Of a stretch of DNA of 64,000 bases, positions 1 through 64,000 are shown one piece after another. The number at the start of each line of letters is the position of its first letter. The first letter of the stretch is position 1. The DNA lies in NCBI GenBank assembly GCA_021647945.1, contig JAKITT010000005.1, forward strand, positions 1 through 64,000. The letters are read 5' to 3'. The notes beneath the pieces are model-generated. The model was not told where the DNA came from and made no database searches. It saw nothing but the letters and a program-made list of their open reading frames with translations. Source of the DNA: Candidatus Polarisedimenticolaceae bacterium. Lineage in GTDB: Bacteria > Pseudomonadota > Gammaproteobacteria > Chromatiales > Chromatiaceae. The translations under genes were made by a program, and so were the position numbers.

Positions 1-2
1 CG

Positions 3-1673
3 ATGGAACATCACGCACGGCGTACCTTTCTACAACGCATCGCTGGCAGCAGCCAACGTGTCGAGCTGGCGTGGCGTGACGAGGAGGCGCTGATCCTGCC
101 ATCAGAGATCGACTACTTCCCTGAAAGCAGCCTCAATCGAGACCTCTACCTCTGGCTCGCCGCTTTGGCCGTTGCCGAAGTGAGCGATGAGAGCGCCTGG
201 TTTGGTCGCAACCAGCAGTTCACACTGCAAACCATCAAACGTTTCCCAGGTATCCATGCACGTTATAAACGGCTGGTCGATGCCCATCTCAGCCAGCGGG
301 GCGATATAGATAAACTGCCCGCCGATGAGGCCGCACAGGAGCAAGCCATTCGCCAAGCACTACGGGATCCCGGCAGTGTCAAGCAGCTACCCATCGCCAA
401 CAAAGCACCTCAGCCGGTGCCACTCTGGCTGCACCCATTCCCTCCTGTGCCACACCCCGGCACACCACGTGAAGATTCAGATAATGATGAACAAGAGCGG
501 GGGGAGACTCTCAGCCTGGATGATGACAGACGGCGTAAATCAGAGCGCACAGAGAAACCCGAATCAGAGGATAAAGGGCTGATCACCATCCGCATGGAGA
601 GCATCTTCGGCTGGGGTGAGTTTATCAAGCTCGACCGCGCTTCAGATGATGAGGATGATTTGGAGAGCGCCGCTGATGCAGCAAAAGATATGGATATGAT
701 TAGCGTCAGTCGTGATGACAAACCAAGCAGCGGGGCGCTACGTTTTGACCTCGATCTGCCCTCCGCCGACAACGATGACCTCGTACTAAGCGACGGCATT
801 CTGCTTCCTGAATGGGACTATAAAAAGCGCGAACTGCAAGTTGATTACTGTCGTTTGCTACCCATGATCGCCGCCGATGCCACCGCTTGTGATCTACCCG
901 ACCACCTACGCAACACCGCCAAAAAACTACGCGCCCAGTTTCAACAACTCGCCCCAGCCCGTTTTTGGCAGCGAGGTCAGCAGGAGGGGAGTGAGATAGA
1001 TCTCGATGCTTTTTTACGTTTCAGCGGTGATCGTGCCGCTGGGCAAGTCGCCGCCTTTGATGGACTCTACCGCGATCTACGTACCGGTCAACGTGATCTC
1101 GCCTGCCTACTATTGGCCGACCTCTCTCTCTCTACAGACACATGGATCAATGACCACATGCGTGTCATTGATGTGATCCGTGACTCACTCTTTCTATTTG
1201 CAGAGAGTCTTGCCGCAACAGGCGACCGTTTTTCGATGTACGGTTTCTCGTCTCGCAAACGCGATCCCATCCGCTATCACCAACTGAAGACCTTTGACGA
1301 GCCCTACAACGGCCGCATCCGTGGCCGTATCAATGAGATCAAACCTGGCTACTACACTCGCATGGGAGCGGCAATTCGCCACAGCAGTCAACTATTGAAA
1401 GATCAGCCCGCCAATCGGCGTCTGCTACTGATTTTGACAGATGGTAAACCCAATGATCTGGACCGCTATGAGGGACGTTACGGTATTGAAGATACTCGTC
1501 GAGCGATTCACGAGGCGCGTCAACTCGGCCTACAGCCCTTCTGTGTCACCATCGACACCAAGGCAGCCGAGTATCTGCCCTACATTTTTGGCAATGGCAG
1601 TTTTGTGGTCATTCACAAGCCATCGCAACTGCCCAAAGAACTACCACTGCTCTACGCCAGCTTAACCGCTTAA
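3..1673 (+). CDS. NorD/CbbO-type VWA-domain activation protein, 5'-truncated
   Basis: The C-terminal third (about residues 365-556) is a von Willebrand A domain with a MIDAS: DLSLST, then a threonine in YYTRMGAAIRH, then LTDGKPNDLD. The end (GIEDTRRAIHEARQLG, then FCVTIDTKAAEYLPYIFG) is characteristic of NorD and CbbO proteins. These work with a MoxR-type AAA+ ATPase (NorQ or CbbQ) to activate nitric oxide reductase or RuBisCO. The middle is acidic, low complexity and probably disordered. The first methionine sits at base 3, but the text from HHARRTFLQRIAGS onward reads like the interior of NorD, so some tens of N-terminal residues probably lie outside the window. Which enzyme it serves cannot be decided without the upstream gene. 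It is cytoplasmic, with no signal peptide. Confidence 0.8.
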   Translation: MEHHARRTFLQRIAGSSQRVELAWRDEEALILPSEIDYFPESSLNRDLYLWLAALAVAEVSDESAWFGRNQQFTLQTIKRFPGIHARYKRLVDAHLSQRGDIDKLPADEAAQEQAIRQALRDPGSVKQLPIANKAPQPVPLWLHPFPPVPHPGTPREDSDNDEQERGETLSLDDDRRRKSERTEKPESEDKGLITIRMESIFGWGEFIKLDRASDDEDDLESAADAAKDMDMISVSRDDKPSSGALRFDLDLPSADNDDLVLSDGILLPEWDYKKRELQVDYCRLLPMIAADATACDLPDHLRNTAKKLRAQFQQLAPARFWQRGQQEGSEIDLDAFLRFSGDRAAGQVAAFDGLYRDLRTGQRDLACLLLADLSLSTDTWINDHMRVIDVIRDSLFLFAESLAATGDRFSMYGFSSRKRDPIRYHQLKTFDEPYNGRIRGRINEIKPGYYTRMGAAIRHSSQLLKDQPANRRLLLILTDGKPNDLDRYEGRYGIEDTRRAIHEARQLGLQPFCVTIDTKAAEYLPYIFGNGSFVVIHKPSQLPKELPLLYASLTA

Positions 1674-1678
1674 TTAAA

Positions 1679-1708
1679 GGCCACCTCTATTAATTCATAG
1701 ATGAGCCC
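1679..1708. repeat. Half copy of the MITE-like terminal repeat also found at 26790-26952
   Basis: The stretch just after the VWA gene stop contains CCTCTATTAATTCATAGATG. It matches, with a few differences, the right arm (reverse complement) of the inverted-repeat element at 26790-26952, CCTCTATTAATTCATGAATG. Only one arm is visible here. It lies between two convergent genes and touches the 3' end of the chemoreceptor gene. Confidence 0.5.
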
Positions 1709-3294
1709 TAGAGTTTGAACTGATGCACTAAATTGGTTAGATTGGCCGCCAGTTCAGCAAGCTGCTCACTCGACGCTGCACATGATTGGCTATCTGCCGA
1801 AGCGTGTTCAGTCAGCTCATTGATGCGAGAAATACTGCAATTCACATCTTCCGTCATCGCCGCCTGCTCTTTGGCACTTAATGCAATTTGAGCATTCATA
1901 TCATTGATAGTGATCACTGAAGCGGTAATCTCCTGCAGTGAGTTGCCTGCCTCATTGGCCTGTTCAACACTCACTTTGGCCTGCACCTGACTTTTACCTA
2001 TCACTTCCACAGCCTCTTTAACACCGGCCTGTAGGCGAGAGATCATCTCATTAATCTCCTCGGTCGCTTGTTGTGTACGGCCCGCTAACGAGCGCACCTC
2101 ATCGGCCACCACGGCAAAACCACGACCACTCTCACCCGCACGGGCTGCCTCAATCGCCGCATTTAGCGCCAGAAGATTGGTCTGTTCTGCAATGCCTCGA
2201 ATCACATCAAGCACACCTCCAATATTCTGACTATCCTCACCCGCACGCTCAATCGCACTATTGGCGGCTTCAACACCCTGCGCCAGATCATTAATACTTT
2301 TTGCCGTATTGCTCACTACCGACTGGCCGTTAGTCGCCTCAACATTGGCCCTTTGCGCCGCCTCAGATGCTGAGTTGGCATTTTCAGCGACCACATCCAC
2401 CACAGCCGTCATCTCATTCATTGCTGTGGCAACATTTTCAGTCTGAACTTCCTGATCCTGAATGCGCTGACTTGCGGCCACCACGGACTGCTTGAGTGTC
2501 TCGGCAGAACAGGTCAGCGAAGCGGAGGATTCATCCACCTGCAACATGATCTCCTGCACCTTATCAAGGAGGTAGTTGAAGGCTTTGGCAATATCGCCCA
2601 CCTCATTGCTCGCAGAGATATCAACCCGACTTGTTAGATTCAGTGTTTCACTAATCTCGGTAATCTGCTGAGAGGTTGAGACAATGGGACGAGAGATCAA
2701 GCGACCTAAAAAGACCGCGAACAGCACCGTAATTAACAATACTGGTAGGGCAACGAAGAGTACCGATTTAATCGTTCGCATCACCGAACCTTCCAGCGCG
2801 CGCGCTGAAAATATGGCCACCACTTTGCCACCATTAACTACATCAGGCAGCTTCTGGTGGACGATCAATAGCCAACGCTCCTCATCAATTGATAGCGCAT
2901 CTGTGGTTGCAGCCATCGACTTGAGTTTGGCAGCATCTTCATTCTCACCAATAAAACTATAGGTAACAGGCTTGGGGGGCATGGCACCTGCAAAGGCTGT
3001 TTTTGGCATCGCTTTAGACATACCGTCAATAGAGAGATACTTAAGACCAGATGATTTGTAGAGCGCTTGAGCATCAGCACCACGCAACTTCATTACATTG
3101 CCACCATTGATACCCCGAGTGGCCAAATTTGCAATAGGATGCATCACAGCGTCACTAATGTTAATCAACTGATCACGCTCTCCATTCGTCTGTACACTAT
3201 AGAGCAGAACACTAAAGACAATGAGGCTGACCAGCCCTACAGCCAACATACCTAATAGCATTACACTTCTTAAGCTTAAGTCTCTTTTTTTCAT
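1708..3294 (-). CDS. Methyl-accepting chemotaxis protein
   Basis: A 528-residue chemoreceptor. The first membrane helix is near residues 8-32 ([20 protein letters not shown]). A periplasmic domain of about 150 residues follows, then a second helix ([20 protein letters not shown]), a HAMP domain, and a long cytoplasmic coiled coil. The coil carries the highly conserved hairpin tip ([20 protein letters not shown], then [18 protein letters not shown]) that binds CheA and CheW. The ATG at 3294 is chosen because AAGGCGG lies about 9 bases upstream; longer in-frame extensions run into the preceding gene. The ligand is unknown. The P460-like cytochrome gene lies directly upstream on the same strand, so the two may be co-transcribed and the receptor may sense a redox-related signal; that link is inference from position only. 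Confidence 0.93.
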
Positions 3295-3323
3295 TATCAA
3301 TGCCGCCTTCATTACACTCACTA

Positions 3324-3836
3324 CTATTTTAATGTTCCACACTGACCATTGACGCAAAATGCACCATATCCGGTGTGGCATACTCTGCATGTATTAGCAC
3401 TCAGAATCCCATCTGCACCTGTGGCATCAGTGCCATCTTCTTTGAACACCGCATAGGCAGGCGCACCATTATTAAGACCCGTGACAAACAGCAGTTGGAG
3501 TTCCTTCAAATGTAGAATCATATTACTGCCCTCCACCAATTTTCCGTCACGTTTTGTGTAACTTGCCATCGCATCAGGCTTAACCAACACAGCCACCGCA
3601 CCTGGGCCTTGAGGGCGCACCGCACAGTAGGTCTCGACTGTCTCCTGATAGATGGGCGGAAAACTGCTAACATCGGCATCACAACCTGGCAGTGCACCAA
3701 TAGTGGTCAACGTGGTCGTCACCGACGTCCAGGATTTCCAATCCGCTGGAAATGGTGTCTCACCTGCTGCATATGCGATCTGTGAAACAGAGAGCGATAA
3801 CAGGCAAGCACTAATAATCTTGGTGATATTTCTCAT
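3324..3836 (-). CDS. Periplasmic cytochrome P460-like monoheme protein
   Basis: A 170-residue exported protein with a signal peptide (cleavage near AYAAG, residue 24) and one C-terminal heme site, CRVCH at 150-154. The layout fits the cytochrome P460 / cytochrome c'-beta family: a small domain beginning [10 protein letters not shown], a [14 protein letters not shown] strand, then a late CXXCH. That family includes hydroxylamine- and NO-reactive hemes. Assignment is by pattern, and I cannot identify the cross-linking lysine of true P460 with certainty. The start is the ATG at 3836, with AAGGAAG upstream; an earlier in-frame TTG is less likely. It lies 29 bases upstream of the chemoreceptor on the same strand. 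Confidence 0.6.
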
Positions 3837-3971
3837 TTTTACTTCCTTCAATTAATTAACCCTTCACTCTGATTTCGGCCATATACCTCTCAACTTTAGG
3901 TCTTCTATTTTTCAAGCATTAAGTAGACTCTAAACAGAGGTCAGCCCTGCATATAACACGATGGAAAACAC

Positions 3972-4586
3972 ATGATCAGCATCACTCACAAACTGGCAAT
4001 ATATGGGCTGCTTGCCATCCTGTTTTCACCCCACCTATTCGCCACTAGCTCACTGGCAATGGAGCATGAGGAGACTACCATCCTGGCACTCTCATGCAGT
4101 GGTTGCCACGGCCCAGATGGCGTCAGCCAAGGCCCGTCAATACCCTCCATCGCAGGGTTGCCAAAAGAGTACTTCACGGAGGTCATGCTCGGCTTTAAAC
4201 TCAACCAACTCCCCTCCACCGCCATGGGACAGATTGCAAAAGCCTACAGCCGATCAGAGTTAACAACGCTTGCAGAGTACTTTTCAAAAAAGAGATTTCA
4301 ACCCAGCAAACAAGCCTTTGACCCCTCTCTCGTAAAAAAAGGGGCTAAATTACACGAAAAATTCTGCGAAGAGTGCCATGAGAAGGGCGGTAGCTCCGCT
4401 AAAGATGAAGAGGTTTCAATTCTCGCCGGGCAACACCTACGCTATCTTCTCTGGACACTCAATGACTTCAAAAAAAACAAACGCAAAGCGAGCAGAAAAA
4501 TGGCTAAAAAAATGCGCAAACTACTCAAAAAAGAGGGCAATGCTGGACTTGATGCCCTTGCTCACTACTACGCCAGTCAACAATAA
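3972..4586 (+). CDS. fccA: Flavocytochrome c sulfide dehydrogenase, diheme cytochrome subunit
   Basis: The 204-residue diheme cytochrome subunit of FCSD, which oxidises sulfide in the periplasm and passes electrons to c-type cytochromes. An N-terminal signal peptide (to about residue 30) is followed by heme sites CSGCH (42-46) and CEECH (132-136). The C-terminal half closely follows known FccA: VKKGAKLHEKFCEECHEKGG, ILAGQHLRYLLWTLNDF, then GNAGLDALAHYYASQQ at the very end. The stop codon overlaps the fccB start by one base (TAATG), so the two are translationally coupled, as expected for a tight heterodimer. Confidence 0.95.
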   Translation: MISITHKLAIYGLLAILFSPHLFATSSLAMEHEETTILALSCSGCHGPDGVSQGPSIPSIAGLPKEYFTEVMLGFKLNQLPSTAMGQIAKAYSRSELTTLAEYFSKKRFQPSKQAFDPSLVKKGAKLHEKFCEECHEKGGSSAKDEEVSILAGQHLRYLLWTLNDFKKNKRKASRKMAKKMRKLLKKEGNAGLDALAHYYASQQ

Positions 4587-5869
4587 TGCATATTAGCCGC
4601 CGAAATTTTATTACATCACTGGCCCTTGGCTCCGCTGCTGCGCTGCTGGGAATTTCTGACCGCGCCTTTGCGACAGGTCGAGGAGTGGTTGTGGTGGGTG
4701 GCGGTAGTGGCGGTGCCACTGCAGCTAGATATCTACGTCTATTCGACCCAACTCTCCGAGTCACGCTCATAGAACCCCAACGGCAACACCAGAGCTGTTT
4801 GATGAGCAACGAAGTGCTGGCAGGCATGCGCAAGGCGAGCAGCCTACAGTTTGATTACGTGAAGCTGAGTCAGCTGGGCATCAACGTAGTTCATGACAAG
4901 GTGGTTACCATTGATGCAGAGAAGCGCCGAATAAAGACTCAGAGTGGTGATACCTTCCCATATGAACGCTGCATTATTTCACCGGGCATAGATTTCCGCT
5001 GGGCGGATATTGAGGGTTACGATGCACAGGTTGCGGAGACCTTTCCACATGCTTGGAACGCTGGCAAACAACTCATCACGCTGCAGCAACAGCTACAGTC
5101 GATGCAAGATGGCGGTACGGTGCTGATCACCACCCCCAAACCACCCTACCGCTGCCCAACGGCTCCTTATGAACGGGCCTCACTGATAGCCCACTATCTA
5201 CAACAACAGAAGCCAAAATCAAAAGTCATCATCCTGGACGCCAATCCAACATTTATCGACCAGAGAGGTTTCAAACAGGCTTGGAGAAGGGCGTACCATT
5301 TCGCTACAGAGAAGAGTCTGATTGAGCGGCAATCTGGGGCTGAGGCGACAGTGACCGAATTTGATGCGGCCAATAAAACGGTAATTACACAGACGGGCCA
5401 GCGCATCAAAGCAGATGTGATCAACATCATCCCCCCCCAACAGGCGGGCAATATCGCCGCTACATCTGGCTTAGTAGATGAGAGTGGCTGGTGCCCTGTC
5501 AATCTGCTCACTTTTGAGTCCCACCAGAAAAGCAACATCCATGTTATCGGTGATGCGGCCATCGTGGGTGGGATGTCAAAACTGGCCTCATCCGCCAATG
5601 CTCAGGGCAAAGCCTGTGCGGCGGCGGTCGTTGCACTGCTTAATGGGAGAGCGCCAACGGCAGCCCCATTAATCGAGACCCGTTACTCCATCATTGGCCA
5701 TGAGCTTGCACTATCAAGTAACGCTATTTTTAAACCAACGGCAGAGGGCCATCAGCTCACTCAAATACCCGAGGAATCAACCAGAAAAAAGGTTAAACCG
5801 CGCCCTCTGCGTGAGTTCTACAATGCGCACAGTTGGTACAACAATATCACCCAGGATATCTTCGGTTAA
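4586..5869 (+). CDS. fccB: Flavocytochrome c sulfide dehydrogenase, flavoprotein subunit
   Basis: The 427-residue FAD subunit of FCSD. It has a twin-arginine-type leader (SRRNFITSLALGSAAALLG), a dinucleotide fold (VVVVGGGSGGATAARYLR, near 33-50), and Cys70 in QSCLMSNEV, the position that binds FAD covalently in this family. Cys189 in PPYRCPTAPYERAS is the first cysteine of the catalytic disulfide. The C terminus AHSWYNNITQDIFG is the usual FccB ending. Oddly, the second catalytic cysteine (Cys337 in mature Allochromatium numbering, in the motif TCYS) reads Arg367 here (IETRYSI), one T-to-C step from TGT. Sulfide oxidation may therefore be altered, or the base may be an error. It lies directly behind fccA with a 1-base overlap. 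Confidence 0.93.
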   Translation: MHISRRNFITSLALGSAAALLGISDRAFATGRGVVVVGGGSGGATAARYLRLFDPTLRVTLIEPQRQHQSCLMSNEVLAGMRKASSLQFDYVKLSQLGINVVHDKVVTIDAEKRRIKTQSGDTFPYERCIISPGIDFRWADIEGYDAQVAETFPHAWNAGKQLITLQQQLQSMQDGGTVLITTPKPPYRCPTAPYERASLIAHYLQQQKPKSKVIILDANPTFIDQRGFKQAWRRAYHFATEKSLIERQSGAEATVTEFDAANKTVITQTGQRIKADVINIIPPQQAGNIAATSGLVDESGWCPVNLLTFESHQKSNIHVIGDAAIVGGMSKLASSANAQGKACAAAVVALLNGRAPTAAPLIETRYSIIGHELALSSNAIFKPTAEGHQLTQIPEESTRKKVKPRPLREFYNAHSWYNNITQDIFG

Positions 5870-7359
5870 AACTGGATATTAAATCGACCATAGAGTGAAA
5901 CTTCGCTCATGCAATCAATACCATGACGACAAAAAACGCGGATAAAGGCATTCACTACATCAGGATCAAACTGGGTACCTGCACTATTTTTAATCTCTTT
6001 TAAGGCTCGATCTAGTGGCATAGGTTGGCGGTAAGGGCGCTCAGAAGTCATCGCCTCGAAGGCGTCTGCCACCGCAATAATTCTTGCGCCAAGGGGTATC
6101 TCTTCCCCCGCTAGCCCCGTCGGATAACCCTCACCGGAGTAATGCTCATGGTGATGTTTGACGATCACTTTCACCCGCTCCATCCCCCCCATTTTTGCAA
6201 GAATATTCACTCCGATCTCAGGGTGGTCTTTGATCACTTCATACTCATCCACGGTCAATTTCCCCTGCTTCAGCAAGATATGGTCGGGGATACCAATTTT
6301 GCCAATATCATGCAGCAGACCTGCTGTGGCAATAGAGCGCAGGTAGTCATCCTCAACCCCCATCTCTTCAGCAATCAAGACGGCACAACGCGCCAACCGT
6401 GCAGCATGATCTGCGGTGTAGCGATCTCGCGCCTCAATCGCACTAGCCAGCGTTGATATCATTGAGAAAAACTGGCTCTCTGTGCGCTCGTGCAGCCGCG
6501 CATTCTCTATCGCAATAGCGGCTTGTCCACACAGCACCGTAGTCAGCTCTAAATCAGAGTCAGAAAATTTTCTGTTGGTGGAGAGATAGTAAAGATTCAG
6601 CACACCGATGCATTCATCTTTTAAGACGATGGGGATGCACATAACTGAACTGATCTGCTCATTGAAGCTGCTGCGTTCAAACGGGACATCTGCCATTGAA
6701 TGTCCATCTAACAGAAATGGTAAGCTATTTTTTACCACCCAATCAGCTAAGCGATAGCTGCCGCTATACGGGTCTTCCTTATCGACCAGCTCACCGCCAC
6801 GGGCCGTTTTTACTGAGAGCACACCCTCAGAATCAAGCATCATCAATGAGGCACTATCAGCGGCCGTATATTTCGCCGCCTCTTCAACCACCATCTCAAG
6901 CAGGCGACTAACATGTATCTCTGCGATCATCCGCTTACTCACTTCAAGTAGCGGAATCAACGCCTTTAACTTTATGTTTTCACGAATGATTCTGCTCTTA
7001 GTGATCACCTGTTTTACAGAGCCGCATATCTCATTGGGTGTAAAGGGCTTCAGTACAAAACCCTGAGTTCCATGACGCATGGTCTTGATGGCAGTATCAA
7101 TCGTGCCATGGCCTGTAATAACGATAATAGGCAGCTCAGAGGAGATCTCTTCCCGAATCATTTTAATAAGATCAATGCCCGAAAGCCCCGGCATTTTAAT
7201 GTCGGTAATCACGAGGTCGTACGATTTTTTTAATAGCAGTTGAAAACCATCTTCAGCACAACATGCCGTTTCGACAATGTAGCCAACACTGGTCAAAATT
7301 TCGGTACCTACGCTCCGAATAACCTCTTCATCATCTATCAGTAGTATTTTTTCATACAT
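5866..7359 (-). CDS. Response regulator REC-GAF-HD-GYP, probable c-di-GMP phosphodiesterase
   Basis: A 497-residue response regulator. The receiver domain has acidic residues D9/D10, phospho-acceptor D53 (VITDIKMPG) and K104 (LKPF). A GAF domain spans about 140-295. An HD-GYP domain carries the H350-D351 pair (LLHDIGKIG), HHHEH at 402-406 and GYP at 411-413. HD-GYP proteins hydrolyse c-di-GMP to pGpG or GMP, so phosphorylation probably tunes c-di-GMP levels. It follows the histidine kinase by 52 bases on the same strand, so the two are almost certainly partners. The stop overlaps the end of fccB tail-to-tail. Confidence 0.92.
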   Translation of the reverse strand: MYEKILLIDDEEVIRSVGTEILTSVGYIVETACCAEDGFQLLLKKSYDLVITDIKMPGLSGIDLIKMIREEISSELPIIVITGHGTIDTAIKTMRHGTQGFVLKPFTPNEICGSVKQVITKSRIIRENIKLKALIPLLEVSKRMIAEIHVSRLLEMVVEEAAKYTAADSASLMMLDSEGVLSVKTARGGELVDKEDPYSGSYRLADWVVKNSLPFLLDGHSMADVPFERSSFNEQISSVMCIPIVLKDECIGVLNLYYLSTNRKFSDSDLELTTVLCGQAAIAIENARLHERTESQFFSMISTLASAIEARDRYTADHAARLARCAVLIAEEMGVEDDYLRSIATAGLLHDIGKIGIPDHILLKQGKLTVDEYEVIKDHPEIGVNILAKMGGMERVKVIVKHHHEHYSGEGYPTGLAGEEIPLGARIIAVADAFEAMTSERPYRQPMPLDRALKEIKNSAGTQFDPDVVNAFIRVFCRHGIDCMSEVSLYGRFNIQF

Positions 7360-7411
7360 CTACTTTGCCGTTTCTCTTCTATTAATCTGGTAAATTTGCA
7401 CTGGGCCTATC

Positions 7412-9475
7412 TCATGATATGGGCAAATTCTCCTTGCTCATAGGAAACCTAATAGTGAAGGTCGTCCCTTTACCCTCTGTCGTATCTACCTCAATCACCC
7501 CGTCATGCTCTTTAATAATACCAAGACTGACTGACAACCCCAGTCCGGTCCCTTTGGTCTCAGGTTTAGTGGTAAAAAACGGATCAAATATTTTGGCCAA
7601 CACATGCGCAGGAATTCCAGGCCCATTATCGGAAATATCAACCTGGACATATGCATCATTGGCTGATGAGGTTACTTTAATCACCCCACCTCCCGTCATG
7701 GCATAGACGGCATTATTAATGATATTGAGAAAAACCTGCTTGATCTGAGTCGAGTCAAGATAGAGAAGCGGCAGACGATCAACGCAATTATCCTCAATTT
7801 TGATATTAGCCGACTCGGCATGATGCGAGACCAACTCAATGGTCTCTTTTACCACCTCGTTCAAATCCGTTGTTGAGCGCTCCGTTTCACCTTGGCGGGA
7901 AAAATCGAGCAGATTGCGTACAATCTTCCTAATCCGCATTGTCTCATTATAGACAATATCCAACCGCCTCTTATCGCTCTCCTCCCACTCCCGCCCATCA
8001 CGCAACAGACAGGTATGAGTCAAAATTCCGGTGAGCGGATTATTCACCTCATGCGCCACATTGGCCGCCAATTCACCAATCGACGCGAGACGGGCAGAAC
8101 TAATCAACTGAAACTGTGCATTTTTGGTCTCTTGCAACTGCTCTTTCAACTGCTCATAAAGTATTGAGTTCTGCACAGCAAGACCAATTTCATCACGAAT
8201 AGCGAACAGCAAGTCAAGCTCATCCTCGGCAAACTCATACTGCTCAAATGAGGCGATATAGATAACACCATCTGCTAAATTATTTTGTGAAATTAATGGG
8301 ATACAGACCAACCCCCGAAAGCTACCAGCACAATTTTTTAGCTCCAGCGCAACATCTTTGCTCGCATCTTCAATAATGACGGCATCCCCTGCAACCTGCT
8401 CCGTCTCCTCCATATGTTTACTGATAGCGATCAACTCATCACGCACCACCCTAGGGTTATCTATAGGCTGAGCAGCAACCAAAGCCATTTTTCCACTTTC
8501 AGATGAGCGCAGACAGACCCAGGCCGCATCCATACTGGTCACATTCAACAATTCAACCAGTGCATCTTGTAAAATTTGTTTGATATCGAGCGAGCGACTT
8601 ACCACCGATGCAATATGATTAAGTGCAGAAAGACGCTGCATATTTTTCATAATCTCAGCATCTTTTCTCTTCAGTGAACTGGCCATCTGATTAAATGAGG
8701 CGGCAAGATCACCAATCTCATTGGTATCTGAAACATCTATGGGTTCAAAATGCCCACCCTGCTCAAGATTATGCACCCCCTCATTAAGCTTCAGTATCGG
8801 GCCAGTGATGCTGCGTGCCATAAAATAGGTAATGAGCAGCGCTATAGGTAGGAAGAAAAGCGTAATAGAGAGATTTGTCATCATCAAATCATTGAGTCGG
8901 GTCGCAATGCGATCTTGTGATAGGCGTACCAACACCACCCCTATCACCCGACCAACATCCGCCAACTCCTCAGCATCTCCCTCTTCAAGGAAATCACTGT
9001 CCAAAAAGATATCTTCATCCGTCACCCTTTTTGAGACGATAACGGGTGCCCAAAACTCAATCACCTCAATATCTTTCAACCACCTCCGTGCATTAAAAGA
9101 GCTCTTCTCATCTAACAGACGATTGAGATCTACAGCATCAACCTCATTTTTAATAGCAAAGCGATCACCCTTTGTCTCTGTTACCAACAATTGCCCAGAC
9201 GCGGTATAGACAGCAGCAAAGACAACATCCGCCTCCTGCAATATCTTCTTAACCATGGGTAGCAAAAAATAGGGATTTTCGGAGAAGACACCCAGCTCAG
9301 AAGCTGTCGCCATATTCTCCGCATAAGACAAACCACGTGCAGTTAGATCTTGATTGAGCAACTCACTCTGACGGCTGATATGAATCAGCGTAAAAAAGGC
9401 AGATAGCGTCAGCACAAAAACGGAGAACGACCAGAAAGTTCTAGCAAAGAAACCTGAAAATAGCTTCTCCAACAT
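7412..9475 (-). CDS. Membrane sensor histidine kinase (HAMP-GAF-HisKA-HATPase)
   Basis: A 687-residue sensor kinase. An N-terminal membrane helix (about 10-30) is followed by a periplasmic sensor region, a second helix (near 205-225, ITLFFLPIALLITYFMA), HAMP, a GAF domain (about 290-450) and a short coiled coil. The HisKA phospho-acceptor is in VAHEVNNPLTG (near residue 474). The HATPase boxes are N (FLNIINNAVYAM), G1 (DNGPGIP), F (FDPFFTT) and G2 (GTGLGLS). It lies directly upstream of the HD-GYP regulator. A periplasmic binding protein gene is 264 bases upstream on the same strand and could supply the ligand; that is inference from gene order. Confidence 0.93.
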   Translation of the reverse strand: MLEKLFSGFFARTFWSFSVFVLTLSAFFTLIHISRQSELLNQDLTARGLSYAENMATASELGVFSENPYFLLPMVKKILQEADVVFAAVYTASGQLLVTETKGDRFAIKNEVDAVDLNRLLDEKSSFNARRWLKDIEVIEFWAPVIVSKRVTDEDIFLDSDFLEEGDAEELADVGRVIGVVLVRLSQDRIATRLNDLMMTNLSITLFFLPIALLITYFMARSITGPILKLNEGVHNLEQGGHFEPIDVSDTNEIGDLAASFNQMASSLKRKDAEIMKNMQRLSALNHIASVVSRSLDIKQILQDALVELLNVTSMDAAWVCLRSSESGKMALVAAQPIDNPRVVRDELIAISKHMEETEQVAGDAVIIEDASKDVALELKNCAGSFRGLVCIPLISQNNLADGVIYIASFEQYEFAEDELDLLFAIRDEIGLAVQNSILYEQLKEQLQETKNAQFQLISSARLASIGELAANVAHEVNNPLTGILTHTCLLRDGREWEESDKRRLDIVYNETMRIRKIVRNLLDFSRQGETERSTTDLNEVVKETIELVSHHAESANIKIEDNCVDRLPLLYLDSTQIKQVFLNIINNAVYAMTGGGVIKVTSSANDAYVQVDISDNGPGIPAHVLAKIFDPFFTTKPETKGTGLGLSVSLGIIKEHDGVIEVDTTEGKGTTFTIRFPMSKENLPIS

Positions 9476-9739
9476 ATCAGTTTAGCCTACCGCGACACAC
9501 TTGAAATACGTATGGCAGAGTTCATGCAACACAAATATACCCATACCATATGGTTAGGAACTCTCTAGATTTAGGCTGAGAGGAATTTAATGATGGCCCA
9601 TTAATTTCAGATAACAGAACCTGGACAACGCGCTCTCTGCTCCGCACATCATGCCTCCTAAGCATCTTATATTGCTGAGATTTGAGTATCCTTCCAATGG
9701 AAAATTGAGCAGCACGCTAAGGTGCAAAATCGTGTCAAA

Positions 9740-10717
9740 TCAGTAAATTTTATCTGCCATTTGCATCAAGCTTTCAGGCACATTCAGGCCAATCTTTTCA
9801 GCCGTTTTCATATTGATCGATAGTTTTAATAGCCTCGGGGCATAGATCCCTAAGGTACTCCTTGTCTCGCCATCAAGAATTTTTCCTGCAATTTCACCCG
9901 CCTGACGTCCAATATCTTCACTATCAAATGATAGGGCGAAAAGGGCACCACTTTTTACATATTTTTCAGAGAGACCGATCAGCGGCAAACCATTCCTGAA
10001 AGAGAAGAGCAGTATATATTTCATCGATTCACGGGTTATCGCCGTTGTATCTGGCACCATCCAAATGGCATCTACTTGACCTTCCAGACGATCGATCGCA
10101 TTAATTGCCTCTTCAGAAGATGAGATCTTCTGGGGAACAATTCGCATACCCAGCTGTTCCGCAGCTATCTTAGCTTCAGCCACTTGATGCCCTGTTTTCA
10201 ATGGGTCATAAACCACACCAATCCGCTTTGCTTCCGGCACCGCTTGCTGCAAAATTTTGAACTGTTCAACAGATGGGATATTCATGCTAATACCCCTGAG
10301 ATTAGAATTATTATTAATCCACTCGCCGCCAATCACTTGCGCAGGGTTCAGCACAAAAGAGAATATGACCGGGACATCAGTGAAATTATTTTTGACTAGA
10401 TCAAGCGCTTCCGTGCCGAGAGTGAAGAGCAGATCAGTCTTCTTGCCATCAACCAATAACAGCAGTTTCTCTCGATCCTCACCATTAGAGCCTTTATACC
10501 TGAGTACATACTCCGTTATTTTTGTAGGTAATACCTCTTTAAATCCTTTGATAGCACGCTTATAGGGCTTTATATCGACACTTTTCACTGCCGCAATGTT
10601 TTCAGCAACTGCCGGCTGAACAGCAAAAAAGAGGACGCAAAAGATCACTGGCCCCAGTAGAGAGAGGGCCAATAGAGACTGAATTCTAAAAATCATCGCC
10701 AACTTAAACAGACTCAC
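9740..10717 (-). CDS. Periplasmic ABC-type substrate-binding protein (TrpX-like family)
   Basis: A 325-residue exported protein. A hydrophobic leader ends near AVAENIA. The rest fits the ABC_sub_bind family: TDLLFTLGTEALDLV, PVIFSFVLNPAQVIGG, a hinge IGVVYDPLKTG, and a second lobe with VDAIWMVPDTTAIT and LPLIGLSEKYVKSGALFALS. No permease or ATPase gene is adjacent. Stand-alone members beside kinases often act as ligand-binding partners of sensors, and here the histidine kinase follows. The GTG at 10717 and the ATG at 10696 are both possible starts; neither has a strong ribosome-binding site. Confidence 0.82.
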   Translation of the reverse strand: MSLFKLAMIFRIQSLLALSLLGPVIFCVLFFAVQPAVAENIAAVKSVDIKPYKRAIKGFKEVLPTKITEYVLRYKGSNGEDREKLLLLVDGKKTDLLFTLGTEALDLVKNNFTDVPVIFSFVLNPAQVIGGEWINNNSNLRGISMNIPSVEQFKILQQAVPEAKRIGVVYDPLKTGHQVAEAKIAAEQLGMRIVPQKISSSEEAINAIDRLEGQVDAIWMVPDTTAITRESMKYILLFSFRNGLPLIGLSEKYVKSGALFALSFDSEDIGRQAGEIAGKILDGETRSTLGIYAPRLLKLSINMKTAEKIGLNVPESLMQMADKIY

Positions 10718-11279
10718 CTAATCCAAATCCAATAGTAGAGAGAAGCCAACACACCCTTCCCCATATCGATATGCTCTATCGTACATCTAGCCACTCATGA
10801 ACACCATTATTTATTTTTAATGTCCACACAATAAAATCCACGAATAATCAATATCATTCAATGACTTACTTAGCATTCTTGCCTTATCCATCTAGCCAAC
10901 CGGCGTGCAAAAAGAGACCTCGTAATTTAATAGGGGCCTGATCAACTTTTAATGGGTCAGTTAGTCACCGAATGATTTTATATCTTCCCATCAAGACTCA
11001 ACTTCTCAGTGCAGCACGTGGTTATACAGGCGCAAATATCCATTTTTTCTGGCACCCTTCATTAAAGAGCGAGCACAGCAATGGAGAAAGTTAAGTAATC
11101 ACATCTATTTTAGCTCATGAACAGCATCTCCATACAGTCAATCTATAAATAGTGTCAGGCGATAGAACCACTGATTGTCACTCAGCTACAAAATATAACT
11201 CGACTAACTTGTTCTTCTCTAGGTAACACGCTAACCTCTTCGATTTGGCTATTTTAGGCAGCAAATAGGAGCCCAAGCC
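10718..11279. other. 562-base divergent intergenic region
   Basis: AT-rich spacer between two divergent genes, expected to hold both promoters. I see no convincing coding frame, long inverted repeat or RNA gene. AGGAG lies about 9 bases before the GTG start of the downstream aldolase gene. Confidence 0.5.
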
Positions 11280-12239
11280 GTGTTTCGCGAAGAGATAAAA
11301 GTACTCGACTGCACCATCCGTGATGGTGGATTGATCAACAACTACCACTTCACTGACGATTTAGTAAAAGCCACCTATAGAGCCGCATGCGACTCTGGCG
11401 TTGACATCGTTGAACTCGGCAAAAAGCTGGCTGAAAGTGATGAATATACCCGTGAGAAATATGGCCGCTGGAACTTCTGTGATGATGATGACCTGAATCG
11501 AGTCATTGATGCTCATGACAGTGAGCACCGCCCACTCATCGCCGTGATGTATGACGTTGGCCGTGCCGATATCGATGCACTGCAACCAAGAGAGCACAGC
11601 CCATTTGATATGGTGCGTACCGCCTCCTACGTCGCCGATATCGACAAAGGACTGGATCTCTGCAAACGTTCGAAAGACCAGGGTTACCTCACTACAATCA
11701 ACATCATGGCCTGCTCTGCCGTGCCACATGCCGACTTAATTGAGGCGCTCCAGCAGGTCAATGAGACCAAAGAGGTGGACTACCTCTACCTAGTTGATAG
11801 CTATGGGGCCTTCTACTCAGAACAGGTCACCTCATTCCTGAAACTCTATCGAGAACATGCGCCTGATAAAGCGCTGGGCTTCCACGCACACAATAACCAG
11901 CAGCTCGCCTTCTCCAACACCCAGCAGGCGATCATTGATGGCGTCAACCTGCTGGATGCAACCATCAATGGCATTGGCCGAGGTGCCGGTAACTGCAACC
12001 TTGAACTGCTGCTCAACTTCCTGAAAAATCCAAAGTTTGATGTTGCCCCCATCTACAAAGCGATTCAGGAGCAGTTCGTACCACTGCGTGAGGAGATTGA
12101 GTGGGGTTTCAATGATATCTACGGCATCAGCGGCCACCTGAACCAGCATCCACGTGAAGCGATGAAATTCCGTAAGGATAAAGAGAATATGGATAACTGC
12201 TACGACTTCCTCAATAAGTCGTTAAAGCTGGATGGCTAA
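11280..12239 (+). CDS. HMGL-family aldolase (4-hydroxy-2-oxovalerate aldolase-like)
   Basis: A 319-residue TIM-barrel aldolase of the HMG-CoA lyase / DRE-TIM family. The N-terminal signature DCTIRDGGLINNYHF carries the metal-binding Asp and catalytic Arg. GFHAHNNQQLAFSN holds the two metal-binding histidines, and GIGRGAGNCNLELLLNFL is the C-terminal part of the barrel. The metal is expected to be divalent (Mn or Mg). The substrate is not certain: true DmpG partners an acylating aldehyde dehydrogenase, which is absent. The start is GTG with AGGAG upstream. The FAH-family hydrolase follows 11 bases later, suggesting one transcript and possibly one pathway for 2-oxo acid or ring-cleavage products. 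Confidence 0.85.
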   Translation: MFREEIKVLDCTIRDGGLINNYHFTDDLVKATYRAACDSGVDIVELGKKLAESDEYTREKYGRWNFCDDDDLNRVIDAHDSEHRPLIAVMYDVGRADIDALQPREHSPFDMVRTASYVADIDKGLDLCKRSKDQGYLTTINIMACSAVPHADLIEALQQVNETKEVDYLYLVDSYGAFYSEQVTSFLKLYREHAPDKALGFHAHNNQQLAFSNTQQAIIDGVNLLDATINGIGRGAGNCNLELLLNFLKNPKFDVAPIYKAIQEQFVPLREEIEWGFNDIYGISGHLNQHPREAMKFRKDKENMDNCYDFLNKSLKLDG

Positions 12240-12250
12240 CGCCAAAATAG

Positions 12251-13063
12251 ATGCGCATTACACGTTTCCTCGACATGTCGGGGGCCATCAAGCTAGGTAT
12301 TGAACGCAACGATGCGCAGGCAGAAATTCTGCAAGGCGAGCTGTTTGGCGATCTTATTTCAACGGGGACGTTGGTTGAGATCAAAAAACGGCTCGCACCA
12401 CTCCATCCCGTCAATATCTTCTGCATCGGCCTGAACTACCAGGATCACGCCGACGAAACGGGTAAAAGTATCGCTAAAAACCCTATTATCTTTATGATTC
12501 CCACCAGTGCTGTCACCGGCCCGGAAGAGGCGATAAAGCTACCCGTTTGCTGCACCCGCGGTCCAGAGGTCGACTATGAGGCAGAGTTGGCGGTGATCAT
12601 TGGCAAGGCCGCGCGCGATGTTAGCGAGGCTGAAGCACTCGACTATGTCTATGGCTACTGCTGTGCTAATGATGTCTCCGCCCGTCGTTGGCAGAAACAT
12701 GGGGGCGGCGGCCAGTTCACTAAGGGCAAAGGGTTCGACACCTTCTCACCTCTGGGGCCAGTACTGGTGACCGCTGATGAGATTGGTGATCCACAAAACC
12801 TCTCGGTACGCTGTTTCGTCAATGGTGAGTTGAGGCAAGATGGCAACACCCGAGATATGATCTTCCCGGTCGCTCGCCTGATCCATCTAATGAGCCAAGA
12901 TACTACCTTACTACCCGGTACGGTGATCCTCACTGGCACCCCATCGGGTGTTGGTGTCGCACGCAAACCAAGTCAATTTTTAGCCGATGGCGACCAAGTC
13001 ACCATCTCAATCGAACATATCGGCGAGCTGACCAATCCTGTCATCAATGCCATTGAACAGTAA
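12251..13063 (+). CDS. Fumarylacetoacetate hydrolase-family protein
   Basis: A 270-residue FAH-family enzyme. The core begins at NIFCIGLNYQDHADE and contains the metal-binding E-x-E (VDYEAELAVIIG), ANDVSARRWQ, KGFDTFSPLGPVLV and the conserved end TGTPSGVGVARKP. Family members hydrolyse or decarboxylate C-C bonds in 2,4-dioxo or 2-oxo-enoate compounds, using Mg or Mn. It is cytoplasmic. It follows the aldolase by 11 bases and precedes the TraB-like gene by 15, so the three probably form one operon. The exact substrate cannot be read from sequence. Confidence 0.88.
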   Translation: MRITRFLDMSGAIKLGIERNDAQAEILQGELFGDLISTGTLVEIKKRLAPLHPVNIFCIGLNYQDHADETGKSIAKNPIIFMIPTSAVTGPEEAIKLPVCCTRGPEVDYEAELAVIIGKAARDVSEAEALDYVYGYCCANDVSARRWQKHGGGGQFTKGKGFDTFSPLGPVLVTADEIGDPQNLSVRCFVNGELRQDGNTRDMIFPVARLIHLMSQDTTLLPGTVILTGTPSGVGVARKPSQFLADGDQVTISIEHIGELTNPVINAIEQ

Positions 13064-13078
13064 TGACCATACGCCCCC

Positions 13079-14278
13079 ATGTCTGCATCTAAAGAGAACG
13101 AACCCCTCATTGAGATCAAGCTCAAGAACGGCACTATCACCCTTCTTGGCACAGCTCATGTATCCAAAGCAAGCGCCGACAAGGTAGAGGAGCTGATAGG
13201 CACGGGGCATTATGACTCCGTTGCCGTAGAGCTCTGCCCCAGCCGCCACAACAGTCTGGTCAACCCAAACGCGCTAGCTAAGATGGATCTATTCCAAGTC
13301 TTCCGCGAGGGGCGGGTGACAATGGTGATTGCCAATTTAGCACTCGGGGCCTATCAGCAACGTTTAGCGGATCAGTTCGGCATTGAGCCTGGTGCTGAAC
13401 AACGCATCGCTATAAAACTGGCTGAAGAGGCTCATCTGCCGCTATTGCTGATCGACCGGGAAATTAGCACCACCCTAAAACGAGTGGCGGGCAACCTTCC
13501 TTGGTGGCAGAAGTGGAGCCTGTTTGCCGGGCTACTGGCGAGCTTGGTCTCACGCGAAGAGGTCTCTGAAGAGGATATTGAGCGACTCAAAGAGGGCGAT
13601 ATCCTTGAGGCGACCTTCGCTGAGTTCGCTGAAGAGCGTAAAGATCTCTACGATCCACTGATTGATGAGCGCGACCGCTATATGGCCGCCCGGCTGCTGC
13701 AAGAGATTGAGCACAGCGACCACGGCAATCTACTGGTCGTTATTGGTGCGGGGCATATGAAAGGCATCACACGTTACATTGATGAGATGCAGCAGCCCCC
13801 TGCTGAGGTGATTGAAGCACTGGATCAAATCCCCCCTCCCAGCCGCTGGCCGAAGATAATCCCCTGGTTGATCACCCTACTAGTATTGAGCGGCTTTGCG
13901 ATCGGTTTTATGCGCAGCCCAGAGTTGGGCTGGCAGCTGGTGCAAGATTGGGTGCTGATCAACGGCGGTCTATCGGCACTCGGTGCTCTGCTCGCCATGG
14001 CCCACCCATTGACGGTGATCACCGCCTTTGTTGCCGCCCCACTCACCTCACTCAACCCCGCCATCGGCGCAGGCATGGTGACCGCCAGTGTCGAGATCTA
14101 CCTACGTAAGCCACAAGTGGGCGACTTCAGCAAGCTACGCAACGACACCACCGAGCTAAAGGGGTGGTTCCGCAACCGCGTCTCCCGCACCCTGCTGATC
14201 TTCTTCTTCAGTACGCTCGGTTCAGCCATTGGCACCTATTTGGCTGGGTTTAAGATATTTGGCCAGTTAGCCGGGTAG
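13079..14278 (+). CDS. TraB/PrgY-like family membrane protein
   Basis: A 399-residue protein. The N-terminal half is a TraB/GumN-like domain (LLGTAHVSKASADKVEELI, VAVELCPSRHNSL, VVIGAGHMKGITRYID). This fold is related to the TIKI/EreA group of putative metalloproteases. The C-terminal 140 residues hold three or more membrane helices (IIPWLITLLVLSGFAIGFM, ALGALLAMAHPLTVITAFVA, LLIFFFSTLGSAIGTYLAGF). Bacterial TraB homologues in enterococci limit peptide pheromone signalling, but the role in gammaproteobacteria is unknown. Its 3' end overlaps the cca gene tail-to-tail by 43 bases. Confidence 0.85.
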   Translation: MSASKENEPLIEIKLKNGTITLLGTAHVSKASADKVEELIGTGHYDSVAVELCPSRHNSLVNPNALAKMDLFQVFREGRVTMVIANLALGAYQQRLADQFGIEPGAEQRIAIKLAEEAHLPLLLIDREISTTLKRVAGNLPWWQKWSLFAGLLASLVSREEVSEEDIERLKEGDILEATFAEFAEERKDLYDPLIDERDRYMAARLLQEIEHSDHGNLLVVIGAGHMKGITRYIDEMQQPPAEVIEALDQIPPPSRWPKIIPWLITLLVLSGFAIGFMRSPELGWQLVQDWVLINGGLSALGALLAMAHPLTVITAFVAAPLTSLNPAIGAGMVTASVEIYLRKPQVGDFSKLRNDTTELKGWFRNRVSRTLLIFFFSTLGSAIGTYLAGFKIFGQLAG

Positions 14279-15477
14279 GGGGTTTTATCCTTTTGCTGCA
14301 TCGCCTCTAGGCGTTTGCGATGAACGGCCGCCTTGATCTTCTCTGGGTCACGCTCATTCGCGGCAATCGCACCACAATCGACACTAGCAGCACGACCAAA
14401 CAGGGTCAGCAGTCTGCCCGCCTGTCGATAGGGACGATCAAAGAAACCGGCACGACCGCGATAGTCTGACTCACAGACCAGAATAAACTGTGCCAACCGT
14501 TCAGGCCGACGAAAGGCATCAAGCCCCTCCAACATTTTCAGAACCGTATCATCACGCAGCTCCTCTATATGGTGCAGCCTAGTGTGGTAGCGAGCCGCTA
14601 AGCAGGCCAGCTCACAAAAGCGTTTTGGGGCTTTTAGGCGATCACACAGCTGTTCAATCAGCACAACCCCTTTCTGCTCATGTCCATGATGACTCGGCCA
14701 CTTCTCTGGCGGTGTCACCCCTTTACCCAGATCATGCACCAGCGCTGCAAATCGCACCTCCACTTCATGCGAACGTTTGGCCGCACAGGCCAGCACCATC
14801 ATGGTGTGATCACCCGTATCGATCTCTGGATGCCACTTCTCAGGTTGCGGAATACCCCACAAAATATCGAGTTCAGGTAGCAGCCGTTTCAGTGCACCAC
14901 AGCGACGCAGTACATCAAAAAAGGGGGCAGGCAATGGCTCGGCCAACGCTCGTTCCAGCTCCTGCCAGAGGCGTTCAGGCACCAGCGCATCCACCGCTCC
15001 CGCTTCAACCATCTCACTCATCAACTGCATCGTCTCTTTGGCGACGCGAAAACCGAGATCTGCATAGCGTGCAGCAAAACGGGCAACCCGCAGAACGCGC
15101 AGTGGATCTTCGGCAAAATCTGCGGAGATGTGGCGTAACAGGCGATCCTGTAGATCCTGCTGACCACCACAGCAGTCAATGATTTTGCCTGTCTCATCCT
15201 CTGCCAAGGCGTTAATCGTCAGGTCTCGGCGCTGCAGATCCTGCTCTAACGTCACCTCAGGGCCAAACTGGCCTATCTCATCTCTACCACGACGCGCCAA
15301 GGCGTACTCTTCTTTTGTTTCAGGGTGCAGAAAAACCGGAAATGCCTTACCCACTTGTCGATAACCTGCCGCGACCATCTGCTGTGGCGTTGCCCCGACC
15401 ACTACATAGTCTCGCTCTGTCACTTCACGTTCTAACAGGCGGTCACGCACCGCCCCACCAACCAAATAACTCTTCAA
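14236..15477 (-). CDS. cca: CCA tRNA nucleotidyltransferase, bacterial HD-domain type
   Basis: A 413-residue enzyme that builds or repairs the 3' CCA of tRNAs. The nucleotidyltransferase core starts at once (SYLVGGAVRDRLLE), with the acidic pair as E21-x-D23 (TERDYVVVGATP) and RRDLTINALAED. The HD domain (ALVHDLGKG) gives the phosphohydrolase activity of the multifunctional enterobacterial-type enzyme. The start is TTG at 15477, preceded by AGGTGA; an in-frame stop just upstream leaves no other start. The length matches the family. Confidence 0.95.
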   Translation of the reverse strand: MKSYLVGGAVRDRLLEREVTERDYVVVGATPQQMVAAGYRQVGKAFPVFLHPETKEEYALARRGRDEIGQFGPEVTLEQDLQRRDLTINALAEDETGKIIDCCGGQQDLQDRLLRHISADFAEDPLRVLRVARFAARYADLGFRVAKETMQLMSEMVEAGAVDALVPERLWQELERALAEPLPAPFFDVLRRCGALKRLLPELDILWGIPQPEKWHPEIDTGDHTMMVLACAAKRSHEVEVRFAALVHDLGKGVTPPEKWPSHHGHEQKGVVLIEQLCDRLKAPKRFCELACLAARYHTRLHHIEELRDDTVLKMLEGLDAFRRPERLAQFILVCESDYRGRAGFFDRPYRQAGRLLTLFGRAASVDCGAIAANERDPEKIKAAVHRKRLEAMQQKDKTPYPANWPNILNPAK

Positions 15478-15503
15478 ATCTACTTCACCTTAAAAAATGT
15501 AAA

Positions 15504-15696
15504 GGGGCATCCACTTCATTGACCTAATATGGCTGTAAGTGCACATTGACCTCCATGGAAGGAGGGAATGCAGAAGGATTGTTGGGAACAATCCCTGTCA
15601 TGTGCATGTTTGCAGGTTCGGCTGATCGCATAAATGCGACCCTACACGAGCACTAAGGTGCCTGGGGTGGAAAAAGGCCAATGAAGTGGATACCCC
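15504..15696. repeat. 193-base MITE-like element with 22-base terminal inverted repeats
   Basis: The ends are GGGGCATCCACTTCATTGAC (left, from 15504) and the reverse complement of 15675-15696, GGGGTATCCACTTCATTGGC, matching at 20 of 22 positions. Inside is a perfect 8-base hairpin, GGATTGTT-GGG-AACAATCC (15576-15594), and a second palindrome around GATCGCATAAATGCGAC (15624-15640). There is no open frame of useful length. The structure fits a non-autonomous mobile element or a repeat of extragenic-palindrome type, sitting between cca and the DUF4124 gene. Confidence 0.7.
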
Positions 15697-15718
15697 CTAA
15701 AATGTATATAGATGATCA

Positions 15719-16186
15719 CTATCTCAGGCGTTTTTTCGCCATCTCATACTCCGCTTCAGCTTTTTTTACCCGCGCAAAATATTGAGCATTTAGATGCCGT
15801 CCACCCTTGGCTAAAAATTGCCAATCACCCTCCAAAACCACCTTAGCTTTTCGCAGCTTCTCCTCTGCCTCCGCCAAGTTACTGACCTCGCCAGCGGCCG
15901 CTTTGTTACGCTTTGGCCGCTCTTTTTTACGCTGATGACTCTTTTTTATCGCCTGCTGTAGTCCACTTGCACGCCGCTTTGCCGCATTAACATCTGCTGT
16001 TGATGGTGCCGGTGCAAGCAGAATCGGCTCTACATGTGTGGCACCCTCCATCGGTTTAGATGAGTAGACTACATCACCCTTTTCATTCACTGATCGATAG
16101 ACTTTTTCTGCAAACACACTGCCACTCAGCAGCAGCATCTGTAAAAACAGTAAAGAAACACCCAATAAAATCGTTTTAATCACCAT
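15719..16186 (-). CDS. Exported DUF4124-domain protein
   Basis: A 155-residue protein of unknown function. A signal peptide (ILLGVSLLFLQMLLLSGSVFA) is followed at once by a DUF4124 domain (EKVYRSVNEKGDVVYSSKP), a small beta-rich domain common in gammaproteobacterial envelope proteins. The rest is lysine- and alanine-rich, strongly helical and probably coiled coil (NLAEAEEKLRKAKVVLEGD). The ATG at 16186 is chosen for its GAGAGGTG ribosome-binding site. Confidence 0.8.
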   Translation of the reverse strand: MVIKTILLGVSLLFLQMLLLSGSVFAEKVYRSVNEKGDVVYSSKPMEGATHVEPILLAPAPSTADVNAAKRRASGLQQAIKKSHQRKKERPKRNKAAAGEVSNLAEAEEKLRKAKVVLEGDWQFLAKGGRHLNAQYFARVKKAEAEYEMAKKRLR

Positions 16187-16303
16187 TTCACCTCTCAATC
16201 CTTTCTGTTCTAGCTATCAGAAGCGTACTATAGTTTGATTGATCCAAGCCGATATAGTGCGAAACTTTTTGTTAATTCTTCTCAAAATAGGGAGTAGTCC
16301 AGA

Positions 16304-16627
16304 ATGCTTGATTATGCAGAAAAACGTGATTTCCAGCGCATGGCCATGGAGTGCCCCGCTCGTTTCAGAATGCACAATGCCAAAGAGGTCAATGGCGCTA
16401 TAGTCAAAGATCTCAGCAGCGGCGGCATGTTACTCTGGCTTGAGCAGAAGATCGAACTGGGTGAACGTCTAAATATTGAGGTGATGCCAGCTAAATCAAT
16501 CACCCCCTCCCTATCTGCCGAGGTCTCCATCATACGTTGCTACGAGTTGGAAGATGGTGTCTGGGCGGCCGCCTGTTCCATTGAGAACATATTTAGAGAG
16601 GACGAAGTAGGCGCCAGCTTCCCTTAA
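16304..16627 (+). CDS. PilZ-domain c-di-GMP-binding protein
   Basis: A 107-residue single-domain PilZ protein. It has the RxxxR motif at the N terminus ([15 protein letters not shown]) and the second binding motif DLSSGGM, the two elements that hold c-di-GMP. No other domain is present, so it is probably an adaptor that changes a partner when c-di-GMP binds. The GGDEF/EAL protein begins 19 bases downstream on the same strand, so sensor-enzyme and receiver are likely co-transcribed. Confidence 0.9.
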
Positions 16628-16646
16628 ACGTAGCACCACACTATGG

Positions 16647-19600
16647 ATGGCGCAGATGCTCATACAACGAGCTGACATATTTGATAACCAGCATAACCAG
16701 AAGGCGTTGTTAAAATCTGCGCTCGACAACTCCCCTGTTGGCATTATTCTAACCGACATTAACGGCCAACTGCATCTCATCAACCCAGCCATGCTTGAGA
16801 TGCTTAGCTATCATGATGTGGAGTCACGTCCCCCACCCAATATCTGCGACATCATCTGGACCAAAGATAGAGTAAAGTGGCAAGAGGCCATTCAACAGCT
16901 GCATAACGGCGACCCTAGCCAAAAACGGCGAGATATTAATCTAAACAGCCAGAGTGGCCAGCAGATTCCCTGTGCATTCTCATCCACAATAATCTGCGAT
17001 TCCGCCGGTAATCCTGAGCAGATTCTGCATCACTTTACAGATCTACGTGAACATCAGCAGGCGGCCAAGCATCTCCAGTTTCTCTACGTCATGGAGATGA
17101 TCAATCTCACTATTCGCAATGAGCCTGACCTTACGACAATGATCAATAGGGTGCTGGATGAGGTGCTCACGATCTTCTCCTGTGACCGAGCTTGGCTGGT
17201 TCACCCTTGCGATCCTGACCAATCCTATTGGCGCGTTCCAATGGAGAGAACCCTGGAGAAGTGGCCTGGGGCAGGTAACCTCAGCAGCGATATCCCAATG
17301 GATGAGGAGACGGCAAGCCTCTTCAGAAAGGTACTAGAGACTGATGGCCCGCTCCGTTTTGACCACAAACATAACCCACTGACAGAGCAGATATCTAAAA
17401 CCTACCAAATCAAAGCTCAGATGGTTGAGACGATACGCCCCAACAGAAGCAGGCCTTGGATTCTCGGCATTCACCATTGTGAAAAAAACCACCTCTTCAG
17501 CGCTGCTGAGATGGAGCTTTTTGATGGCATCACCCGACGAATCGGCGACGCACTCAACAATCTGCTCTCTCTACGCGACCTAAAAGAGAGTGAAGAGCGC
17601 CACCGTCTGCTCTATGAAACGATGGCAGAGGGAGTTATTTACCAACAGGCCGATGGCAAAATTATCGCCGCCAACCCATCTGCTGCCAGAATTACTGGCC
17701 TACCAATAAAACAGCTGATTGGTCTCAATTCAATCGACCCATATGGCATGGCCATCCATGAAGATGGCACCCCTTTCCCCACATCTGAACACCCTAACAA
17801 GGTTGCGTTACAGAACGATACCCCGATGAAAGGGTGTGTGATGGGCCTCTTCCATCCACAGACAAAAAAGTACCGCTGGATTCTGATCAACGCCATGCCA
17901 AAAGTCTCCAGTGACGGCCTGCCAGCCGATCACGTCTACACCACCTTTACCGACATCACAGATCATAAGCGAACCCAACAAGCACTCTCCTCTGAGAAGG
18001 AACGCGCACTGGTCACGCTGCACTCCATCGGTGACGGTGTCATATCGACAGATGCCACTGGTCGAATTGAGTATCTCAATCCGGTAGCCAAGCTACTCAC
18101 CGGCTGGGACACCCTCGGGGCAGTGGGCCAACCACTTGAGAAAATCTTTCGTATCGTGGATGAAGAGAGCGCAGCTCCCCTACCCAGCCCCGCCATTCAC
18201 TGCCTCATAGAGGGTGAAGCGATCACTTCACAGAGCCATACCGTACTGGTCAGCACCTCTGGCGAAGAGTACGTCATCAAGTACTCCGCAGCCCCCATCC
18301 GCAATGATGACCAAAAGGTGAAAGGTGTTGTACTCACATTTAGTGATATGACCGATGCACGTCGCCTAACACGCGAGATCACCCATCAAGCCACACATGA
18401 CTCCCTAACCAACCTCATCAACCGCGCAGAGTTTGAGTCTCGGGTACGCCGAGTGATTGAGTCCGCACAACTTGAGCAGAGTGAAAATGCCATCTGCTAT
18501 CTTGATCTTGACCAGTTCAAGCTGGTCAACGATGCCTGTGGCCACATCGCCGGGGATGAGTTTCTACGTCAACTCAGCAGATCACTGCAACAGAGTATTC
18601 GCCAAACTGACACACTGGCCCGCCTAGGGGGGGATGAGTTTGGCCTGCTTATGGAGGGGTGTTCACTCGACAACGCCATTAATGTCGCCAAAGAGTTGCT
18701 GAGGCAGGTTGATGAGTTTCAGTTTAATTGGCAAGGCAAACAATTTAATGTCAGCGTCAGCATTGGTTTAGTGCAGATTAATGAGGTCGGAGATAGCTAC
18801 ACTAATTTATTAGGTGCCGCTGACACCGCCTGTTATCTCGCCAAAGAGCATGGTGGAAACCGCATCCACATTCACCAAACGGATGATAAAGAGATGGCCG
18901 AACGGCATGGTGAGATGCAGTGGGCCAGCTACATCCCCTTCGCACTTGAAAGGAATCGATTTCAACTCTTTGCTCAACCCATTATCCCACTCTCTCCAGA
19001 GGGGAGTAATAAGCTCCACTATGAGATCCTTCTGCGTATGGAGAGTGGCGAGGGCAAGCTTATCCCACCCGGGCTCTTCTTACCGGCTGCTGAGCGCTAC
19101 AACCTATCCAGCCGCATCGACCGCTGGGTAATTGAAGCCACCTTCAAATGGTTATCGGAACACCCCGATCACGTCGACAATCTACATCTCTGCGCCATCA
19201 ACCTCTCTGGTCTATCACTGGGTGATAACGCCTTCCTACAGTTTGTTGTTAAGCAGTTGGAGCAGTCACGCCTACCGGCTGAAAAAATCTGTTTTGAGAT
19301 CACCGAAACGGCCGCCATATCCAACCTGATGAATGCCACCATCTTCATAAGCACACTCAAAGAGGCCGGTTGTCTCTTTGCCTTAGATGATTTTGGCAGC
19401 GGCCTCTCTTCGTTTGCCTACCTGAAGAACCTACCGGTCGATTTTCTAAAGATTGACGGTATTTTCGTCAAAGATATGTTGGAAGATCCCCTCGATTTTG
19501 CCATGGTCAAATCGATCAATGAGATCGGCAAGGTGATGGGTAAACAGACCATTGCCGAGTTTGTTGAAAGCGCCGAAATCCTGGAAAAGTTACGTGAAAT

Positions 19601-19664
19601 TGGGGTTGATTGTGCTCAAGGCTACCACACAGGCAAACCGGCACCCATTGATGAGATGCTCTGA
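16647..19664 (+). CDS. PAS/GAF/GGDEF/EAL c-di-GMP turnover protein
   Basis: A 1005-residue signalling protein with no membrane helix. In order: a PAS domain (about 25-130), GAF (about 150-310), two more PAS domains (about 315-440 and 445-570), GGDEF (about 575-745) and EAL (about 755-1000). The cyclase motif is intact (RLGGDEFG, near 661), with an RxxD inhibitory site five residues upstream (RQTD). The EAL signature reads EIL (HYEILLRM, near 791), but the other catalytic motifs are present ([17 protein letters not shown]), so phosphodiesterase activity is plausible. It lies directly downstream of the PilZ gene and ends 1 base from the convergent dehydrogenase gene. Confidence 0.93.
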
Positions 19665-19665
19665 C

Positions 19666-20631
19666 TCAGACGACTCTGTTCCTCGCCTCATCTGCTAGAA
19701 AAGCCTGAATATTCTTTGCCAACTCATCCACCAATCGCTGACGCGATTCACGGCTCGCCCAGGCAATATGCGGTGTAACAATGAGATGCGGCACACCAGA
19801 GGCCAACAACGGATTATCTTCTGATGGTGGCTCACTACTCAACACATCCACACCAGCCCCCGCAATCTGCTCCTCGCGCAATGCATGGGCTAGTGCCACT
19901 TCATTGACCACACCCCCACGCGAGGTATTGATTAGAATCGCATCAGACCGCATCAACGCCAACTCTCCAGCGCCGATTAAGTCTTGTGTCTCCTTAGTTA
20001 GCGGACAGTGCAGGCTCAGCACATCCACCTGTGTCAGTAACTCATTCAGTGGCAACCGCCCATCCACCGGCTCGCCCGCTAGAGGCTGACAGATCAACAC
20101 CCGCATACCAAACGCCTCGGCCACCTTTGCCACCGCCCTGCCCAGCGTGCCGTAACCGACAATACCTATTGTCTGTCCCGACAGCTCGGCAAATGGATAG
20201 TCCAAAACCGTAAACTGTGGACTGTGCTGCCAATCACCACATCTGACTGCCACATGATGTTCAAGCAGCCTGCTTCTCAGGGCCAACAGGTGAGTGAACA
20301 CCCACTGCACCACAGATGGCGTTGAATAATTGGCCACATTAGTCACCGCAATGCCCAGCTCTGCTGCCGCCTCAAGATCAACATTATTGGTGCCGGTGGC
20401 AGCGACACAGATCAGCTTCAAACAATCTGCCTGCAACAACACCTCTCGATCCAACTCCACCTTATTGGAGACCACCACCTCCACATTCTTTAGATACTGC
20501 ATCGTCTGCTCACGGCTATCGGTCGCGGCGTGGTATTGCCACACAAACGGTAATCTCTGCAGATGTGAAAAATCAATATCGTTACAATCAATGGTTTCCG
20601 CATCCAGCATAACCGCTTTGGCTTTAGGCAT
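19666..20631 (-). CDS. D-2-hydroxyacid dehydrogenase (glycerate dehydrogenase-like)
   Basis: A 321-residue NAD(P)-dependent dehydrogenase of the D-isomer-specific family. Visible are the Rossmann motif GIVGYGTLGRAVAKVAEAFG, the catalytic Arg region INTSRGGVVNEVAL, the Glu region DVLSSEPPSEDNPLL, and the catalytic His in VTPHIAWASRESR. Sequence and length are closest to hydroxypyruvate/glycerate dehydrogenases (HprA). The ATG at 20631 follows ACAGGAAA; a longer frame to 20682 lacks such a site. It is convergent with the GGDEF/EAL gene. Confidence 0.9.
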   Translation of the reverse strand: MPKAKAVMLDAETIDCNDIDFSHLQRLPFVWQYHAATDSREQTMQYLKNVEVVVSNKVELDREVLLQADCLKLICVAATGTNNVDLEAAAELGIAVTNVANYSTPSVVQWVFTHLLALRSRLLEHHVAVRCGDWQHSPQFTVLDYPFAELSGQTIGIVGYGTLGRAVAKVAEAFGMRVLICQPLAGEPVDGRLPLNELLTQVDVLSLHCPLTKETQDLIGAGELALMRSDAILINTSRGGVVNEVALAHALREEQIAGAGVDVLSSEPPSEDNPLLASGVPHLIVTPHIAWASRESRQRLVDELAKNIQAFLADEARNRVV

Positions 20632-20802
20632 GATTTTTCCTGTAGGTGAGTAAACTGGCGCTAGCATACCGTCATGCGTCAATATAATTGAATCAAAATA
20701 ACGTCATTGCCCATTTTATGTCGCAATATGCGAATGGACTTCTGGAACGCGGCAGGCCATTCACACATTCATTCAAAAAGTACCTATAAACAATGGGGGT
20801 TT

Positions 20803-20943
20803 GTAACTATTCAGCGTGTTTAGATTTTGCCTCAAATCGAGGCATTTTCGCACGGAAAGAGGGAGCATATAGGGCATATGTGACCGACTGAGTACGAAAA
20901 TAACGAAGAGTTGAGGCAAAAGATGAATACACTGAGTAGTTAC
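20803..20943. repeat. 141-base inverted-repeat (MITE-like) element
   Basis: The two arms of about 40-50 bases are imperfect reverse complements. The left arm starts GTAACTATTCAGCGTGTTTA and the right arm read from the other strand starts GTAACTACTCAGTGTATTCA. Both continue through TTTTGCCTCAA and end in a TTTTCG stretch. The centre holds CATATAGGGCATATG. No coding frame is supported. It sits between divergent genes (dehydrogenase and FAD oxidoreductase); the rest of this 405-base spacer shows no other feature I can support. Confidence 0.7.
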
Positions 20944-21036
20944 GGTGTTTTGCTGCCTATCTAATGCGCTACAATAGGCTTCACCCACTTTTCAAGCCTT
21001 GGCATCACCACGCCTTAATCTATCAGTACAGAAAAC

Positions 21037-24000
21037 ATGAGCGAACAATCGGCACCGCGGATTCGCGAGATCCCCTATAACTACACCTCTTTCTCTGATC
21101 GTGAGATTGTCATCCGTTATCTCGGTAAAGAGATGTGGCAACTGATCGAAGAACTGCGTGGCACACGCCGCACCGGTCGTTCTGCGCGTATGCTGTACGA
21201 AGTGTTGGGCGATATGTGGGTGATCAACCGCAACCCCTATTTGCAGGATGATCTGCTGGCTGACAAACAGCGTCGTAGCGCACTAGTGGGTGCTCTGCGC
21301 CATCGCCTGGAGCAGTTTGAAGCGCGCACCGATAACAATGAGTTGGCGATCAAGCTGCTCACTGCTGCCCGCCAGGCGGTCAATAAATTTGATAATGAGT
21401 TGGAAGCGGACATTGAGCTGCGCGCTCGCGTCACGCGCAACCTGCAAGGTGTCACACGTCAGGACAACGTCGATTTCAGCGGACTCGCTCGCGTTTCACA
21501 CGCCACTGATGCCACCGATTGGCGCGTTGAAATACCCTTTGTGGTGATCAATCCTGACAATGAAGCAGAGGTCGCAGGCATCGTCAAAGCCTGTATTGAG
21601 TTAGGACTCACTATCATCCCAAGAGGCGCAGGCACGGGTTATACCGGCAGTGCTGTGCCACTTGACCGACACAGCGCCGTGATCAACACCGAGAAACTGG
21701 ACCAATACGGCCCGATTCAACATATCAACCTACCGGGTGTTGATGGCAAGGTGCCCACCGTACATGCCGGTGCGGGCGTAGTGACACGCAACATCTCCGA
21801 TCTGGCCATCACCGAAGGGCTCGCCTTTGCGGTCGACCCCACCTCACAACACGCCTGCACCATTGGCGGCAACATCGCCATGAATGCCGGTGGCAAGAAG
21901 GCAGTTCTCTGGGGCACCACGCTGGATAACCTCGTCTCATGGCGCATGGTGACGCCTGAATCGGACTGGTTAGAGGTGGAGCGCCTGAACCACAATCTGG
22001 GCAAGATTCACGATCAGGCGCTGGTCAGCTTCCGCATCACCCGCTATGGCCACGACGGCATCAGCCCCAAAGGGATACCAGAGATCCTTGAGATACCCGG
22101 CAGCGCCTTCCGTAAAAAGGGGCTCGGCAAGGATGTCACCGACAAGGCACTGCACGGTCTGCCCGGCGCACAAAAAGAGGGGTGTGACGGCCTGATCACC
22201 TCCGCCCGTTTCGTATTGCATCGTATGCCGGTACAGGCACGCACCGTCTGCCTCGAATTTTTTGGCGTTGATCTCGGCCTCTCCGTACCGGCCATCGTTG
22301 AGATCCTCGACTTCTTTAAGCAGACCCCAGGGGTCAAACTGATCGGCCTTGAGCATCTGGATGACCGCTACATCAAAGCGGTGAAGTACGCCACCAAGGC
22401 GGCCCGTCCTGATCTGCCAAAAATGGTGCTGCTGGCCGATATTGCCAGTGACGATGAAGCGGCTGTTGATGCCGCTGCTGATGAGATGGTACGTCTCACC
22501 AACCTCCGCAGTGGCGAGGGTTTTATCGCCACCAGCAAAGAGGCACGCGCCCGTTTCTGGGCCGACCGTTCACGCACGGCCGCCATCTCGGCCCACACCA
22601 ACGCCTTTAAAATCAATGAGGATGTGGTGATCCCGCTACCCAAACTGGGTGAGTACAGTCGGGCGATTGAGAAGATCAATATCGAGCTATCTATCAGCAA
22701 TAAGATCGCTATTGCAGGTGAGACGCAACGCTACCTTGATACCGGTCTGGCCGATATGCTGCCGAATCATGACTATGAAAATAGCAGCGAAGGACAGGCG
22801 ATTCTGCACAATAAACAGCAGGCCGCCCAGCACACCCTAGAGCAGGCAACTCTCCGCTGGCAGACGATTCTCGATAATCTCGAGAGCAGCGCCTATAGCC
22901 ACCGAAAGCAACTGACAGAGGCTGAGCAGAGCAAATTAAAAAAGGGCGACAGCCTGCTTGATATGCTGTTGCGCCATGACCTGGTCATCTCATACCGCAA
23001 AGAGGTGGCCGCTTCGCTTGGTGAAATCTTCTCGGGTGAAGAGATGGAACCTGTGCGTGACCGACTGGATGAGATCCACGCGGCAGCACGTGAATCGCGC
23101 CTCTTTATTGCCCTGCATATGCACGCAGGCGATGGCAATGTACACACCAACATCCCGGTTCATTCACAGAACTACCAGATGCTACAGGCCGCCGACAAGG
23201 TGGTGGAGCGTGTGATGGAGCTGGCCCTCTCATTGGGCGGTGTCATCTCTGGTGAGCATGGCATTGGCCTGACCAAGATCCATTTTCTGGATGCTGAAAA
23301 GCGGGCAAGCTTCAGCCGTTACAAAAAAGAGGTCGACCCCAACGGCCACTTCAATCGCGGTAAACTGCTAGCAGGTTCTGGCCTGCACAACGCCTACACC
23401 CCATCACTACGTCTGGTGGAGCAGGAAGCGATCATTCTGGAAGAGAGTGAACTGGGGGCGCTGAATGATGATGTGCGCCACTGCCTGCGCTGCGGCAAGT
23501 GTAAGCCTGTCTGTCAGACCCACATGCCACGCGCCAATCTACTCTACTCACCACGCAATAAGGTGCTCGGCACCGGCCTGATGATCGAGGCATTTCTCTA
23601 CGAAGAGCAGACCCGTCGTGGCCTCTCAATGCGCCATTTTGATGAGATGAATGATGTCGCGGATCACTGCACCGTCTGCCACAAATGCGTCACCCCCTGC
23701 CCGGTAAATATCGACTTTGGCGATGTCACCATACGCATGCGGCGCATCCTGACGCAGCATAAACAGAAGCGCAGCAACATCGCCACTAAAGTGGCCATGT
23801 CATTCCTCAATACCACCGATCCGCGCCAAGTCAATATCATGCGCAAAGGGGTGGTTGAGTGGGGTTACAAGGCGATCACTGCTGGCCATGATGTGGCCCG
23901 CAATCTAGGACTGCTCGGGCCTAAAAACGAGCTACCGAAGATCACGAGCGGCAATACCGAGCTGAAGGCGCAGTTGATCGATAGCGTGCGTCGTCCACTC

Positions 24001-24873
24001 CGTGTTGCACTGCCGAAACAGACCATGCGAGCCGCTCTCGGCTTAGAGGATAAAACCTCGGTGCCGATCTTGCGTGATCCCGCTCAGCTGAATGATGACT
24101 CTGAAGCGGTCTTCTACTTCCCAGGCTGTGGCTCTGAGAGGCTCTTTAGCGACGCCTCACTGGCCACCATCGCTATGCTCTACCGCAGCGGCGCACAGGT
24201 GGTGTTGCCTCCCAGTTACCTCTGCTGTGGCTACCCACAAACTGCCAGCGGCCAGGCCGATCTTGGGCGCAAAATCACCACCGATAACCGCGTGCTGTTC
24301 CACCGTATCGCCAATACGTTGAACTACATGGATATCCGCACCGTGGTTCTCTCCTGTGGCACCTGCATGGATCAGCTGCAACAGTATGCATTTGATAAGA
24401 TTTTTCCTGGCTGTCGGCTGCTCGATATTCACGAGTATCTAATGGAACAGGGTGTCGAAATCGAGAGCAGTGATAACTACCTGTTCCATGACCCCTGCCA
24501 CTCCCCGATGAAAAGTTACGACCCGATCAAGGTGGCGACAAAACTGACCAACAGCAAGGTGCTTCTCTCCGACCGCTGCTGTGGTGAAGCGGGCACCTTG
24601 GCCACATCCCGCCCCGATATCGCTCGTCAGATACGCTTCCGTAAATCGGAAGAGCTACAGAAAGGGCTGGAATTATTGGGCGGAAAACAGGGCACCAAAC
24701 TGGTCACCACCTGCCCCGCTTGCCAGCAGGGGCTGAGCCGCTACAGCGATGAGACAGGGCTGACGCCAGAGTACTTGGTGGTTGAGATGATTCGCCAGCA
24801 GATGGGCGACGGCTGGCAGAAGAAGTTTATCCAAGAACTAAAACAGGGCGGCATTGAGCAAGTACTTCTATGA
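21037..24873 (+). CDS. Giant FAD-linked oxidase / Fe-S / CCG-domain oxidoreductase (DUF3683 type)
   Basis: A 1278-residue fusion. After a conserved N-terminal DUF3683-like region ([20 protein letters not shown]) comes a PCMH-type FAD-binding domain ([19 protein letters not shown] near 195) and an FAD-oxidase C-terminal domain ending near 790. Two [4Fe-4S] clusters follow ([11 protein letters not shown] near 815 and [12 protein letters not shown] near 876), then two cysteine-rich CCG domains (FPGCGS near 1025 with CCGYP, and HDPCHSP near 1150 with RCCGEAGT). In effect it joins GlcD/D-lactate dehydrogenase and GlcF-like parts. It probably oxidises a 2-hydroxy acid and passes electrons to the quinone pool or a partner. 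The substrate is unknown. No signal peptide is seen. Confidence 0.9.
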
Positions 24874-24931
24874 TCAATCCATAGGGTAGAGAGATTGTTG
24901 CCTCTCCACCCTGCCAGCAACAGCCATTGGT

Positions 24932-24950
24932 GGGCACAAACAAGGTGCCC
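24932..24950. repeat. Small intergenic hairpin
   Basis: GGGCAC-AAACAAG-GTGCCC forms a 6-base stem between the FAD oxidoreductase and ClC genes. No T-tract follows, so it is more likely part of a dispersed intergenic repeat than a terminator. Confidence 0.35.
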
Positions 24951-24970
24951 GCCCTACAGCCGACAGGTAG

Positions 24971-26716
24971 ATGCATCACAATAACCCACATCACAGCTGG
25001 ATAGGCCAAATAGCAGCAAACGTTAGGCTGCGCCTATCACGTACCGATGGCCTGCTACCACTCTCAGTGATCGGCCTGTTCACCGGCCTCGTGGCAGGCG
25101 CGGTGATCATCGCATTTAGACTGCTGGTTGAGGGTAGTCAGGCGAGCTTCCTGCCCAGTGGCCTACCCGATAATTACGAAGAGCTGCCTTTAATACTGCG
25201 ATTTGTGCTGCCCATTATTGGCGGGCTGGTGATTGGCATTGTCTTCCAGTTCCAGGCAAAAGGGCTCTATATGCTGGGCATCTCCCGCCTGTTGGAGCGG
25301 CTCAACTACCATCAAGGCTATCTAACCCTACGTGAGTTTCTGTTGCAGTTTTTCGGTGCCGCGGTAGCGATCATCAGCGGCCACTCCGTCGGTCGAGAGG
25401 GACCCAACGTTTTCCTCGGTGCAGCGAGTGGCAGCCTCATTGGCCAAGCCCTCAAACTACCCAACAATGCCATCAGAACATTGGTGGGCTGCGGCACGGC
25501 AGCAGGTATTGCGGCCTCTTTCAATACACCACTGGCAGGGGTTATTTTTGCCCTGGAGGTGGTGATGATGGAGTATTCACTCGCCAGTTTTATGCCGGTA
25601 ATTTTGGCCGCCGTCAGCGCCAACGCGCTCTCAATTCTGGTCTTCGGCTCAGAACCCGCCTTTAACCTGCCGGAGCTGCATCTTGGCTCACTCAAAGAGA
25701 TACCACTACTATTTATTCTGGGTGTAGTCATCGGCTCAGTCGCCGCGTTATATAACCACTTACTACAGCAGTTCACGCTGCACAGTCGGCATATGATCTT
25801 CTGGCAACGTACCACATTGGCCGGCCTCCTAGTCGCTCTCTGCGGCTTGGGCGCACCTGAGGTGTTAGGGCTCGGTTACGACACGGTTAATAGCGCACTA
25901 TTAGGTGAGCTAGGCCTCGGCCTGCTGGTATCAATTATTCTCTTCAAACTACTCGCCACCGCAGCCAGTATCGGTCTAGGCATCCCTGGGGGGACCATCG
26001 GCCCTACCCTGGTAATCGGTGCCTCTATTGGCAGCCTGACAGCCCTACTAGCTACAGAGTACTACCCTGAGTTCAGCTCAAATATTGGCCTCTACGCGTT
26101 GTTAGGCATGGGGGCCACGATGGGGGCTAGCCTACAAGCACCCTTGGCGGCACTCACGGCGATCCTAGAGTTAACACAGAACCCACAGGTGGTTATGCCG
26201 GGCATGCTTGTGATCGTTGTTGCAGGGCTAACCAGCAGTGAGATATTTGGCAAAGGATCACTCTTCCTCGGCATTCTAAAGGCGAGTGGTCTCGATTTTC
26301 GTACAGACCCTATTATGCAAGCGCTGAGAAAGGTTGGTGTCGCCTCCACTATGGATCGTAGCTTTCACCGTTTGGACTATATTGCCGAACGTGAGAAGGC
26401 AAATAAGCTGCTCTCCCAAGGCCCTGAGTGGCTCCTGATCAGCAAAGAGGGTCGCCCCATTGCTGTCATGCCTGCGGTTGATTTGGCTCGTCATCTGCAA
26501 GAGAGTGAAGAGCCTGAGATCCATCTAATGGATATTCCAGCACGCCGCCTTCAGGTCACATCAATCCACCTCCAAGCAACACTTCAGGAGGCGCTCAACA
26601 AACTCAACAACAGTGGGGCAGAAGCGATCTACGTTGAACACTGCACTGCTCCTACTATTTCACATATCTACGGAATCTTAACCCACGAGCATATCGAATC
26701 TGCCTACCGTTATTGA
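24971..26716 (+). CDS. ClC-family chloride channel/transporter with C-terminal CBS-like region
   Basis: A 581-residue membrane protein with the ClC motifs. GHSVGREGPNVFLG (near 140) contains the gating glutamate of H+-coupled exchangers, and GIPGGTIGPTLVIG (near 340) is the GxFxP-equivalent loop. About ten or more hydrophobic helices fill residues 30-430. The last 130 residues are soluble and resemble a degenerate pair of CBS domains (IDIPARRLQVTSIHLQATLQEALNKL falls within this part). It moves Cl- or another anion across the inner membrane; ion preference cannot be read here. Confidence 0.92.
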   Translation: MHHNNPHHSWIGQIAANVRLRLSRTDGLLPLSVIGLFTGLVAGAVIIAFRLLVEGSQASFLPSGLPDNYEELPLILRFVLPIIGGLVIGIVFQFQAKGLYMLGISRLLERLNYHQGYLTLREFLLQFFGAAVAIISGHSVGREGPNVFLGAASGSLIGQALKLPNNAIRTLVGCGTAAGIAASFNTPLAGVIFALEVVMMEYSLASFMPVILAAVSANALSILVFGSEPAFNLPELHLGSLKEIPLLFILGVVIGSVAALYNHLLQQFTLHSRHMIFWQRTTLAGLLVALCGLGAPEVLGLGYDTVNSALLGELGLGLLVSIILFKLLATAASIGLGIPGGTIGPTLVIGASIGSLTALLATEYYPEFSSNIGLYALLGMGATMGASLQAPLAALTAILELTQNPQVVMPGMLVIVVAGLTSSEIFGKGSLFLGILKASGLDFRTDPIMQALRKVGVASTMDRSFHRLDYIAEREKANKLLSQGPEWLLISKEGRPIAVMPAVDLARHLQESEEPEIHLMDIPARRLQVTSIHLQATLQEALNKLNNSGAEAIYVEHCTAPTISHIYGILTHEHIESAYRY

Positions 26717-26789
26717 TCTTGCTTAACTAAACACCACTAAACCCCGAACTCTCCAACCCCACGGCGTATAATATAGAGATACCTTCTCT

Positions 26790-26952
26790 AGGGTACCTCT
26801 ATTTATTCTGGGTGAGACAGATTGAGATTCAAAATCTTCAAGAGCAAGGCGCTAAGTGATTGTAATAGTTATTCTATTACAATCACTTAGCAACACAGCT
26901 ATTGGATATTTTGGACTCAATATGCTCATTCATGAATTAATAGAGGCGCCCT
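26790..26952. repeat. 163-base MITE-like element with central 18-base hairpin
   Basis: Terminal arms are imperfect inverted repeats: left AGGGTACCTCTATTTATTC and right (reverse complement) AGGGCGCCTCTATTAATTC. At the centre is a perfect 18-base stem, GCTAAGTGATTGTAATAG, with a 5-base loop TTATT (26851-26891). The core TAATAGTTATTCTATTA resembles that of the element at 47961-48163, and one arm recurs at 1679-1708, so this is a small repeat family. It lies between the ClC and PPK2 genes and could terminate ClC transcripts. Confidence 0.75.
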
Positions 26953-26974
26953 CTACTCTTCATAGGACGTCAAA

Positions 26975-27886
26975 ATGACTCAGCCAGAAAATCCAGAATT
27001 CCTCAAAATTGATGGCACTCAGGTAAAAACCTCTGATTTTATTGAAGAGTTCCAGAGCCTTATTACAGAGTGCAACAATCTAAAAGAGGAGAATCGCAAA
27101 GCGATAAAACGGCACAGACGCGAAACCTCTCTTAAGCCTTATCAAGCTGAAATCATCAAGCTTCAGCAGTATCTTGAGCAAACAAAAACGCGCATGATTA
27201 TCCTCTTCGAGGGGCGGGATGCAGCGGGCAAAGGTGGCACCATTCGTCGAGTCACCCGCTATATGAATGAAAAGCACTACCGTGTAGTAGCACTTGGTAA
27301 ACCGACAGAGACGCAAAAATCACAGTGGTTTTTCCAAAAATATATTGCCCAATTTCCCCGCGGTGGCGAGGTCGTTCTATTTGATCGCAGCTGGTACAAC
27401 CGCGCCATTGTTGAGCGTGTTTTTGATTTCTGTAGTGATGATGAATACTACAATTTCATGATGGGCGTGAGTGGCTTTGAACGAGATCTAATCCGCCACG
27501 GCACACTGCTGGTCAAACTCTACTTCAGCGTTACTCAGGAGGAGCAAGCGCGCCGTTTTGAGCGCCGCAAAACCGACCCATTACGCCAATGGAAATTGAG
27601 CGAGGTCGATCTACAGGCACAAGATCGCTGGGATGACTTCACCAATCAGAAGTATGAGATGTTGAGAAAGACCAATACGACACATGCGCCCTGGGTGATC
27701 ATTCGTTCAAATGATAAACACCAAGCCCGTCTTAATGCGATGAAGGTGATTCTTAATGCCGTTCCGTATGAGAGGTCTGATCCCGATTTAGATTTTGTGC
27801 CTGATCATGATGTGGTGGTATCAGGCTCGCGGGAGTTGGAGCTGATGGAGGCGCAACGACTGAGAAGTGGTAAGTTTGTCGGATAG
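26975..27886 (+). CDS. ppk2: Polyphosphate kinase 2
   Basis: A 303-residue PPK2-family enzyme, which transfers phosphate between polyphosphate and nucleoside diphosphates. Visible are the Walker A motif FEGRDAAGKGGTIRRV, the Walker B-type FDRSWYNRAIVERV, and lid-region residues FERRKTDPLRQWKLSEVD. A single PPK2 domain of this length fits the class I group, which mainly makes GTP or ATP from polyphosphate. It is cytoplasmic. A strong terminator follows 19 bases after the stop. Confidence 0.95.
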   Translation: MTQPENPEFLKIDGTQVKTSDFIEEFQSLITECNNLKEENRKAIKRHRRETSLKPYQAEIIKLQQYLEQTKTRMIILFEGRDAAGKGGTIRRVTRYMNEKHYRVVALGKPTETQKSQWFFQKYIAQFPRGGEVVLFDRSWYNRAIVERVFDFCSDDEYYNFMMGVSGFERDLIRHGTLLVKLYFSVTQEEQARRFERRKTDPLRQWKLSEVDLQAQDRWDDFTNQKYEMLRKTNTTHAPWVIIRSNDKHQARLNAMKVILNAVPYERSDPDLDFVPDHDVVVSGSRELELMEAQRLRSGKFVG

Positions 27887-27905
27887 GAGCCCCTCTTCAA
27901 GCAAA

Positions 27906-27944
27906 CCAACAAAAAACCAGCTCAAGTAGCTGGTTTTTTGTTGG
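27906..27944 (+). terminator. Rho-independent terminator after ppk2
   Basis: A perfect 16-base stem, CCAACAAAAAACCAGC, with loop TCAAGTA and matching arm GCTGGTTTTTTGTTGG. The T-run lies within the descending arm. It could also serve the convergent lipoprotein gene on the other strand. Confidence 0.9.
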
Positions 27945-27960
27945 CTCCCAGAGCGGACTA

Positions 27961-28932
27961 TTACGGCACCCAAGTCATTAAAATTGAATCTTCATATCCA
28001 ATAAACTGATCGACATCTAGCCACATCATAAAACGTACACTGTCACCGTAAGCCACGGCATCTGCCTTAGTTTGATGAGTACCGCTACCTATTGCCCCGG
28101 TAATAGTATATCCACCCATATATGGCCAAAAGAAATTATCCGCGAAGGACAATTCAGCCATTGTTGTGACCTCAACATAACCATAATCGGGATGATAATA
28201 ACGACCATTCATGGTCATGGTGTCATCACCCGGCTCCTGAGCGGTAAATCTAATGGCCATCGATTCAAGCTTCTCAACACGCGTATCAATATTGTTCAAT
28301 ATTGATACATTAAAGACGCTTATCTCAATCGGACTAGATGTGAAATCCGAGCTAAATGAGCCATTTATCGTGAATGAACCCGCATCATTGCTGAAGGTGA
28401 GTGCTGTAAATGTGCTCACCGAAGTAAGTGTCGTCTCATCTGAGATATTAAGCACCCCTGTTTCATCCACATGGCCACTAACCGCCCCTCCACCATCGTC
28501 ACAACCGTAATAATCATTTGACGATGTAAATGATGGATATGCCGTTGTGTCATAAACGCTGTCATATGTACCACCATATGTGCACGGCTCCCCTAGTGAA
28601 ATATCAACACTCAGTGCAACTGATCTGGTCTCTACTGCCATACTGGTCGGTTGTTGTCGTAGCGAAGAGATTTGCCGAAGCATGATTGGAAGCGCTGCTC
28701 CCGTTGAAAGAGTACCGCCAACAAGACTATTCCCTACACCTGATGATGGACTACTTCCTAACGCCCCACGTAATAGCTCAGCCGCATTGCTTGAGGTTAT
28801 GGTTGCCTGATCAGTAAGACCTGTATATTTAATAACAGTGGCGGTATCGCTACTGCTGCTCCCCCCTCCACCACAAGCAGCAAGAAAGAGAGAGAGGAGA
28901 ATAACGGGCATCAATTTATAAAGTGGCATCAT
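27961..28932 (-). CDS. Putative lipoprotein of unknown function
   Basis: About 323 residues. A lipoprotein leader ends at a clear lipobox (LSLFLAACGGGG), followed by a Gly/Ser-rich linker. The rest is beta-rich with many Thr, Ser and aromatic residues (TALTFSNDAGSFTINGSFSS, YYHPDYGYVEVTTMAELSF) and a few Cys, as in surface-exposed or periplasmic beta-sandwich proteins. I do not recognise the family. A longer frame to 28977 exists, but the ATG pair at 28932/28929 directly precedes the leader and is preferred. It is convergent with ppk2 and has no evident operon partner. Confidence 0.65.
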   Translation of the reverse strand: MMPLYKLMPVILLSLFLAACGGGGSSSSDTATVIKYTGLTDQATITSSNAAELLRGALGSSPSSGVGNSLVGGTLSTGAALPIMLRQISSLRQQPTSMAVETRSVALSVDISLGEPCTYGGTYDSVYDTTAYPSFTSSNDYYGCDDGGGAVSGHVDETGVLNISDETTLTSVSTFTALTFSNDAGSFTINGSFSSDFTSSPIEISVFNVSILNNIDTRVEKLESMAIRFTAQEPGDDTMTMNGRYYHPDYGYVEVTTMAELSFADNFFWPYMGGYTITGAIGSGTHQTKADAVAYGDSVRFMMWLDVDQFIGYEDSILMTWVP

Positions 28933-29157
28933 GATCTCAAATACAAAAAAACACTTTTCATCTAGTGTTAGCGGCATAACCGCATAAAAAGTTTAGACTT
29001 TCGCCGTTGCTGGCTCTGGATATTGATCACAATCCCACCCGCCTTTAACGCGCTAACGGCTCTGTCATAATCCTCATAAGAGATTTTTACCTAGCCTGTA
29101 TAGCGGATATATCCTACTATCTTTGCTTATTGTTGGTTATATCATCAGGAGACAATT

Positions 29158-29535
29158 TTGCCCCATTTACATCATCGCTGTCTCATATCCATTATCACCC
29201 TCTTTTTTTGCGCTCTTTTTGGCACTAATACGCTCGCCGAAGAGAAGGGGCACGAGGCGTGTATCAACTGCCATGTCGCAGCAGATCCAGATAAGAGCGA
29301 AGGCAATATTTCACTACTCTTCCCACAACTCGAACTCTGCCTAAGTTGCCATAAAGATAGAAGTGGCGATAGAGATCACGCCGTCGGCATAGAACCAGGC
29401 CCTGATGGCACGGGTGAGCTACCACTGGTCAATGGTCTTATCAGCTGTACAACGTGTCATGACTCACACATAAAAACAGCTGGCCTGCTGAGGTTACCGA
29501 AAGCTACTTTTTGTCTCGCTTGTCACAAGCTTTAG
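29158..29535 (+). CDS. Small secreted tetraheme cytochrome c
   Basis: A 125-residue exported protein with a signal peptide (IITLFFCALFGTNTLA) and four heme sites: CINCH, CLSCH, CTTCH and CLACH. The spacing and the pair CTTCHDSH ... CLACHKL match the doubled-CXXCH family. The start is TTG at 29158, supported by AGGAG 7 bases upstream; no ATG is available. It is a likely periplasmic electron shuttle. It is plus-strand, upstream of the signal peptidase gene, and sits beside the main multiheme cluster. Confidence 0.88.
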   Translation: MPHLHHRCLISIITLFFCALFGTNTLAEEKGHEACINCHVAADPDKSEGNISLLFPQLELCLSCHKDRSGDRDHAVGIEPGPDGTGELPLVNGLISCTTCHDSHIKTAGLLRLPKATFCLACHKL

Positions 29536-29784
29536 TGGTGTCTTGGAACCAAGAGGAGCGTAACACTCGCCTTCATCTCAATAGGTGCAGCACTTCGTTA
29601 ACAACGCCACAAACCGCTTGATTTTCGGCGACGACGGATAGATTTCCTGTACAATAACGACCACTTAGCACGCGCTTACTTGTCCCTATCTCCTTACAAT
29701 TAGCAGGTAAGCAAGAGAGTGCCATGATCTTAAATTTAGCATTCGCCCTCCCCACTAAAAAAACAACTCTGAGATAGACCCACA

Positions 29785-30690
29785 ATGCTTAACTCTTTGC
29801 GTACTTTAGCGGATCAAATCAATGAATCGGGAACAATAAAATCCCGCAGCCCACTTCTGGCACTGCTGATCTCAGTGTTTCCTGGGCTTGGTCAACACTA
29901 CGCGGGCTTCATTTTACGTGGCATTGTGCTCTATGTGGCTCTCATCATCATCTCTTGGCTCGCTGCTGTCGCTTTTATGTCCGTTGACAGTCGACTCAGC
30001 ACACTCTTCTTAGCCATTCCAATGCTCAGTGCCATCCTCATCGCACTTGATGCATGGGCCTGCGCCGCGAAACAGGAGAGTAATTATCGTCTCAAGTGGT
30101 TTAACCAAGCATGGATCTATATTGCTGTTACTCTATTTTTGATGGTTACCATCAACCCCGCCATGGATCTTCTGGTCGGTAAGCACGTCGTAAGGGCCTA
30201 CTATATCGATAACGACAGTATGTCGCCCACCGTTCTCAATCATGACATCCTGCTAATCAATCACCTCACCACCCCAGGCCGAGGTGATCTGGCGATCATC
30301 AACTTCTCCCAAACAGAAAAGCCATCTGGCCTAACCAAAGTGATGGATGGTCAGTTGATCCGTAGAGTAATTGCTGTCGCTGGAGACCGTGTCGAGATCA
30401 AAGGCCAAAAACTCTATATCAATGACCTACCTCTGGATGAACCCTATATAGGCCATGACAATCGCTTCCAACCAACCACCTTCGGCAATAACAATCTGGA
30501 TATGGCAGCAATAGAGGTACCTGACAATGCGGTTTATATCCTCGCCGACAACCGTAGCGCTGGACTAGATAGCCGTGTACTCGGCACTATCAACAGTGAT
30601 CTTATCGATGGCAAAGTGACCAAGGTGTTCTGGTCATGGAACTTAGACGAGGGACACTTCCAATGGAATAGAACGGCCTTGGGGTTATAG
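29785..30690 (+). CDS. lepB: Signal peptidase I with N-terminal multi-helix extension
   Basis: A 301-residue S26A-family peptidase. The first 140 residues contain about four hydrophobic segments (LLALLISVFPGLGQHYAGF, IVLYVALIIISWLAAVAFM and others), more than the two helices usual in LepB. The catalytic Ser is in DNDSMSPTVLNHDILL, the Lys in LIRRVIAVAGDRVEIKG, and the third box reads LADNRSAGLDSRVLG. It would cleave signal peptides on the periplasmic side. Its place between cytochrome genes hints at a dedicated role for secreted cytochromes, but that is inference. The gap upstream (29536-29784) shows no feature I can support. Confidence 0.88.
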   Translation: MLNSLRTLADQINESGTIKSRSPLLALLISVFPGLGQHYAGFILRGIVLYVALIIISWLAAVAFMSVDSRLSTLFLAIPMLSAILIALDAWACAAKQESNYRLKWFNQAWIYIAVTLFLMVTINPAMDLLVGKHVVRAYYIDNDSMSPTVLNHDILLINHLTTPGRGDLAIINFSQTEKPSGLTKVMDGQLIRRVIAVAGDRVEIKGQKLYINDLPLDEPYIGHDNRFQPTTFGNNNLDMAAIEVPDNAVYILADNRSAGLDSRVLGTINSDLIDGKVTKVFWSWNLDEGHFQWNRTALGL

Positions 30691-30707
30691 GATTCCGAAG
30701 AACTTGC

Positions 30708-31817
30708 TTACTGGAGCAAAGTAACACTACCATCTTGGGTCACGACAACAATTTTTCCATCAACAATGGCAGGCTGCGACCAAATAGAGCCGCTCATATA
30801 CTCCTCCCAAAGAAGCTTGTGCTGCTTTAGATCAACACCGATCAGACGTCCCGTTAGCGTTCCCAACACGCCAACCCCGTTGGCATCCACACTAAACCCG
30901 TGGCGAACGCCTTCATTCAGTGCCTGTTGCCAGAGGATTTTTCCCCACTTCTTATCAAGCCCATAAAGCGTCCCACGCCGACTGACCACCGCCAGTACAC
31001 CATCTATCAATACGGGGGAACCCTGCGGCCAATCATCCAGTTTTGTTGTCCACTCTATTTCGCCACTATCTGCCTGAATAGCATAAACATTACGGTCATA
31101 TACACCGAGATAAATCATCCCCTCGTCCAACATTGCAGCACCATAAACCGCCGAGCCCAGCACGCTCCTCCAGACAACCTTACCATCCTCTCTGTTAACG
31201 GCGTGCAAAACACCACTCTTAGTACTGAAGTAGACACGCTGGTCATCTACGGAGGGAGATGTATAGATGCCGCCATATTTATAATCCTTAGTTTGATACT
31301 TCCATATGAGTTTGCCGTCACTCAAATTCAGCGCATAGAGGTAGAGGTCATTGGAACCGATATAGATAACATCATCAACAATGACAGGAGAGGAGAGGAT
31401 CGTACCGCCAGTTTTTACCTGCCAAATCTCTTTACCACTCTCGGCATCAAGCGCAGTAATCACGCCATCTTTTGCTCCAACAATAACTACACCAGCAGCT
31501 AAAGCTGGCGTAGCAGAAATTGGCGCACTAAGCTTCGCCACCCACTTAACCCCCCCATCTTTGAGCTTGATAGCAGAAATTTTTGCATCGTGAGCAGCAA
31601 TATAAATTAGCCCGGCCGAGATAACAGGGGAAGCGAAGACCGCTGCACGGTCAACCTCAAGCTGCCATTTAATCGCCGGATTTTTTGTTAATTTTGAGGT
31701 CGATTGTGAACGATGATCAGCTGTGGAATTAATGTTCTTCCACTCATCTGCAAAACCCACACTTATGGTGTTGATTGAGATAAACAGAAAAATAGCGATA
31801 TGAAGTTGAAGCGACAT
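30708..31817 (-). CDS. Exported PQQ-type (BamB-like) beta-propeller protein
   Basis: About 369 residues with a signal peptide (LHIAIFLFISINTISVGFA), then seven or so repeats of the PQQ-blade pattern (GKEIWQVKTGG, DGKLIWKYQT, DGKVVWRSVLG, GEIEWTTKLDD, KILWQQAL). The ligands for a PQQ dehydrogenase are not evident, so this is probably a structural or scaffolding propeller like BamB. It lies directly downstream of the outer-membrane beta-barrel gene on the same strand, and a paralogue lies at 42248. A role in assembling or docking the cytochrome conduit is a reasonable guess. Confidence 0.85.
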   Translation of the reverse strand: MSLQLHIAIFLFISINTISVGFADEWKNINSTADHRSQSTSKLTKNPAIKWQLEVDRAAVFASPVISAGLIYIAAHDAKISAIKLKDGGVKWVAKLSAPISATPALAAGVVIVGAKDGVITALDAESGKEIWQVKTGGTILSSPVIVDDVIYIGSNDLYLYALNLSDGKLIWKYQTKDYKYGGIYTSPSVDDQRVYFSTKSGVLHAVNREDGKVVWRSVLGSAVYGAAMLDEGMIYLGVYDRNVYAIQADSGEIEWTTKLDDWPQGSPVLIDGVLAVVSRRGTLYGLDKKWGKILWQQALNEGVRHGFSVDANGVGVLGTLTGRLIGVDLKQHKLLWEEYMSGSIWSQPAIVDGKIVVVTQDGSVTLLQ

Positions 31818-31905
31818 TCTCAATAGACCTGCTAATCACTATAAAATAGAAACTGTTGTTACAAGCATACTCAATGCTCACCACAACACAAATTAGTATC
31901 TATCT

Positions 31906-33690
31906 TTAGAACCTGACACCAAAATATCGCTGTATCTCGATCGTAATTGTCTGATTCTCATAATCATCAGACCCACCGGTACTGCTATTTGAGTAGGCGT
32001 ATTTGAACGAAGAGACCCATCTGCCCAGTTTATAATCAAGATTAAAATCAGTATCGTATCTTTTATCACGATCCATTTGACTACCATAGCGCTCCACGTA
32101 CTTTGCATTTGCGCGAAAGCGCAGGTTTCTCAAACCAAATGGAGATGTATTATAAGTAAGTCGTGCCGTTTTTGACTTATTCTCATTAGAGGGACCGCCT
32201 GAAGTTGTGTTGTCACTCTCTGCGTAACCAGCTGATGCAATGAGTGATGAATAGACAGCTAGCCTATGTGTCCAGCCTACGTTAGTACTTGTAGAGCTGG
32301 CCTCTCTCTCTACCTTAACACCAGTGATCGAATCACCTTCAGAATCAGAATCAGAACGTTGCTTATAATTTACGGTGAGTTCTACATCATCTCGAATTGA
32401 AAAGCGGCTTTTCGCCCGATACAACAAACCATGGCTCATACTCGTCCGAGTTTTTCCATCAGAATAGCCAAAACTGTACGATATACCATCCCTCCACAAA
32501 GGAGATACACTTTGACTTAAACCAATACCAAAGCCATGACTTACTGTATAACCATCAGATGATTCACTAAGCACAGAGCCAATACCTAACGAATAACTTG
32601 AGGAGAGGTCATATATCCCCCACCGCTGCCCATAAGATAGACCGCCAGCTGCACTTGAGGCAACTTCACCGGAGCCCGCTGCTGATGAAGATGACGTTAT
32701 TGATAGCGAAGCATTTGAATTCCATCGCTCTGAAATTCTGTAATTCATAGAAGCACTGCCAGATGCTGAATTACTGTCATATGAATCTGACGTTGAAGCA
32801 CTTACAGATAAACCATAGTTGGTGTTAAACGCCTCTGTCATCCTTACGCTCAAGCTAGACGAAGCACGCAGTGATTGCATAGAGAGTTGCCGCCCTCCTC
32901 TGTCATCCAGCCTGTTAAAGTAGGATCCTTCTGCGGTTAGACCTATTTCAGGCGTTAAGTTAGTTCTATTATTTATGTACAAGCGGTGTTCTGATGATTG
33001 GCTATCACCCACTCTATTCTCTTTATTATCAAAATGGTAACCATAATTCAGATCAGCCCCGACACGATGACGCTTCGACTTGAACCTACGCTTGCCGATA
33101 ACCTTAAAGGAGTGATCTAATTGCTCTCTATCTGTCGACTCACCGGTCGATACAGCCTTTCTCATTCCATAGGTAAATCGAAGAGCTCCCAAAGTGCGCT
33201 GACTAAGCCCCCAGCGCATTCCAAGAACATCGCTAACGAGCTCATACGTAGGCGCGTAACTAGAGCTAACTGTCGTCACCGAATGATTCATATGCAAGAC
33301 AAAGGGATTTCTGCGTTTAGGCAGCCATGTAGTATAGAGACTATATTGAAGCGACCTAGGCCGCGAACTAACCTCGCTCCCTGTACTGTTTTCTGCCTGT
33401 CTGAAATTTAAACCCGCTGTAAACACCATAAAGCGCGGGTCCCATACGAAGCCCTTTATGCGGTTATTTATAATTGTGCTAAAGCTTTTGCTCTTTATCA
33501 CACTGGATTGATTCCCACTGCGACGATCTATCTGCCTGAGCGTCACTGAACCCGTAAAAGAGAAACTTCCTCTCGTGTACTCTCTGATCGACAGCGCACT
33601 TACATTTTGAGGAAAAAGAGTTATTAATAAAAGTGCCAGCAGGCCTATAATAACTACTCGCTCATACTTAGGCATCTCAATCATGAGCAT
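31906..33690 (-). CDS. Outer-membrane beta-barrel protein, candidate conduit porin
   Basis: About 594 residues. The ATG at 33690 follows GGGGAAT and leads straight into a signal peptide (VVIIGLLALLLITLFPQNVSA). The mature part is almost entirely alternating polar/aromatic strands (for example SLSYGQRWGIYDLSSSYSLG, GISYSFGYSDGKTRTSMSHG). It ends IEIQRYFGVRF, with the terminal Phe typical of BAM substrates. No cysteine-rich or TonB plug part is seen. Size and context (between a PQQ propeller and a multiheme cytochrome) fit an MtrB/OmbB-like barrel that sheathes cytochromes, but I cannot show homology to those families. Confidence 0.75.
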   Translation of the reverse strand: MLMIEMPKYERVVIIGLLALLLITLFPQNVSALSIREYTRGSFSFTGSVTLRQIDRRSGNQSSVIKSKSFSTIINNRIKGFVWDPRFMVFTAGLNFRQAENSTGSEVSSRPRSLQYSLYTTWLPKRRNPFVLHMNHSVTTVSSSYAPTYELVSDVLGMRWGLSQRTLGALRFTYGMRKAVSTGESTDREQLDHSFKVIGKRRFKSKRHRVGADLNYGYHFDNKENRVGDSQSSEHRLYINNRTNLTPEIGLTAEGSYFNRLDDRGGRQLSMQSLRASSSLSVRMTEAFNTNYGLSVSASTSDSYDSNSASGSASMNYRISERWNSNASLSITSSSSAAGSGEVASSAAGGLSYGQRWGIYDLSSSYSLGIGSVLSESSDGYTVSHGFGIGLSQSVSPLWRDGISYSFGYSDGKTRTSMSHGLLYRAKSRFSIRDDVELTVNYKQRSDSDSEGDSITGVKVEREASSTSTNVGWTHRLAVYSSLIASAGYAESDNTTSGGPSNENKSKTARLTYNTSPFGLRNLRFRANAKYVERYGSQMDRDKRYDTDFNLDYKLGRWVSSFKYAYSNSSTGGSDDYENQTITIEIQRYFGVRF

Positions 33691-33992
33691 TTTATTCCCC
33701 AATTTATTAACTAGGGAAGCATTTAGATGTCTGGAATGCATCAATAAATCGTCAAAACAGAGCTGGTGTAGTAACTTAATCAAAACATTTATTATCATAA
33801 TAATGATAAACGTTTCAGGCACTTAATGCATTAAACGCTTATCATGAGCCTGTTGCTGAACTGATTAATCACGAATGTAAATACAAATAGAAACATCGAT
33901 AAATATAACATTAACCGCACCCTATCCTCAATTAGGGTTTATATCCTGCCGACCCGGCCAACACTGTTTTTGAATAGTTTTAAGCCAACAAA

Positions 33993-34018
33993 AAAGGGGA
34001 GGTTTGCACCCCCCCTTT
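33993..34018 (-). terminator. Terminator after the tetraheme cytochrome gene
   Basis: On the minus strand AAAGGGGGGG-TGCAAA-CCTCCCCTTT forms a 10-base stem with one mismatch, followed by a run of Ts. It lies about 32 bases after the cytochrome stop and separates that gene from the beta-barrel gene. Confidence 0.8.
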
Positions 34019-34049
34019 CTCTTCAAGTAAGACTAGTCTGTTTTAGTGC

Positions 34050-34799
34050 TTACTTCTGATGACACATCAGACACAATGCACTGCCGTCCATAGACATACG
34101 CAAGAATGGCTGTTCACCATCGGTATCATTGTGTGGATCATGGCACGATGGGCACTGAATATAACCCGCAAACAACTTAACATTAGTCAGAGATGAAGCT
34201 TCTCTCAGACCACCATTGTCGGCACCATCCATTGATTGTGCTTCTATATAGCTAAAGTTAACAGGATGGTCATTTTCCAGAGTCCCGTCTGAGAAGAGAT
34301 TGGTTGACCAATCAGCCCCCAAACCTCTACCTGCCCCGACCGCATCGCCACCCGTCATAGTGATGATAGGGTTGCCATTTGATGGATTGTTGACCGCATT
34401 GATCGCAATGGTACCATCATGACAAGAGAGACAGAGGTTACTGGTCACTGCTGTCGCTGCAGTCACACCACCCAGATCTGCTATGCTAAGACCTTGATCG
34501 CCAGTTTGCGAGCCATCACCGAAGGTAGGGCTGGTGTATACCCCGTAAGACGCTACTGTTGAGAGATCATGATTCCATAGTGGAATCACGTCATTTTTGA
34601 TCGCGTTATGCGGGGTGTGACAGTAGATACAAATTTCAGGATTGTCAGTTGAATAGATTCTATTCGCACCATTCACACCAGTAATTGGCTGGCCTATAGA
34701 ACTCAGATTATGCTTGGTGTTTGTAATACTAGCTGATGCCTGAAACGACAGGCCCAGAATCGCTGCGGTCACCGCAACTGTAAAAATTGATTTATTCAT
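34050..34799 (-). CDS. Secreted tetraheme cytochrome c (TKHNLS family)
   Basis: 249 residues with a signal peptide (VAVTAAILGLSFQASA). Four heme sites are seen: CIYCH, CLSCH, CPSCH and CLMCH. The opening (TKHNLSSIG, then EICIYCHTPHNA, LWNH, LCLSCHDGT) is shared with the N terminus of the 11-heme protein at 59422, so the two belong to one family. The ATG at 34799 follows GGAGGG; a longer frame to 34826 is less likely. It is probably periplasmic or at the outer membrane, downstream of the NHL lipoprotein gene and upstream of the barrel gene. Confidence 0.9.
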   Translation of the reverse strand: MNKSIFTVAVTAAILGLSFQASASITNTKHNLSSIGQPITGVNGANRIYSTDNPEICIYCHTPHNAIKNDVIPLWNHDLSTVASYGVYTSPTFGDGSQTGDQGLSIADLGGVTAATAVTSNLCLSCHDGTIAINAVNNPSNGNPIITMTGGDAVGAGRGLGADWSTNLFSDGTLENDHPVNFSYIEAQSMDGADNGGLREASSLTNVKLFAGYIQCPSCHDPHNDTDGEQPFLRMSMDGSALCLMCHQK

Positions 34800-34997
34800 A
34801 ATAATACCCTCCAGGGTCTCCTCCAAATATTTAGATTCAAGTCATGGTAGTGCGCATTAATTTATTATCTTTAGCGCCTTTTGCCCACGTCTCGAACCAA
34901 AGACTCTCACATTTTTTTCGATGATTCAAGTATTTTAACCAGCCATCCAACTAAGCTGATCGACAATAAACACTCTCATTCGCCCTACAATATTAAA

Positions 34998-36101
34998 TTA
35001 TTTGCCTTCAGCAGACTTACCCTCAGCAGACTTACCCTCAGCAGCCTCACCTGCTTCCGCTTCCACCCCATCTTTAAGGTATTGAAAAATCTGGATACGT
35101 GCATTAATTGAGTCCGCAACATAAATTTTATCTTTTGCATCGATAAATATCCCTGTTGGCAGCCAAAACATGCCTGGACGCCTACCTAGCGCGCCAATAA
35201 AAAGCATCAATTTCCCCTCTTTATTGAATATCTGGTAGTTATTAAACGCCGCATCAAGTGCATAAAGATTCTCTTCGCTATCCAGTGCAATACCCTTAGG
35301 TCGTGCCAGTGAGCCATATGAATCGCCCAACTTGCCTACACTGCGGATAAACTCACCCTCAGGCGAGAAGACCTGAATACGAAAATTACCACTATCAACG
35401 ACATAAAGGTTGCTCTCTTTATCCAACGCTAAGCTAATGGGGAAATTCAGTTCACCGGGTGCACTCCCCCGCTCTCCCATTTCATCAATAAACTCACCAT
35501 CCAAGGTATAGATCAGGATGCGATGGCTCGGCGTATCACTGACATAAAAACGGTTGTTTTTCTCATCAATTACTAGCCCTGTTGGACGCTGTAACCCCTC
35601 GCCATCGCCCAACGTTAGCAGTGTCTTCCCCTCTTTTGAGTAAATATTTACCCGACCTGCAGCAGAATCAGTCACAAATATCCGCTCCTGACTATCGATA
35701 CGGACCTCAAGCGGAGTCGTCAACCCGCCCATCGCATCGGTAGGGAATGGGTAGACACTCTTTTTTTCAAAGTCAAACACTACCAGTGCATGTAATTTAG
35801 TATCTGTTACATACATCAGTTTTCCATCACGACTGGTTGTTACGCCATAAGGCTTCAATAACTGCAGCCCTTTCTGGTCGATTCCAAGCAGTGCTGCCTT
35901 AAAGCTGGTCGTGTCTGAAAAATCTGCTTGGCCTGAATATGAGTCAATATATCGTATTCTTGGCTGTTCTGGCGGCGCTGGCCAGAATAGATCAACCACC
36001 TCTTTTTTAGCTGGCCCACTGCTACAGCCAACTAACGTCAACGCACAAACAGATATAACAGCCCAACTCATTACACTAAAGACGCCTTTGCATCTTTGCA
36101 T
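34998..36101 (-). CDS. NHL-repeat beta-propeller lipoprotein
   Basis: About 367 residues. The start at 36101 follows AAGGTG. A lipobox ends the leader (VCALTLVGCSSG). The text after it, FWPAPPEQPRIRYIDSYSG, is typical of six-bladed NHL lipoproteins found with multiheme cytochromes in metal-reducing bacteria. NHL blades follow (RIFVTDSAAGRVNIYSKEG, NRFYVSDTPSHRILIYTLDG, NLYVVDSGNFRIQVFSPEG, KIYVADSINARIQIFQYL). The extreme C terminus is a tandem AEGKS repeat. The protein probably scaffolds or docks cytochromes at the membrane. It precedes the tetraheme gene; a decayed copy of the same pair lies at 61470. Confidence 0.88.
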   Translation of the reverse strand: MQRCKGVFSVMSWAVISVCALTLVGCSSGPAKKEVVDLFWPAPPEQPRIRYIDSYSGQADFSDTTSFKAALLGIDQKGLQLLKPYGVTTSRDGKLMYVTDTKLHALVVFDFEKKSVYPFPTDAMGGLTTPLEVRIDSQERIFVTDSAAGRVNIYSKEGKTLLTLGDGEGLQRPTGLVIDEKNNRFYVSDTPSHRILIYTLDGEFIDEMGERGSAPGELNFPISLALDKESNLYVVDSGNFRIQVFSPEGEFIRSVGKLGDSYGSLARPKGIALDSEENLYALDAAFNNYQIFNKEGKLMLFIGALGRRPGMFWLPTGIFIDAKDKIYVADSINARIQIFQYLKDGVEAEAGEAAEGKSAEGKSAEGK

Positions 36102-36469
36102 CGTATTCACCTTTTTTGTTCTAGTAAGCAATTTAACTCTCCGCAATTCAGTATTTAAAGTCTGATCACGAACTGACAACTGAAACCTTGTTTTGTTCTG
36201 AATTCTGGCAACAGAACTGAAGCATCCGGCCAATAGTACCCTAGCTCTTGCAACAGAAAAAGTGATGGATATTATTTTCATGCCGAACCACACAACATTT
36301 ACCCAAATTTCAGGAATCAGAATCAACAGCATTTCCAATAACCCTCCCTCTGCGTGATAATCACCCCATATTAATAATGAGGTATGGTTTTACCGCCATA
36401 CATTAAGGAACTTATCCAGCTTTCTGCTGGTCGCACTCACCATATAACATCAATAACCTGGAGTTTTTC
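36102..36469. other. 368-base divergent intergenic region
   Basis: Spacer between the NHL lipoprotein (minus) and the NrfJ-like protein (plus). An open frame continues from the lipoprotein gene to 36338 but has no signal or family match, and I take it as non-coding. I see no clear repeat or RNA. Confidence 0.45.
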
Positions 36470-37126
36470 ATGACGCCATTGATCACCCTCTCACTGCTCG
36501 CTGCAGCACTTACTTTATCTACCGCAGAGATCAGTGCAGGTGCGCCAATTGGACACCCTGAAGTCAATGAGGCTGATCGCGCGTTGCACTCAGCTGCAGC
36601 CAAATATCCCAATCAAGGCAAGGCGCTTGAGGTCTTCCAAGCTGGCGAATATACCTATATCAACATTGAGAAGGAGGAGGGGTCAGAGTGGATCGCCGTA
36701 GCCACGCTGAATGCAAGCAAAGGCGACATCATCAAGTACAGCAAAGGCTCGCTGATGAGTAATTTCCACAGCAAATCCCTGGATCGGACTTTTCCAGAGA
36801 TTCTTTTTTCAGGGGCGGCTGATTTCGTCAGTGGCAAACATCCATCAATGGCTGAAACAGCATCCATTTTGAACATTTCTGGTGATACAACCGAACTTTC
36901 CAATCAGGGTAAGGTTTTAAGCACCATACCCACCTCAATGTACACCTATATTGAGGTCTCTCATGATGGCGCAGAGCGCTGGCTGGCCGTTCCATCAGTC
37001 GAGTTAAAAGTAGGTGATGAGATCCAATACGGTGATGGCGCGGCTATGGCTGACTTCTACAGTAAATCGTTAGACCGAAAATTTTCAACTGTCTTCTTCA
37101 TCTCAAAGGTTGTCATCGTTAAATAA
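36470..37126 (+). CDS. Exported protein with two tandem NrfJ-like domains
   Basis: 218 residues with a short signal peptide (LITLSLLAAALTLSTA). Two similar domains follow, at about 50-115 and 147-212. Each runs GK-L-x(5)-YTYI-E/I, a WIAV or WLAV strand, KGD or VGDEI, a GS/AxMxxFxSKSLDR box (SNFHSKSLDR and ADFYSKSLDR), then F. This pattern matches small periplasmic NrfJ-related domains that accompany c-type cytochromes. Function is unknown; metal or heme-ligand binding has been suggested for relatives. It is the only plus-strand gene between 30.7 and 46.3 kb, so it is transcribed against the cytochrome genes on both sides. Confidence 0.7.
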   Translation: MTPLITLSLLAAALTLSTAEISAGAPIGHPEVNEADRALHSAAAKYPNQGKALEVFQAGEYTYINIEKEEGSEWIAVATLNASKGDIIKYSKGSLMSNFHSKSLDRTFPEILFSGAADFVSGKHPSMAETASILNISGDTTELSNQGKVLSTIPTSMYTYIEVSHDGAERWLAVPSVELKVGDEIQYGDGAAMADFYSKSLDRKFSTVFFISKVVIVK

Positions 37127-37170
37127 TAGAGTTTCATTGGGCAAGGATGCCCCCTCCCCCAAGCAGAACA

Positions 37171-40100
37171 TTAATTCCAAGGCCTGAGGCGTCGCCTACT
37201 CTTCTTATCGCTTCGTTCCGAATGGAAATATTTATAGCGTCGTAGACTCTCGATCCCATGGCAGTCACTACAGACGTTGCGCGCACTCTTAAAGCGCAAG
37301 AAGCTACTGCGGTTATTTCCTTCCAACTGCCTGCCCGGCCCCTGCCGATCATTCTCCGGCGTCCATGAATGCGGGTTATGGCATGTTGGACAGGTGATAA
37401 TACCGGCATTACTTTTTTGCCCACTCGGATCATAGAGAGGAACATAGTTCTTTGATTTTTTTCTTGTTGCCTCACCGACAAGCACCGTTTCAGGATGACT
37501 AAACTCCTCTACGATTTTGTCATGCCCTACTCTGCCTTCATCATGACAATCAAGACAGAGCCGCTCAGGCAGCATCTCGCTCTTGTCACTCAACCCTCTT
37601 GCCCATAGCTGATAACCGCCTTCCATCGAGTCATGCGGTACATGACAAGCACTACAGACACCGCTCTCTCCCACAGTCTGTTTCAGGCGATTCTTCTCTT
37701 CTTGACCAGTGATACGCATGTCATGTTCGGTATTTACCACGTTGGCCTTTTGCGTATGGCACGTCACACATAGACCCGATGTCGGAAGATTTGATCTCCG
37801 AAGAAAACTATTACTGCCATCTCCCTCTAAATTCTTACTCGCCCTGGGCGCCCCTTTTTCAGGGTCCCATCGGTGAGGGTTGTGGCAGGTAGAACATGTA
37901 ATATCACCTTCTGGTGAACGTTCACCCTCATTGGTAAATAGTGGTAACTCTGTATCAATTTTACCCTTGCCATAAAATCTTGCCGTCTCCAGCTTTAGTG
38001 TCGCCTTTGCCTCTGAGACCTTTTTATTCATCGGGTGTTTAGGGCCGTGCAATCTCTTTTTCGAGGCTGATTTTCGCCTCGCGTGACAACCATTACAAAG
38101 CGCCTCATTTCTATTTTTTCCGGAACCTACACCTCGACTCCATAGTCCATCACCCCAAGCGTTATGTACCATGTGGCACGCCCCACAAACGCCGGTTTCA
38201 TCGGCCGTTAACCGTTCCATATTAATCTCACGGGGTGCTGAAACGCGCAGATCATGATCGGAGCCAAGAATCATCGCATTCACTTCATGGCACGTTGCAC
38301 ACAGCGTTGCATCATCATCGTTGGCTTGTCGTAAAAAGCTATTGAAACGATCGCCCTCAATCTTTTTCTCACCTGGGCCGCGTTCCGAGCCGGGTGACCA
38401 GCTATGCAGATCATGGCAGGTGGCGCATGAAACCCCGCCTTGCCGGCTTCTTCGACCATTTTTCTCATAGAGAGGCAGCGTATGCTCTTTGCCCACTTTA
38501 AATATTGGTACACCACCCATCGGGTGTGACTCATCCCCCGTCATCTTCTCTTCAGCGAGATGCCCTCGACTATGGCAGGCGTTACACATCTGCTCAATGA
38601 CATCTTCACCAACGCCGAGGTTACGTCCCCACAACTTATCACCATCAGCATTATGAATGAGGTGACATGCCCCACACACGCCTGATCGCTCAACCCCCTG
38701 ACCATGGCTGTTTTTTGATCTATCCGCTTCCAAGCTGAGGTCATGTTCAGTACCCAGAATGGCCCCCTGCTTCTGATGACATGATCGACACAACGCCTGC
38801 TGCTTGGTTTCGCTCTTTCTCAGAAAACTGCTGTTGCCGTCACCATCAACATCCTTCCCCCCGCGCTGATCTGACGCTACAGCCCAGAGGTGCGCATCAT
38901 GGCAGGTGGCACAAGAGACCTTGCCCGCCACATCGACATCACCTTCAACATTAAACAGCGGCAAGCCGCTCTTCTCGCTCACCGCTTGATCAACACCAAC
39001 ACCTGTTGGATGGCTATGCTCTCCAGTCAACGCCTCTTCCGCCATCTCACCTTTGGCATGACAACTGATACAGAGCTGATCTAAACTTTCACCCTCAACC
39101 TGCCTAGCCCACATCCTTGGGCCATACCCTTTATGCATAAAGTGACAGCTCTTACAAACACCTCCATTTGCCGCCGCCTCACCATCGGCAGATGGCTCTT
39201 TTGAGTTAAAGCGTGGGATATCATGTTTGGTGCGCAGGATGGTCTCTTTTGACGAGTGGCAGGTCATACAGAGCTTGTCACCACCATCGTTTACTACCAA
39301 TAGATGATTCTTTTTAGTGCCATTGTGTGGTGAATGGCAGGTTCGGCAGTTAACCTTTTTACCACCGCCTAAATAGGGTTCTTCACCATTATCCCACCGC
39401 GCGGGGAGCTTGGCATCGTCCGTAATATCAACATCTACCGGATGCGAATGGCGACGAAGCACTCCGTCACTGCTCATATCTGGCGAGAGTCCATGACAGG
39501 TCTCACACAGTTTCGACTGCGGCACCCCCTCTTCACTATTTGGAATGATCAGAAAGTTATCACCGGTGCTGCCATGTGCGGTGTGGCATGTTTCACAGAT
39601 GACTGTGTTCTTCACACCCACCTTGGCACCGGCATCTAGAATCTCTTGTGGCAATGCATCAAACTCAACATCAACTGGATGCATCCCCTCATCAGCGCCA
39701 TCATCTTTATCACGATGGCAACGCTTACACATGGATGAGCCTACATTGGCTTCACGCAAAAAAATGGCCGATGCCATATCGACACGCGTATCCACGCCAT
39801 GCGAGGTGTGACAGGTAGCACATGTCATTTTACCCTCGGCATCCAGCGGAAACTCTTCTGGTATGGTCACATTCTCAGAGGGTTTGATGCCTGACTTATG
39901 TTTGCTGGTCTCCCACACTCTAAAGCGAGAGTCGGCGATTGAGCCGTCATGACAGCTGTAACACATCATCTCATCAGCAGCGACACGCGCTTCTGGCATC
40001 TCCATCAGGAGATCTTTTTTCTCTTCATTGATGAAGTCATCCATCCAGCGAAGGTGACACATTGAACACTCTTTAGATGAGTTCTGACCACCTTCGGGCG

Positions 40101-40173
40101 CAGCAACGGCACTGATCGGCAATAGGAGTAGACAGAGAAAAAACAGACCACCCAGCACACGATAACTATTCAT
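37171..40173 (-). CDS. Secreted 24-heme cytochrome c with four tandem tetraheme modules
   Basis: 1000 residues with a signal peptide (LFFLCLLLLPISAVAA). I count 24 CXXCH motifs, from CSMCH (residue 36) to CSDCH (near 966). The last 16 hemes fall into four repeats of about 160 residues beginning near 335. Each reads GVCxxCHxxH, xLCxxCH, xxCxTCHxxH, an SSFLR or NSFLR box, then xxCxxCH and, in three of them, TEHD or SDHD. The first 8 hemes are less regular. The C terminus is Arg/Lys-rich (KKSRRRLRP). No membrane anchor or lipobox is seen, so it is periplasmic or passes to the surface. Its start overlaps the NHL protein stop (ATGA), so the two are translationally coupled. It is probably the long-distance wire of the conduit. 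Confidence 0.93.
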   Translation of the reverse strand: MNSYRVLGGLFFLCLLLLPISAVAAPEGGQNSSKECSMCHLRWMDDFINEEKKDLLMEMPEARVAADEMMCYSCHDGSIADSRFRVWETSKHKSGIKPSENVTIPEEFPLDAEGKMTCATCHTSHGVDTRVDMASAIFLREANVGSSMCKRCHRDKDDGADEGMHPVDVEFDALPQEILDAGAKVGVKNTVICETCHTAHGSTGDNFLIIPNSEEGVPQSKLCETCHGLSPDMSSDGVLRRHSHPVDVDITDDAKLPARWDNGEEPYLGGGKKVNCRTCHSPHNGTKKNHLLVVNDGGDKLCMTCHSSKETILRTKHDIPRFNSKEPSADGEAAANGGVCKSCHFMHKGYGPRMWARQVEGESLDQLCISCHAKGEMAEEALTGEHSHPTGVGVDQAVSEKSGLPLFNVEGDVDVAGKVSCATCHDAHLWAVASDQRGGKDVDGDGNSSFLRKSETKQQALCRSCHQKQGAILGTEHDLSLEADRSKNSHGQGVERSGVCGACHLIHNADGDKLWGRNLGVGEDVIEQMCNACHSRGHLAEEKMTGDESHPMGGVPIFKVGKEHTLPLYEKNGRRSRQGGVSCATCHDLHSWSPGSERGPGEKKIEGDRFNSFLRQANDDDATLCATCHEVNAMILGSDHDLRVSAPREINMERLTADETGVCGACHMVHNAWGDGLWSRGVGSGKNRNEALCNGCHARRKSASKKRLHGPKHPMNKKVSEAKATLKLETARFYGKGKIDTELPLFTNEGERSPEGDITCSTCHNPHRWDPEKGAPRASKNLEGDGSNSFLRRSNLPTSGLCVTCHTQKANVVNTEHDMRITGQEEKNRLKQTVGESGVCSACHVPHDSMEGGYQLWARGLSDKSEMLPERLCLDCHDEGRVGHDKIVEEFSHPETVLVGEATRKKSKNYVPLYDPSGQKSNAGIITCPTCHNPHSWTPENDRQGPGRQLEGNNRSSFLRFKSARNVCSDCHGIESLRRYKYFHSERSDKKSRRRLRPWN

Positions 40174-41114
40174 CGCCCAATCTCATAAAGCGTCACCCGA
40201 TGAGCAAACATCTCCACCACGTAGAGAAGCCCTTTTTGATCAAAATGAAGCCGAGTGGGGGTGATAAACTTAAGCAGCTGGCCCTCTTCATCCAACAGTA
40301 CTGAGAGAAACCGGCCTTGATTGTCGAAGACCTGGATTACACCGAGGAAAGAGTCCGAGATATAGACCTCATCTCTGTCGTCGATGGCGACCCCTTTGGG
40401 GCGAAACAGCTCTCCCCGCTCTACACCCCACTTGCCAATACTGGCATCAAAATGGCGTTTCTCATCTGGCAGGTAACTCTTCACCGTCGTATTAATCACA
40501 TCAACAACAAATATCCGCCCCTGCCGGTCAAGCTTTATCGAAAAGGGCCAGCGCAACTCACCCCCCTTCATTCCCATGCCGCCGATATAGCGTTTGAAGC
40601 GTTTCTGTTTTAGGTCATAGACCAGCACTTTGTGGTTATCATTGTCCACCACGTAGAGTTTGTTACGCACGTCGTCAATGGCGACATCGGTGGGATCAGG
40701 TTTGCGGCCATCACCGTCATGCGGCAGCTCTATATGGTGCAGGTACTGTCCGTCAGATGAGAAGAACTGAACCCGTGAATTGCCCGTATCAGCGACATAG
40801 AGGTTCCCATCACGATTCATCGCCATGCCCAGTGGGTTGTTAAACTCACCCGGCTTGCTGCCACCTTTACCAAATTGGTTTAGATATTGCCCTTGGGCAT
40901 CATAGTGAACGACTCTGTTATTGACGCCATCCAATACAAATATTTCACCACGGCTGTTGACCAGCACATCACTGGGGTGGCGCAACTCCGGGCCTGAGCC
41001 AATACCAATAGTGGCAATTTTCTTGGCCGTTATCGCACCTACGGCCTGCAATGGCATGCCGACGAGAATAAGGGTGAGGCAGAGGAACCACGGCACAGAT
41101 AGATGATAACTCAC
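40170..41114 (-). CDS. Exported NHL-repeat beta-propeller protein
   Basis: 314 residues with a signal peptide (VPWFLCLTLILVGMPLQAVGA) and no lipobox. About six NHL blades are visible (EIFVLDGVNNRVVHYDAQG, NLYVADTGNSRVQFFSSDG, KLYVVDNDNHKVLVYDL, RIFVVDVINTTVKSYLPDE, EVYISDSFLGVIQVFDNQG, LLYVVEMFAHRVTLYEIG). The start is GTG. The stop overlaps the 24-heme cytochrome start by four bases, so the two proteins are made together and probably bind each other. The 168-base gap upstream holds no gene I can support. Confidence 0.88.
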   Translation of the reverse strand: MSYHLSVPWFLCLTLILVGMPLQAVGAITAKKIATIGIGSGPELRHPSDVLVNSRGEIFVLDGVNNRVVHYDAQGQYLNQFGKGGSKPGEFNNPLGMAMNRDGNLYVADTGNSRVQFFSSDGQYLHHIELPHDGDGRKPDPTDVAIDDVRNKLYVVDNDNHKVLVYDLKQKRFKRYIGGMGMKGGELRWPFSIKLDRQGRIFVVDVINTTVKSYLPDEKRHFDASIGKWGVERGELFRPKGVAIDDRDEVYISDSFLGVIQVFDNQGRFLSVLLDEEGQLLKFITPTRLHFDQKGLLYVVEMFAHRVTLYEIGR

Positions 41115-41282
41115 AAGAGAGACTCAGTTAGGCGCTGCTGCATGTAGTCGACTCAATCTCAGCAAGCGTGAAAATTAAGGTGGTTATAGAGAACGCTTGG
41201 CCATTCGGATTGACTCCTTGAGCGGTAAAACCATAACCAGTGATTTCATTGCCCCTATAAATTGGCAGCAGGCGATGGTTCT

Positions 41283-42245
41283 TTATGGCAACTGAAATTT
41301 CTTGAGATCCTTGGTGTCATGACAGCCCAGGCAGATTTTCGAGTTATCTTTGCTAATTCTCAAACGCTTATGGGCATCCGCACCAATGTTGGCCTCATTC
41401 CTTGGCTGCACACCCAGCTCATGCGGGTTATGGCATGTGCCACAAAAAACATTACCCGTCACCAATTCCAACGGAAGAATCGCCGCGTCATCTCGCTGCC
41501 CCATCCTTTTTACCATCTCTGCATCAGGTTTTTTGGCATGGTATATCGGGCTGCCATTTTCCTCAAAGCCCATCACACAACCGGCCGCATAGGCGTCATT
41601 GGTATGGCAGCGTAGGCAGATTTTATCTACACGATCAGAGTCGAAGGTAACATCTGCAATGCTCTTTGCGGTTTTACGGTTGGGCACCCGATCATGACAA
41701 TAGGTACAAACTTCTGTATCGAGCTCACCCTCATCATTAATCTGATTGTGCGGGTTAAACTTTTTATATTTATTCCGCTCATGGCAGTTGTAACAGAGAT
41801 CTGTCCGCTTCTCATAGGGGGCACCACGGTGAAATAGACGGTTCTCCTTCTTACGATCGAACTCTTCACTAAGGCACTGGTATTTCATCTCATGACAGAC
41901 TGCACAGGTAATCTTGCCCTCTTCATTCAATCCGCTAAGAAAACTCTCTGGCATCTTCTCCAGCATCGGCTGCGTGGGCAACATGCCACTTGAGTGGATA
42001 TATTTATCTTTTGAAATGGTGATATGGCAGCGGTTGCAGAGTAGATTGACATCACCGTTGTATTTCAGCGCTAACTCCTGATCATCTTCAGGCACCTTGT
42101 CATGACACTGTAGACAAGATGACTCTTTGTCAGACCAATGCGGGTTCACATATGAGAACCAATCATCAGCCGCCATCAGCGGGGCAGCACTGAGAAGAGA
42201 GATCACCCCGACCATTAAAATCTTTACCAGCAACTGCTTCATCAC
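41283..42245 (-). CDS. Secreted octaheme cytochrome c
   Basis: 320 residues with a signal peptide (LVKILMVGVISLLSAAPLMA). Eight heme sites are seen: CLQCH, CNRCH, CAVCH, CYNCH, CTYCH, CLRCH, CGTCH and CLGCH. The pattern CGTCHNPHELG ... RLRISKDNSKICLGCHDT is of the doubled-CXXCH type. It contains no OTR/HAO-like catalytic Lys or Tyr motif that I can see, so it is an electron carrier rather than a nitrite or hydroxylamine enzyme. It follows the PQQ propeller by 2 bases, in one operon. Confidence 0.92.
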   Translation of the reverse strand: MMKQLLVKILMVGVISLLSAAPLMAADDWFSYVNPHWSDKESSCLQCHDKVPEDDQELALKYNGDVNLLCNRCHITISKDKYIHSSGMLPTQPMLEKMPESFLSGLNEEGKITCAVCHEMKYQCLSEEFDRKKENRLFHRGAPYEKRTDLCYNCHERNKYKKFNPHNQINDEGELDTEVCTYCHDRVPNRKTAKSIADVTFDSDRVDKICLRCHTNDAYAAGCVMGFEENGSPIYHAKKPDAEMVKRMGQRDDAAILPLELVTGNVFCGTCHNPHELGVQPRNEANIGADAHKRLRISKDNSKICLGCHDTKDLKKFQLP

Positions 42246-42247
42246 GC

Positions 42248-43510
42248 CTATTCCTTACCCCAAGCAAACAGATAACCATTCAAACTACCAATATAGAGCT
42301 GCTCATCGACTATGGCAGGAGATGAGTGAAATGCATCTCCCGGCACCTCCTCTTTCCAGAGGATATCTCCATCCTCCAGACCCACGGCATAGAGCACGCC
42401 CTCTTCTGTCGCAACATAACCAATACCTTGAGCGATCGCCATGCTCGAACTGATTTTAGAACCCAAGTTTTGCTGCCACTCAATGGAACCATTGTCTGCA
42501 TCAAAACTGGTCAATTTTCCCTCTTTATCCCCGACATAGACCTGCTCACCATCTGACACCGGCGCGGCAAACACCCAATCACCCAACGGCACCTTCCACT
42601 CAAGCTCACCATCTTCAGCATTTAATGCATAGACCATTCGGTCATAGCCACCGATAAAGAGCCTCCCATTATTCACCGTGGGGGTTGAGTAAACAGCGGA
42701 GTGGGTCTTAAAGGTCCAGACAATCCGGGCCAAGGTGATATCTATGGCCGATACTGTGAACGATTTTTCAGCCACATATGCCATATTCCCTACGATTGCC
42801 GGTGATGAATATACGCCGCTGCTATTTAGGCTTTTAGAGAGGGCCGTCTTCCAAATCAGATACCCCTTCTCCATATGTAGTGCATAGAGATAACGGTCAT
42901 TCGAGGCAAAATAGACGATGCCATCAACCACCGCCGGTGATGTGGTGATTTTTCCGGCTGTCTTATATTTCCAGATCAGTTCGCCACTCTCAGCATCTAG
43001 ACAGTAAAAGTGACTATCCTTGCCACCAAAAAAAACGCGCCCGTCTTTGACGGCCGCAGATGAGATAATTCCAGCTTCTGTTTCAAACAACCAGCGCTCA
43101 TCACCGCTCTCTCTATCTAATGCGTAGAAAACCCCATCAAGCGAACCAAAATAGATGGTTGATTGGGTCACAGCGGGGGAGGCGTAGATGGCATCGCCAG
43201 CACGATAGTCCCAAAGCAGTTCTAATGGTGGGGAGAGTTTTGACCCATTCTGCGCACTGTGTGTAGGGTCGGCAAGAAACATCGGCCAACTTGATCCCTC
43301 TTTGCTGGCCGCATCAAGTGTCATAGGGAAGAGAATCAGCGCTATTAGCAGTGGTGGCATAGTCGCACTCAATGAGCGGGCCAACCGGCTTATCAGGCCA
43401 GCAAAACCGACACTACCGCCCCCCTTGACAGAAGGGGTATGGGGAAACCAATTTGAGTCCATTTTTTCGGTCATTAGAGACGAACAATTACCCATTTTGT
43501 TTAACAACAA
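42248..43510 (-). CDS. Exported PQQ-type beta-propeller protein
   Basis: Up to 420 residues. The mature part has seven PQQ-blade repeats (GDERWLFETEAG, GELIWKYKTAG, LIWKTALS, RIVWTFKTHS, GELEWKVPLGD, GSIEWQQNLGS, GDILWKEEVPG) and is a paralogue of 30708. The true start is unclear. The leader-like stretch MPPLLIALILFPMTLDAAS begins at 43360, and the residues before it look non-coding in composition, so 43360 is a good alternative. It lies 2 bases upstream of the octaheme gene. Confidence 0.82.
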   Translation of the reverse strand: MLLNKMGNCSSLMTEKMDSNWFPHTPSVKGGGSVGFAGLISRLARSLSATMPPLLIALILFPMTLDAASKEGSSWPMFLADPTHSAQNGSKLSPPLELLWDYRAGDAIYASPAVTQSTIYFGSLDGVFYALDRESGDERWLFETEAGIISSAAVKDGRVFFGGKDSHFYCLDAESGELIWKYKTAGKITTSPAVVDGIVYFASNDRYLYALHMEKGYLIWKTALSKSLNSSGVYSSPAIVGNMAYVAEKSFTVSAIDITLARIVWTFKTHSAVYSTPTVNNGRLFIGGYDRMVYALNAEDGELEWKVPLGDWVFAAPVSDGEQVYVGDKEGKLTSFDADNGSIEWQQNLGSKISSSMAIAQGIGYVATEEGVLYAVGLEDGDILWKEEVPGDAFHSSPAIVDEQLYIGSLNGYLFAWGKE

Positions 43511-43573
43511 TGAGCGGAAAAAGAGGCCATATCACTCTCTCCGCACGACGATACGGAAGCAGTGCAACGAAGA

Positions 43574-43612
43574 GGCGGTGGCTGAGTAGGAGACCTATTC
43601 TCAGCCACCGCC
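43574..43612. terminator. Strong intercistronic hairpin between triheme and PQQ-propeller genes
   Basis: A perfect 13-base GC-rich stem, GGCGGTGGCTGAG, with 13-base loop and matching arm CTCAGCCACCGCC. It begins 12 bases after the triheme cytochrome stop. No full T-tract follows on the minus strand, so it may act as a partial terminator or an mRNA-stability hairpin that sets the inner-membrane module apart from the downstream genes. Confidence 0.6.
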
Positions 43613-43623
43613 CTTAAGAGATT

Positions 43624-44445
43624 TTACTCTGCTTCACGCCTTCGTTGACGATCACGAAATCTCGCATCTGGATCGAACATTGTTGGCAGATAGAATTTCT
43701 TATATTTTGTAATCATCGTTACAACTTCACCACTCTCCAATCGGTTTACCACAACAGGAGAGTACTTCAGCTTTGCAAAATCAAGAATACCATCTTTATC
43801 GTGGCATTCATTGCAGAAGATTGGTTTGGTTGAAATTTCTTTATGAATTCTGACCTTAGCCTCGGCCTGTTGATCCGCATTAAAGGTTGCTCGCAGCTCC
43901 AAATACTCTTCTATAAACGTCTTATCCGCAGACTCATCAAGCCGTCGACTGACACCATTTTCCATCCTAAAGGGCACAATCATACCGCCGTAGTTACCCG
44001 GCTTTCCCTCCAGCGTTAACAGCTCTTGGCCTGTTTTGTTATCTAGCCATTTATAGGTTATTTGATCCTCTTCAGCAGGACGAATATGACACACCTCACA
44101 GGCAGTGAAGTAGGCATGTGCATTAAGAAATGCTCGCACATCGGGTGCCTTAGAATGAGGATAATTGCCATGGCACTTCAGACAGAGCGACGGTGATTCC
44201 GCCCCGGCCCTGACAGCAGCATCAAGATTGTGGAAATGCTCATTGCCAACCCCAACGCCCAATGCAATTCGCTCCATCTCCGTCTGATCCAGTGCCGTAT
44301 TAGAGAAGCCCGTATCATAGATGCCGCGAAAAAAGGTGAGCCAAATCAACCACAATGCAAAAGCCGCAAGTAATAGGAAGACCCCCCCCATCAAAAAATC
44401 GATAAGGAGCCGCTTTACTGGGTGTATATTTCCGTGATCATGCAT
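43624..44445 (-). CDS. Membrane-anchored triheme cytochrome c
   Basis: 273 residues. One N-terminal membrane helix (LLIDFLMGGVFLLLAAFALWLIWLTFF spans about 13-40) anchors a periplasmic domain with three heme sites: CLKCH, CEVCH and CNECH. Conserved His residues outside the motifs could be axial ligands. The start overlaps the cytochrome b gene by 8 bases. With the cytochrome b and octaheme proteins upstream, it looks like part of an inner-membrane quinol:cytochrome module, similar in layout to Cbc-type complexes of Geobacter. That comparison is inference from gene order. Confidence 0.87.
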   Translation of the reverse strand: MHDHGNIHPVKRLLIDFLMGGVFLLLAAFALWLIWLTFFRGIYDTGFSNTALDQTEMERIALGVGVGNEHFHNLDAAVRAGAESPSLCLKCHGNYPHSKAPDVRAFLNAHAYFTACEVCHIRPAEEDQITYKWLDNKTGQELLTLEGKPGNYGGMIVPFRMENGVSRRLDESADKTFIEEYLELRATFNADQQAEAKVRIHKEISTKPIFCNECHDKDGILDFAKLKYSPVVVNRLESGEVVTMITKYKKFYLPTMFDPDARFRDRQRRREAE

Positions 44446-45169
44446 CGTCGCGTTTCTCTACATCTTTTTCTGTCGCAGCAGCAGTGGCTGTGGCCTCTTC
44501 TGCCTCCAATCTATCTAACCAGAGCGGATGCTCTTCAAGCATGATCTCTTCAGAGATCTGGCCATCAATAAACGCCTTATTCATTGGATAGACGTGCGGG
44601 TTATAGTGAACGGTGAAGATGTGTCCAACGATAATCGCAAGTGCAGCCAGCGTCGCCTCCCCCAGATGGAGAGCATCTGCCACATCAAGATAGAACTTAG
44701 GCCATAGCCACTCTGTCCACATCATGGTTCCAGTGAGAATGACGATAAACATGCCAAAATAGACTGAAAAATATTCGAGCTTCTCCATATAGGTGAAACG
44801 ATCCATTTTAGGCCGCGCCTTTCTAAAGCCGAGCATAAAACTAACATTCTGACCGGCATCCACACCATCCTTCAGCCGTGGAAGCATATCTCTAAGCCAG
44901 CTCCGCCCCTCTTCTGAAACCACCACGTAGACCATGTGATAGAGGCAGACCAGCGTCACCGCAACACCTGCAATACGATGCACCACACCACGCCAATAGA
45001 AAATGGTATTACCTGCTGAACCAAAGAGGTCAATCGCCCAACGCTCACCCAACAGCATAAAGCCGGTAAGGATCAGCAGCCCTGTTGAGGTGAATAAGAT
45101 GACATGCTGAATACGCTGGCTCACCGTCAGCCGCAGAAAAGTTCTCTGTTTTTTACCATGATGACTCAT
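44438..45169 (-). CDS. Membrane cytochrome b (b561/HydC-like)
   Basis: 243 residues with four hydrophobic helices (HVILFTSTGLLILTGFMLLG, VVHRIAGVAVTLVCLYHMVY, YFSVYFGMFIVILTGTMMW, LAALAIIVGHIFTVHYNPH). His residues in the first, second and fourth helices are placed for two b hemes. The C terminus is Glu/Ala-rich and cytoplasmic. It would link the quinone pool to the c-type cytochromes encoded on either side. It overlaps both neighbours (1 base with the octaheme gene stop, 8 bases with the triheme start), the tightest packing in the window. Confidence 0.9.
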   Translation of the reverse strand: MSHHGKKQRTFLRLTVSQRIQHVILFTSTGLLILTGFMLLGERWAIDLFGSAGNTIFYWRGVVHRIAGVAVTLVCLYHMVYVVVSEEGRSWLRDMLPRLKDGVDAGQNVSFMLGFRKARPKMDRFTYMEKLEYFSVYFGMFIVILTGTMMWTEWLWPKFYLDVADALHLGEATLAALAIIVGHIFTVHYNPHVYPMNKAFIDGQISEEIMLEEHPLWLDRLEAEEATATAAATEKDVEKRDDA

Positions 45170-46260
45170 CAGTGATGCCCTCCCATCTTACTTGCACGGC
45201 GTGATGCATAGAGATCAAGCAGCCGATGCATACCGAGACCACCAACCACACCGACAATCAATATCTTGTAGATCAAATTTATCAGGTTTAGAACCCAGGT
45301 CTGAAAGGCCAACTCGGCCTGTGAGACCTCCTCGCCTGCCCGTGCCTGTCGTCCCGCACTCTGCAACGATGCATGCACCTTGCCTTTGCTGGCAAACTCC
45401 TCTTTTGCACCCGCATGACAACCCTGCTGAGCACAGGTCTCAAGCTTATGTTCCGGGCTCACTGGCGATACATCATCTCGACTAGATTTCACTCGATGCG
45501 GAGAGAAACCAAGCCCATAGGGGGCATGACAGTTGAGACAGTTAGCAACCTCTTCATCACCATAAACAATCGCCTTTCCGTGGAAGGTATCTTTAAAACC
45601 CACCACGACATCCAGATCATGGCGTTCCATCATCGCCTGATCTGCGTGACATTTACTACAGAGCGCGACCACCTCTTTAGAGGAACGGCGTGTTGAAGCC
45701 CGATAGAACATGTGGCGGTAGAAGCGTTCAGTCCACTCCTTTGACTCGTGGCACTCCAGACAGATTTTTATGAATTTCATCGAAGCTATCTGTTCATCCA
45801 TACCGATTTGGTAGGCCTTATTACTATGGCAATCCTTACAATTGGGCAGATCTTCCATATGCTCATCAGTGCGTGACCCTTTATAACCATGCGCACTGAA
45901 ATCGAGATCTTTCTTGATCGCTTTATGCGAGAAGTCGCGACCTGTCGAAGGGTCTTTTAGATGGCAATCTTTAGCACAATTGACTGCCTCAACGTCGGTA
46001 TGTGGAATCTCCTCCACACCATCATGACAGCTCTTACAACGTAATTTTCCATGGTATGAGGCCTTATACTGCTCCTCATTCACATAGAAAACCCGTTTCT
46101 TGGCATTCTGATTCTCATCTTTGCCATACCGCCCCAACCCTGCGTACTTATGACACATGAGACAGTTCTCATCATCGGTTGCGTAGACTGAGTTCGGCGC
46201 ACCCAACAGGATCACACCACTCAATATGCAACAGACCGTAAAATAGACTCTATTTATCAT
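45169..46260 (-). CDS. Membrane-anchored octaheme cytochrome c with two expanded heme motifs
   Basis: About 363 residues. A signal peptide (YFTVCCILSGVILLGAPNSVYA) is followed by six CXXCH sites (CLMCH, CKSCH, CKDCH, CLECH, CSKCH, CLNCH). There is also one CX3CH (CAKDCH) and one CX4CH (CAQQGCH), giving up to eight hemes. Near the C terminus one membrane helix (LINLIYKILIVGVVGGLGMH) anchors it. The ATG at 46260 is preferred over the upstream TTG. It is the first gene of the minus-strand cytochrome operon, directly coupled to the cytochrome b gene (TGATG), and the two likely form the quinone-facing entry or exit of the chain. Confidence 0.9.
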   Translation of the reverse strand: MINRVYFTVCCILSGVILLGAPNSVYATDDENCLMCHKYAGLGRYGKDENQNAKKRVFYVNEEQYKASYHGKLRCKSCHDGVEEIPHTDVEAVNCAKDCHLKDPSTGRDFSHKAIKKDLDFSAHGYKGSRTDEHMEDLPNCKDCHSNKAYQIGMDEQIASMKFIKICLECHESKEWTERFYRHMFYRASTRRSSKEVVALCSKCHADQAMMERHDLDVVVGFKDTFHGKAIVYGDEEVANCLNCHAPYGLGFSPHRVKSSRDDVSPVSPEHKLETCAQQGCHAGAKEEFASKGKVHASLQSAGRQARAGEEVSQAELAFQTWVLNLINLIYKILIVGVVGGLGMHRLLDLYASRRASKMGGHH

Positions 46261-46376
46261 TTTCAATATTCAAACCCGACCTTTCATCATGCAGCGAACA
46301 AAATTCCATACCACATCCACCGCCTCACCAACGCGTACGAACAAACCTCAATACCACGATACTACGCTAAAGCACT

Positions 46377-46388
46377 AGGGTATACCCT
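46377..46388. promoter_or_regulatory. 12-base perfect palindrome, possible operator
   Basis: AGGGTATACCCT, a perfect inverted repeat between the divergent cytochrome operon and the diguanylate cyclase gene. It is centred about 28 bases downstream of the start site predicted from the FNR-like box. It could bind a repressor; no regulator is identified. Confidence 0.4.
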
Positions 46389-46417
46389 TGTTTATTGGCA
46401 TATTTATCAGGGTACTC

Positions 46418-46459
46418 ACTATGCCTAATTTTTCTCTGATCAGTATTGACCTCAATCAA
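46418..46459 (-). promoter_or_regulatory. FNR/ANR-like box and class II promoter for the multiheme operon
   Basis: On the plus strand TTGACCTCAATCAA (46446-46459), read on the minus strand TTGATTGAGGTCAA, matches the FNR consensus TTGAT-N4-ATCAA at 9 of 10 defined positions. On the minus strand a -10-like CATAGT lies at 46423-46418, centred 32 bases from the box centre, as expected for a class II FNR promoter (box at -41.5). The predicted start is near 46411, about 150 bases before the octaheme ATG. This suggests induction at low oxygen. Confidence 0.55.
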
Positions 46460-46606
46460 TTAAACAAAATTGATTGTATCCCCATAAAAACTCAGAACAA
46501 AGATTCCCACTAACAGTATTGAATTTAGACCGAAATTGACCCAATCTTAATAGGCAGTGGTACTAACTTAAGCCAATGCATTATGAACCCCCATCAGAGA
46601 GTAACT

Positions 46607-47965
46607 ATGACAAGAATAATGATCATTGGTGGAGGTGCTGGCGGAACATCATTGATTCCCATTCTTCATGAGTATAATGAGATCGAGATTACCGGTGTCA
46701 TCGACATCAATCCACAAGCACCCGGCATTGTACTTGCCAAAAAGATGAGTATAGCCACAAGCCACTCTTTTACCGAACTCTATAAAGAGTCACCCTGTGA
46801 GATCATCATTAATGTCACTAATGATGAAAACACATCACTTGCCTTAAGAAAGTTCCGCAACGAACAGTCCATTGAGGTGATCGAAGGTGCCAGCGCAAAG
46901 GTGATCTTTAAGTTGGTTGATGAGCGAAGAATTAGAGAGGAAGAGTCACTACTTCGCCTTAATGAGCTCGAAGCACTCTACCAAATAGGCATCATGCTGA
47001 CCTCTTCTGAGAGTGAAAATGATCTGCTTAACAGCATTCTTGAGTACTCCACAAAACTCACCTCTACGCCCGCTGGCAGCATTGCTCTATATAATGATCG
47101 TAACAACTCAATGGAGCTGGTTTTATCATGCGGCTTTGATCTCAATGTCTCTGAAAAGACCACATGGCAGATCAGAAAAGGGGGGCTGACAGAGTATATT
47201 CTCAACAAGGGCAGCCCACTCATCATCAACGATGTAGATAAATTTGATAAGGTGGTTCGTGCAGAGATCAAGAAGATTGATATCAAATCTTTGATTGCTG
47301 TCCCTCTCATTGTTGAGAGACGCAGTATCGGCATTCTCTATGTCGATGACTTTACACCTCGGCAGTTCACTAAAAACGAGATATCTGTGCTCTCACTTCT
47401 GGCGACACAAGCTGCGATTGCCATCGAAAGGATGCAGCGCTTTGAACGCAACAGAATGTTGGCCATCACTGATGGTCTGACCGGTCTCTACAATCACCGT
47501 TATTTCTGCAAATCCTTAAAGCGAGAGATTAAACGCGCCAAGCGTAATAGCCACCAACTCTCAGTCATTATCGTAGATATCGATCACTTCAAACACTTTA
47601 ACGACACCAATGGCCATCTCCAAGGCAACGAGGCGCTAAAAGGGGTAGCATCCGTCTTACAGCTAGCACTACGCAAGATAGACATTCTGTCACGATACGG
47701 TGGTGAGGAATTTGCTGTCATCCTGCCAGAAACAGATAAGAAACAGGCGCTGCAAATAGCCAATAGAATATGCTCCATGATCAGGAATCAGACCATTGCA
47801 GGCATGGAAAATCAGCCGAAAAAACGATTGACACTCAGTGCGGGGGTAGCCACTTTCCCTGAAGATGCGAAACTGGATGACTGCCTAACCAATCGGGCTG
47901 ACAAGGCACTCTATGTTGCCAAAGAGCAAGGGCGAGATCGAGCCGTCCCCTATACCGGCGCCTAG
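46607..47965 (+). CDS. Rossmann-GAF-GGDEF diguanylate cyclase
   Basis: 452 residues in an unusual order. The N-terminal 110 residues form a Rossmann-like nucleotide-binding domain (RIMIIGGGAGGTSLIPIL, then ITGVIDINPQAPGIVLAK, EIIINVTND). A GAF domain (about 120-280) and a GGDEF domain (about 285-450) follow. The cyclase active site is GGEEF, with an intact RxxD inhibitory site five residues before it (RKIDILSRYGGEEF). The first domain could sense NAD(H) or another dinucleotide, tying c-di-GMP to redox state. The ATG at 46607 follows AGAGAG; an upstream ATG at 46583 is less supported. It is divergent from the cytochrome operon. Confidence 0.88.
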   Translation: MTRIMIIGGGAGGTSLIPILHEYNEIEITGVIDINPQAPGIVLAKKMSIATSHSFTELYKESPCEIIINVTNDENTSLALRKFRNEQSIEVIEGASAKVIFKLVDERRIREEESLLRLNELEALYQIGIMLTSSESENDLLNSILEYSTKLTSTPAGSIALYNDRNNSMELVLSCGFDLNVSEKTTWQIRKGGLTEYILNKGSPLIINDVDKFDKVVRAEIKKIDIKSLIAVPLIVERRSIGILYVDDFTPRQFTKNEISVLSLLATQAAIAIERMQRFERNRMLAITDGLTGLYNHRYFCKSLKREIKRAKRNSHQLSVIIVDIDHFKHFNDTNGHLQGNEALKGVASVLQLALRKIDILSRYGGEEFAVILPETDKKQALQIANRICSMIRNQTIAGMENQPKKRLTLSAGVATFPEDAKLDDCLTNRADKALYVAKEQGRDRAVPYTGA

Positions 47966-48163
47966 GGGAGCCTCTGATTAAGTCTGGTTGCACTAAAGCA
48001 TAAGATTCGCTAAAGCTCAGCTAAAATTTAGGGTGAGATAAAACTGTTCCGATTTGTTTCGAAGTGAGCTGTAATAGTTGTTCTATTGCAGCGATCTTCG
48101 GGGCGAGTCGGGGTAGTTTTAGCCAGTCTAAAACAATCATGACCTATTCAGAGACTCCCTAGG
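47961..48163. repeat. 203-base inverted-repeat element whose ends supply both flanking stop codons
   Basis: Ends are CCTAGGGGAGCCTCTGATTA (left) and, from the other strand, CCTAGGGAGTCTCTGAATAG (right). The centre holds GCTGTAATAG-TTGTT-CTATTGCAGC (48068-48092), flanked by CGAAG and CTTCG. The core is like that of the element at 26790. The TAG stops of the diguanylate cyclase gene (47963-47965) and of the TauE-like gene (48161-48159) both lie inside the terminal CCTAGG. It may act as a two-way terminator for these convergent genes. Confidence 0.75.
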
Positions 48164-48947
48164 CAAACATCGATTTATACGCAAAGCCCACGCCAGCAAT
48201 AAAAAGGACAGAACCCAATATTTGACGCATCAGTTTTGGTGAAATATGGGAGGCCAATCGGGCACCAACAATCACCCCAGGAATGGCACCAGGTATCAAA
48301 TTCAGCAACAACATAAAATCAATATTGCCCAGGAAAAAGTGGCCAACCGACGCCAGTGCGGCCAGCGGAAGTGCGTGGGCCAGATCGACCCCAACAATAG
48401 AGACCGCTGGTAGACGCGGATAGAGCATAATCAACGCCGCTGCACCAACGGCACCTGCACCCACCGATGACAAGGTGACTAATGAGCCGATTAAGATACC
48501 CACCAACACCGTCAGTAACTTCACATGGCGGGTAAAAAAAGGGATCTCCGCTGGGTGTTCTGGGTGTGGATGCAGCGGCTCTTTTCGACTCAACAAGATA
48601 GCTGAGGTCATCAGCAACGCAACACCCAATGATGCTGAGATGACCGATTCATAGAGCTCACTTTCAACATCTATCTGACTCAAACCATACAGCGCTAAAC
48701 CGGAAGCAGGGAGACTCCCCATAGCCAAAAGCGTCACTTTCTGCCACTGAATATTTCCACGTTTGTGGTGCGTTAACACCCCGGCGCTTTTTGTAATCGC
48801 TGCATAGAGCAGATCAGTACCCACCGCTGTGGCGGGTGGGATACCATAGGCGATTAGCAGCGGCGTCATCATCGCACCACCGCCCACACCACAAAGCCCT
48901 ACCACTAAGCTGATAAGGAATCCTGCAACAATTAAGGTAATATCCAC
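48159..48947 (-). CDS. TauE/SafE-family sulfite/sulfonate exporter
   Basis: A 262-residue membrane protein with about eight helices in two related halves. The family opening is clear (FLISLVVGLCGVGGGAMMTPLLIAYGIPPATAVGTDLLYA), and the second half repeats it (GSLVTLSSVGAGAVGAAALIMLYPRLPAVSIVGVDLAHA). Members export sulfite, sulfoacetate and related anions. Lying 23 bases after the sulfite reductase gene, it could remove excess sulfite. Confidence 0.9.
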   Translation of the reverse strand: MDITLIVAGFLISLVVGLCGVGGGAMMTPLLIAYGIPPATAVGTDLLYAAITKSAGVLTHHKRGNIQWQKVTLLAMGSLPASGLALYGLSQIDVESELYESVISASLGVALLMTSAILLSRKEPLHPHPEHPAEIPFFTRHVKLLTVLVGILIGSLVTLSSVGAGAVGAAALIMLYPRLPAVSIVGVDLAHALPLAALASVGHFFLGNIDFMLLLNLIPGAIPGVIVGARLASHISPKLMRQILGSVLFIAGVGFAYKSMFA

Positions 48948-48970
48948 AACCGTTCCAACGCTAGATCAGA

Positions 48971-51049
48971 CTATACAGATACGCCCACGCCACTATCACT
49001 CTGCTTGGCAAGCGCAGCCGCTCGGCTCGCCCCCTGCACCACGCGACAACGCAGACGGACGCGTTCAGCCCAATCATCAACCTGCTCACCCAACACAGGG
49101 AAAGCCAGCTCATCAGGGTTGTTATCTCTAAACAGAATCACCGCTTTTGCCAACGCGACTAACTCACTACTGAGTGCCACATCCTCAGGCAACGCCAACG
49201 CAATCTGACTGGCCAACTGTTCCGTGCTCTGATTCTCCTCAGCATCAACAGAAGCAGCCTTCAACAACGCTTCACCACTGAGACGCAACATATTGTTCAA
49301 ACACTCACCCACATCGGCAAATTTGTATTTGACGACAAAATCAGCACGTAGGCGCTTCTCATAAGCAACATCAAGCAGCAGTTTATCAACCGGATCTGTC
49401 TTGCTGCCTGCGCACTCCCCTACACCGGAGGAGCTGACCTCAAAGACATGGCTATCACCGTGATCACGAATCAAGAATGGCAGTTCAACCTCACGCACCT
49501 CGGTCAACTCTTTCAACAGCTCATCAAAATAGGCGCGCCCTTTACGACGACTCCAAGGGCCAAACTCTTCATCACCTTGACGATCATTGAAATAGGACTC
49601 TTGGATACGGCGCACCGCAGATGGCGCACGGACAGCAGGCACCTTTGGCCCCTCAAATGAGAACTCACCACGCACCGAGCCTTCACCTCCCAACCAGATG
49701 GTGTACGCTGGAATCAAGCGCCCTTCACAACGCCAACCGCGCCCCATCAGACCGATGTCGGTAATGGTGGTTGCGGCACAACCATTCTGACATCCATTGA
49801 CTCGCACACTAAGATCAGCGCCACCCCCACTCAGGGCGACAGCAACGCGCTGTGATGCGGTAATACCTAAATGGCAGGAGTCAGTGCCAGGACATGAGAC
49901 TACATCATCACCCACACGCGGCAGACCCAATCCAACCGCCTGTAGCGCCTGCTGTAGTGCATCAATTCGATCACCAGGCACATCAAATAAGATCAGGTTT
50001 TGCTCTTGCAGCGTACGGGCGCGGGTCAGCCCTTCGTCTTTCATCACCTGCGCCAGCCCACGAAAATGCTCCGCCTCCAGATTGCCTCTTGGCACCGTTA
50101 CCGGCACCGCATAGAGATCACCATTACTCTGTTTTTCAGGTCGGCGTAAACGACCCACTTTTCTTGTCCAGGCCTGCTCTGGCTCCTGCCAATCTCCTTT
50201 GATGGCGTCACTCTCATCGAAAGCAGCCAGCGTACGGGCCAGCTCTTCGCGGTACTTTTCGATAAAACCCTCTTCACCAAAGCGATCGATAAGAAATTTC
50301 ATGCGTGAACGCATTCTACGTGTGCGATCAGAGTATTTATCGTGCAGGGCCAATAGTGCGCCACCAATGGGCAGCACCATGCTCTCATCAACAAACGATT
50401 CAATCTCAATCGCACGGCGTGGCACAGCACCCAGTCCACCACCCGCCAGCACACGAAAACCCGGCTTGCCATCCTTATGGGTAGCAATGTAGGCGATATC
50501 ATGCACGGAGGCGTAAGCACAATCGGCCTCGCAACCGACAAAGGCGATCTTAAATTTACGTGGCATCCAGCGGGTCAGTGGATGGAAGATGTAGTGTTCA
50601 GCCAAGCCATCCAAGAATGGGGTGACATCAACATGCTCATGGGGACAGACACCCGCCATGCCACAAGTGGTGATGTTGCGGATAGTATTACCCCCCGCTT
50701 CACGCGTGGCGATGCCGTAGCTGGCCAGTGTGCGCAGCAGATCAACCACCTCTGTCATACGAATAGCGTAGAGCTGGATATCTTGGCGCGTTGAGATGTG
50801 TGATGGTACACCTCGGGAGAAGCGCTCAACCACCTCGGCATAGCCCTCTATCTGACGAACATTCAGCCAACCACCCGGCAGTTTTGTACGCACCATATAG
50901 AGGCCATTTTGACGCTGTCCGTAGATACCACGTAGCAGCCGTTCTCCAAGAAAACGGCTCTCTTCCATATTGCCGTCGAGATAGTCATTAACGCTCTTCT
51001 CAAACTCATCAATATCTTCAGGTTGGATCAGGGGGGTGGTTTCAATCAT
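48971..51049 (-). CDS. Siroheme nitrite/sulfite reductase, probably assimilatory sulfite reductase
   Basis: 692 residues with two ferredoxin-like/siroheme half domains. The coupled [4Fe-4S]-siroheme cysteines are present as C-x5-C (VVSCPGTDSCHLG) and C-x3-C (VNGCQNGCAATT), near 385-425. The N-terminal half has HISTRQDIQLYAI and NTIRNITTCGMAGVCPHEHV. A C-terminal extension of about 150 residues beyond a normal single-chain reductase has no domain I recognise. No CysJ-type flavoprotein is nearby, so a ferredoxin or similar donor is likely. The APS reductase upstream makes sulfite the likely substrate. Confidence 0.85.
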   Translation of the reverse strand: MIETTPLIQPEDIDEFEKSVNDYLDGNMEESRFLGERLLRGIYGQRQNGLYMVRTKLPGGWLNVRQIEGYAEVVERFSRGVPSHISTRQDIQLYAIRMTEVVDLLRTLASYGIATREAGGNTIRNITTCGMAGVCPHEHVDVTPFLDGLAEHYIFHPLTRWMPRKFKIAFVGCEADCAYASVHDIAYIATHKDGKPGFRVLAGGGLGAVPRRAIEIESFVDESMVLPIGGALLALHDKYSDRTRRMRSRMKFLIDRFGEEGFIEKYREELARTLAAFDESDAIKGDWQEPEQAWTRKVGRLRRPEKQSNGDLYAVPVTVPRGNLEAEHFRGLAQVMKDEGLTRARTLQEQNLILFDVPGDRIDALQQALQAVGLGLPRVGDDVVSCPGTDSCHLGITASQRVAVALSGGGADLSVRVNGCQNGCAATTITDIGLMGRGWRCEGRLIPAYTIWLGGEGSVRGEFSFEGPKVPAVRAPSAVRRIQESYFNDRQGDEEFGPWSRRKGRAYFDELLKELTEVREVELPFLIRDHGDSHVFEVSSSGVGECAGSKTDPVDKLLLDVAYEKRLRADFVVKYKFADVGECLNNMLRLSGEALLKAASVDAEENQSTEQLASQIALALPEDVALSSELVALAKAVILFRDNNPDELAFPVLGEQVDDWAERVRLRCRVVQGASRAAALAKQSDSGVGVSV

Positions 51050-51062
51050 TAGGCTATCTCAT

Positions 51063-51095
51063 AAAAAGCCCTGGCCGATATTCACCGGCCAAGGC
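51063..51095 (-). terminator. Terminator between the glutaredoxin-like and sulfite reductase genes
   Basis: On the minus strand GCCTTGGCCG and CGGCCAGGGC form a 10-base stem with one mismatch, followed by TTTTTAT. It ends about 14 bases before the reductase start, so the reductase may be expressed by read-through. Confidence 0.8.
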
Positions 51096-51143
51096 ATTTG
51101 AGTGTTACAGAATTGCCCCATTCTGTGAGGAGCAGAGCTGCTG

Positions 51144-51479
51144 TTAGATGTAGTCGAGTGAACCGACGCGCTCGGTTAGCTCCATCAGCTCTTCACGCTG
51201 GGTCACTTTTCCATTGAGTACTTCACGCACCAGCTTGAGGTAGGAGGTGTAGACCTTCTCCTCGCCATCACTATCACGCACAATGAAAAATGGCGCCAAC
51301 TCTACATTGTGATGCCGTGCAAGATGCAGCCCCTCACTCGAAGGGTCTCGCTCATCAGCATAGATTATGTGGTCAATGCTCGCAATCTGGCCCGTGCGCT
51401 CCAGCTTACCCATTACATCGTTACATTTACGGCACGGCTGACCATCTTCCTTGATCTTTTTAACCATCGTGATGTGCAT
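51144..51479 (-). CDS. Thioredoxin-fold (glutaredoxin-like) protein
   Basis: 111 residues with a CxxC redox pair near the N terminus (GQPCRKCNDVM, Cys16 and Cys19). Secondary structure follows thioredoxin folds (IASIDHIIYADERD, LAPFFIVRDSDG). It is cytoplasmic. It starts 16 bases after the APS reductase stop and could be its electron donor, a role filled by thioredoxin or glutaredoxin elsewhere. Confidence 0.75.
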   Translation of the reverse strand: MHITMVKKIKEDGQPCRKCNDVMGKLERTGQIASIDHIIYADERDPSSEGLHLARHHNVELAPFFIVRDSDGEEKVYTSYLKLVREVLNGKVTQREELMELTERVGSLDYI

Positions 51480-51495
51480 TATTCGACTCTCTAAA

Positions 51496-52221
51496 TTATT
51501 TATTCAGATTACCAGAGTGCAGACCACACTCTTTCTCTTTGGCATCTTCCCACCACCAACGACCTTCACGTTCGTGCTGATTTGGCAGGATTGGGCGTGT
51601 GCATGGCTCACAGCCGATGCTATCAAAACCTTTGGCATGCAGTGGGTTGTAAGGGACTTCGTTTTCACGAATGTAGTCCCACACCTGCTGTGAAGACCAG
51701 TTAGCGATTGGATTGAATTTGACCAAGCTATTCGCTTCACTGGAGAAGGCAGGATCAACTTGTACCACTGGCACGTCAGTACGTGTATTGCTTTGGTCAT
51801 GACGCTGGCCGGTAATCCATGCATCCAGTGTTGCCAGCTTGCGACGCAGCGGCCCCACTTTACGGATTGAGCAGCACTCTTTGTGGCCATCTTCGAAAAA
51901 GCTAAACATGCCCTTCTCGGCCAAAAATGGCTCTAGCTCATTGTGGTCAGGAGAGGCCACTTCAATCGCCACATCGTAACGCTCACGAACCTGCTCCAGA
52001 TAGGCGTAGGTCTCAGGGTGCAGACGACCCGTATCAAGGGTAAAGACGCGGACATCTTTACCAATACGAGCAGCCAAGTCGATCAGCACCACATCTTCAG
52101 CGCCGCTAAACGATATAGCAATATTGTCGTAACTCTCCAGTGCCAACTTCAGGATATCCTGAGGCTCGCTCTCTTTATGTACATCAGCAAGTGTGGTGAT
52201 TTCAATATTCGACAGGGCCAT
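51496..52221 (-). CDS. cysH: Assimilatory APS reductase (CysH family)
   Basis: 241 residues. The P-loop-like [29 protein letters not shown] and the catalytic ECGLHSGN at the C terminus identify CysH. Four cluster cysteines are present ([11 protein letters not shown] and GCEPCTRPI), which marks the [4Fe-4S]-containing group that reduces APS rather than PAPS. It reduces adenylyl sulfate to sulfite in the cytoplasm, using thioredoxin or glutaredoxin. It is first in a minus-strand block with the glutaredoxin-like, sulfite reductase and exporter genes, and divergent from the cysB-type regulator. Confidence 0.93.
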
Positions 52222-52403
52222 TTACAGCGTCCTCTATTACTCAGTTTCAATTTAGCAGGAGAGGCAAACAGCGGTCGCCTCTACGAAGGGGTGCAATTAT
52301 AGCGGCAATACCTTATTTCTTTGAAATATATAAACTACATATAGATATAACTATAAGCTATATTATAAAGGGTCGATAGATCCATTCAAGCGGGGGGTTA
52401 AAA

Positions 52404-53378
52404 ATGAAGCTGCAACAACTGCGTTATATTCTTGAAGTGGCACGCCATGATCTCAACATCTCCGCCACCGCTGAAGCACTTTTCACATCACAGCCGGGCA
52501 TCAGCAAACAGATTCGTCTACTCGAAGATGAGCTAGGTGTAGAGATTTTTGAACGACGCGGCAAGCAGTTAACTCGTGTGACATCTGCGGGTAAGCGTAT
52601 TCTGCAACACGCCAGACAGATTTTGGGGGAGGTTAATAATATTCGCATGACGGGTCAGGAGTACAGCAACCCCAACCATGGCAACCTATCGATTGGCACC
52701 ACACACACGCAGGCGCGATACCTGCTGCCCAACACCACAAAAACCTTCTTGCAGCGTCACCCTGGCGTCCGCCTACATATGCATCAAGGGACACCCATAC
52801 AGATCGCCAAGAAGGCTGTCGACGCGGAGGTGGATTGCTGTATCGCCACCGAAGGGATGGAGCAGTTTGAGGAGCTGATCATGCTGCCCTGCTATCGTTG
52901 GAATCGCTGCATTGTCACCCCACTTAACCACCCACTCTGCAAACTGAAAGAGCTCACGCTAGAGGCTATCGGCCAGCACCCTATTGTCACTTACGTCTCC
53001 GGTTATACCGGCAGTTCACAGATTGACCTGGCATTCCAACAAAAAGGGGTGGTACCTAATATTGTATTCACCGCCGCGGATGCCGATGTGATCAAAACCT
53101 ATGTCAGGCTCGGTCTTGGCGTAGGAATTATTGCCAGAATGGCCGTTGAGAAGACAAATGATGCTGACTTAGTGGCGCTCGATGCCAGCCACCTTTTCAA
53201 TTTCAGTACCACTAAAATTGGTTTACGCCGAGGCACGTATATCAGGGAGTTTCTCTACGATTTTATCGAGATGTTCGCCCCTCATCTAACACGAGAGATG
53301 GTAGAGCTAGCGATGCAATGCAAAAACCAAAGCGAGGTGGATCAGCTATTTAGCCAGATTGATCTGCCCGTATATTAG
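52404..53378 (+). CDS. cysB: CysB-family LysR-type transcriptional regulator
   Basis: 324 residues. The helix-turn-helix is typical of CysB/Cbl (MKLQQLRYILEVARHDLNIS, then ALFTSQPGISKQIRLLEDEL), and the effector domain carries the family text (GNLSIGTTHTQARYLLP, HPIVTYVSGYTGSSQIDLAF, RLGLGVGIIARMAV). CysB activates sulfate-assimilation genes with N-acetylserine. The divergent cysH start is 182 bases away; this spacer includes an AT-rich stretch around 52325-52370 that likely holds the promoters and CysB sites. Confidence 0.93.
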   Translation: MKLQQLRYILEVARHDLNISATAEALFTSQPGISKQIRLLEDELGVEIFERRGKQLTRVTSAGKRILQHARQILGEVNNIRMTGQEYSNPNHGNLSIGTTHTQARYLLPNTTKTFLQRHPGVRLHMHQGTPIQIAKKAVDAEVDCCIATEGMEQFEELIMLPCYRWNRCIVTPLNHPLCKLKELTLEAIGQHPIVTYVSGYTGSSQIDLAFQQKGVVPNIVFTAADADVIKTYVRLGLGVGIIARMAVEKTNDADLVALDASHLFNFSTTKIGLRRGTYIREFLYDFIEMFAPHLTREMVELAMQCKNQSEVDQLFSQIDLPVY

Positions 53379-53407
53379 AGCAGCCAAAATAGGGGCGAAC
53401 TCAGTCC

Positions 53408-53932
53408 CTACTTCAGTACGGCTTTGACTCGATCCAGCACCCTAAGCGCCTCTTCTGGGTCAGTATCAACGGTTAACTCTGCAATGGCAGTCTTAATAAT
53501 TCGATTGCGGTCACGCTCCCGAGTCATCCAAGCGGCACCAATATCCAGCACCTCATGACTGCCCGTCATCTGATCTGAGACATCTCGAAAATCCAGCTTT
53601 GCTCCCATCGCCAACATCTGTCGCAGTGAGCGGATAACCTTTTCAAGATACTGCGACCAGATTCGACTGGTTATTAAAACAGCAATAACATTGGCGACAA
53701 GAATCCAAGGCAAGACACTCATCAGCTCATAGAGCAAAAGTGAACTGCCACTCTCGTGGGGAGCATGTGCCTGAAAAATCTGTAGTTCAATCGCCTCATT
53801 CATATTCTGATAGATAATAAAGAGACCCACACCAAAAAGCAGCACTTCAAGTGTCACCAACCCCACTAAAAACCAACCTTGTAGCACTCGGTCAACATAG
53901 TGGCGGTGACGCAACTGTTCACTATTATTCAT
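53408..53932 (-). CDS. Small two-helix membrane protein with HAMP-like domain
   Basis: 174 residues: two membrane helices (FLVGLVTLEVLLFGVGLFII and YELMSVLPWILVANVIAVLIT) around a short periplasmic loop, then a helical cytoplasmic part resembling HAMP. There is no kinase, cyclase or chemoreceptor output domain. It overlaps the heptaheme cytochrome gene by four bases (ATGA). A similar protein is encoded on the other side of that cytochrome (54722). It might relay the redox state of the cytochrome across the membrane; this is a guess from context. Confidence 0.7.
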   Translation of the reverse strand: MNNSEQLRHRHYVDRVLQGWFLVGLVTLEVLLFGVGLFIIYQNMNEAIELQIFQAHAPHESGSSLLLYELMSVLPWILVANVIAVLITSRIWSQYLEKVIRSLRQMLAMGAKLDFRDVSDQMTGSHEVLDIGAAWMTRERDRNRIIKTAIAELTVDTDPEEALRVLDRVKAVLK

Positions 53933-54732
53933 CGGTCATGACACTCCAAACAGAGCTTTGATCCAGCATTAGACATAACAAGCTGCCCATGTTTATCACT
54001 ATAACCTTCATGGCAGGAGACACAGCTCACCATACCATTGGGCAGTAGTATCTTACTATTCAGGGCTGCAGGTGGATGAAATTGACTTCTGCGCTCAATG
54101 CCTCGAGCCATCGCCAAATTATAATCTACACCAATGGGATGAGCGACACGGGCACTACCGTTGTGACGAACATTGCCCGACATATCAACATCAACCAGAA
54201 AACCACCTGCACCATCACTGTGACAACTTAAACAGTGCATTGAATAGTCATCAACTGGCACCAGCAGCGCCTCGCTGCTGATTTTTAGATGGCCAACCTG
54301 CTGGATTGATAGGCCTGTATCGGCCATTTGAGTAAAAAAACTAAGTTCATGGCAAGAGAGGCAAAGCTCCCTTCCACGTTTCTCACCACGAATCAAACCT
54401 GGTGTACTGCCATGCACCTCATGACAGGTGCTACAGGTCACGTCACCCTTCCAATCTACTGGATACTCTTCTGGCATAGGGCGCCCAGGTGAGAAATCAC
54501 TCGGGTGTGCCACAGCCAATGCATCTTCATGACAGCCACCACAAAGTGCCGCTTGGCCACCAATCAATTCGTAGGCGTTCTCCACCGTTGTCGCATCACC
54601 CGCAAGGTGGCAATCTGCACACGTTGAATCCACCGGATGTACATCAACTGCATTGGCATCCTGAGTATCAAACTGGATAACGCCAAACAGTAAAACAACT
54701 AAAAGAGAGACACCGTTTCGATTAATCAACAT
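53929..54732 (-). CDS. Secreted heptaheme cytochrome c
   Basis: About 267 residues with a signal peptide (NGVSLLVVLLFGVIQFDTQDANA). Seven heme sites are seen: CADCH, CGGCH, CSTCH, CLSCH, CLSCH, CVSCH and CLECH. The ATG at 54732, with GAGGGGC upstream, is preferred over 54753. Either choice overlaps the upstream HAMP-like gene by a few bases. The mature protein looks soluble and periplasmic, with partners likely the two membrane proteins flanking it. Confidence 0.9.
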   Translation of the reverse strand: MLINRNGVSLLVVLLFGVIQFDTQDANAVDVHPVDSTCADCHLAGDATTVENAYELIGGQAALCGGCHEDALAVAHPSDFSPGRPMPEEYPVDWKGDVTCSTCHEVHGSTPGLIRGEKRGRELCLSCHELSFFTQMADTGLSIQQVGHLKISSEALLVPVDDYSMHCLSCHSDGAGGFLVDVDMSGNVRHNGSARVAHPIGVDYNLAMARGIERRSQFHPPAALNSKILLPNGMVSCVSCHEGYSDKHGQLVMSNAGSKLCLECHDR

Positions 54733-55258
54733 GAACTTGCCCCTCAAGCTCATTTATTGTCACAAGCAGCTCTGCTATTTTTTTCTTATTTGAATCTTGG
54801 TAGGCATCTGATAATTGAGAGGTAACAGCCTCAACCTCTTTGTAATGAGAGCGAAGTGTCGCAACCGTATCTAACAGCTCTTGAGAAACTTCTTGGAGAT
54901 AGTCATCTTTACGAATGCCAATCGGCCGATCTGCAATGGGGGAGAGCTCTAAATCTCGGCAGAATCTAAACAGCGGACCCGCCACACGAAAACTGGCATA
55001 GAGCGTCACAACCCAGGTCACCACAGCGACAAAACCGATCAGAAAGAGCCCCATGATTAACATCACCACGCCCAAATTACTCTGCGAGATGCTATGTGAC
55101 TGAAGCGCCTCAAGATAGGAGTTCCCACCATCGGCCCCAACAAAGAATATTACAATTAGGAGCGTCAATGCTGCTACAGCACTAGTAACGAGTGCCACCT
55201 TGCCAATCAACTGTAGGTGCATCGAAACAGGAACAATATCATCTAATGTACTGGACAA
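54722..55258 (-). CDS. Small two-helix membrane protein with HAMP-like domain
   Basis: About 178 residues: helices GKVALVTSAVAALTLLIVIFF and LGVVMLIMGLFLIGFVAVVT, then FRVAGPLFRFCRDLELSPI, a HAMP-type sequence, and a C-terminal coiled coil (LRSHYKEVEAVTSQLSDAY). No output domain is present. A TTG start at 55258 follows GGGGGAAG; the frame stays open to 55282, and an ATG at 55222 is another choice. It overlaps the heptaheme gene by about 11 bases. It resembles 53408 in layout, though the two are not close in sequence. Confidence 0.68.
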   Translation of the reverse strand: MSSTLDDIVPVSMHLQLIGKVALVTSAVAALTLLIVIFFVGADGGNSYLEALQSHSISQSNLGVVMLIMGLFLIGFVAVVTWVVTLYASFRVAGPLFRFCRDLELSPIADRPIGIRKDDYLQEVSQELLDTVATLRSHYKEVEAVTSQLSDAYQDSNKKKIAELLVTINELEGQVHVD

Positions 55259-55282
55259 AGAACTTCCCCCTTTTTGAAGCAA

Positions 55283-55750
55283 TATTTAACCAGGTTAAAT
55301 ACCTATATTTTCTACGCAGAACCCACAAAACAGAAGCCCATTCTCTGTTCGCTCATCTAACCAGAAACTGCGTCTTTCTCACTGTCAGATAGATCGGCTA
55401 GCGGCCTCATTTCTTTAGGTGTCCATCGTATTTAAACCAAAAGCAAAACCTCTAGGCATTTCCTAAGTAGGCAGAGGGATATACGATCTCATTACGTCTC
55501 ACTTAACAATAATGCATGCGACCAGGAGCGCACCAGATTAATGAGAAAGAAGGCATGGTTTGGAGGTTCCCCATCGCAAACTAGATGGGGCAATAAGGGA
55601 AGGGGTATAGGTGTTGTCGAGATCTAGGATCTACTGTATTGCGGCGTCACATCATCAAACAGATCACTGCTCTTTTTTCTAAAACTGGCGGGATGAAGAG
55701 GCGGCATGATTGGAAATCAACCTCTTCACCCCATGGTGCCAGTGAACTAT
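55283..55750. other. 468-base intergenic region
   Basis: No supported gene. A hairpin CCCCATC-GCAAACTA-GATGGGG lies at 55569-55590, and on the minus strand GGTGAAGAGG pairs with CCTCTTCATCC about 20 bases on (55694-55735), which may end the cytochrome transcript. Neither has a T-tract. Confidence 0.4.
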
Positions 55751-56107
55751 CTACTGCCCAACAAGCTGGCGCATGTGAGCCAAGATCTCATCAATTTCGT
55801 CATCCGTCAGTTGGGTCGAAGGACAGGTTCCCCCAGTATAAAATTTACCCGGAGTTTTAAAACCATTGCGCAAATTCCTTGCCAGCTCACCATTTGACTT
55901 AGTCAGACGAAACCACTCCTGCGAGAAATTTGGTGCCATACCACTCCTCCCGCCAGCACTCTCTCCATGACAACCCGCACACTGCATGGAGTATGTCCGC
56001 GCACCTTCATCGTTGTCTGAACCAAAACCAGAAAAATGGTCTGATGCGTACGCTGCCCCACTAAAGGCAATAGCCAATATATAAAATGTTAGCGATATTA
56101 ACTTCAT
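55751..56107 (-). CDS. Exported monoheme cytochrome c
   Basis: 118 residues. Signal peptide (SLTFYILAIAFSGAAYA), one heme site CAGCH (in YSMQCAGCHGESAGG) and a downstream Met region (RSGMAPNFSQEWF) that could give the sixth ligand. The fold is that of class I cytochromes c ending in LTDDEIDEILAHMRQL. Start at 56107 follows GAGGTCG. It lies 15 bases after the large unknown protein, on the same strand. Confidence 0.88.
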   Translation of the reverse strand: MKLISLTFYILAIAFSGAAYASDHFSGFGSDNDEGARTYSMQCAGCHGESAGGRSGMAPNFSQEWFRLTKSNGELARNLRNGFKTPGKFYTGGTCPSTQLTDDEIDEILAHMRQLVGQ

Positions 56108-56122
56108 AAACGACCTCAATTG

Positions 56123-57928
56123 TTAAAGTGTGCCACCCGGTGGCGTAACAGAAACCTCATTACCCTTCTTATCTATTATCGTTGGCGGAGGAAAAGGGGT
56201 TCTAATACTAGTCTGTATTATGATCACTGGTGCCGTTCCAAAATCACCACCACCAAACCTACAGCCAGGAATCGAATCTCCATCTTGATCCACAATAGCA
56301 CTAACATACTCTGACGTAGCGACAGCCCTCTCTACTCTCTCCAGCTTCGCAAAACGCTTCGAGGCATCTACAATTTCATTCTCTAGCACCTCTGCAAGCT
56401 GCTTAACTTCACCGTTTACTGCTGTTTCACATTGCTGCAGTGCACCATATTTTAATATTTGCGTTATTAATGCCTCACCCTGCAGATCAAAATCATCCAC
56501 TTCGCCTAAAAAGCGTTTCATTTGATCTGTCCAGTAAAGTGTTCTCCCAAACAAAAACCCATCATACGCAGAGACAGTATAGCCCCTCGCTGAACGGTAC
56601 AATCCAACCTCTTCCGACCAATAAGTTGGCCTCATTGCGGCATATATATTTTTGGCGGTTTCAAGATAGATAGACTCTTCAACGATACTATACGTCTCAA
56701 GCATCATCAGCATGGCAGAGACTTGCATCTGAAAGTTAGGCGCTAATGCTTGAACAGCATAACCACTGGCTAAATGATAAGACTTAGGAAGATTGCCTTC
56801 ATTACCAACCAATTTCTCTTGGACATACTTCGCCTGTGAGAGTAGGTGTTGGCGTGCAGATTTAGAGAGCGCACCCTCTTCTGGTGTATATTGCCGAACC
56901 AAATTCAGTACTGAAACGACCATACCAGCATCACGTAGCAGGATAGACCTTTTCACTTTTTTGTCTTTCTGAAATGCACCAATAAAGCTGCCACTCTTTT
57001 CATCAAAGTGATGATCTAGGAGGGAGTGATATGTCACATTCAATGTATCATGCGTCAATGCCAACCATGCATTAAGATCTTTGCCCGCAATGGTCTCACC
57101 AGCAAAAAGCTGCTCAGCCTTTTCAGTTGAAAGAAATTGCTGAAACCTCACTAACCCCTGAACCATGGCGAGTTGCGACAACAACCCGCTCCGTTCAGAA
57201 ACAACCTCATACCCTGCCTCCTCTTTATATGAGAGAACCTCTGGCATATAGGCACCATCTTGCATCTTGCCCAGCTGGCCGCTATAGAACAGCCCATTCG
57301 AGACGATACCCAAGGTCTCAAGCATAGATTGCAGCAACAGATGTGAAAGCGCTCGATCTTCATCAATAGATGTTAGATGTAGAAACAGAGAGATCCCTCT
57401 AAAATACTGCCCAATAGATGCTGTAGTTATCTGCCCCTTGCTATACTCATTTCGCCATTTATAAGTTGATAGATCCTCTGGTTGTGGCTCAACGGCATAG
57501 CGAGGAAGACTGACATCAAAAGGGATGCTGATAGGCTGCCCCGCACCCTCCCAGCCCGCAAGAGGAACACCTGCTGCAGATAGCTGCACATGCGCGCGCA
57601 AGCCTTCCCTAACGAGAGAAAATAGGTCATCACCCTGTTCAAATCCCGCCCCTTTTCTATCAACCCACAGCAAAAGTTCACTGTAGGCACTCATCGCCTG
57701 AAAGGGAGAGAAGTTAAAATCGATGACATATTTCAACTGCTGATTGAAATCAAAACCTAACAGGGTCTTACCAAGCTCCACCTGAACAGAAAAGGCCTCT
57801 TTAATCGCTGCCTTCTCAGCGGCAACCCGCTTCTTCTCTGCTCGCTCCTCTTTGGTCAGCGCAGAGACTCCCCCAGAAAATAATACACAGCAGATCGTGG
57901 CATACGTTAACCATCTTCTTTTTGACAT
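56123..57928 (-). CDS. Large periplasmic protein of unknown function
   Basis: 601 residues with a signal peptide (WLTYATICCVLFSGGVSA). A charged stretch (KEERAEKKRVAAEKAAIKEA) leads into a long helical part (about 50-470) that repeats short helix pairs, such as FRGISLFLHLTSIDEDRALS and LALTHDTLNVTYHSLLDHHF, reminiscent of alpha/alpha-toroid proteins. A Pro/Gly-rich tail ends it. No heme site. I do not recognise a family. It is followed 15 bases later by the monoheme cytochrome and preceded by a lipoprotein, so it may belong to the same envelope system. Confidence 0.65.
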   Translation of the reverse strand: MSKRRWLTYATICCVLFSGGVSALTKEERAEKKRVAAEKAAIKEAFSVQVELGKTLLGFDFNQQLKYVIDFNFSPFQAMSAYSELLLWVDRKGAGFEQGDDLFSLVREGLRAHVQLSAAGVPLAGWEGAGQPISIPFDVSLPRYAVEPQPEDLSTYKWRNEYSKGQITTASIGQYFRGISLFLHLTSIDEDRALSHLLLQSMLETLGIVSNGLFYSGQLGKMQDGAYMPEVLSYKEEAGYEVVSERSGLLSQLAMVQGLVRFQQFLSTEKAEQLFAGETIAGKDLNAWLALTHDTLNVTYHSLLDHHFDEKSGSFIGAFQKDKKVKRSILLRDAGMVVSVLNLVRQYTPEEGALSKSARQHLLSQAKYVQEKLVGNEGNLPKSYHLASGYAVQALAPNFQMQVSAMLMMLETYSIVEESIYLETAKNIYAAMRPTYWSEEVGLYRSARGYTVSAYDGFLFGRTLYWTDQMKRFLGEVDDFDLQGEALITQILKYGALQQCETAVNGEVKQLAEVLENEIVDASKRFAKLERVERAVATSEYVSAIVDQDGDSIPGCRFGGGDFGTAPVIIIQTSIRTPFPPPTIIDKKGNEVSVTPPGGTL

Positions 57929-58000
57929 GGTACAAACCTCTTTATTCAGAAATATATGTAAATCATCGGACAGCGACAGATCAGGGTTGTTCCCTATTAC

Positions 58001-58639
58001 CTATTCCGCATCAGCTGTGCCTGCTGTTTGCAGTGTTAAAACAACGGACGCATGTTTAAACGTGTTGTATTCTGGCAAATTCTTGAACACCCAGCCTCTC
58101 GCAACCACCTCATCACCGCTCTTTAACTGGATCATCGCGGCTGGATTATCAAGCTCATTTGATATGCTTGTAATGGTATTAAAGTCGCTGGTGTAGGAGG
58201 GTAAGAAGGCCTCCACAAGCAGTACTAAACCACTCTTTTCGAGCACGGTAGGAACACCTATTTGAGCTTGCACCTCACTTTTTTCAGCCGCATTAGCCAC
58301 GCCCAAAATCACTGTCTGCCACTTGGATTGCACCTCCTCTGGGACAATGATTTTGATTTCAGAGCCACTCAACTCTGGATGACCAAAATCCTCCTCATCT
58401 AGGGAACCAGGGTTATCTTCATCAATCGATGGATGATCAGATGGCATCGGATCAGATGAACTGATGGGCGGCGGCGCATCAATAGGAGGGTGTCCAGCGG
58501 GCAACGCCTCATCACCGGTAATCAGTGGCACCTCTGGTGCCGAATCTTCTACAGGAGGTTGCACGGGCTCAACACTACGCTCACAACCAACAAGTAAAAA
58601 CGTAAGTAAGGAAACAATCATTACGCATCCAAAGTTCAT
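58001..58639 (-). CDS. DUF2155-like lipoprotein
   Basis: About 212 residues from ATG 58639. Leader with lipobox (VSLLTFLLVGCERS), a Pro/Asp/Ser-rich linker, then a domain (about 115-210) resembling DUF2155 proteins of Geobacter-type bacteria (TITSISNELDNPAAMIQL, ARGWVFKNLPEYNTFKH). The frame extends to 58750, but that part has no lipoprotein signal. Function unknown. It precedes the large unknown protein on the same strand. Confidence 0.65.
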   Translation of the reverse strand: MNFGCVMIVSLLTFLLVGCERSVEPVQPPVEDSAPEVPLITGDEALPAGHPPIDAPPPISSSDPMPSDHPSIDEDNPGSLDEEDFGHPELSGSEIKIIVPEEVQSKWQTVILGVANAAEKSEVQAQIGVPTVLEKSGLVLLVEAFLPSYTSDFNTITSISNELDNPAAMIQLKSGDEVVARGWVFKNLPEYNTFKHASVVLTLQTAGTADAE

Positions 58640-58780
58640 TCTTGGGGATAGAGTCACAACACCATTCTCCGTCAGGTAAAAAATGGCCATAGTATACAGA
58701 CAAACGTCTGAGAGAAGCGGCTCTTGAATGGTTATGTGACGCGCAGCCAAAGCAGATGAGCGGTACTAGGTGCCTCACTA

Positions 58781-58870
58781 GTTAAAAAAATATTGCGAAT
58801 GAATACTACCTCTGTTCATCCGTAGGCCATGGGGCGTAAATAACAGTATAAAATAAGGCACCAGAGAGAC
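58781..58870 (-). pseudogene. 3' relic of a ccsA-like gene
   Basis: The minus strand encodes about 29 residues (VPYFILLFTPHGLRMNRGSI followed by HSQYFFN and a stop) that match the C terminus of the intact CcsA at 61771 (LPYLILLFTTYGLLMIRGSI, HSQYLFN) at about 21 of 29 positions. No CcsA sequence is recognisable further upstream. Near the break (58865-58880) is GACTCTGATTAAG, like the end of the 47961 repeat element, which may mark the site of rearrangement. Confidence 0.8.
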
Positions 58871-59039
58871 TCTGATTAAGCCCCCCAACATGCGGTAATC
58901 CAGGCATAGTAAAAACCAATAAACAGCCGCATGATTGATACCCCCCAGTTCGCCGAAGAACAAGCAGAGAAAGAGTGATCAGGTGATGCACCAGACAAAG
59001 AAAGGGAGCCAGTAGTATTTTGTTATAACAGCTCATTTA

Positions 59040-59411
59040 GCATCGACGGATAACGGCTTGGTTCACAGCCTGGCAGCTACGGCGACCAACATCAGTGATG
59101 TGATATCAGCAAAACTCACAACCTATTGCATGGTGAGAAAGAGATGCCGTTTACGCTGGCATAGAGAATCACGAAGAGATAAACATGTGTAAGTTGCTAT
59201 GAAGCAAGGCAGACGAAAGAGAGTGAAGGAAGCGGATGTGGTGAGCTTGGCAAGACCAATGAAACCGTTGAGAAATACAAAGCCCATATCTGAGCCTTTG
59301 CTGTGCATCCCTTCTGTACCATCAAGCAACAGTTTAGTCACCAAAAGACACGTTATCACGGGCTTGCCAAAAACATGGCGCAACTGCATATGCTGTTTGC
59401 GTTAGGCAAGG
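59040..59411 (+). pseudogene. Decayed IS5-type transposase remnant
   Basis: Plus-strand fragments in different frames match the C-terminal half of IS5-family transposases in order: NGLVHSLAATATNISDVISA, LLHGEKEMPF, MKQGRRKRVKEADVV, then HPFCTIKQQFSHQKTRYHG and LAKNMAQLHMLFALGK. Frameshifts and in-frame stops interrupt them (for example TGA before AFAVHPF), so it is dead. It ends 11 bases before the 3' end of the 11-heme gene and beside the ccsA relic, suggesting it took part in the loss of the duplicated maturation genes. Confidence 0.75.
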
Positions 59412-59421
59412 TGACATCACC

Positions 59422-61458
59422 TTACATGCCACCGCCACCGCCCATCATGGAGCAGCTACCGACGCCAGGGCCATGGCAGTCACTCTTTTGCCAATTTCCA
59501 CTCTGAATACTATCCACATTCGTATCTGAGTGAATGCCATAATCCGTATCGCCATCCATGAGAATTTTCCTGCTCTGGGCATTGTAGGGCTCAGGATCTG
59601 CGCCAGAATCTACGAGTGGATCACGGCCATAGACCAGCAGAGCGCGCCGTTCCATGCCATGTGGAAGCGCTGAATGGCAACTCATGCAGGGCTTATCCCT
59701 TGAACCAACATGCCAAGCATGGAGTTGCCCCCCGCTCATCATACCGTCTCCACTAAACCCTGTATCACGCCAAGTTGTTGCGGCACCACGCCCGGTATAG
59801 ACATCCCAACTGTGGCACTTGAAACAGAGATGGCTGCTGGTCCCTGCCAATCCGGTCGTTGGCCCCCACTCTCTAACAAGAATGGGCCAGAAATCACTGC
59901 CATGAGGCCCTTTGGGAGTAACACCAGGGATATCGTCAGAGTCTGAGTGGCAGTCAGTACAGGCCAATGTGCTATTAGCTGTCATATTACTCACCAACGA
60001 ACTGGAGTAATCGTAGGGAACCCCGCTTACGGTCATTATAAAATCATTCTTACCCGGCCCAACTACAGCATGATGAGAAGCATTATTGGGGTTAAACTCC
60101 TTCGCCTGATCAGTCAATGAATCATAACCAGGAGTCCCTTCCGGCTCTGGTGGAGGGGAAAAGCCAAACGCATAGGATGAATGGCATTTCATACAGAGTT
60201 GGTACTGATAGACCACATCATCAACTTCCACATAATCAGTATCATTCAGCATTCCCCAGTTTCCAGGCCATGAGGGTTCCACGCCCCAGGCACCTCTGAG
60301 AACATTCGAGGCCAGGTTGCTGGTACCACCTGTATCAGTCGGCCCGGGCGATACACCCGCTGAAACAGCATGAGGATTATGACAGTCCTGACACTCTGCG
60401 TGGCGATTGTCCAAATTAGCCTGTGTCTCACGCACCTTGCCACTTACGCCGTCTCGCTGCGCATCATGCACCCCATCCGTCACCAACATGGGGTGAGCGT
60501 AGAACTTATTGACTGATGCCTCTATATCCTTAGTGGCCACATTGCCATTATGACAAGCGAGACAGACCTCTTGCTCTCCATCACGCGCCAGTAGTTTTGT
60601 CCCGCCACCACCATTGTGCGGCTGATGGCAACTGAAACAGGCGTTCGCTTTGGGGGTTGAGTTGCCATCGTTGGCTAAATTATGGCCATCTTGGAACCAG
60701 GGGTTGGTACCTGCACCATTCCACTCAGCCAGTGACTCCCGATGCGGCTGATCTGTCACAGTGCCCCAGTACTCTTTGGTATGGCAGGTACGGCACAGCT
60801 GTGCACCATATCCTGCACCATCCGTGGAGGCTAGACGAAGAAACATGGGGTTCACGTCAGTGTGAGGGTCGTGGCAACTGGTACATTGGAGATAGCCAAG
60901 TTTATCGGGCTTAATTGAGTCAGAAAGCTCAGAGGGCAGTACCAGCTCACCATTTTCAATCGCTAAGGTATCGTTATAGATAAATGAGACCGGATGATCA
61001 TCGCGCAGATCGGTACCCAGTAGCGCGGTACTTGTTCCTGGCATTGCGGCTTCGAGACCGACGATCACACCACTCTCCTCACCCACGGCATGCCCTTCCC
61101 AGCGATTACGGCCGGGCATGTTCAGCACACTACCCAGTGCAATGGTGCCATCATGACAGGAGAGACATAGTTTGGAGGCACCAGTGGGCTGTCCTGGGGC
61201 GGCAATCAGTGTTGAGCTGACATAGGGATTATAGGTCTGCCCGGCTGGCAGCGCATGATTCCATAATGGTGTGTCGGGGCTCGCCAGATGGGGGGTGTGG
61301 CAAAAGATGCAGACCTTCTGCTCAGCCGTTGCTTTGATCGTTCCTGGACCTGAGGCCGATAAGTTATGTTTGGTGGCGGAGACATCACCTGCCACTGCCA
61401 CACCACTGAGAGTGGTCAGCAGCAGACCCATAAACCAGTTTAAGCACGCTCTTTTCAT
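59422..61458 (-). CDS. Secreted 11-heme cytochrome c (TKHNLS family)
   Basis: 678 residues with a signal peptide (WFMGLLLTTLSGVAVA). Eleven CXXCH sites: CIFCH, CLSCH, CTSCH, CRTCH, CFSCH, CLACH, CQDCH, CMKCH, CTDCH, CFKCH and CMSCH. The N terminus (ATKHNLSASG, then VCIFCHTPHLAS) matches the tetraheme protein at 34050. Near the C terminus SGNWQKSDCHGPG keeps the second half of a heme motif without the first Cys, and the same is seen in the paralogue at the window edge. The tail is GSCSMM-GGGGGM. It is preceded by an NHL-protein relic and the CcsA gene, and followed by an IS5 remnant. Confidence 0.92.
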   Translation of the reverse strand: MKRACLNWFMGLLLTTLSGVAVAGDVSATKHNLSASGPGTIKATAEQKVCIFCHTPHLASPDTPLWNHALPAGQTYNPYVSSTLIAAPGQPTGASKLCLSCHDGTIALGSVLNMPGRNRWEGHAVGEESGVIVGLEAAMPGTSTALLGTDLRDDHPVSFIYNDTLAIENGELVLPSELSDSIKPDKLGYLQCTSCHDPHTDVNPMFLRLASTDGAGYGAQLCRTCHTKEYWGTVTDQPHRESLAEWNGAGTNPWFQDGHNLANDGNSTPKANACFSCHQPHNGGGGTKLLARDGEQEVCLACHNGNVATKDIEASVNKFYAHPMLVTDGVHDAQRDGVSGKVRETQANLDNRHAECQDCHNPHAVSAGVSPGPTDTGGTSNLASNVLRGAWGVEPSWPGNWGMLNDTDYVEVDDVVYQYQLCMKCHSSYAFGFSPPPEPEGTPGYDSLTDQAKEFNPNNASHHAVVGPGKNDFIMTVSGVPYDYSSSLVSNMTANSTLACTDCHSDSDDIPGVTPKGPHGSDFWPILVREWGPTTGLAGTSSHLCFKCHSWDVYTGRGAATTWRDTGFSGDGMMSGGQLHAWHVGSRDKPCMSCHSALPHGMERRALLVYGRDPLVDSGADPEPYNAQSRKILMDGDTDYGIHSDTNVDSIQSGNWQKSDCHGPGVGSCSMMGGGGGM

Positions 61459-61469
61459 ATTACTCTTCG

Positions 61470-61547
61470 CTATCTCTTCTCGGCACCCAGATACTGAAAG
61501 ATCTGAATACGTTTGTTAAATGGATCAGCCGCATAGATCCTCACTCT
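61470..61547 (-). pseudogene. 3' relic of an NHL-repeat protein gene
   Basis: The minus strand ends with about 25 codons, VRIYAADPFNKRIQIFQYLG plus AEKR and a stop, 11 bases before the 11-heme start. This matches the end of the intact NHL lipoprotein at 34998 (KIYVADSINARIQIFQYL). Upstream codons soon meet a stop, so only the tail remains. The original pair NHL-cytochrome has the same order as 34998-34050. The 220 bases upstream (61548-61770) show no supported feature. Confidence 0.75.
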
Positions 61548-61770
61548 TATCGTTCAAAGAGTCCAGTTGACATTTATCCCTTAATATTAGAGTAGTCTCA
61601 TCTAATAAAACATAAATATACGAACCCTTTTCCTGGCAAGTTCAGCAATATGAGGGGGACTTTTAACCAACAACAACACACATTAACTTTATCTATCCTA
61701 CTACTACCTCTCCGATCATGAGGGCAGCCTTGGCATGGGCATCACCCAGCAAAGCTTGTCAAGCAGAGCA

Positions 61771-62523
61771 TCAATTAAAGAGATATTGTGAATGGATACT
61801 ACCTCTGATCATCAGTAGGCCATAGGTTGTAAACAGCAGTATAAGATAGGGTAACAAGCCGATATATACACGATACCCCCTTCGCCACGCAGGCTTAAAA
61901 CGCAGATGAAGAACAAATGCATAGGCCAACACCGTGACCAATGACCAGCTCTCTATTGGATCCCAACCCCAATAGCGCCCCCACGCAATACTTGCCCAGT
62001 ATGAACCCGCTGCCGTCATCGCCGACCAAAGAAAGAAGGTCCAAGCCATCAAGCTACCAGCCAATACCGTTCTACCCGGCAGTAGTAGAACAGCCGCACT
62101 GACGGTAGCCAAACCGACAGCAAGACTATTCAGCTGCGAATGAATCAGCAACCAGTTAGTACGTAATGCAGGAGAGAATGGAACACTTCCAAGGTTGTAC
62201 CAAAGCGCGGCCCCCACTGCAAAAGCGGCAATCGGCAAGGCATAACGGCCCGCTAAACGAATTTCGGGTTTGAACCACTGCAATATCAAGTAGAGCGCAG
62301 CTATAGCAAGTGCATCTACCGTCATATCTTCATAGCGTGTAACAATAGGTAACTGACCAATCTCCTGCCAGCGCCGATAGATGATCAGCAGATGAAGAGA
62401 GCATGCGAGCGATGCTAAGATTACAGCCGTTATGCCTGCCCATCGAGGCTTTAAAAATAGCAAGCAGGCTGCCATCAGGTAACCAGCAACCACAACACCC
62501 TGTACAAATATAACAATGCTCAT
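61771..62523 (-). CDS. ccsA: CcsA/ResC-type cytochrome c maturation protein
   Basis: A 250-residue membrane protein with about seven helices. The heme-handling tryptophan-rich motif is present (WGRYWGWDPIESWSL), with conserved His residues on either side (LLIHSQLNSLAVGL and the C-terminal GSIHSQYLFN). With ResB it forms the System II synthase that delivers heme and attaches it to CXXCH cysteines outside the membrane. The start overlaps ResB by four bases. A relic of a second copy lies at 58781. Confidence 0.92.
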   Translation of the reverse strand: MSIVIFVQGVVVAGYLMAACLLFLKPRWAGITAVILASLACSLHLLIIYRRWQEIGQLPIVTRYEDMTVDALAIAALYLILQWFKPEIRLAGRYALPIAAFAVGAALWYNLGSVPFSPALRTNWLLIHSQLNSLAVGLATVSAAVLLLPGRTVLAGSLMAWTFFLWSAMTAAGSYWASIAWGRYWGWDPIESWSLVTVLAYAFVLHLRFKPAWRRGYRVYIGLLPYLILLFTTYGLLMIRGSIHSQYLFN

Positions 62524-63800
62524 GTGGCATTCGCCTGTTCAGACCACTGCTGCCAACGGCGCTCAAATAGACTATCTTCACGCATCGTCCATGCCATCAC
62601 TTGCCAACCTGCCTCACTGGCAACAATCTCAACACGTCGAAACCGTATCAATAGATGCAGAAGATAGCCCAGCAACGTGACCACAACTGAGCAAAAAAAC
62701 ATCCACATTGGGCGATCAGAGGCTAGATAGAAGCCCAACCATGGCACCGCACCTCGAAACTGTAATTTATACTCCCCCAGATCAACCACATCTCCAGGCC
62801 CTAGCTCCCTCTTAGCAATCTCTTTGCCTGCCTTAGTCACAGTCAAAGCCAACCGCTCTGTTTTATCTTTAGAGAGTGTCATGCGAGAAAAGAGTGGGAC
62901 GCCGCCCAGTTCAAGCGGTAAATTTCGCGCCAAGCTGTATGGCTTTCCCCAACTGGAGAGCGGGGCTTGAAAATGAATAAAGAGACCCCGTCGCTCACCA
63001 CTGGGGAGAATCCGATCAAATACGGCACTATATCCCATTGTGTTGTTGGGATAGAGACGATAGCCGCTTATTGCCAGTGGCCGGTTAGTCTCAACCACCT
63101 CATTCCTGATACCACCCTCTTTCTCCTGAACAGAGAACTTTGCCTTGAGATCAATCAGATACTTTCCATCCTTCATCTCTACATGAACCGTATCAAGCCG
63201 TAACAAGGCATCAAATTTTACCGTATGCGACCAACCCTTATCTGTTTTCAGCCTCTCTGTTTGACCTGCGTAGCTCTCCCCTTCACTCAGTTCAAAATGG
63301 GCACCATAACCCTCAAATGTGCTCCAAAGAGCCGCTAAAACAATGAGGGCGATGCCCAGATGAAACAGAGGAATGCCCATCAAGCCCCATAGACCTCGTC
63401 GATAGACGCTGGCTAATCCACCCTCTTCCTGTCGGCGAACCATCAATAGCGCAAGATCAGGTAGAGCCCCCTCTCCTCGTAACAGGTATTGTGGCTGTTT
63501 TGCGCCAGAGTATTGTGCCAATCGATAACCGATTGATAGGGAGATGCCTGCTGTCATATTGAGCAGCAGCAATGAGACTAGAAGAAGAAACCACCAGGTG
63601 CCGAATACATTGGAGAGTCCCACCGTGTCGAGTAGTGCTGAGGCAATAGGCCACTCGCTAAACCATGCAGTCAACTGTTCTGGTGAGAGGCGATTTGTTT
63701 GTGGAAGCGTGCCGCCCGCTGCAACAGCGAGCAACAACAATCCAATCAATGTAAGGGCTAGATTATGAGAAGCCAGCTGACGCCATAGAGACTTAACCAC
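62520..63800 (-). CDS. resB: ResB/Ccs1-type cytochrome c maturation protein
   Basis: 426 residues. Four membrane helices: LALTLIGLLLLAVAAGGTLP, then FLLLVSLLLLNMTAGISL, LFHLGIALIVLAALW, and a C-terminal one (FFCSVVVTLLGYLLHLLI). A large periplasmic domain lies between the third and fourth, as in ResB. It partners CcsA (4-base overlap). The start is GTG at 63800. Its place between two giant multiheme cytochrome genes suggests a dedicated maturation system for them. Confidence 0.9.
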   Translation of the reverse strand: MVKSLWRQLASHNLALTLIGLLLLAVAAGGTLPQTNRLSPEQLTAWFSEWPIASALLDTVGLSNVFGTWWFLLLVSLLLLNMTAGISLSIGYRLAQYSGAKQPQYLLRGEGALPDLALLMVRRQEEGGLASVYRRGLWGLMGIPLFHLGIALIVLAALWSTFEGYGAHFELSEGESYAGQTERLKTDKGWSHTVKFDALLRLDTVHVEMKDGKYLIDLKAKFSVQEKEGGIRNEVVETNRPLAISGYRLYPNNTMGYSAVFDRILPSGERRGLFIHFQAPLSSWGKPYSLARNLPLELGGVPLFSRMTLSKDKTERLALTVTKAGKEIAKRELGPGDVVDLGEYKLQFRGAVPWLGFYLASDRPMWMFFCSVVVTLLGYLLHLLIRFRRVEIVASEAGWQVMAWTMREDSLFERRWQQWSEQANAT

Positions 63801-63849
63801 ACCACTCCAATCTAGAAGTGCGCTTGATAAAAAATGTGGTCATCAACGA

Positions 63850-64000
63850 TTAATCCCCTATCCAAGTACAACCGACGCCTGCGGTCGCTGACCCTTGATC
63901 ACCCGTACCATGACAATCTGTCTTAACCCAGTTACCGCTCTGGATAGTGTCAACCGTTGCTCGCGAAGGAATGCCAAAATTGGACCAACCTGTGGTTCCA
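63850..64000 (-). CDS. 3' end of a second multiheme cytochrome, paralogue of the 11-heme gene (partial)
   Basis: The last 49 codons run off the window edge. The readable part contains VDTIQSGNWVKTDCHGTG, close to VDSIQSGNWQKSDCHGPG of the 59422 protein, then GVGCTWIGD and a stop. Both share the same truncated heme-like motif (DCHG without the first Cys). The gene lies just upstream of resB on the same strand. Confidence 0.8.
   Translation of the reverse strand, partial: GTTGWSNFGIPSRATVDTIQSGNWVKTDCHGTGDQGSATAGVGCTWIGD

Follow-up and report, generated by a model that had tools for sequence, protein, structure and literature searches.

A putative quinone-linked, Uet-related electron conduit with an OmcE-family cytochrome in a Candidatus Polarisedimenticolaceae bacterium

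The window analysed here is a stretch of 64,000 nucleotides from Candidatus Polarisedimenticolaceae bacterium (GCA_021647945.1, JAKITT010000005.1:1-64000). Between positions 29158 and 46459 it encodes multiheme cytochromes, propeller proteins, a cytochrome b and an outer-membrane barrel (Table 1), in which a sequence-only reading had proposed a trans-envelope electron conduit; upon re-translation, all genes named in that reading are intact ORFs in their assigned places. Every core gene is encoded on the minus strand. Read from 46266 towards lower coordinates, the overlapping c365, cytb and c273 are followed by pqq2, c320, nhl314 and c1000; the plus-strand gene h218 then separates c1000 from nhl446, c258, the barrel gene and pqq1, in that order, and beyond pqq1 the plus strand carries an S26 signal peptidase and the small tetraheme g1. 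In a sister species (G001) the barrel, pqq1, S26 peptidase and small tetraheme genes are arranged as in the window, on a contig that begins at the barrel gene. So far, the proteins of the set are known from sequence.

Table 1. Genes of the putative conduit and associated genes in the window
Feature	Position	Strand	Description
c365	45169..46266	-	Octaheme c cytochrome, C-terminal membrane anchor, inner-membrane module; homologues adjoin cytb in composite loci
cytb	44438..45169	-	FdnI-type cytochrome b, PF01292; presumed diheme and quinone-reactive; overlaps both neighbours
c273	43624..44445	-	Triheme c cytochrome, N-terminal membrane anchor
pqq2	42248..43510	-	PQQ_2/BamB-like propeller; structural or assembly role a guess
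c320	41283..42245	-	Octaheme cytochrome, secreted
nhl314 (NHLb)	40170..41114	-	NHL propeller, secreted; 4-base overlap with c1000 gene
c1000	37171..40173	-	24-heme doubled-CXXCH cytochrome, secreted; presumed periplasmic wire
h218	36470..37126	+	Secreted two-repeat protein, function unassigned; homologues adjoin Uet-type loci
nhl446 (NHLa)	34998..36338	-	NHL propeller, likely lipoprotein
c258	34050..34826	-	OmcE-family tetraheme cytochrome, secreted; presumed nanowire subunit
barrel	31906..33675	-	28-strand outer-membrane barrel (predicted)
pqq1	30708..31823	-	PQQ_2/BamB-like propeller, immediately 3' of barrel gene; position kept in relatives
S26 signal peptidase	29785..30690	+	Adjoins pqq1 in sister species; downstream of conduit genes in Thiobacillus 65-29
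g1	29158..29535	+	Small tetraheme cytochrome, secreted; kept in sister species
11-heme cytochrome, UetJ type	59422..61458	-	OmcE-like domain (residues 11-228) and heptaheme part
CcsB/ResB-type cytochrome c maturation pair	61771..63800	-	Between two 11-heme copies; recurs at L106 and L039

The ORFs between 29158 and 46459 contain 49 CXXCH motifs, distributed as 4 in g1, 4 in c258, 24 in c1000, 8 in c320, 3 in c273 and 6 in c365. One CX3CH and one CX4CH motif, both in c365, bring the total to 51 heme sites, in agreement with the earlier estimate of about 51 hemes and with the heme counts that it assigned to the individual membrane-anchored (8 and 3) and secreted (octaheme, tetraheme, 24-heme and further tetraheme) cytochromes. 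The two unusual motifs of c365 look real because exactly eight sites are kept in all 20 near-complete, unfused homologues, either as six CXXCH plus CX3CH and CX4CH or as seven plus CX3CH. That the heme motifs do not arise by chance follows from their frequency in the genome, where the related doubled-CXXCH pattern C-x-x-C-H-x-x-H occurs 109 times and the reversed pattern twice. Doubled-CXXCH cytochromes are also recognised by Pfam.

At the inner membrane, cytb matches PF01292 as well as FdnI (PDB 1kqf chain C; E 6.7e-4), and the cytochrome b assignment of the sequence-only reading is thereby borne out. Its conserved histidines 22, 64, 78, 168 and 183 lie in or near predicted membrane segments and would be enough for two b hemes. 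Elsewhere in the same genome a 640-aa fusion of a 9-heme and a cytb-like part (L030) is matched in its two halves by c365 and cytb, in that order; we take such a fusion of multiheme c and b parts to be the architecture of CbcL. With a multiheme c part and an FdnI-type b part both present, c365 and cytb, possibly together with c273, appear to constitute a split CbcL-like unit, which we infer to be linked to quinone.

Two NHL propellers are found by Pfam, as are two folds of the PQQ_2/BamB type. The latter had been described as PQQ propellers; the fold stands, but nothing indicates PQQ chemistry, as the two proteins contain 0 and 2 cysteines, with no adjacent pair, and a reading as PQQ-dependent dehydrogenases was rejected because no adjacent-cysteine disulfide is possible at the PQQ site. 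A scaffold or assembly role for both is a guess. The propeller nhl314 and the 24-heme c1000 form a stable pair; in a paralogue (G000:C56) an NHL propeller is fused to a 12-heme cytochrome, and a paralogous 24-heme module is located on another contig (C14). The true start of nhl446 is probably near residue 80, where a lipobox-like LVGC makes it a probable lipoprotein. It shares 38% and 36% identity with two NHL proteins of L038, a gammaproteobacterial locus that has the described gene content of the Uet (undecaheme electron transfer) conduit. An assignment of nhl446 to ScyF was discarded, its 181 bits against a cut-off of 350 being taken to reflect generic NHL similarity.

The tetraheme c258 matches OmcE, a Geobacter nanowire cytochrome (PDB 7tfs), over its full length (E 2.9e-26); it matches the OmcE family profile at 7e-53 and the second closest solved structure, the 16-chain entry 9yuq, at 4.5e-21. 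Four CXXCH motifs and exactly four further invariant histidines, one per heme, are found in 13 of 13 c258 relatives. In OmcE, one distal histidine must come from the adjoining subunit (PMC12307469), and c258 keeps all four candidate distal histidines, including whichever would serve such a neighbour. Judged by full-length homology, the four CXXCH and the four distal histidines, c258 is an OmcE homologue. It is presumably also a nanowire subunit, although OmcE homology is no proof of polymerisation. The homology to OmcE had been missed by the sequence-only reading.

OmcE recurs in the 11-heme protein, where the N-terminal domain matches it with an E-value of 9e-23, accounting for four of the 11 CXXCH motifs and leaving seven hemes to the remainder. 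Several Nitrospirota/Thermodesulfovibrionales loci encode the two parts, of 4 and 7 hemes, in individual genes that adjoin each other. A second copy, 85% identical, is found at 63850-65928 on the same contig, just past the end of the window; most of this copy can be aligned with relatives for which the UetJ-like protein of L038 is a match as well. The 11-heme gene is situated about 26 kb from the barrel gene in this genome, not adjacent to it, and is assigned to the system although it lies outside 29158-46459; both this partner and the relation to Uet are additions to the earlier reading. The heptaheme part may plug the barrel, an assignment that rests on gene association because the fold of the 11-heme protein was not modelled reliably (AlphaFold2 pLDDT 48; model set aside).

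The barrel itself, with its start set at Met50 of the 638-aa ORF 31906-33822, is predicted by AlphaFold2 from 24 homologues, gathered by profile searches, to have 28 strands (mean pLDDT 90.4) around an empty pore with no plug, and the earlier call of an outer-membrane barrel thus holds. No family model in Pfam or NCBIfam matches it, and PF11854 (MtrB_PioB) has no match in the barrel or anywhere in the genome. Foldseek returns siderophore/cobalamin receptors and LptD as the majority of matches; MtrB ranks second by E-value and has the top TM-score among the matches listed (0.50/0.46). Similarity to the barrel of L038 is weak though significant: a barrel profile (A1) reaches it at 4.2e-9, and the pairwise match gives 4e-4 over 65 aa only.

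Scanning named genomes with the nhl446 family yielded 78 loci. The cluster of nhl446, c258, barrel, pqq1, c320, c365, cytb and c273, with nhl314 and the 24-heme gene where the locus extends far enough, recurs in Sedimenticola HyVt-446 (L040/L039), a Polarisedimenticolaceae MAG (L042), another Sedimenticola (L043), a gammaproteobacterial MAG (L044) and Thiobacillus (L048). It is partly rearranged in Sulfurimicrobium (L047) and in Dive96_bin4.167 (L046), whose cytb is 78% identical to that of the window, and related composites occur in Desulfobacula (L112) and Thiobacillus 65-29 (L106). The full set is present in five regions from five gammaproteobacterial families (L168-L172; L113 and L168, being one contig, were counted once) as OmcE-like, NHL, barrel, NHL, 11-heme, octaheme, c365, cytb, c273, NHL and 18-24-heme genes. 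Four of the five regions keep that order, one of them with an inserted second quinone module; in L172 the halves are oriented towards one another, and the stretch covered has no octaheme. Gene order is therefore conserved in many relatives, in keeping with the sequence-only reading of these genes as one conduit.

All 58 named loci that have the barrel family, across many phyla, encode an OmcE-like cytochrome; these loci were reached through an NHL gene, and they also served for iterating the barrel profile. Because they were NHL-seeded, two scans without such seeding were added. Among 369 gammaproteobacterial genomes, 52 encode OmcE-like proteins; in 41 of the 52, a single copy and a fused one lie near each other, mostly 4-11 kb apart (hand count). 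The barrel family is rare, occurring in 5 of the 369. A 24-heme homologue occurs in 10 of the 369 genomes, all ten of which are among the 52 with OmcE-like proteins (P ~1e-9).

The gene content, homologies, conserved order, conservation of hemes and distal histidines, and barrel fold observed here make it likely that the cluster provides a complete electron path that joins the quinone pool with an extracellular OmcE-type cytochrome wire. In such a path, presumably organised as one complex, cytb would exchange electrons with ubiquinone and also with two membrane-anchored cytochromes, the octaheme c365 and the triheme c273. The periplasm would be crossed by the octaheme c320 and the 24-heme c1000, the latter paired with NHLb. 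At the outer membrane, the heptaheme part of the 11-heme cytochrome would fill the 28-strand barrel, NHLa lipoproteins would provide a scaffold, and the OmcE-like domain of the 11-heme protein, positioned at the barrel, would seed or dock the c258 filament. The earlier notion of a quinone-linked trans-envelope conduit thereby gains support from gene content, conserved order and barrel fold; a redox role of the PQQ propellers gains none.

Several alternatives need to be taken into account. c258 and the OmcE-like domain could be monomeric cell-surface cytochromes that form no filament, within an ordinary porin-cytochrome complex of the Uet type, whose UetA has been described only as an extracellular tetraheme (PMC10734462); the fused OmcE-like domain likewise suggests that the fold is usable outside a plain filament subunit. 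We nevertheless consider this unlikely, given that the nearest solved relative, OmcE, forms filaments, that the second, 9yuq, is a multi-chain entry, and that every ligand histidine is kept, including whichever would serve the adjoining subunit. The 24-heme module, for its part, might be an independent PCC3-like or storage system that merely adjoins a Uet-like conduit, as the paralogous module on C14 and the 21-27 hemes of PCC3 periplasmic cytochromes (PMC10734462) would allow. But five gammaproteobacterial families have the two halves side by side, with a fixed order in four, and both halves occur together in Thiobacillus 65-29, which makes such independence quite improbable. It is hard to believe, finally, that the barrel, as an unrelated porin or as a secretion or assembly pore, sits among cytochrome genes by chance. 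The missing family match and the preponderance of receptors and LptD in the Foldseek results would be compatible with it; against it stand the constant company of OmcE-like cytochromes across phyla in a family that is rare overall, the lack of a plug domain and the top TM-score of MtrB among the matches listed. Co-conserved with cytochromes and MtrB-like in fold, the barrel is better regarded as a part of the conduit, as the sequence-only reading had it.

The anchoring of cytochrome nanowires and their electrical coupling to the cell is an open question (PMC12307469). Here, genes for a presumed wire subunit, a barrel dedicated to it, a quinone module and an 11-heme protein that has an OmcE-like domain built in occur together, with an order conserved across families, and this co-encoding makes nanowire anchoring testable with named genes. 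More tentatively, the proposed electron path might amount to a 'socket' for an OmcE-type nanowire, defined by its genes, in which the built-in OmcE unit of the 11-heme protein would be the first link and an unbroken heme path would lead via the barrel and the 24-heme wire to the quinone module; its outer-membrane part is found across many phyla.

The physiological setting was probed by single-family searches in the genome, which is 94.6% complete. UbiG is present, MenD and dsrA have no match over the cut-off, and RuBisCO was not found. An rDsr sulfur oxidiser (no dsrA over cut-off) and a Calvin-cycle autotroph (no RuBisCO) are accordingly unsupported; the absence of RuBisCO also weakens simple electroautotrophy. 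The sulfur oxidiser of the sequence-only reading fares poorly, with an SQR-like gene at 4586-5869 as the one finding in its favour.

With ubiquinone, electrons entering from a low-potential donor run downhill, but for outward flow the acceptor must have a high potential. In an outward circuit ubiquinol would be oxidised and electrons discharged to Mn(IV), electrodes or partner cells, in the manner of CbcL and OmcE in Geobacter. CbcL serves outward flow there; a CbcL-like module is present here, and the genome is without RuBisCO. The finding of UbiG and not MenD, on the other hand, may point to ubiquinol, which is a poor donor to low-potential acceptors. OmcE, too, serves outward flow in Geobacter (PMC12307469), whereas Uet relatives have been linked to electron uptake (PMC12575090) and are found in lineages whose names refer to Fe or S oxidation. 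On balance we slightly favour the inward direction and regard an outward circuit as possible, at somewhat less than an even chance; the sequence-only reading had likewise left both directions in play.

How does the locus compare with known systems? OetABI of ANME partners was considered as a possible match, but its description mentions no propellers; the four-gene conduit of Methylobacter is MtrAB-type and hence a different system. MtrCAB, MtoAB and PioAB have a large empty barrel in common with the locus, but MtrB has 26 strands and not 28. A place in the Mtr family, for which the sequence-only reading had suggested a search, is rejected: the barrel does not match the MtrB/PioB model, and the best DmsE/MtrA-family decaheme scores 86 bits against a cut-off of 192. 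With PCC3 (Sideroxydans and others), compared by description, the locus shares a porin, a b-type protein of the inner membrane, here in PF01292, and a cytochrome that is very rich in hemes and presumably periplasmic. However, PCC3 barrels have up to 42 strands, and membership fails because the extracellular cytochrome next to the PCC3 porin is a large one, with 10-85 hemes, and only the 4-heme c258 adjoins the barrel here. As to PCC_1, the porin-dodecaheme system of Ca. Manganitrophaceae, a Manganitrophaceae MAG (L115) has NHL, OmcE-like, barrel, NHL and 11-heme genes, conceivably the PCC_1 locus. CbcL of the Geobacter inner membrane is a multiheme c cytochrome fused to a diheme b; by this architecture c365 and cytb correspond to its two halves, but are separate genes here and are joined by the extra triheme c273.

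The gene set of Uet (PMC10734462) is that of Ca. Tenderia electrophaga/Tenderiales and also Gallionella; L038 was equated with it by this published description and served for gene-by-gene homology. UetA, UetH/I and UetJ have counterparts in the window: c258 is an extracellular-type tetraheme, OmcE-like here as in L038, the NHL proteins stand for UetH/UetI (nhl446 against L038), and the undecaheme for UetJ. The barrel may be a remote counterpart of UetC. The PPIase UetB, the trihemes UetD/E/G and UetF are absent from 29158-46459, and c273 has no significant match to UetD/E/G. The locus differs from Uet further in its CbcL-like quinone module, octaheme, 24-heme and two BamB-like propellers, in the distant UetJ homologue and in a barrel only remotely similar. 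Because UetB and UetD/E/G are absent, it is filed as a variant and not a member; as far as its genes tell, it is best described as a composite conduit that is related to Uet and has a quinone module of its own. In the papers searched, we came across no statement of OmcE homology for the Uet tetraheme and UetJ; an earlier one may exist elsewhere. With the OmcE nanowire of Geobacter sulfurreducens, c258 shares homology throughout and the same four hemes and four distal histidines, but in the c258 family a dedicated barrel is encoded next to the gene, and the partner protein has a built-in OmcE-like domain. The Uet conduit of electrode-feeding bacteria is in this way linked to the nanowires of Geobacter.

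The genome carries further multiheme proteins besides those of the conduit, the cluster of cytochromes, propellers and barrel. One natural fusion joins an NHL propeller to a 12-heme doubled-CXXCH cytochrome, and another doubled-CXXCH multiheme protein is encoded between the conduit and the gene for the 11-heme, UetJ-type cytochrome. Several more OmcE-like cytochromes are found on contigs C2, C14, C151 and C159, of which one, on C2, is 54% identical to the conduit's own OmcE-family tetraheme; no barrel was seen adjoining any of them on these four contigs.

Features in the window and elsewhere in the same genome
Feature	Location	Coordinates
S26 signal peptidase	window	29785-30690
Secreted protein with two repeats, function unknown	window	36470-37126
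CysB	window	52404-53378
Doubled-CXXCH multiheme protein	window	53929-54753
11-heme cytochrome	window	59422-61458
11-heme cytochrome, second copy	contig C47 (the window's own contig)	63850-65928
NHL propeller/12-heme fusion	contig C56 (locus L029)	8406-10880

The two 11-heme copies share 85% identity, and a ResB/CcsB-type cytochrome c maturation pair lies between their genes. In Thiobacillus 65-29 (L106) an 11-heme gene is followed by the same pair, and in Sedimenticola HyVt-446 (L039) by at least its ResB. The S26 signal peptidase is conserved: the sister species has it next to its conduit genes, and Thiobacillus 65-29 (L106) in their vicinity. It is possibly a dedicated maturation protease.

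Directly upstream of the conduit, several relatives (L042-L044, L046) encode a LysR regulator, CysB-like at its N-terminus, and likewise a probable sensor protein; the window has a CysB of its own.

Homologues of the two-repeat protein adjoin loci resembling Uet, the undecaheme conduit of Tenderiales, in tubeworm symbionts (L084, L091), genome G008 (L173) and Nitrospirota (L101, L110). Several conduit loci of Nitrospira and Thermodesulfovibrionales (among L079-L081, L094) place two compact 12-heme proteins (~280-300 aa) and an 11-heme protein of ~320 aa, all of very high heme density, upstream of the barrel. The Ca. Manganitrophaceae locus (L115) combines OmcE-like, barrel, NHL and 11-heme proteins, a set that is possibly PCC_1, the porin-dodecaheme system proposed for manganese oxidation.

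Follow-up and report, generated by a model that had tools for sequence, protein, structure and literature searches.

The window (the whole 64,000-nucleotide stretch of DNA that was analysed) carries a cluster of multiheme cytochrome genes on its minus strand, in the order 6-heme cytochrome, b561-type membrane protein, anchored 3-heme cytochrome, PQQ propeller, 8-heme cytochrome, NHL protein and 24-heme cytochrome. The order continues past the 24-heme gene with an NHL lipoprotein, an OmcE-like tetraheme cytochrome, a beta-barrel candidate and a PQQ propeller. A plasmid DNA search and Rfam gave no match in the window. The genes of interest are:

45169..46266, minus strand, 6-heme cytochrome
44438..45169, minus strand, cytochrome b561-type membrane protein (Ni_hydr_CYTB, E 6.2e-11)
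43624..44445, minus strand, 3-heme cytochrome with an N-terminal membrane anchor predicted from the sequence
42248..43510, minus strand, PQQ-type beta-propeller
41283..42245, minus strand, 8-heme cytochrome
40170..41114, minus strand, NHL beta-propeller protein, with a 4-nucleotide overlap (ATGA) with the start of the 24-heme gene
37171..40173, minus strand, 24-heme cytochrome (1000 amino acids, Sec signal peptide, 8-heme head and four tetraheme modules)
34998..36338, minus strand, NHL lipoprotein (with a lipobox, LVGC, following an internal start)
34050..34826, minus strand, OmcE-like tetraheme cytochrome (OmcE 7TFS, E 2.9e-26; 9YUQ, E 4.5e-21)
31906..33822, minus strand, putative outer-membrane beta-barrel (Ser/Gly/Tyr-rich, C-terminal Phe, without a Pfam match)
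59422..61458, minus strand, 11-heme cytochrome with an N-terminal OmcE-like domain, a possible further component

The gene of the large cytochrome starts with an ATG at 40173 and ends with a stop at 37171. Its product carries a signal peptide without a lipobox, contains exactly 24 CXXCH motifs by motif count and matches the Pfam family Paired_CXXCH_1 (PF09699) with 162 bits against a gathering cut-off of 20.6. It can be divided into the following parts:

39265..40098, minus strand, 8-heme head, from about residue 26 to residue 303 or beyond, hemes 1-8 (CXXCH at residues 36, 71, 118, 149, 193, 223, 276 and 302), with Trp43 in place of the +3 His at heme 1
38767..39252, minus strand, module 1, residues 308-469, hemes 9-12 (CXXCH at 340, 368, 421 and 462), OmcE register, HMM 165 bits
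38278..38766, minus strand, module 2, residues 470-632, hemes 13-16 (CXXCH at 500, 530, 583 and 625), the copy duplicated in 28-heme relatives
37747..38277, minus strand, module 3, residues 633-809, hemes 17-20 (CXXCH at 663, 693, 760 and 802)
37249..37746, minus strand, module 4, residues 810-975, hemes 21-24 (CXXCH at 840, 873, 928 and 968), the terminal module, with the tail ligand H984 just past its end

The repeat structure was examined by a self-comparison in which the protein was split into 12 diheme units and every heme motif was masked. Units 5, 7, 9 and 11 (A-type) are mutually alike with z scores of 4.7-18.8 and units 6, 8, 10 and 12 (B-type) with z scores of 10-21, while the similarity between A-type and B-type units is near zero. 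Hemes 9-24 are thus a strict A-B alternation that forms four tetraheme modules, far above chance, with repeat lengths of 160, 163, 177 and 161 amino acids. Two further boxes recur in the repeats and are strongly conserved among 40 relatives, namely an FLR box (residues 450-452, 613-615, 790-792 and 958-960) and a T/S-E/D-H-D box (H477, H640 and H817). Units 3 and 4, which hold hemes 5-8, are a divergent and weak extra copy of the module (HMM E 1e-10 and 2.5e-9), and hemes 1-4 have no recognisable likeness to the module beyond their heme motifs.

A scan of bacterial genomes retrieved 76 loci with related large cytochromes, 68 of which encode complete proteins, from the Gammaproteobacteria, Nitrospirota and Desulfobacterota. 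The complete relatives carry 20 (16 proteins), 24 (38) or 28 hemes (7), with seven others, and the heme number is a multiple of four in 61 of the 68. Nearly all share the divergent 8-heme head, and it is the number of strong modules that varies, with 3, 4, 5, 6 and more, of which the first four values correspond to 20, 24, 28 and about 32 hemes. Between relatives whose heads share 60% identity or more, the difference amounts to complete tetraheme modules (24 and 28, or 20 and 24 hemes), and a 28-heme orthologue that is 56% identical to the window protein has one contiguous extra module. In a tree of modules, two modules of the 28-heme proteins group with module 2 from 24-heme relatives, which shows a duplication of module 2, and a single clade (support 0.98) unites the last modules of arrays of 3 to 6 modules from several phyla. 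The array therefore grows in the middle, and the head and the cap stay fixed. It is hardly credible that the protein is an assembly artefact or stems from tandem genes fused in a single metagenome-derived genome; the assembly is a 163-contig draft, but the frame runs without stops and the same architecture is found in dozens of independent assemblies and in several phyla.

These results bear out what a sequence-only reading of the locus had observed, and they support its interpretation in part. It had described 24 hemes of which hemes 9-24 lie in four repeats of about 160 residues, and the self-alignment that it suggested, carried out with the heme motifs masked, displays the module repeat with z scores that are mostly 10-21. 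The shared SSFLR and TEHD-type boxes are present and highly conserved across the 40 relatives, and the proposed growth by internal duplication is supported by the whole-module differences among relatives and by the module-2 copies in the tree. The translational coupling to an NHL protein that it named agrees with the ATGA overlap, and an overlap of 4 nucleotides between the NHL and large cytochrome genes is also seen in 23 of 49 relatives.

Several loci depart from the common pattern. Large-cytochrome copies are broken, frameshifted or shortened at three of them (L056, L058 and L068). The same genome as the window encodes a second 24-heme paralogue (L035:14931-17975, on G000:C14), which has 6-, 3-, 8- and 7-heme neighbours of its own and is directly followed by a pentaheme OmcE-like protein (L035:17983-18804). 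Three related large cytochromes (L036:11405-13879, L040:5686-8913 and L045:8955-11573) are heme-free over about 320 amino acids at the N-terminus, and the one from L040 has regular diheme repeats of 69 amino acids (43+26), a step of two hemes instead of four. At L098 (3410-5704) and other Nitrospirota loci, the operon of the 20-heme protein also encodes a second one, with 18 hemes and modules of the same type.

The module is highly reminiscent of a known nanowire subunit. OmcE of Geobacter sulfurreducens (7TFS) and its relative 9YUQ have the same boxes, heme order and register as the module, and the order of boxes common to the module and OmcE is KHD, CxxCHxxH, W, CxxCH, HP, LPLF, CxxCHxxH, FLR and CxxCH. 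A profile built from 155 modules aligns over its full length with the OmcE-family profile (99.5% probability, E 1.9e-22), and when the heme columns were kept and all other columns permuted, none of 100 null comparisons reached the observed score of 138.7 (null mean 43, z 12.6). With the heme motifs masked in both profiles the global alignment still has E 5.7e-7 and a score of 37.2, where the nulls reach at most 10.5. Compared with all PDB sequences, the module profile ranks 9YUQ (2e-11) and OmcE 7TFS (5.6e-11) as the best two, and the next group follows five orders of magnitude behind at 6e-6. The control families of 8-, 7-, 6- and 3-heme cytochromes from the same clusters have no masked similarity (E 0.05-0.7); the OmcE-like N-terminal domain of the 11-heme protein retains it (E 3.6e-14). 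Each module is homologous, as judged from these profile comparisons, to the OmcE nanowire protomer, over the full length and in register. The head was considered as well, but hemes 1-8 are not claimed as OmcE modules because their OmcE likeness is not significant once the heme motifs are masked, even though hemes 5-8 are weakly A/B-like.

The homology is clear only with profiles, since phmmer with the single whole protein against the PDB returned 9YUQ alone and weakly (E 0.0026). An OmcE HMM applied to single windows of the 24-heme protein scores in every register and leaves the phase unsettled, whereas module profiles cut in shifted registers re-align to one phase in a register test at the profile level. 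The scoring of single-sequence windows in every register, and the failure of Foldseek to find a match, would be expected if the OmcE likeness consisted of shared heme motifs only and arose by convergence of paired CXXCH motifs, with neither common descent nor common packing. That explanation is very improbable in view of the masked and column-permuted controls, the specificity among multiheme families, the retention of phase and the PDB ranking. The homology also changes how the protein is to be viewed, as the sequence-only reading had set it apart from polymeric nanowires made of small subunits. This contrast is misleading given that the repeat corresponds in register to the OmcE protomer, with the TEHD box of that reading equivalent to the N-terminal KHDL box of OmcE, and it is further undercut by the gene for an OmcE-like subunit in the same cluster (34050-34826).

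Structure prediction with AF2 of the full 24-heme chain, heme-free and with 40 relatives, gave a pLDDT of 70.6 and a pTM of 0.58, with the modules at about 80 and the head mostly poor, and a single module with the next junction, also heme-free, reached a pLDDT of 82.7 and a pTM of 0.78. A Foldseek search of the PDB with the full-chain and single-module models found no match for either. For OmcE itself Foldseek found only close homologues, and its small content of secondary structure was given as the cause (PMC9473688), which makes the null result weak evidence either way.

In OmcE and OmcS one heme takes its His ligand from the adjacent subunit (PMC9473688). The OmcE-like proteins end 2 residues past the last CXXCH and have a conserved His in the N-terminal KHD box (9 of 9), and this His most likely serves heme 4 of the neighbouring subunit, an assignment that follows from counting ligands in the sequences. 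The 24-heme protein has a KHD box directly after heme 4 of each module, at the junction with the next. It is proposed that at each junction the KHD-box His serves as ligand to heme 4 of the module before it and would thus reproduce within one chain the inter-subunit bond of the OmcE filament, in which case the hemes would stack without a break from module to module. A comparison of 40 relatives gives 23 conserved distal His residues, one after each of hemes 2-24, at position +3 for odd hemes and +11 to +17 for even hemes, and each is kept in 39-40 of the 40.

The two ends of the chain are different from those of OmcE. No distal His is conserved for heme 1 in the 40 relatives; Trp occupies its +3 position in 58 of 58, and a His within 15 amino acids ahead of heme 1 occurs in only 5 of 58. 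At the other end, OmcE-like proteins, which in all nine cases have the 2-residue tail and the N-terminal His, would leave heme 4 to a neighbour, whereas in the 24-heme family the last heme has a tail His of its own (58 of 58). These residues are observed, and taken together they suggest that both ends seem to be closed, which would imply that the chain stays a wire of fixed length.

The gene partners of the family are conserved to different degrees. The NHL gene is present in 68 of the 76 loci and nearly always adjoins the large cytochrome, followed by the 3-heme (54), 6-heme (50), b561 (48) and 8-heme (45) genes, while OmcE-like (9), barrel (7) and 11-heme genes (14) are minority partners within the flanks examined. 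In the window the OmcE-like tetraheme gene lies two same-strand genes, about 2 kb, downstream of the 24-heme gene, and its product is a candidate polymeric nanowire subunit. In the 369 genomes surveyed from the class, OmcE-like proteins are found in 12 of the 14 genomes with the family and in 38 of the 355 without it (Fisher p 8e-10, uncorrected for phylogeny or cytochrome richness).

The 24-heme protein can reasonably be taken for a single-chain wire, and its probable nature is that of a closed, fixed-length concatemer of OmcE-type protomers which would cross the periplasm from the b561 module to outer-membrane or nanowire parts. The sequence shows a constant 8-heme head followed by four tetraheme modules in one covalent chain of OmcE-type protomers, and the number of modules would set the length of the wire. 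With less certainty, the chain may work together with the membrane module that the cluster encodes (b561, 3-heme and 6-heme proteins) and carry electrons through the periplasm, linking the quinone pool to the outer-membrane and OmcE-nanowire components. The rise of OmcE is 3.4 nm per tetraheme (PMC12954529), and from this the four modules are predicted to span about 14 nm, and the whole chain as much as about 20 nm should the head pack likewise; a length of 14-20 nm would be of the order of a periplasm. A more tentative extension, which we hold to be possible but would not bet on, is that one building block serves two wires, an open OmcE-like polymer outside the cell and a closed concatemer whose module count is matched to the periplasmic gap. 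Heme 1, which has no ligand of its own, might in that case be a contact that accepts a partner.

Two other roles have to be weighed against the periplasm-crossing wire. The protein could act at the surface or outside the cell as a wire, or as a cap or anchor of an OmcE-like filament. The barrel candidate would then be its route of export, and the protein would be comparable to the extracellular cytochromes of PCC3 clusters. OmcE itself is extracellular, and an OmcE-like subunit and a barrel candidate share the cluster with the 24-heme gene, but the core operon occurs in most relatives without nearby barrel and OmcE-like genes, and the closed ends speak against attachment to the end of a filament through the OmcE bond, which makes this role rather unlikely. 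The protein could also be a periplasmic electron capacitor, whose hemes store charge when acceptors are scarce and which need not bridge the membranes. Such a role has been argued for the single-chain, multi-domain GSU1996 (PMC10138318), and a signal peptide without a lipobox fits a soluble periplasmic protein. As the principal function it is unlikely, however, as the conserved operon with a b-type membrane module and the homology to a wire subunit indicate conduction, and a fixed head and cap are unnecessary for a charge store; charge storage as a side role is possible.

The periplasm-crossing concatemer can be compared with several known systems. HmcA of sulfate reducers has 16 hemes in tandem c3-type tetraheme domains in one chain, but an assignment of the 24-heme protein to HmcA is not supported, as it scores 42 bits against a cut-off of 400 for NCBIfam NF045713. 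OmcE is a single tetraheme unit of about 220 amino acids that polymerises, whereas here 24 hemes are held by one chain of 1000 amino acids. The Geobacter "nanowires of hemes" GSU1996 and GSU2210 have 12 and 27 hemes in a single chain and are regarded as a wire or a store (PMC10138318). GSU1996-like proteins and the 24-heme protein both consist of several tandem heme domains in one chain, but the domains of GSU1996 are of the triheme c7 type, and one heme in each is His-Met, whereas the present ones are tetraheme and OmcE-type with a conserved His for each module heme. Wires of the GSU1996 kind are further characterised by a linear heme chain at a spacing of 3-5 A. The PCC3 proteins of iron oxidisers have 21, 24 or 27 hemes (PMC5566968, PMC10734462), and a periplasm-spanning role has been proposed for them (PMC10734462). 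Compared by description, they share with the 24-heme protein the character of a very large, repeat-rich cytochrome clustered with an inner-membrane protein. The PCC3 cluster contains a large extracellular cytochrome, a porin and a 5-helix inner-membrane protein, and its heme number changes in steps of three; b561 and NHL genes and steps of four are found here. Apart from the 24-heme protein, no cytochrome of the window exceeds 11 hemes, and the membrane partner matches cytochrome b561, but a barrel candidate is present. PCC3 proteins use 22-39 amino acids per heme and the mature 24-heme protein 40.6, slightly above that range. The Uet pathway of Ca. Tenderia and Gallionella comprises, in the part of its description available, a 4-heme UetA, an 11-heme UetJ, the NHL proteins UetHI, a porin and trihemes (PMC10734462). 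The likeness is one of gene composition alone, the window having 4-heme, 11-heme and NHL proteins, a triheme and a barrel candidate, and that same part of the description mentions no 24-heme wire (PMC10734462).

Long single-chain heme wires are known, including GSU1996, GSU2210, HmcA and PCC3, and so are proteins of up to 86 hemes (PMC10138318, PMC5566968, PMC12133095). No earlier account of 20-, 24- or 28-heme proteins recognisable as this family was found in a search made largely in papers outside subscription, and with that caution a closed-end concatemer of OmcE-type protomers with stepwise length appears to be new to the literature searched. As a natural concatemer of nanowire subunits whose operon includes a quinone-type membrane module, the 24-heme protein is a concrete candidate for the passage of electrons across the periplasm to extracellular cytochrome nanowires. 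Its length and composition are defined, which those of a polymer are not, and this makes stacking, junction ligation and the dependence of conduction on length testable by changes of single modules. The homology joins two classes that are usually kept apart, the polymeric nanowires and the single-chain heme wires, and the order of boxes together with the closed ends provides a sequence rule that separates finite wires from filament subunits in genomes.

The surroundings of the cluster hold further genes. The 11-heme gene at 59422-61458 and a second one (L037:3851-5929, equal to G000:C47:63850-65928) flank ResB and CcsA-type genes for cytochrome c maturation (61771-63800), and both 11-heme proteins start with an OmcE-like domain. 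On the opposite strand within the cytochrome cluster, 36470-37126 (plus strand) encodes an orphan secreted protein of 218 amino acids with an internal duplication, which has no Pfam match and a homologue in one related locus (L089). Just past the cluster, a small tetraheme cytochrome (29158-29535, plus strand) adjoins an S26-type signal peptidase (29785-30690, plus strand) that recurs near 4 of the 76 related loci. Upstream of the cytochrome operon lies a divergent gene for a GAF-GGDEF diguanylate cyclase (46583-47965, plus strand).
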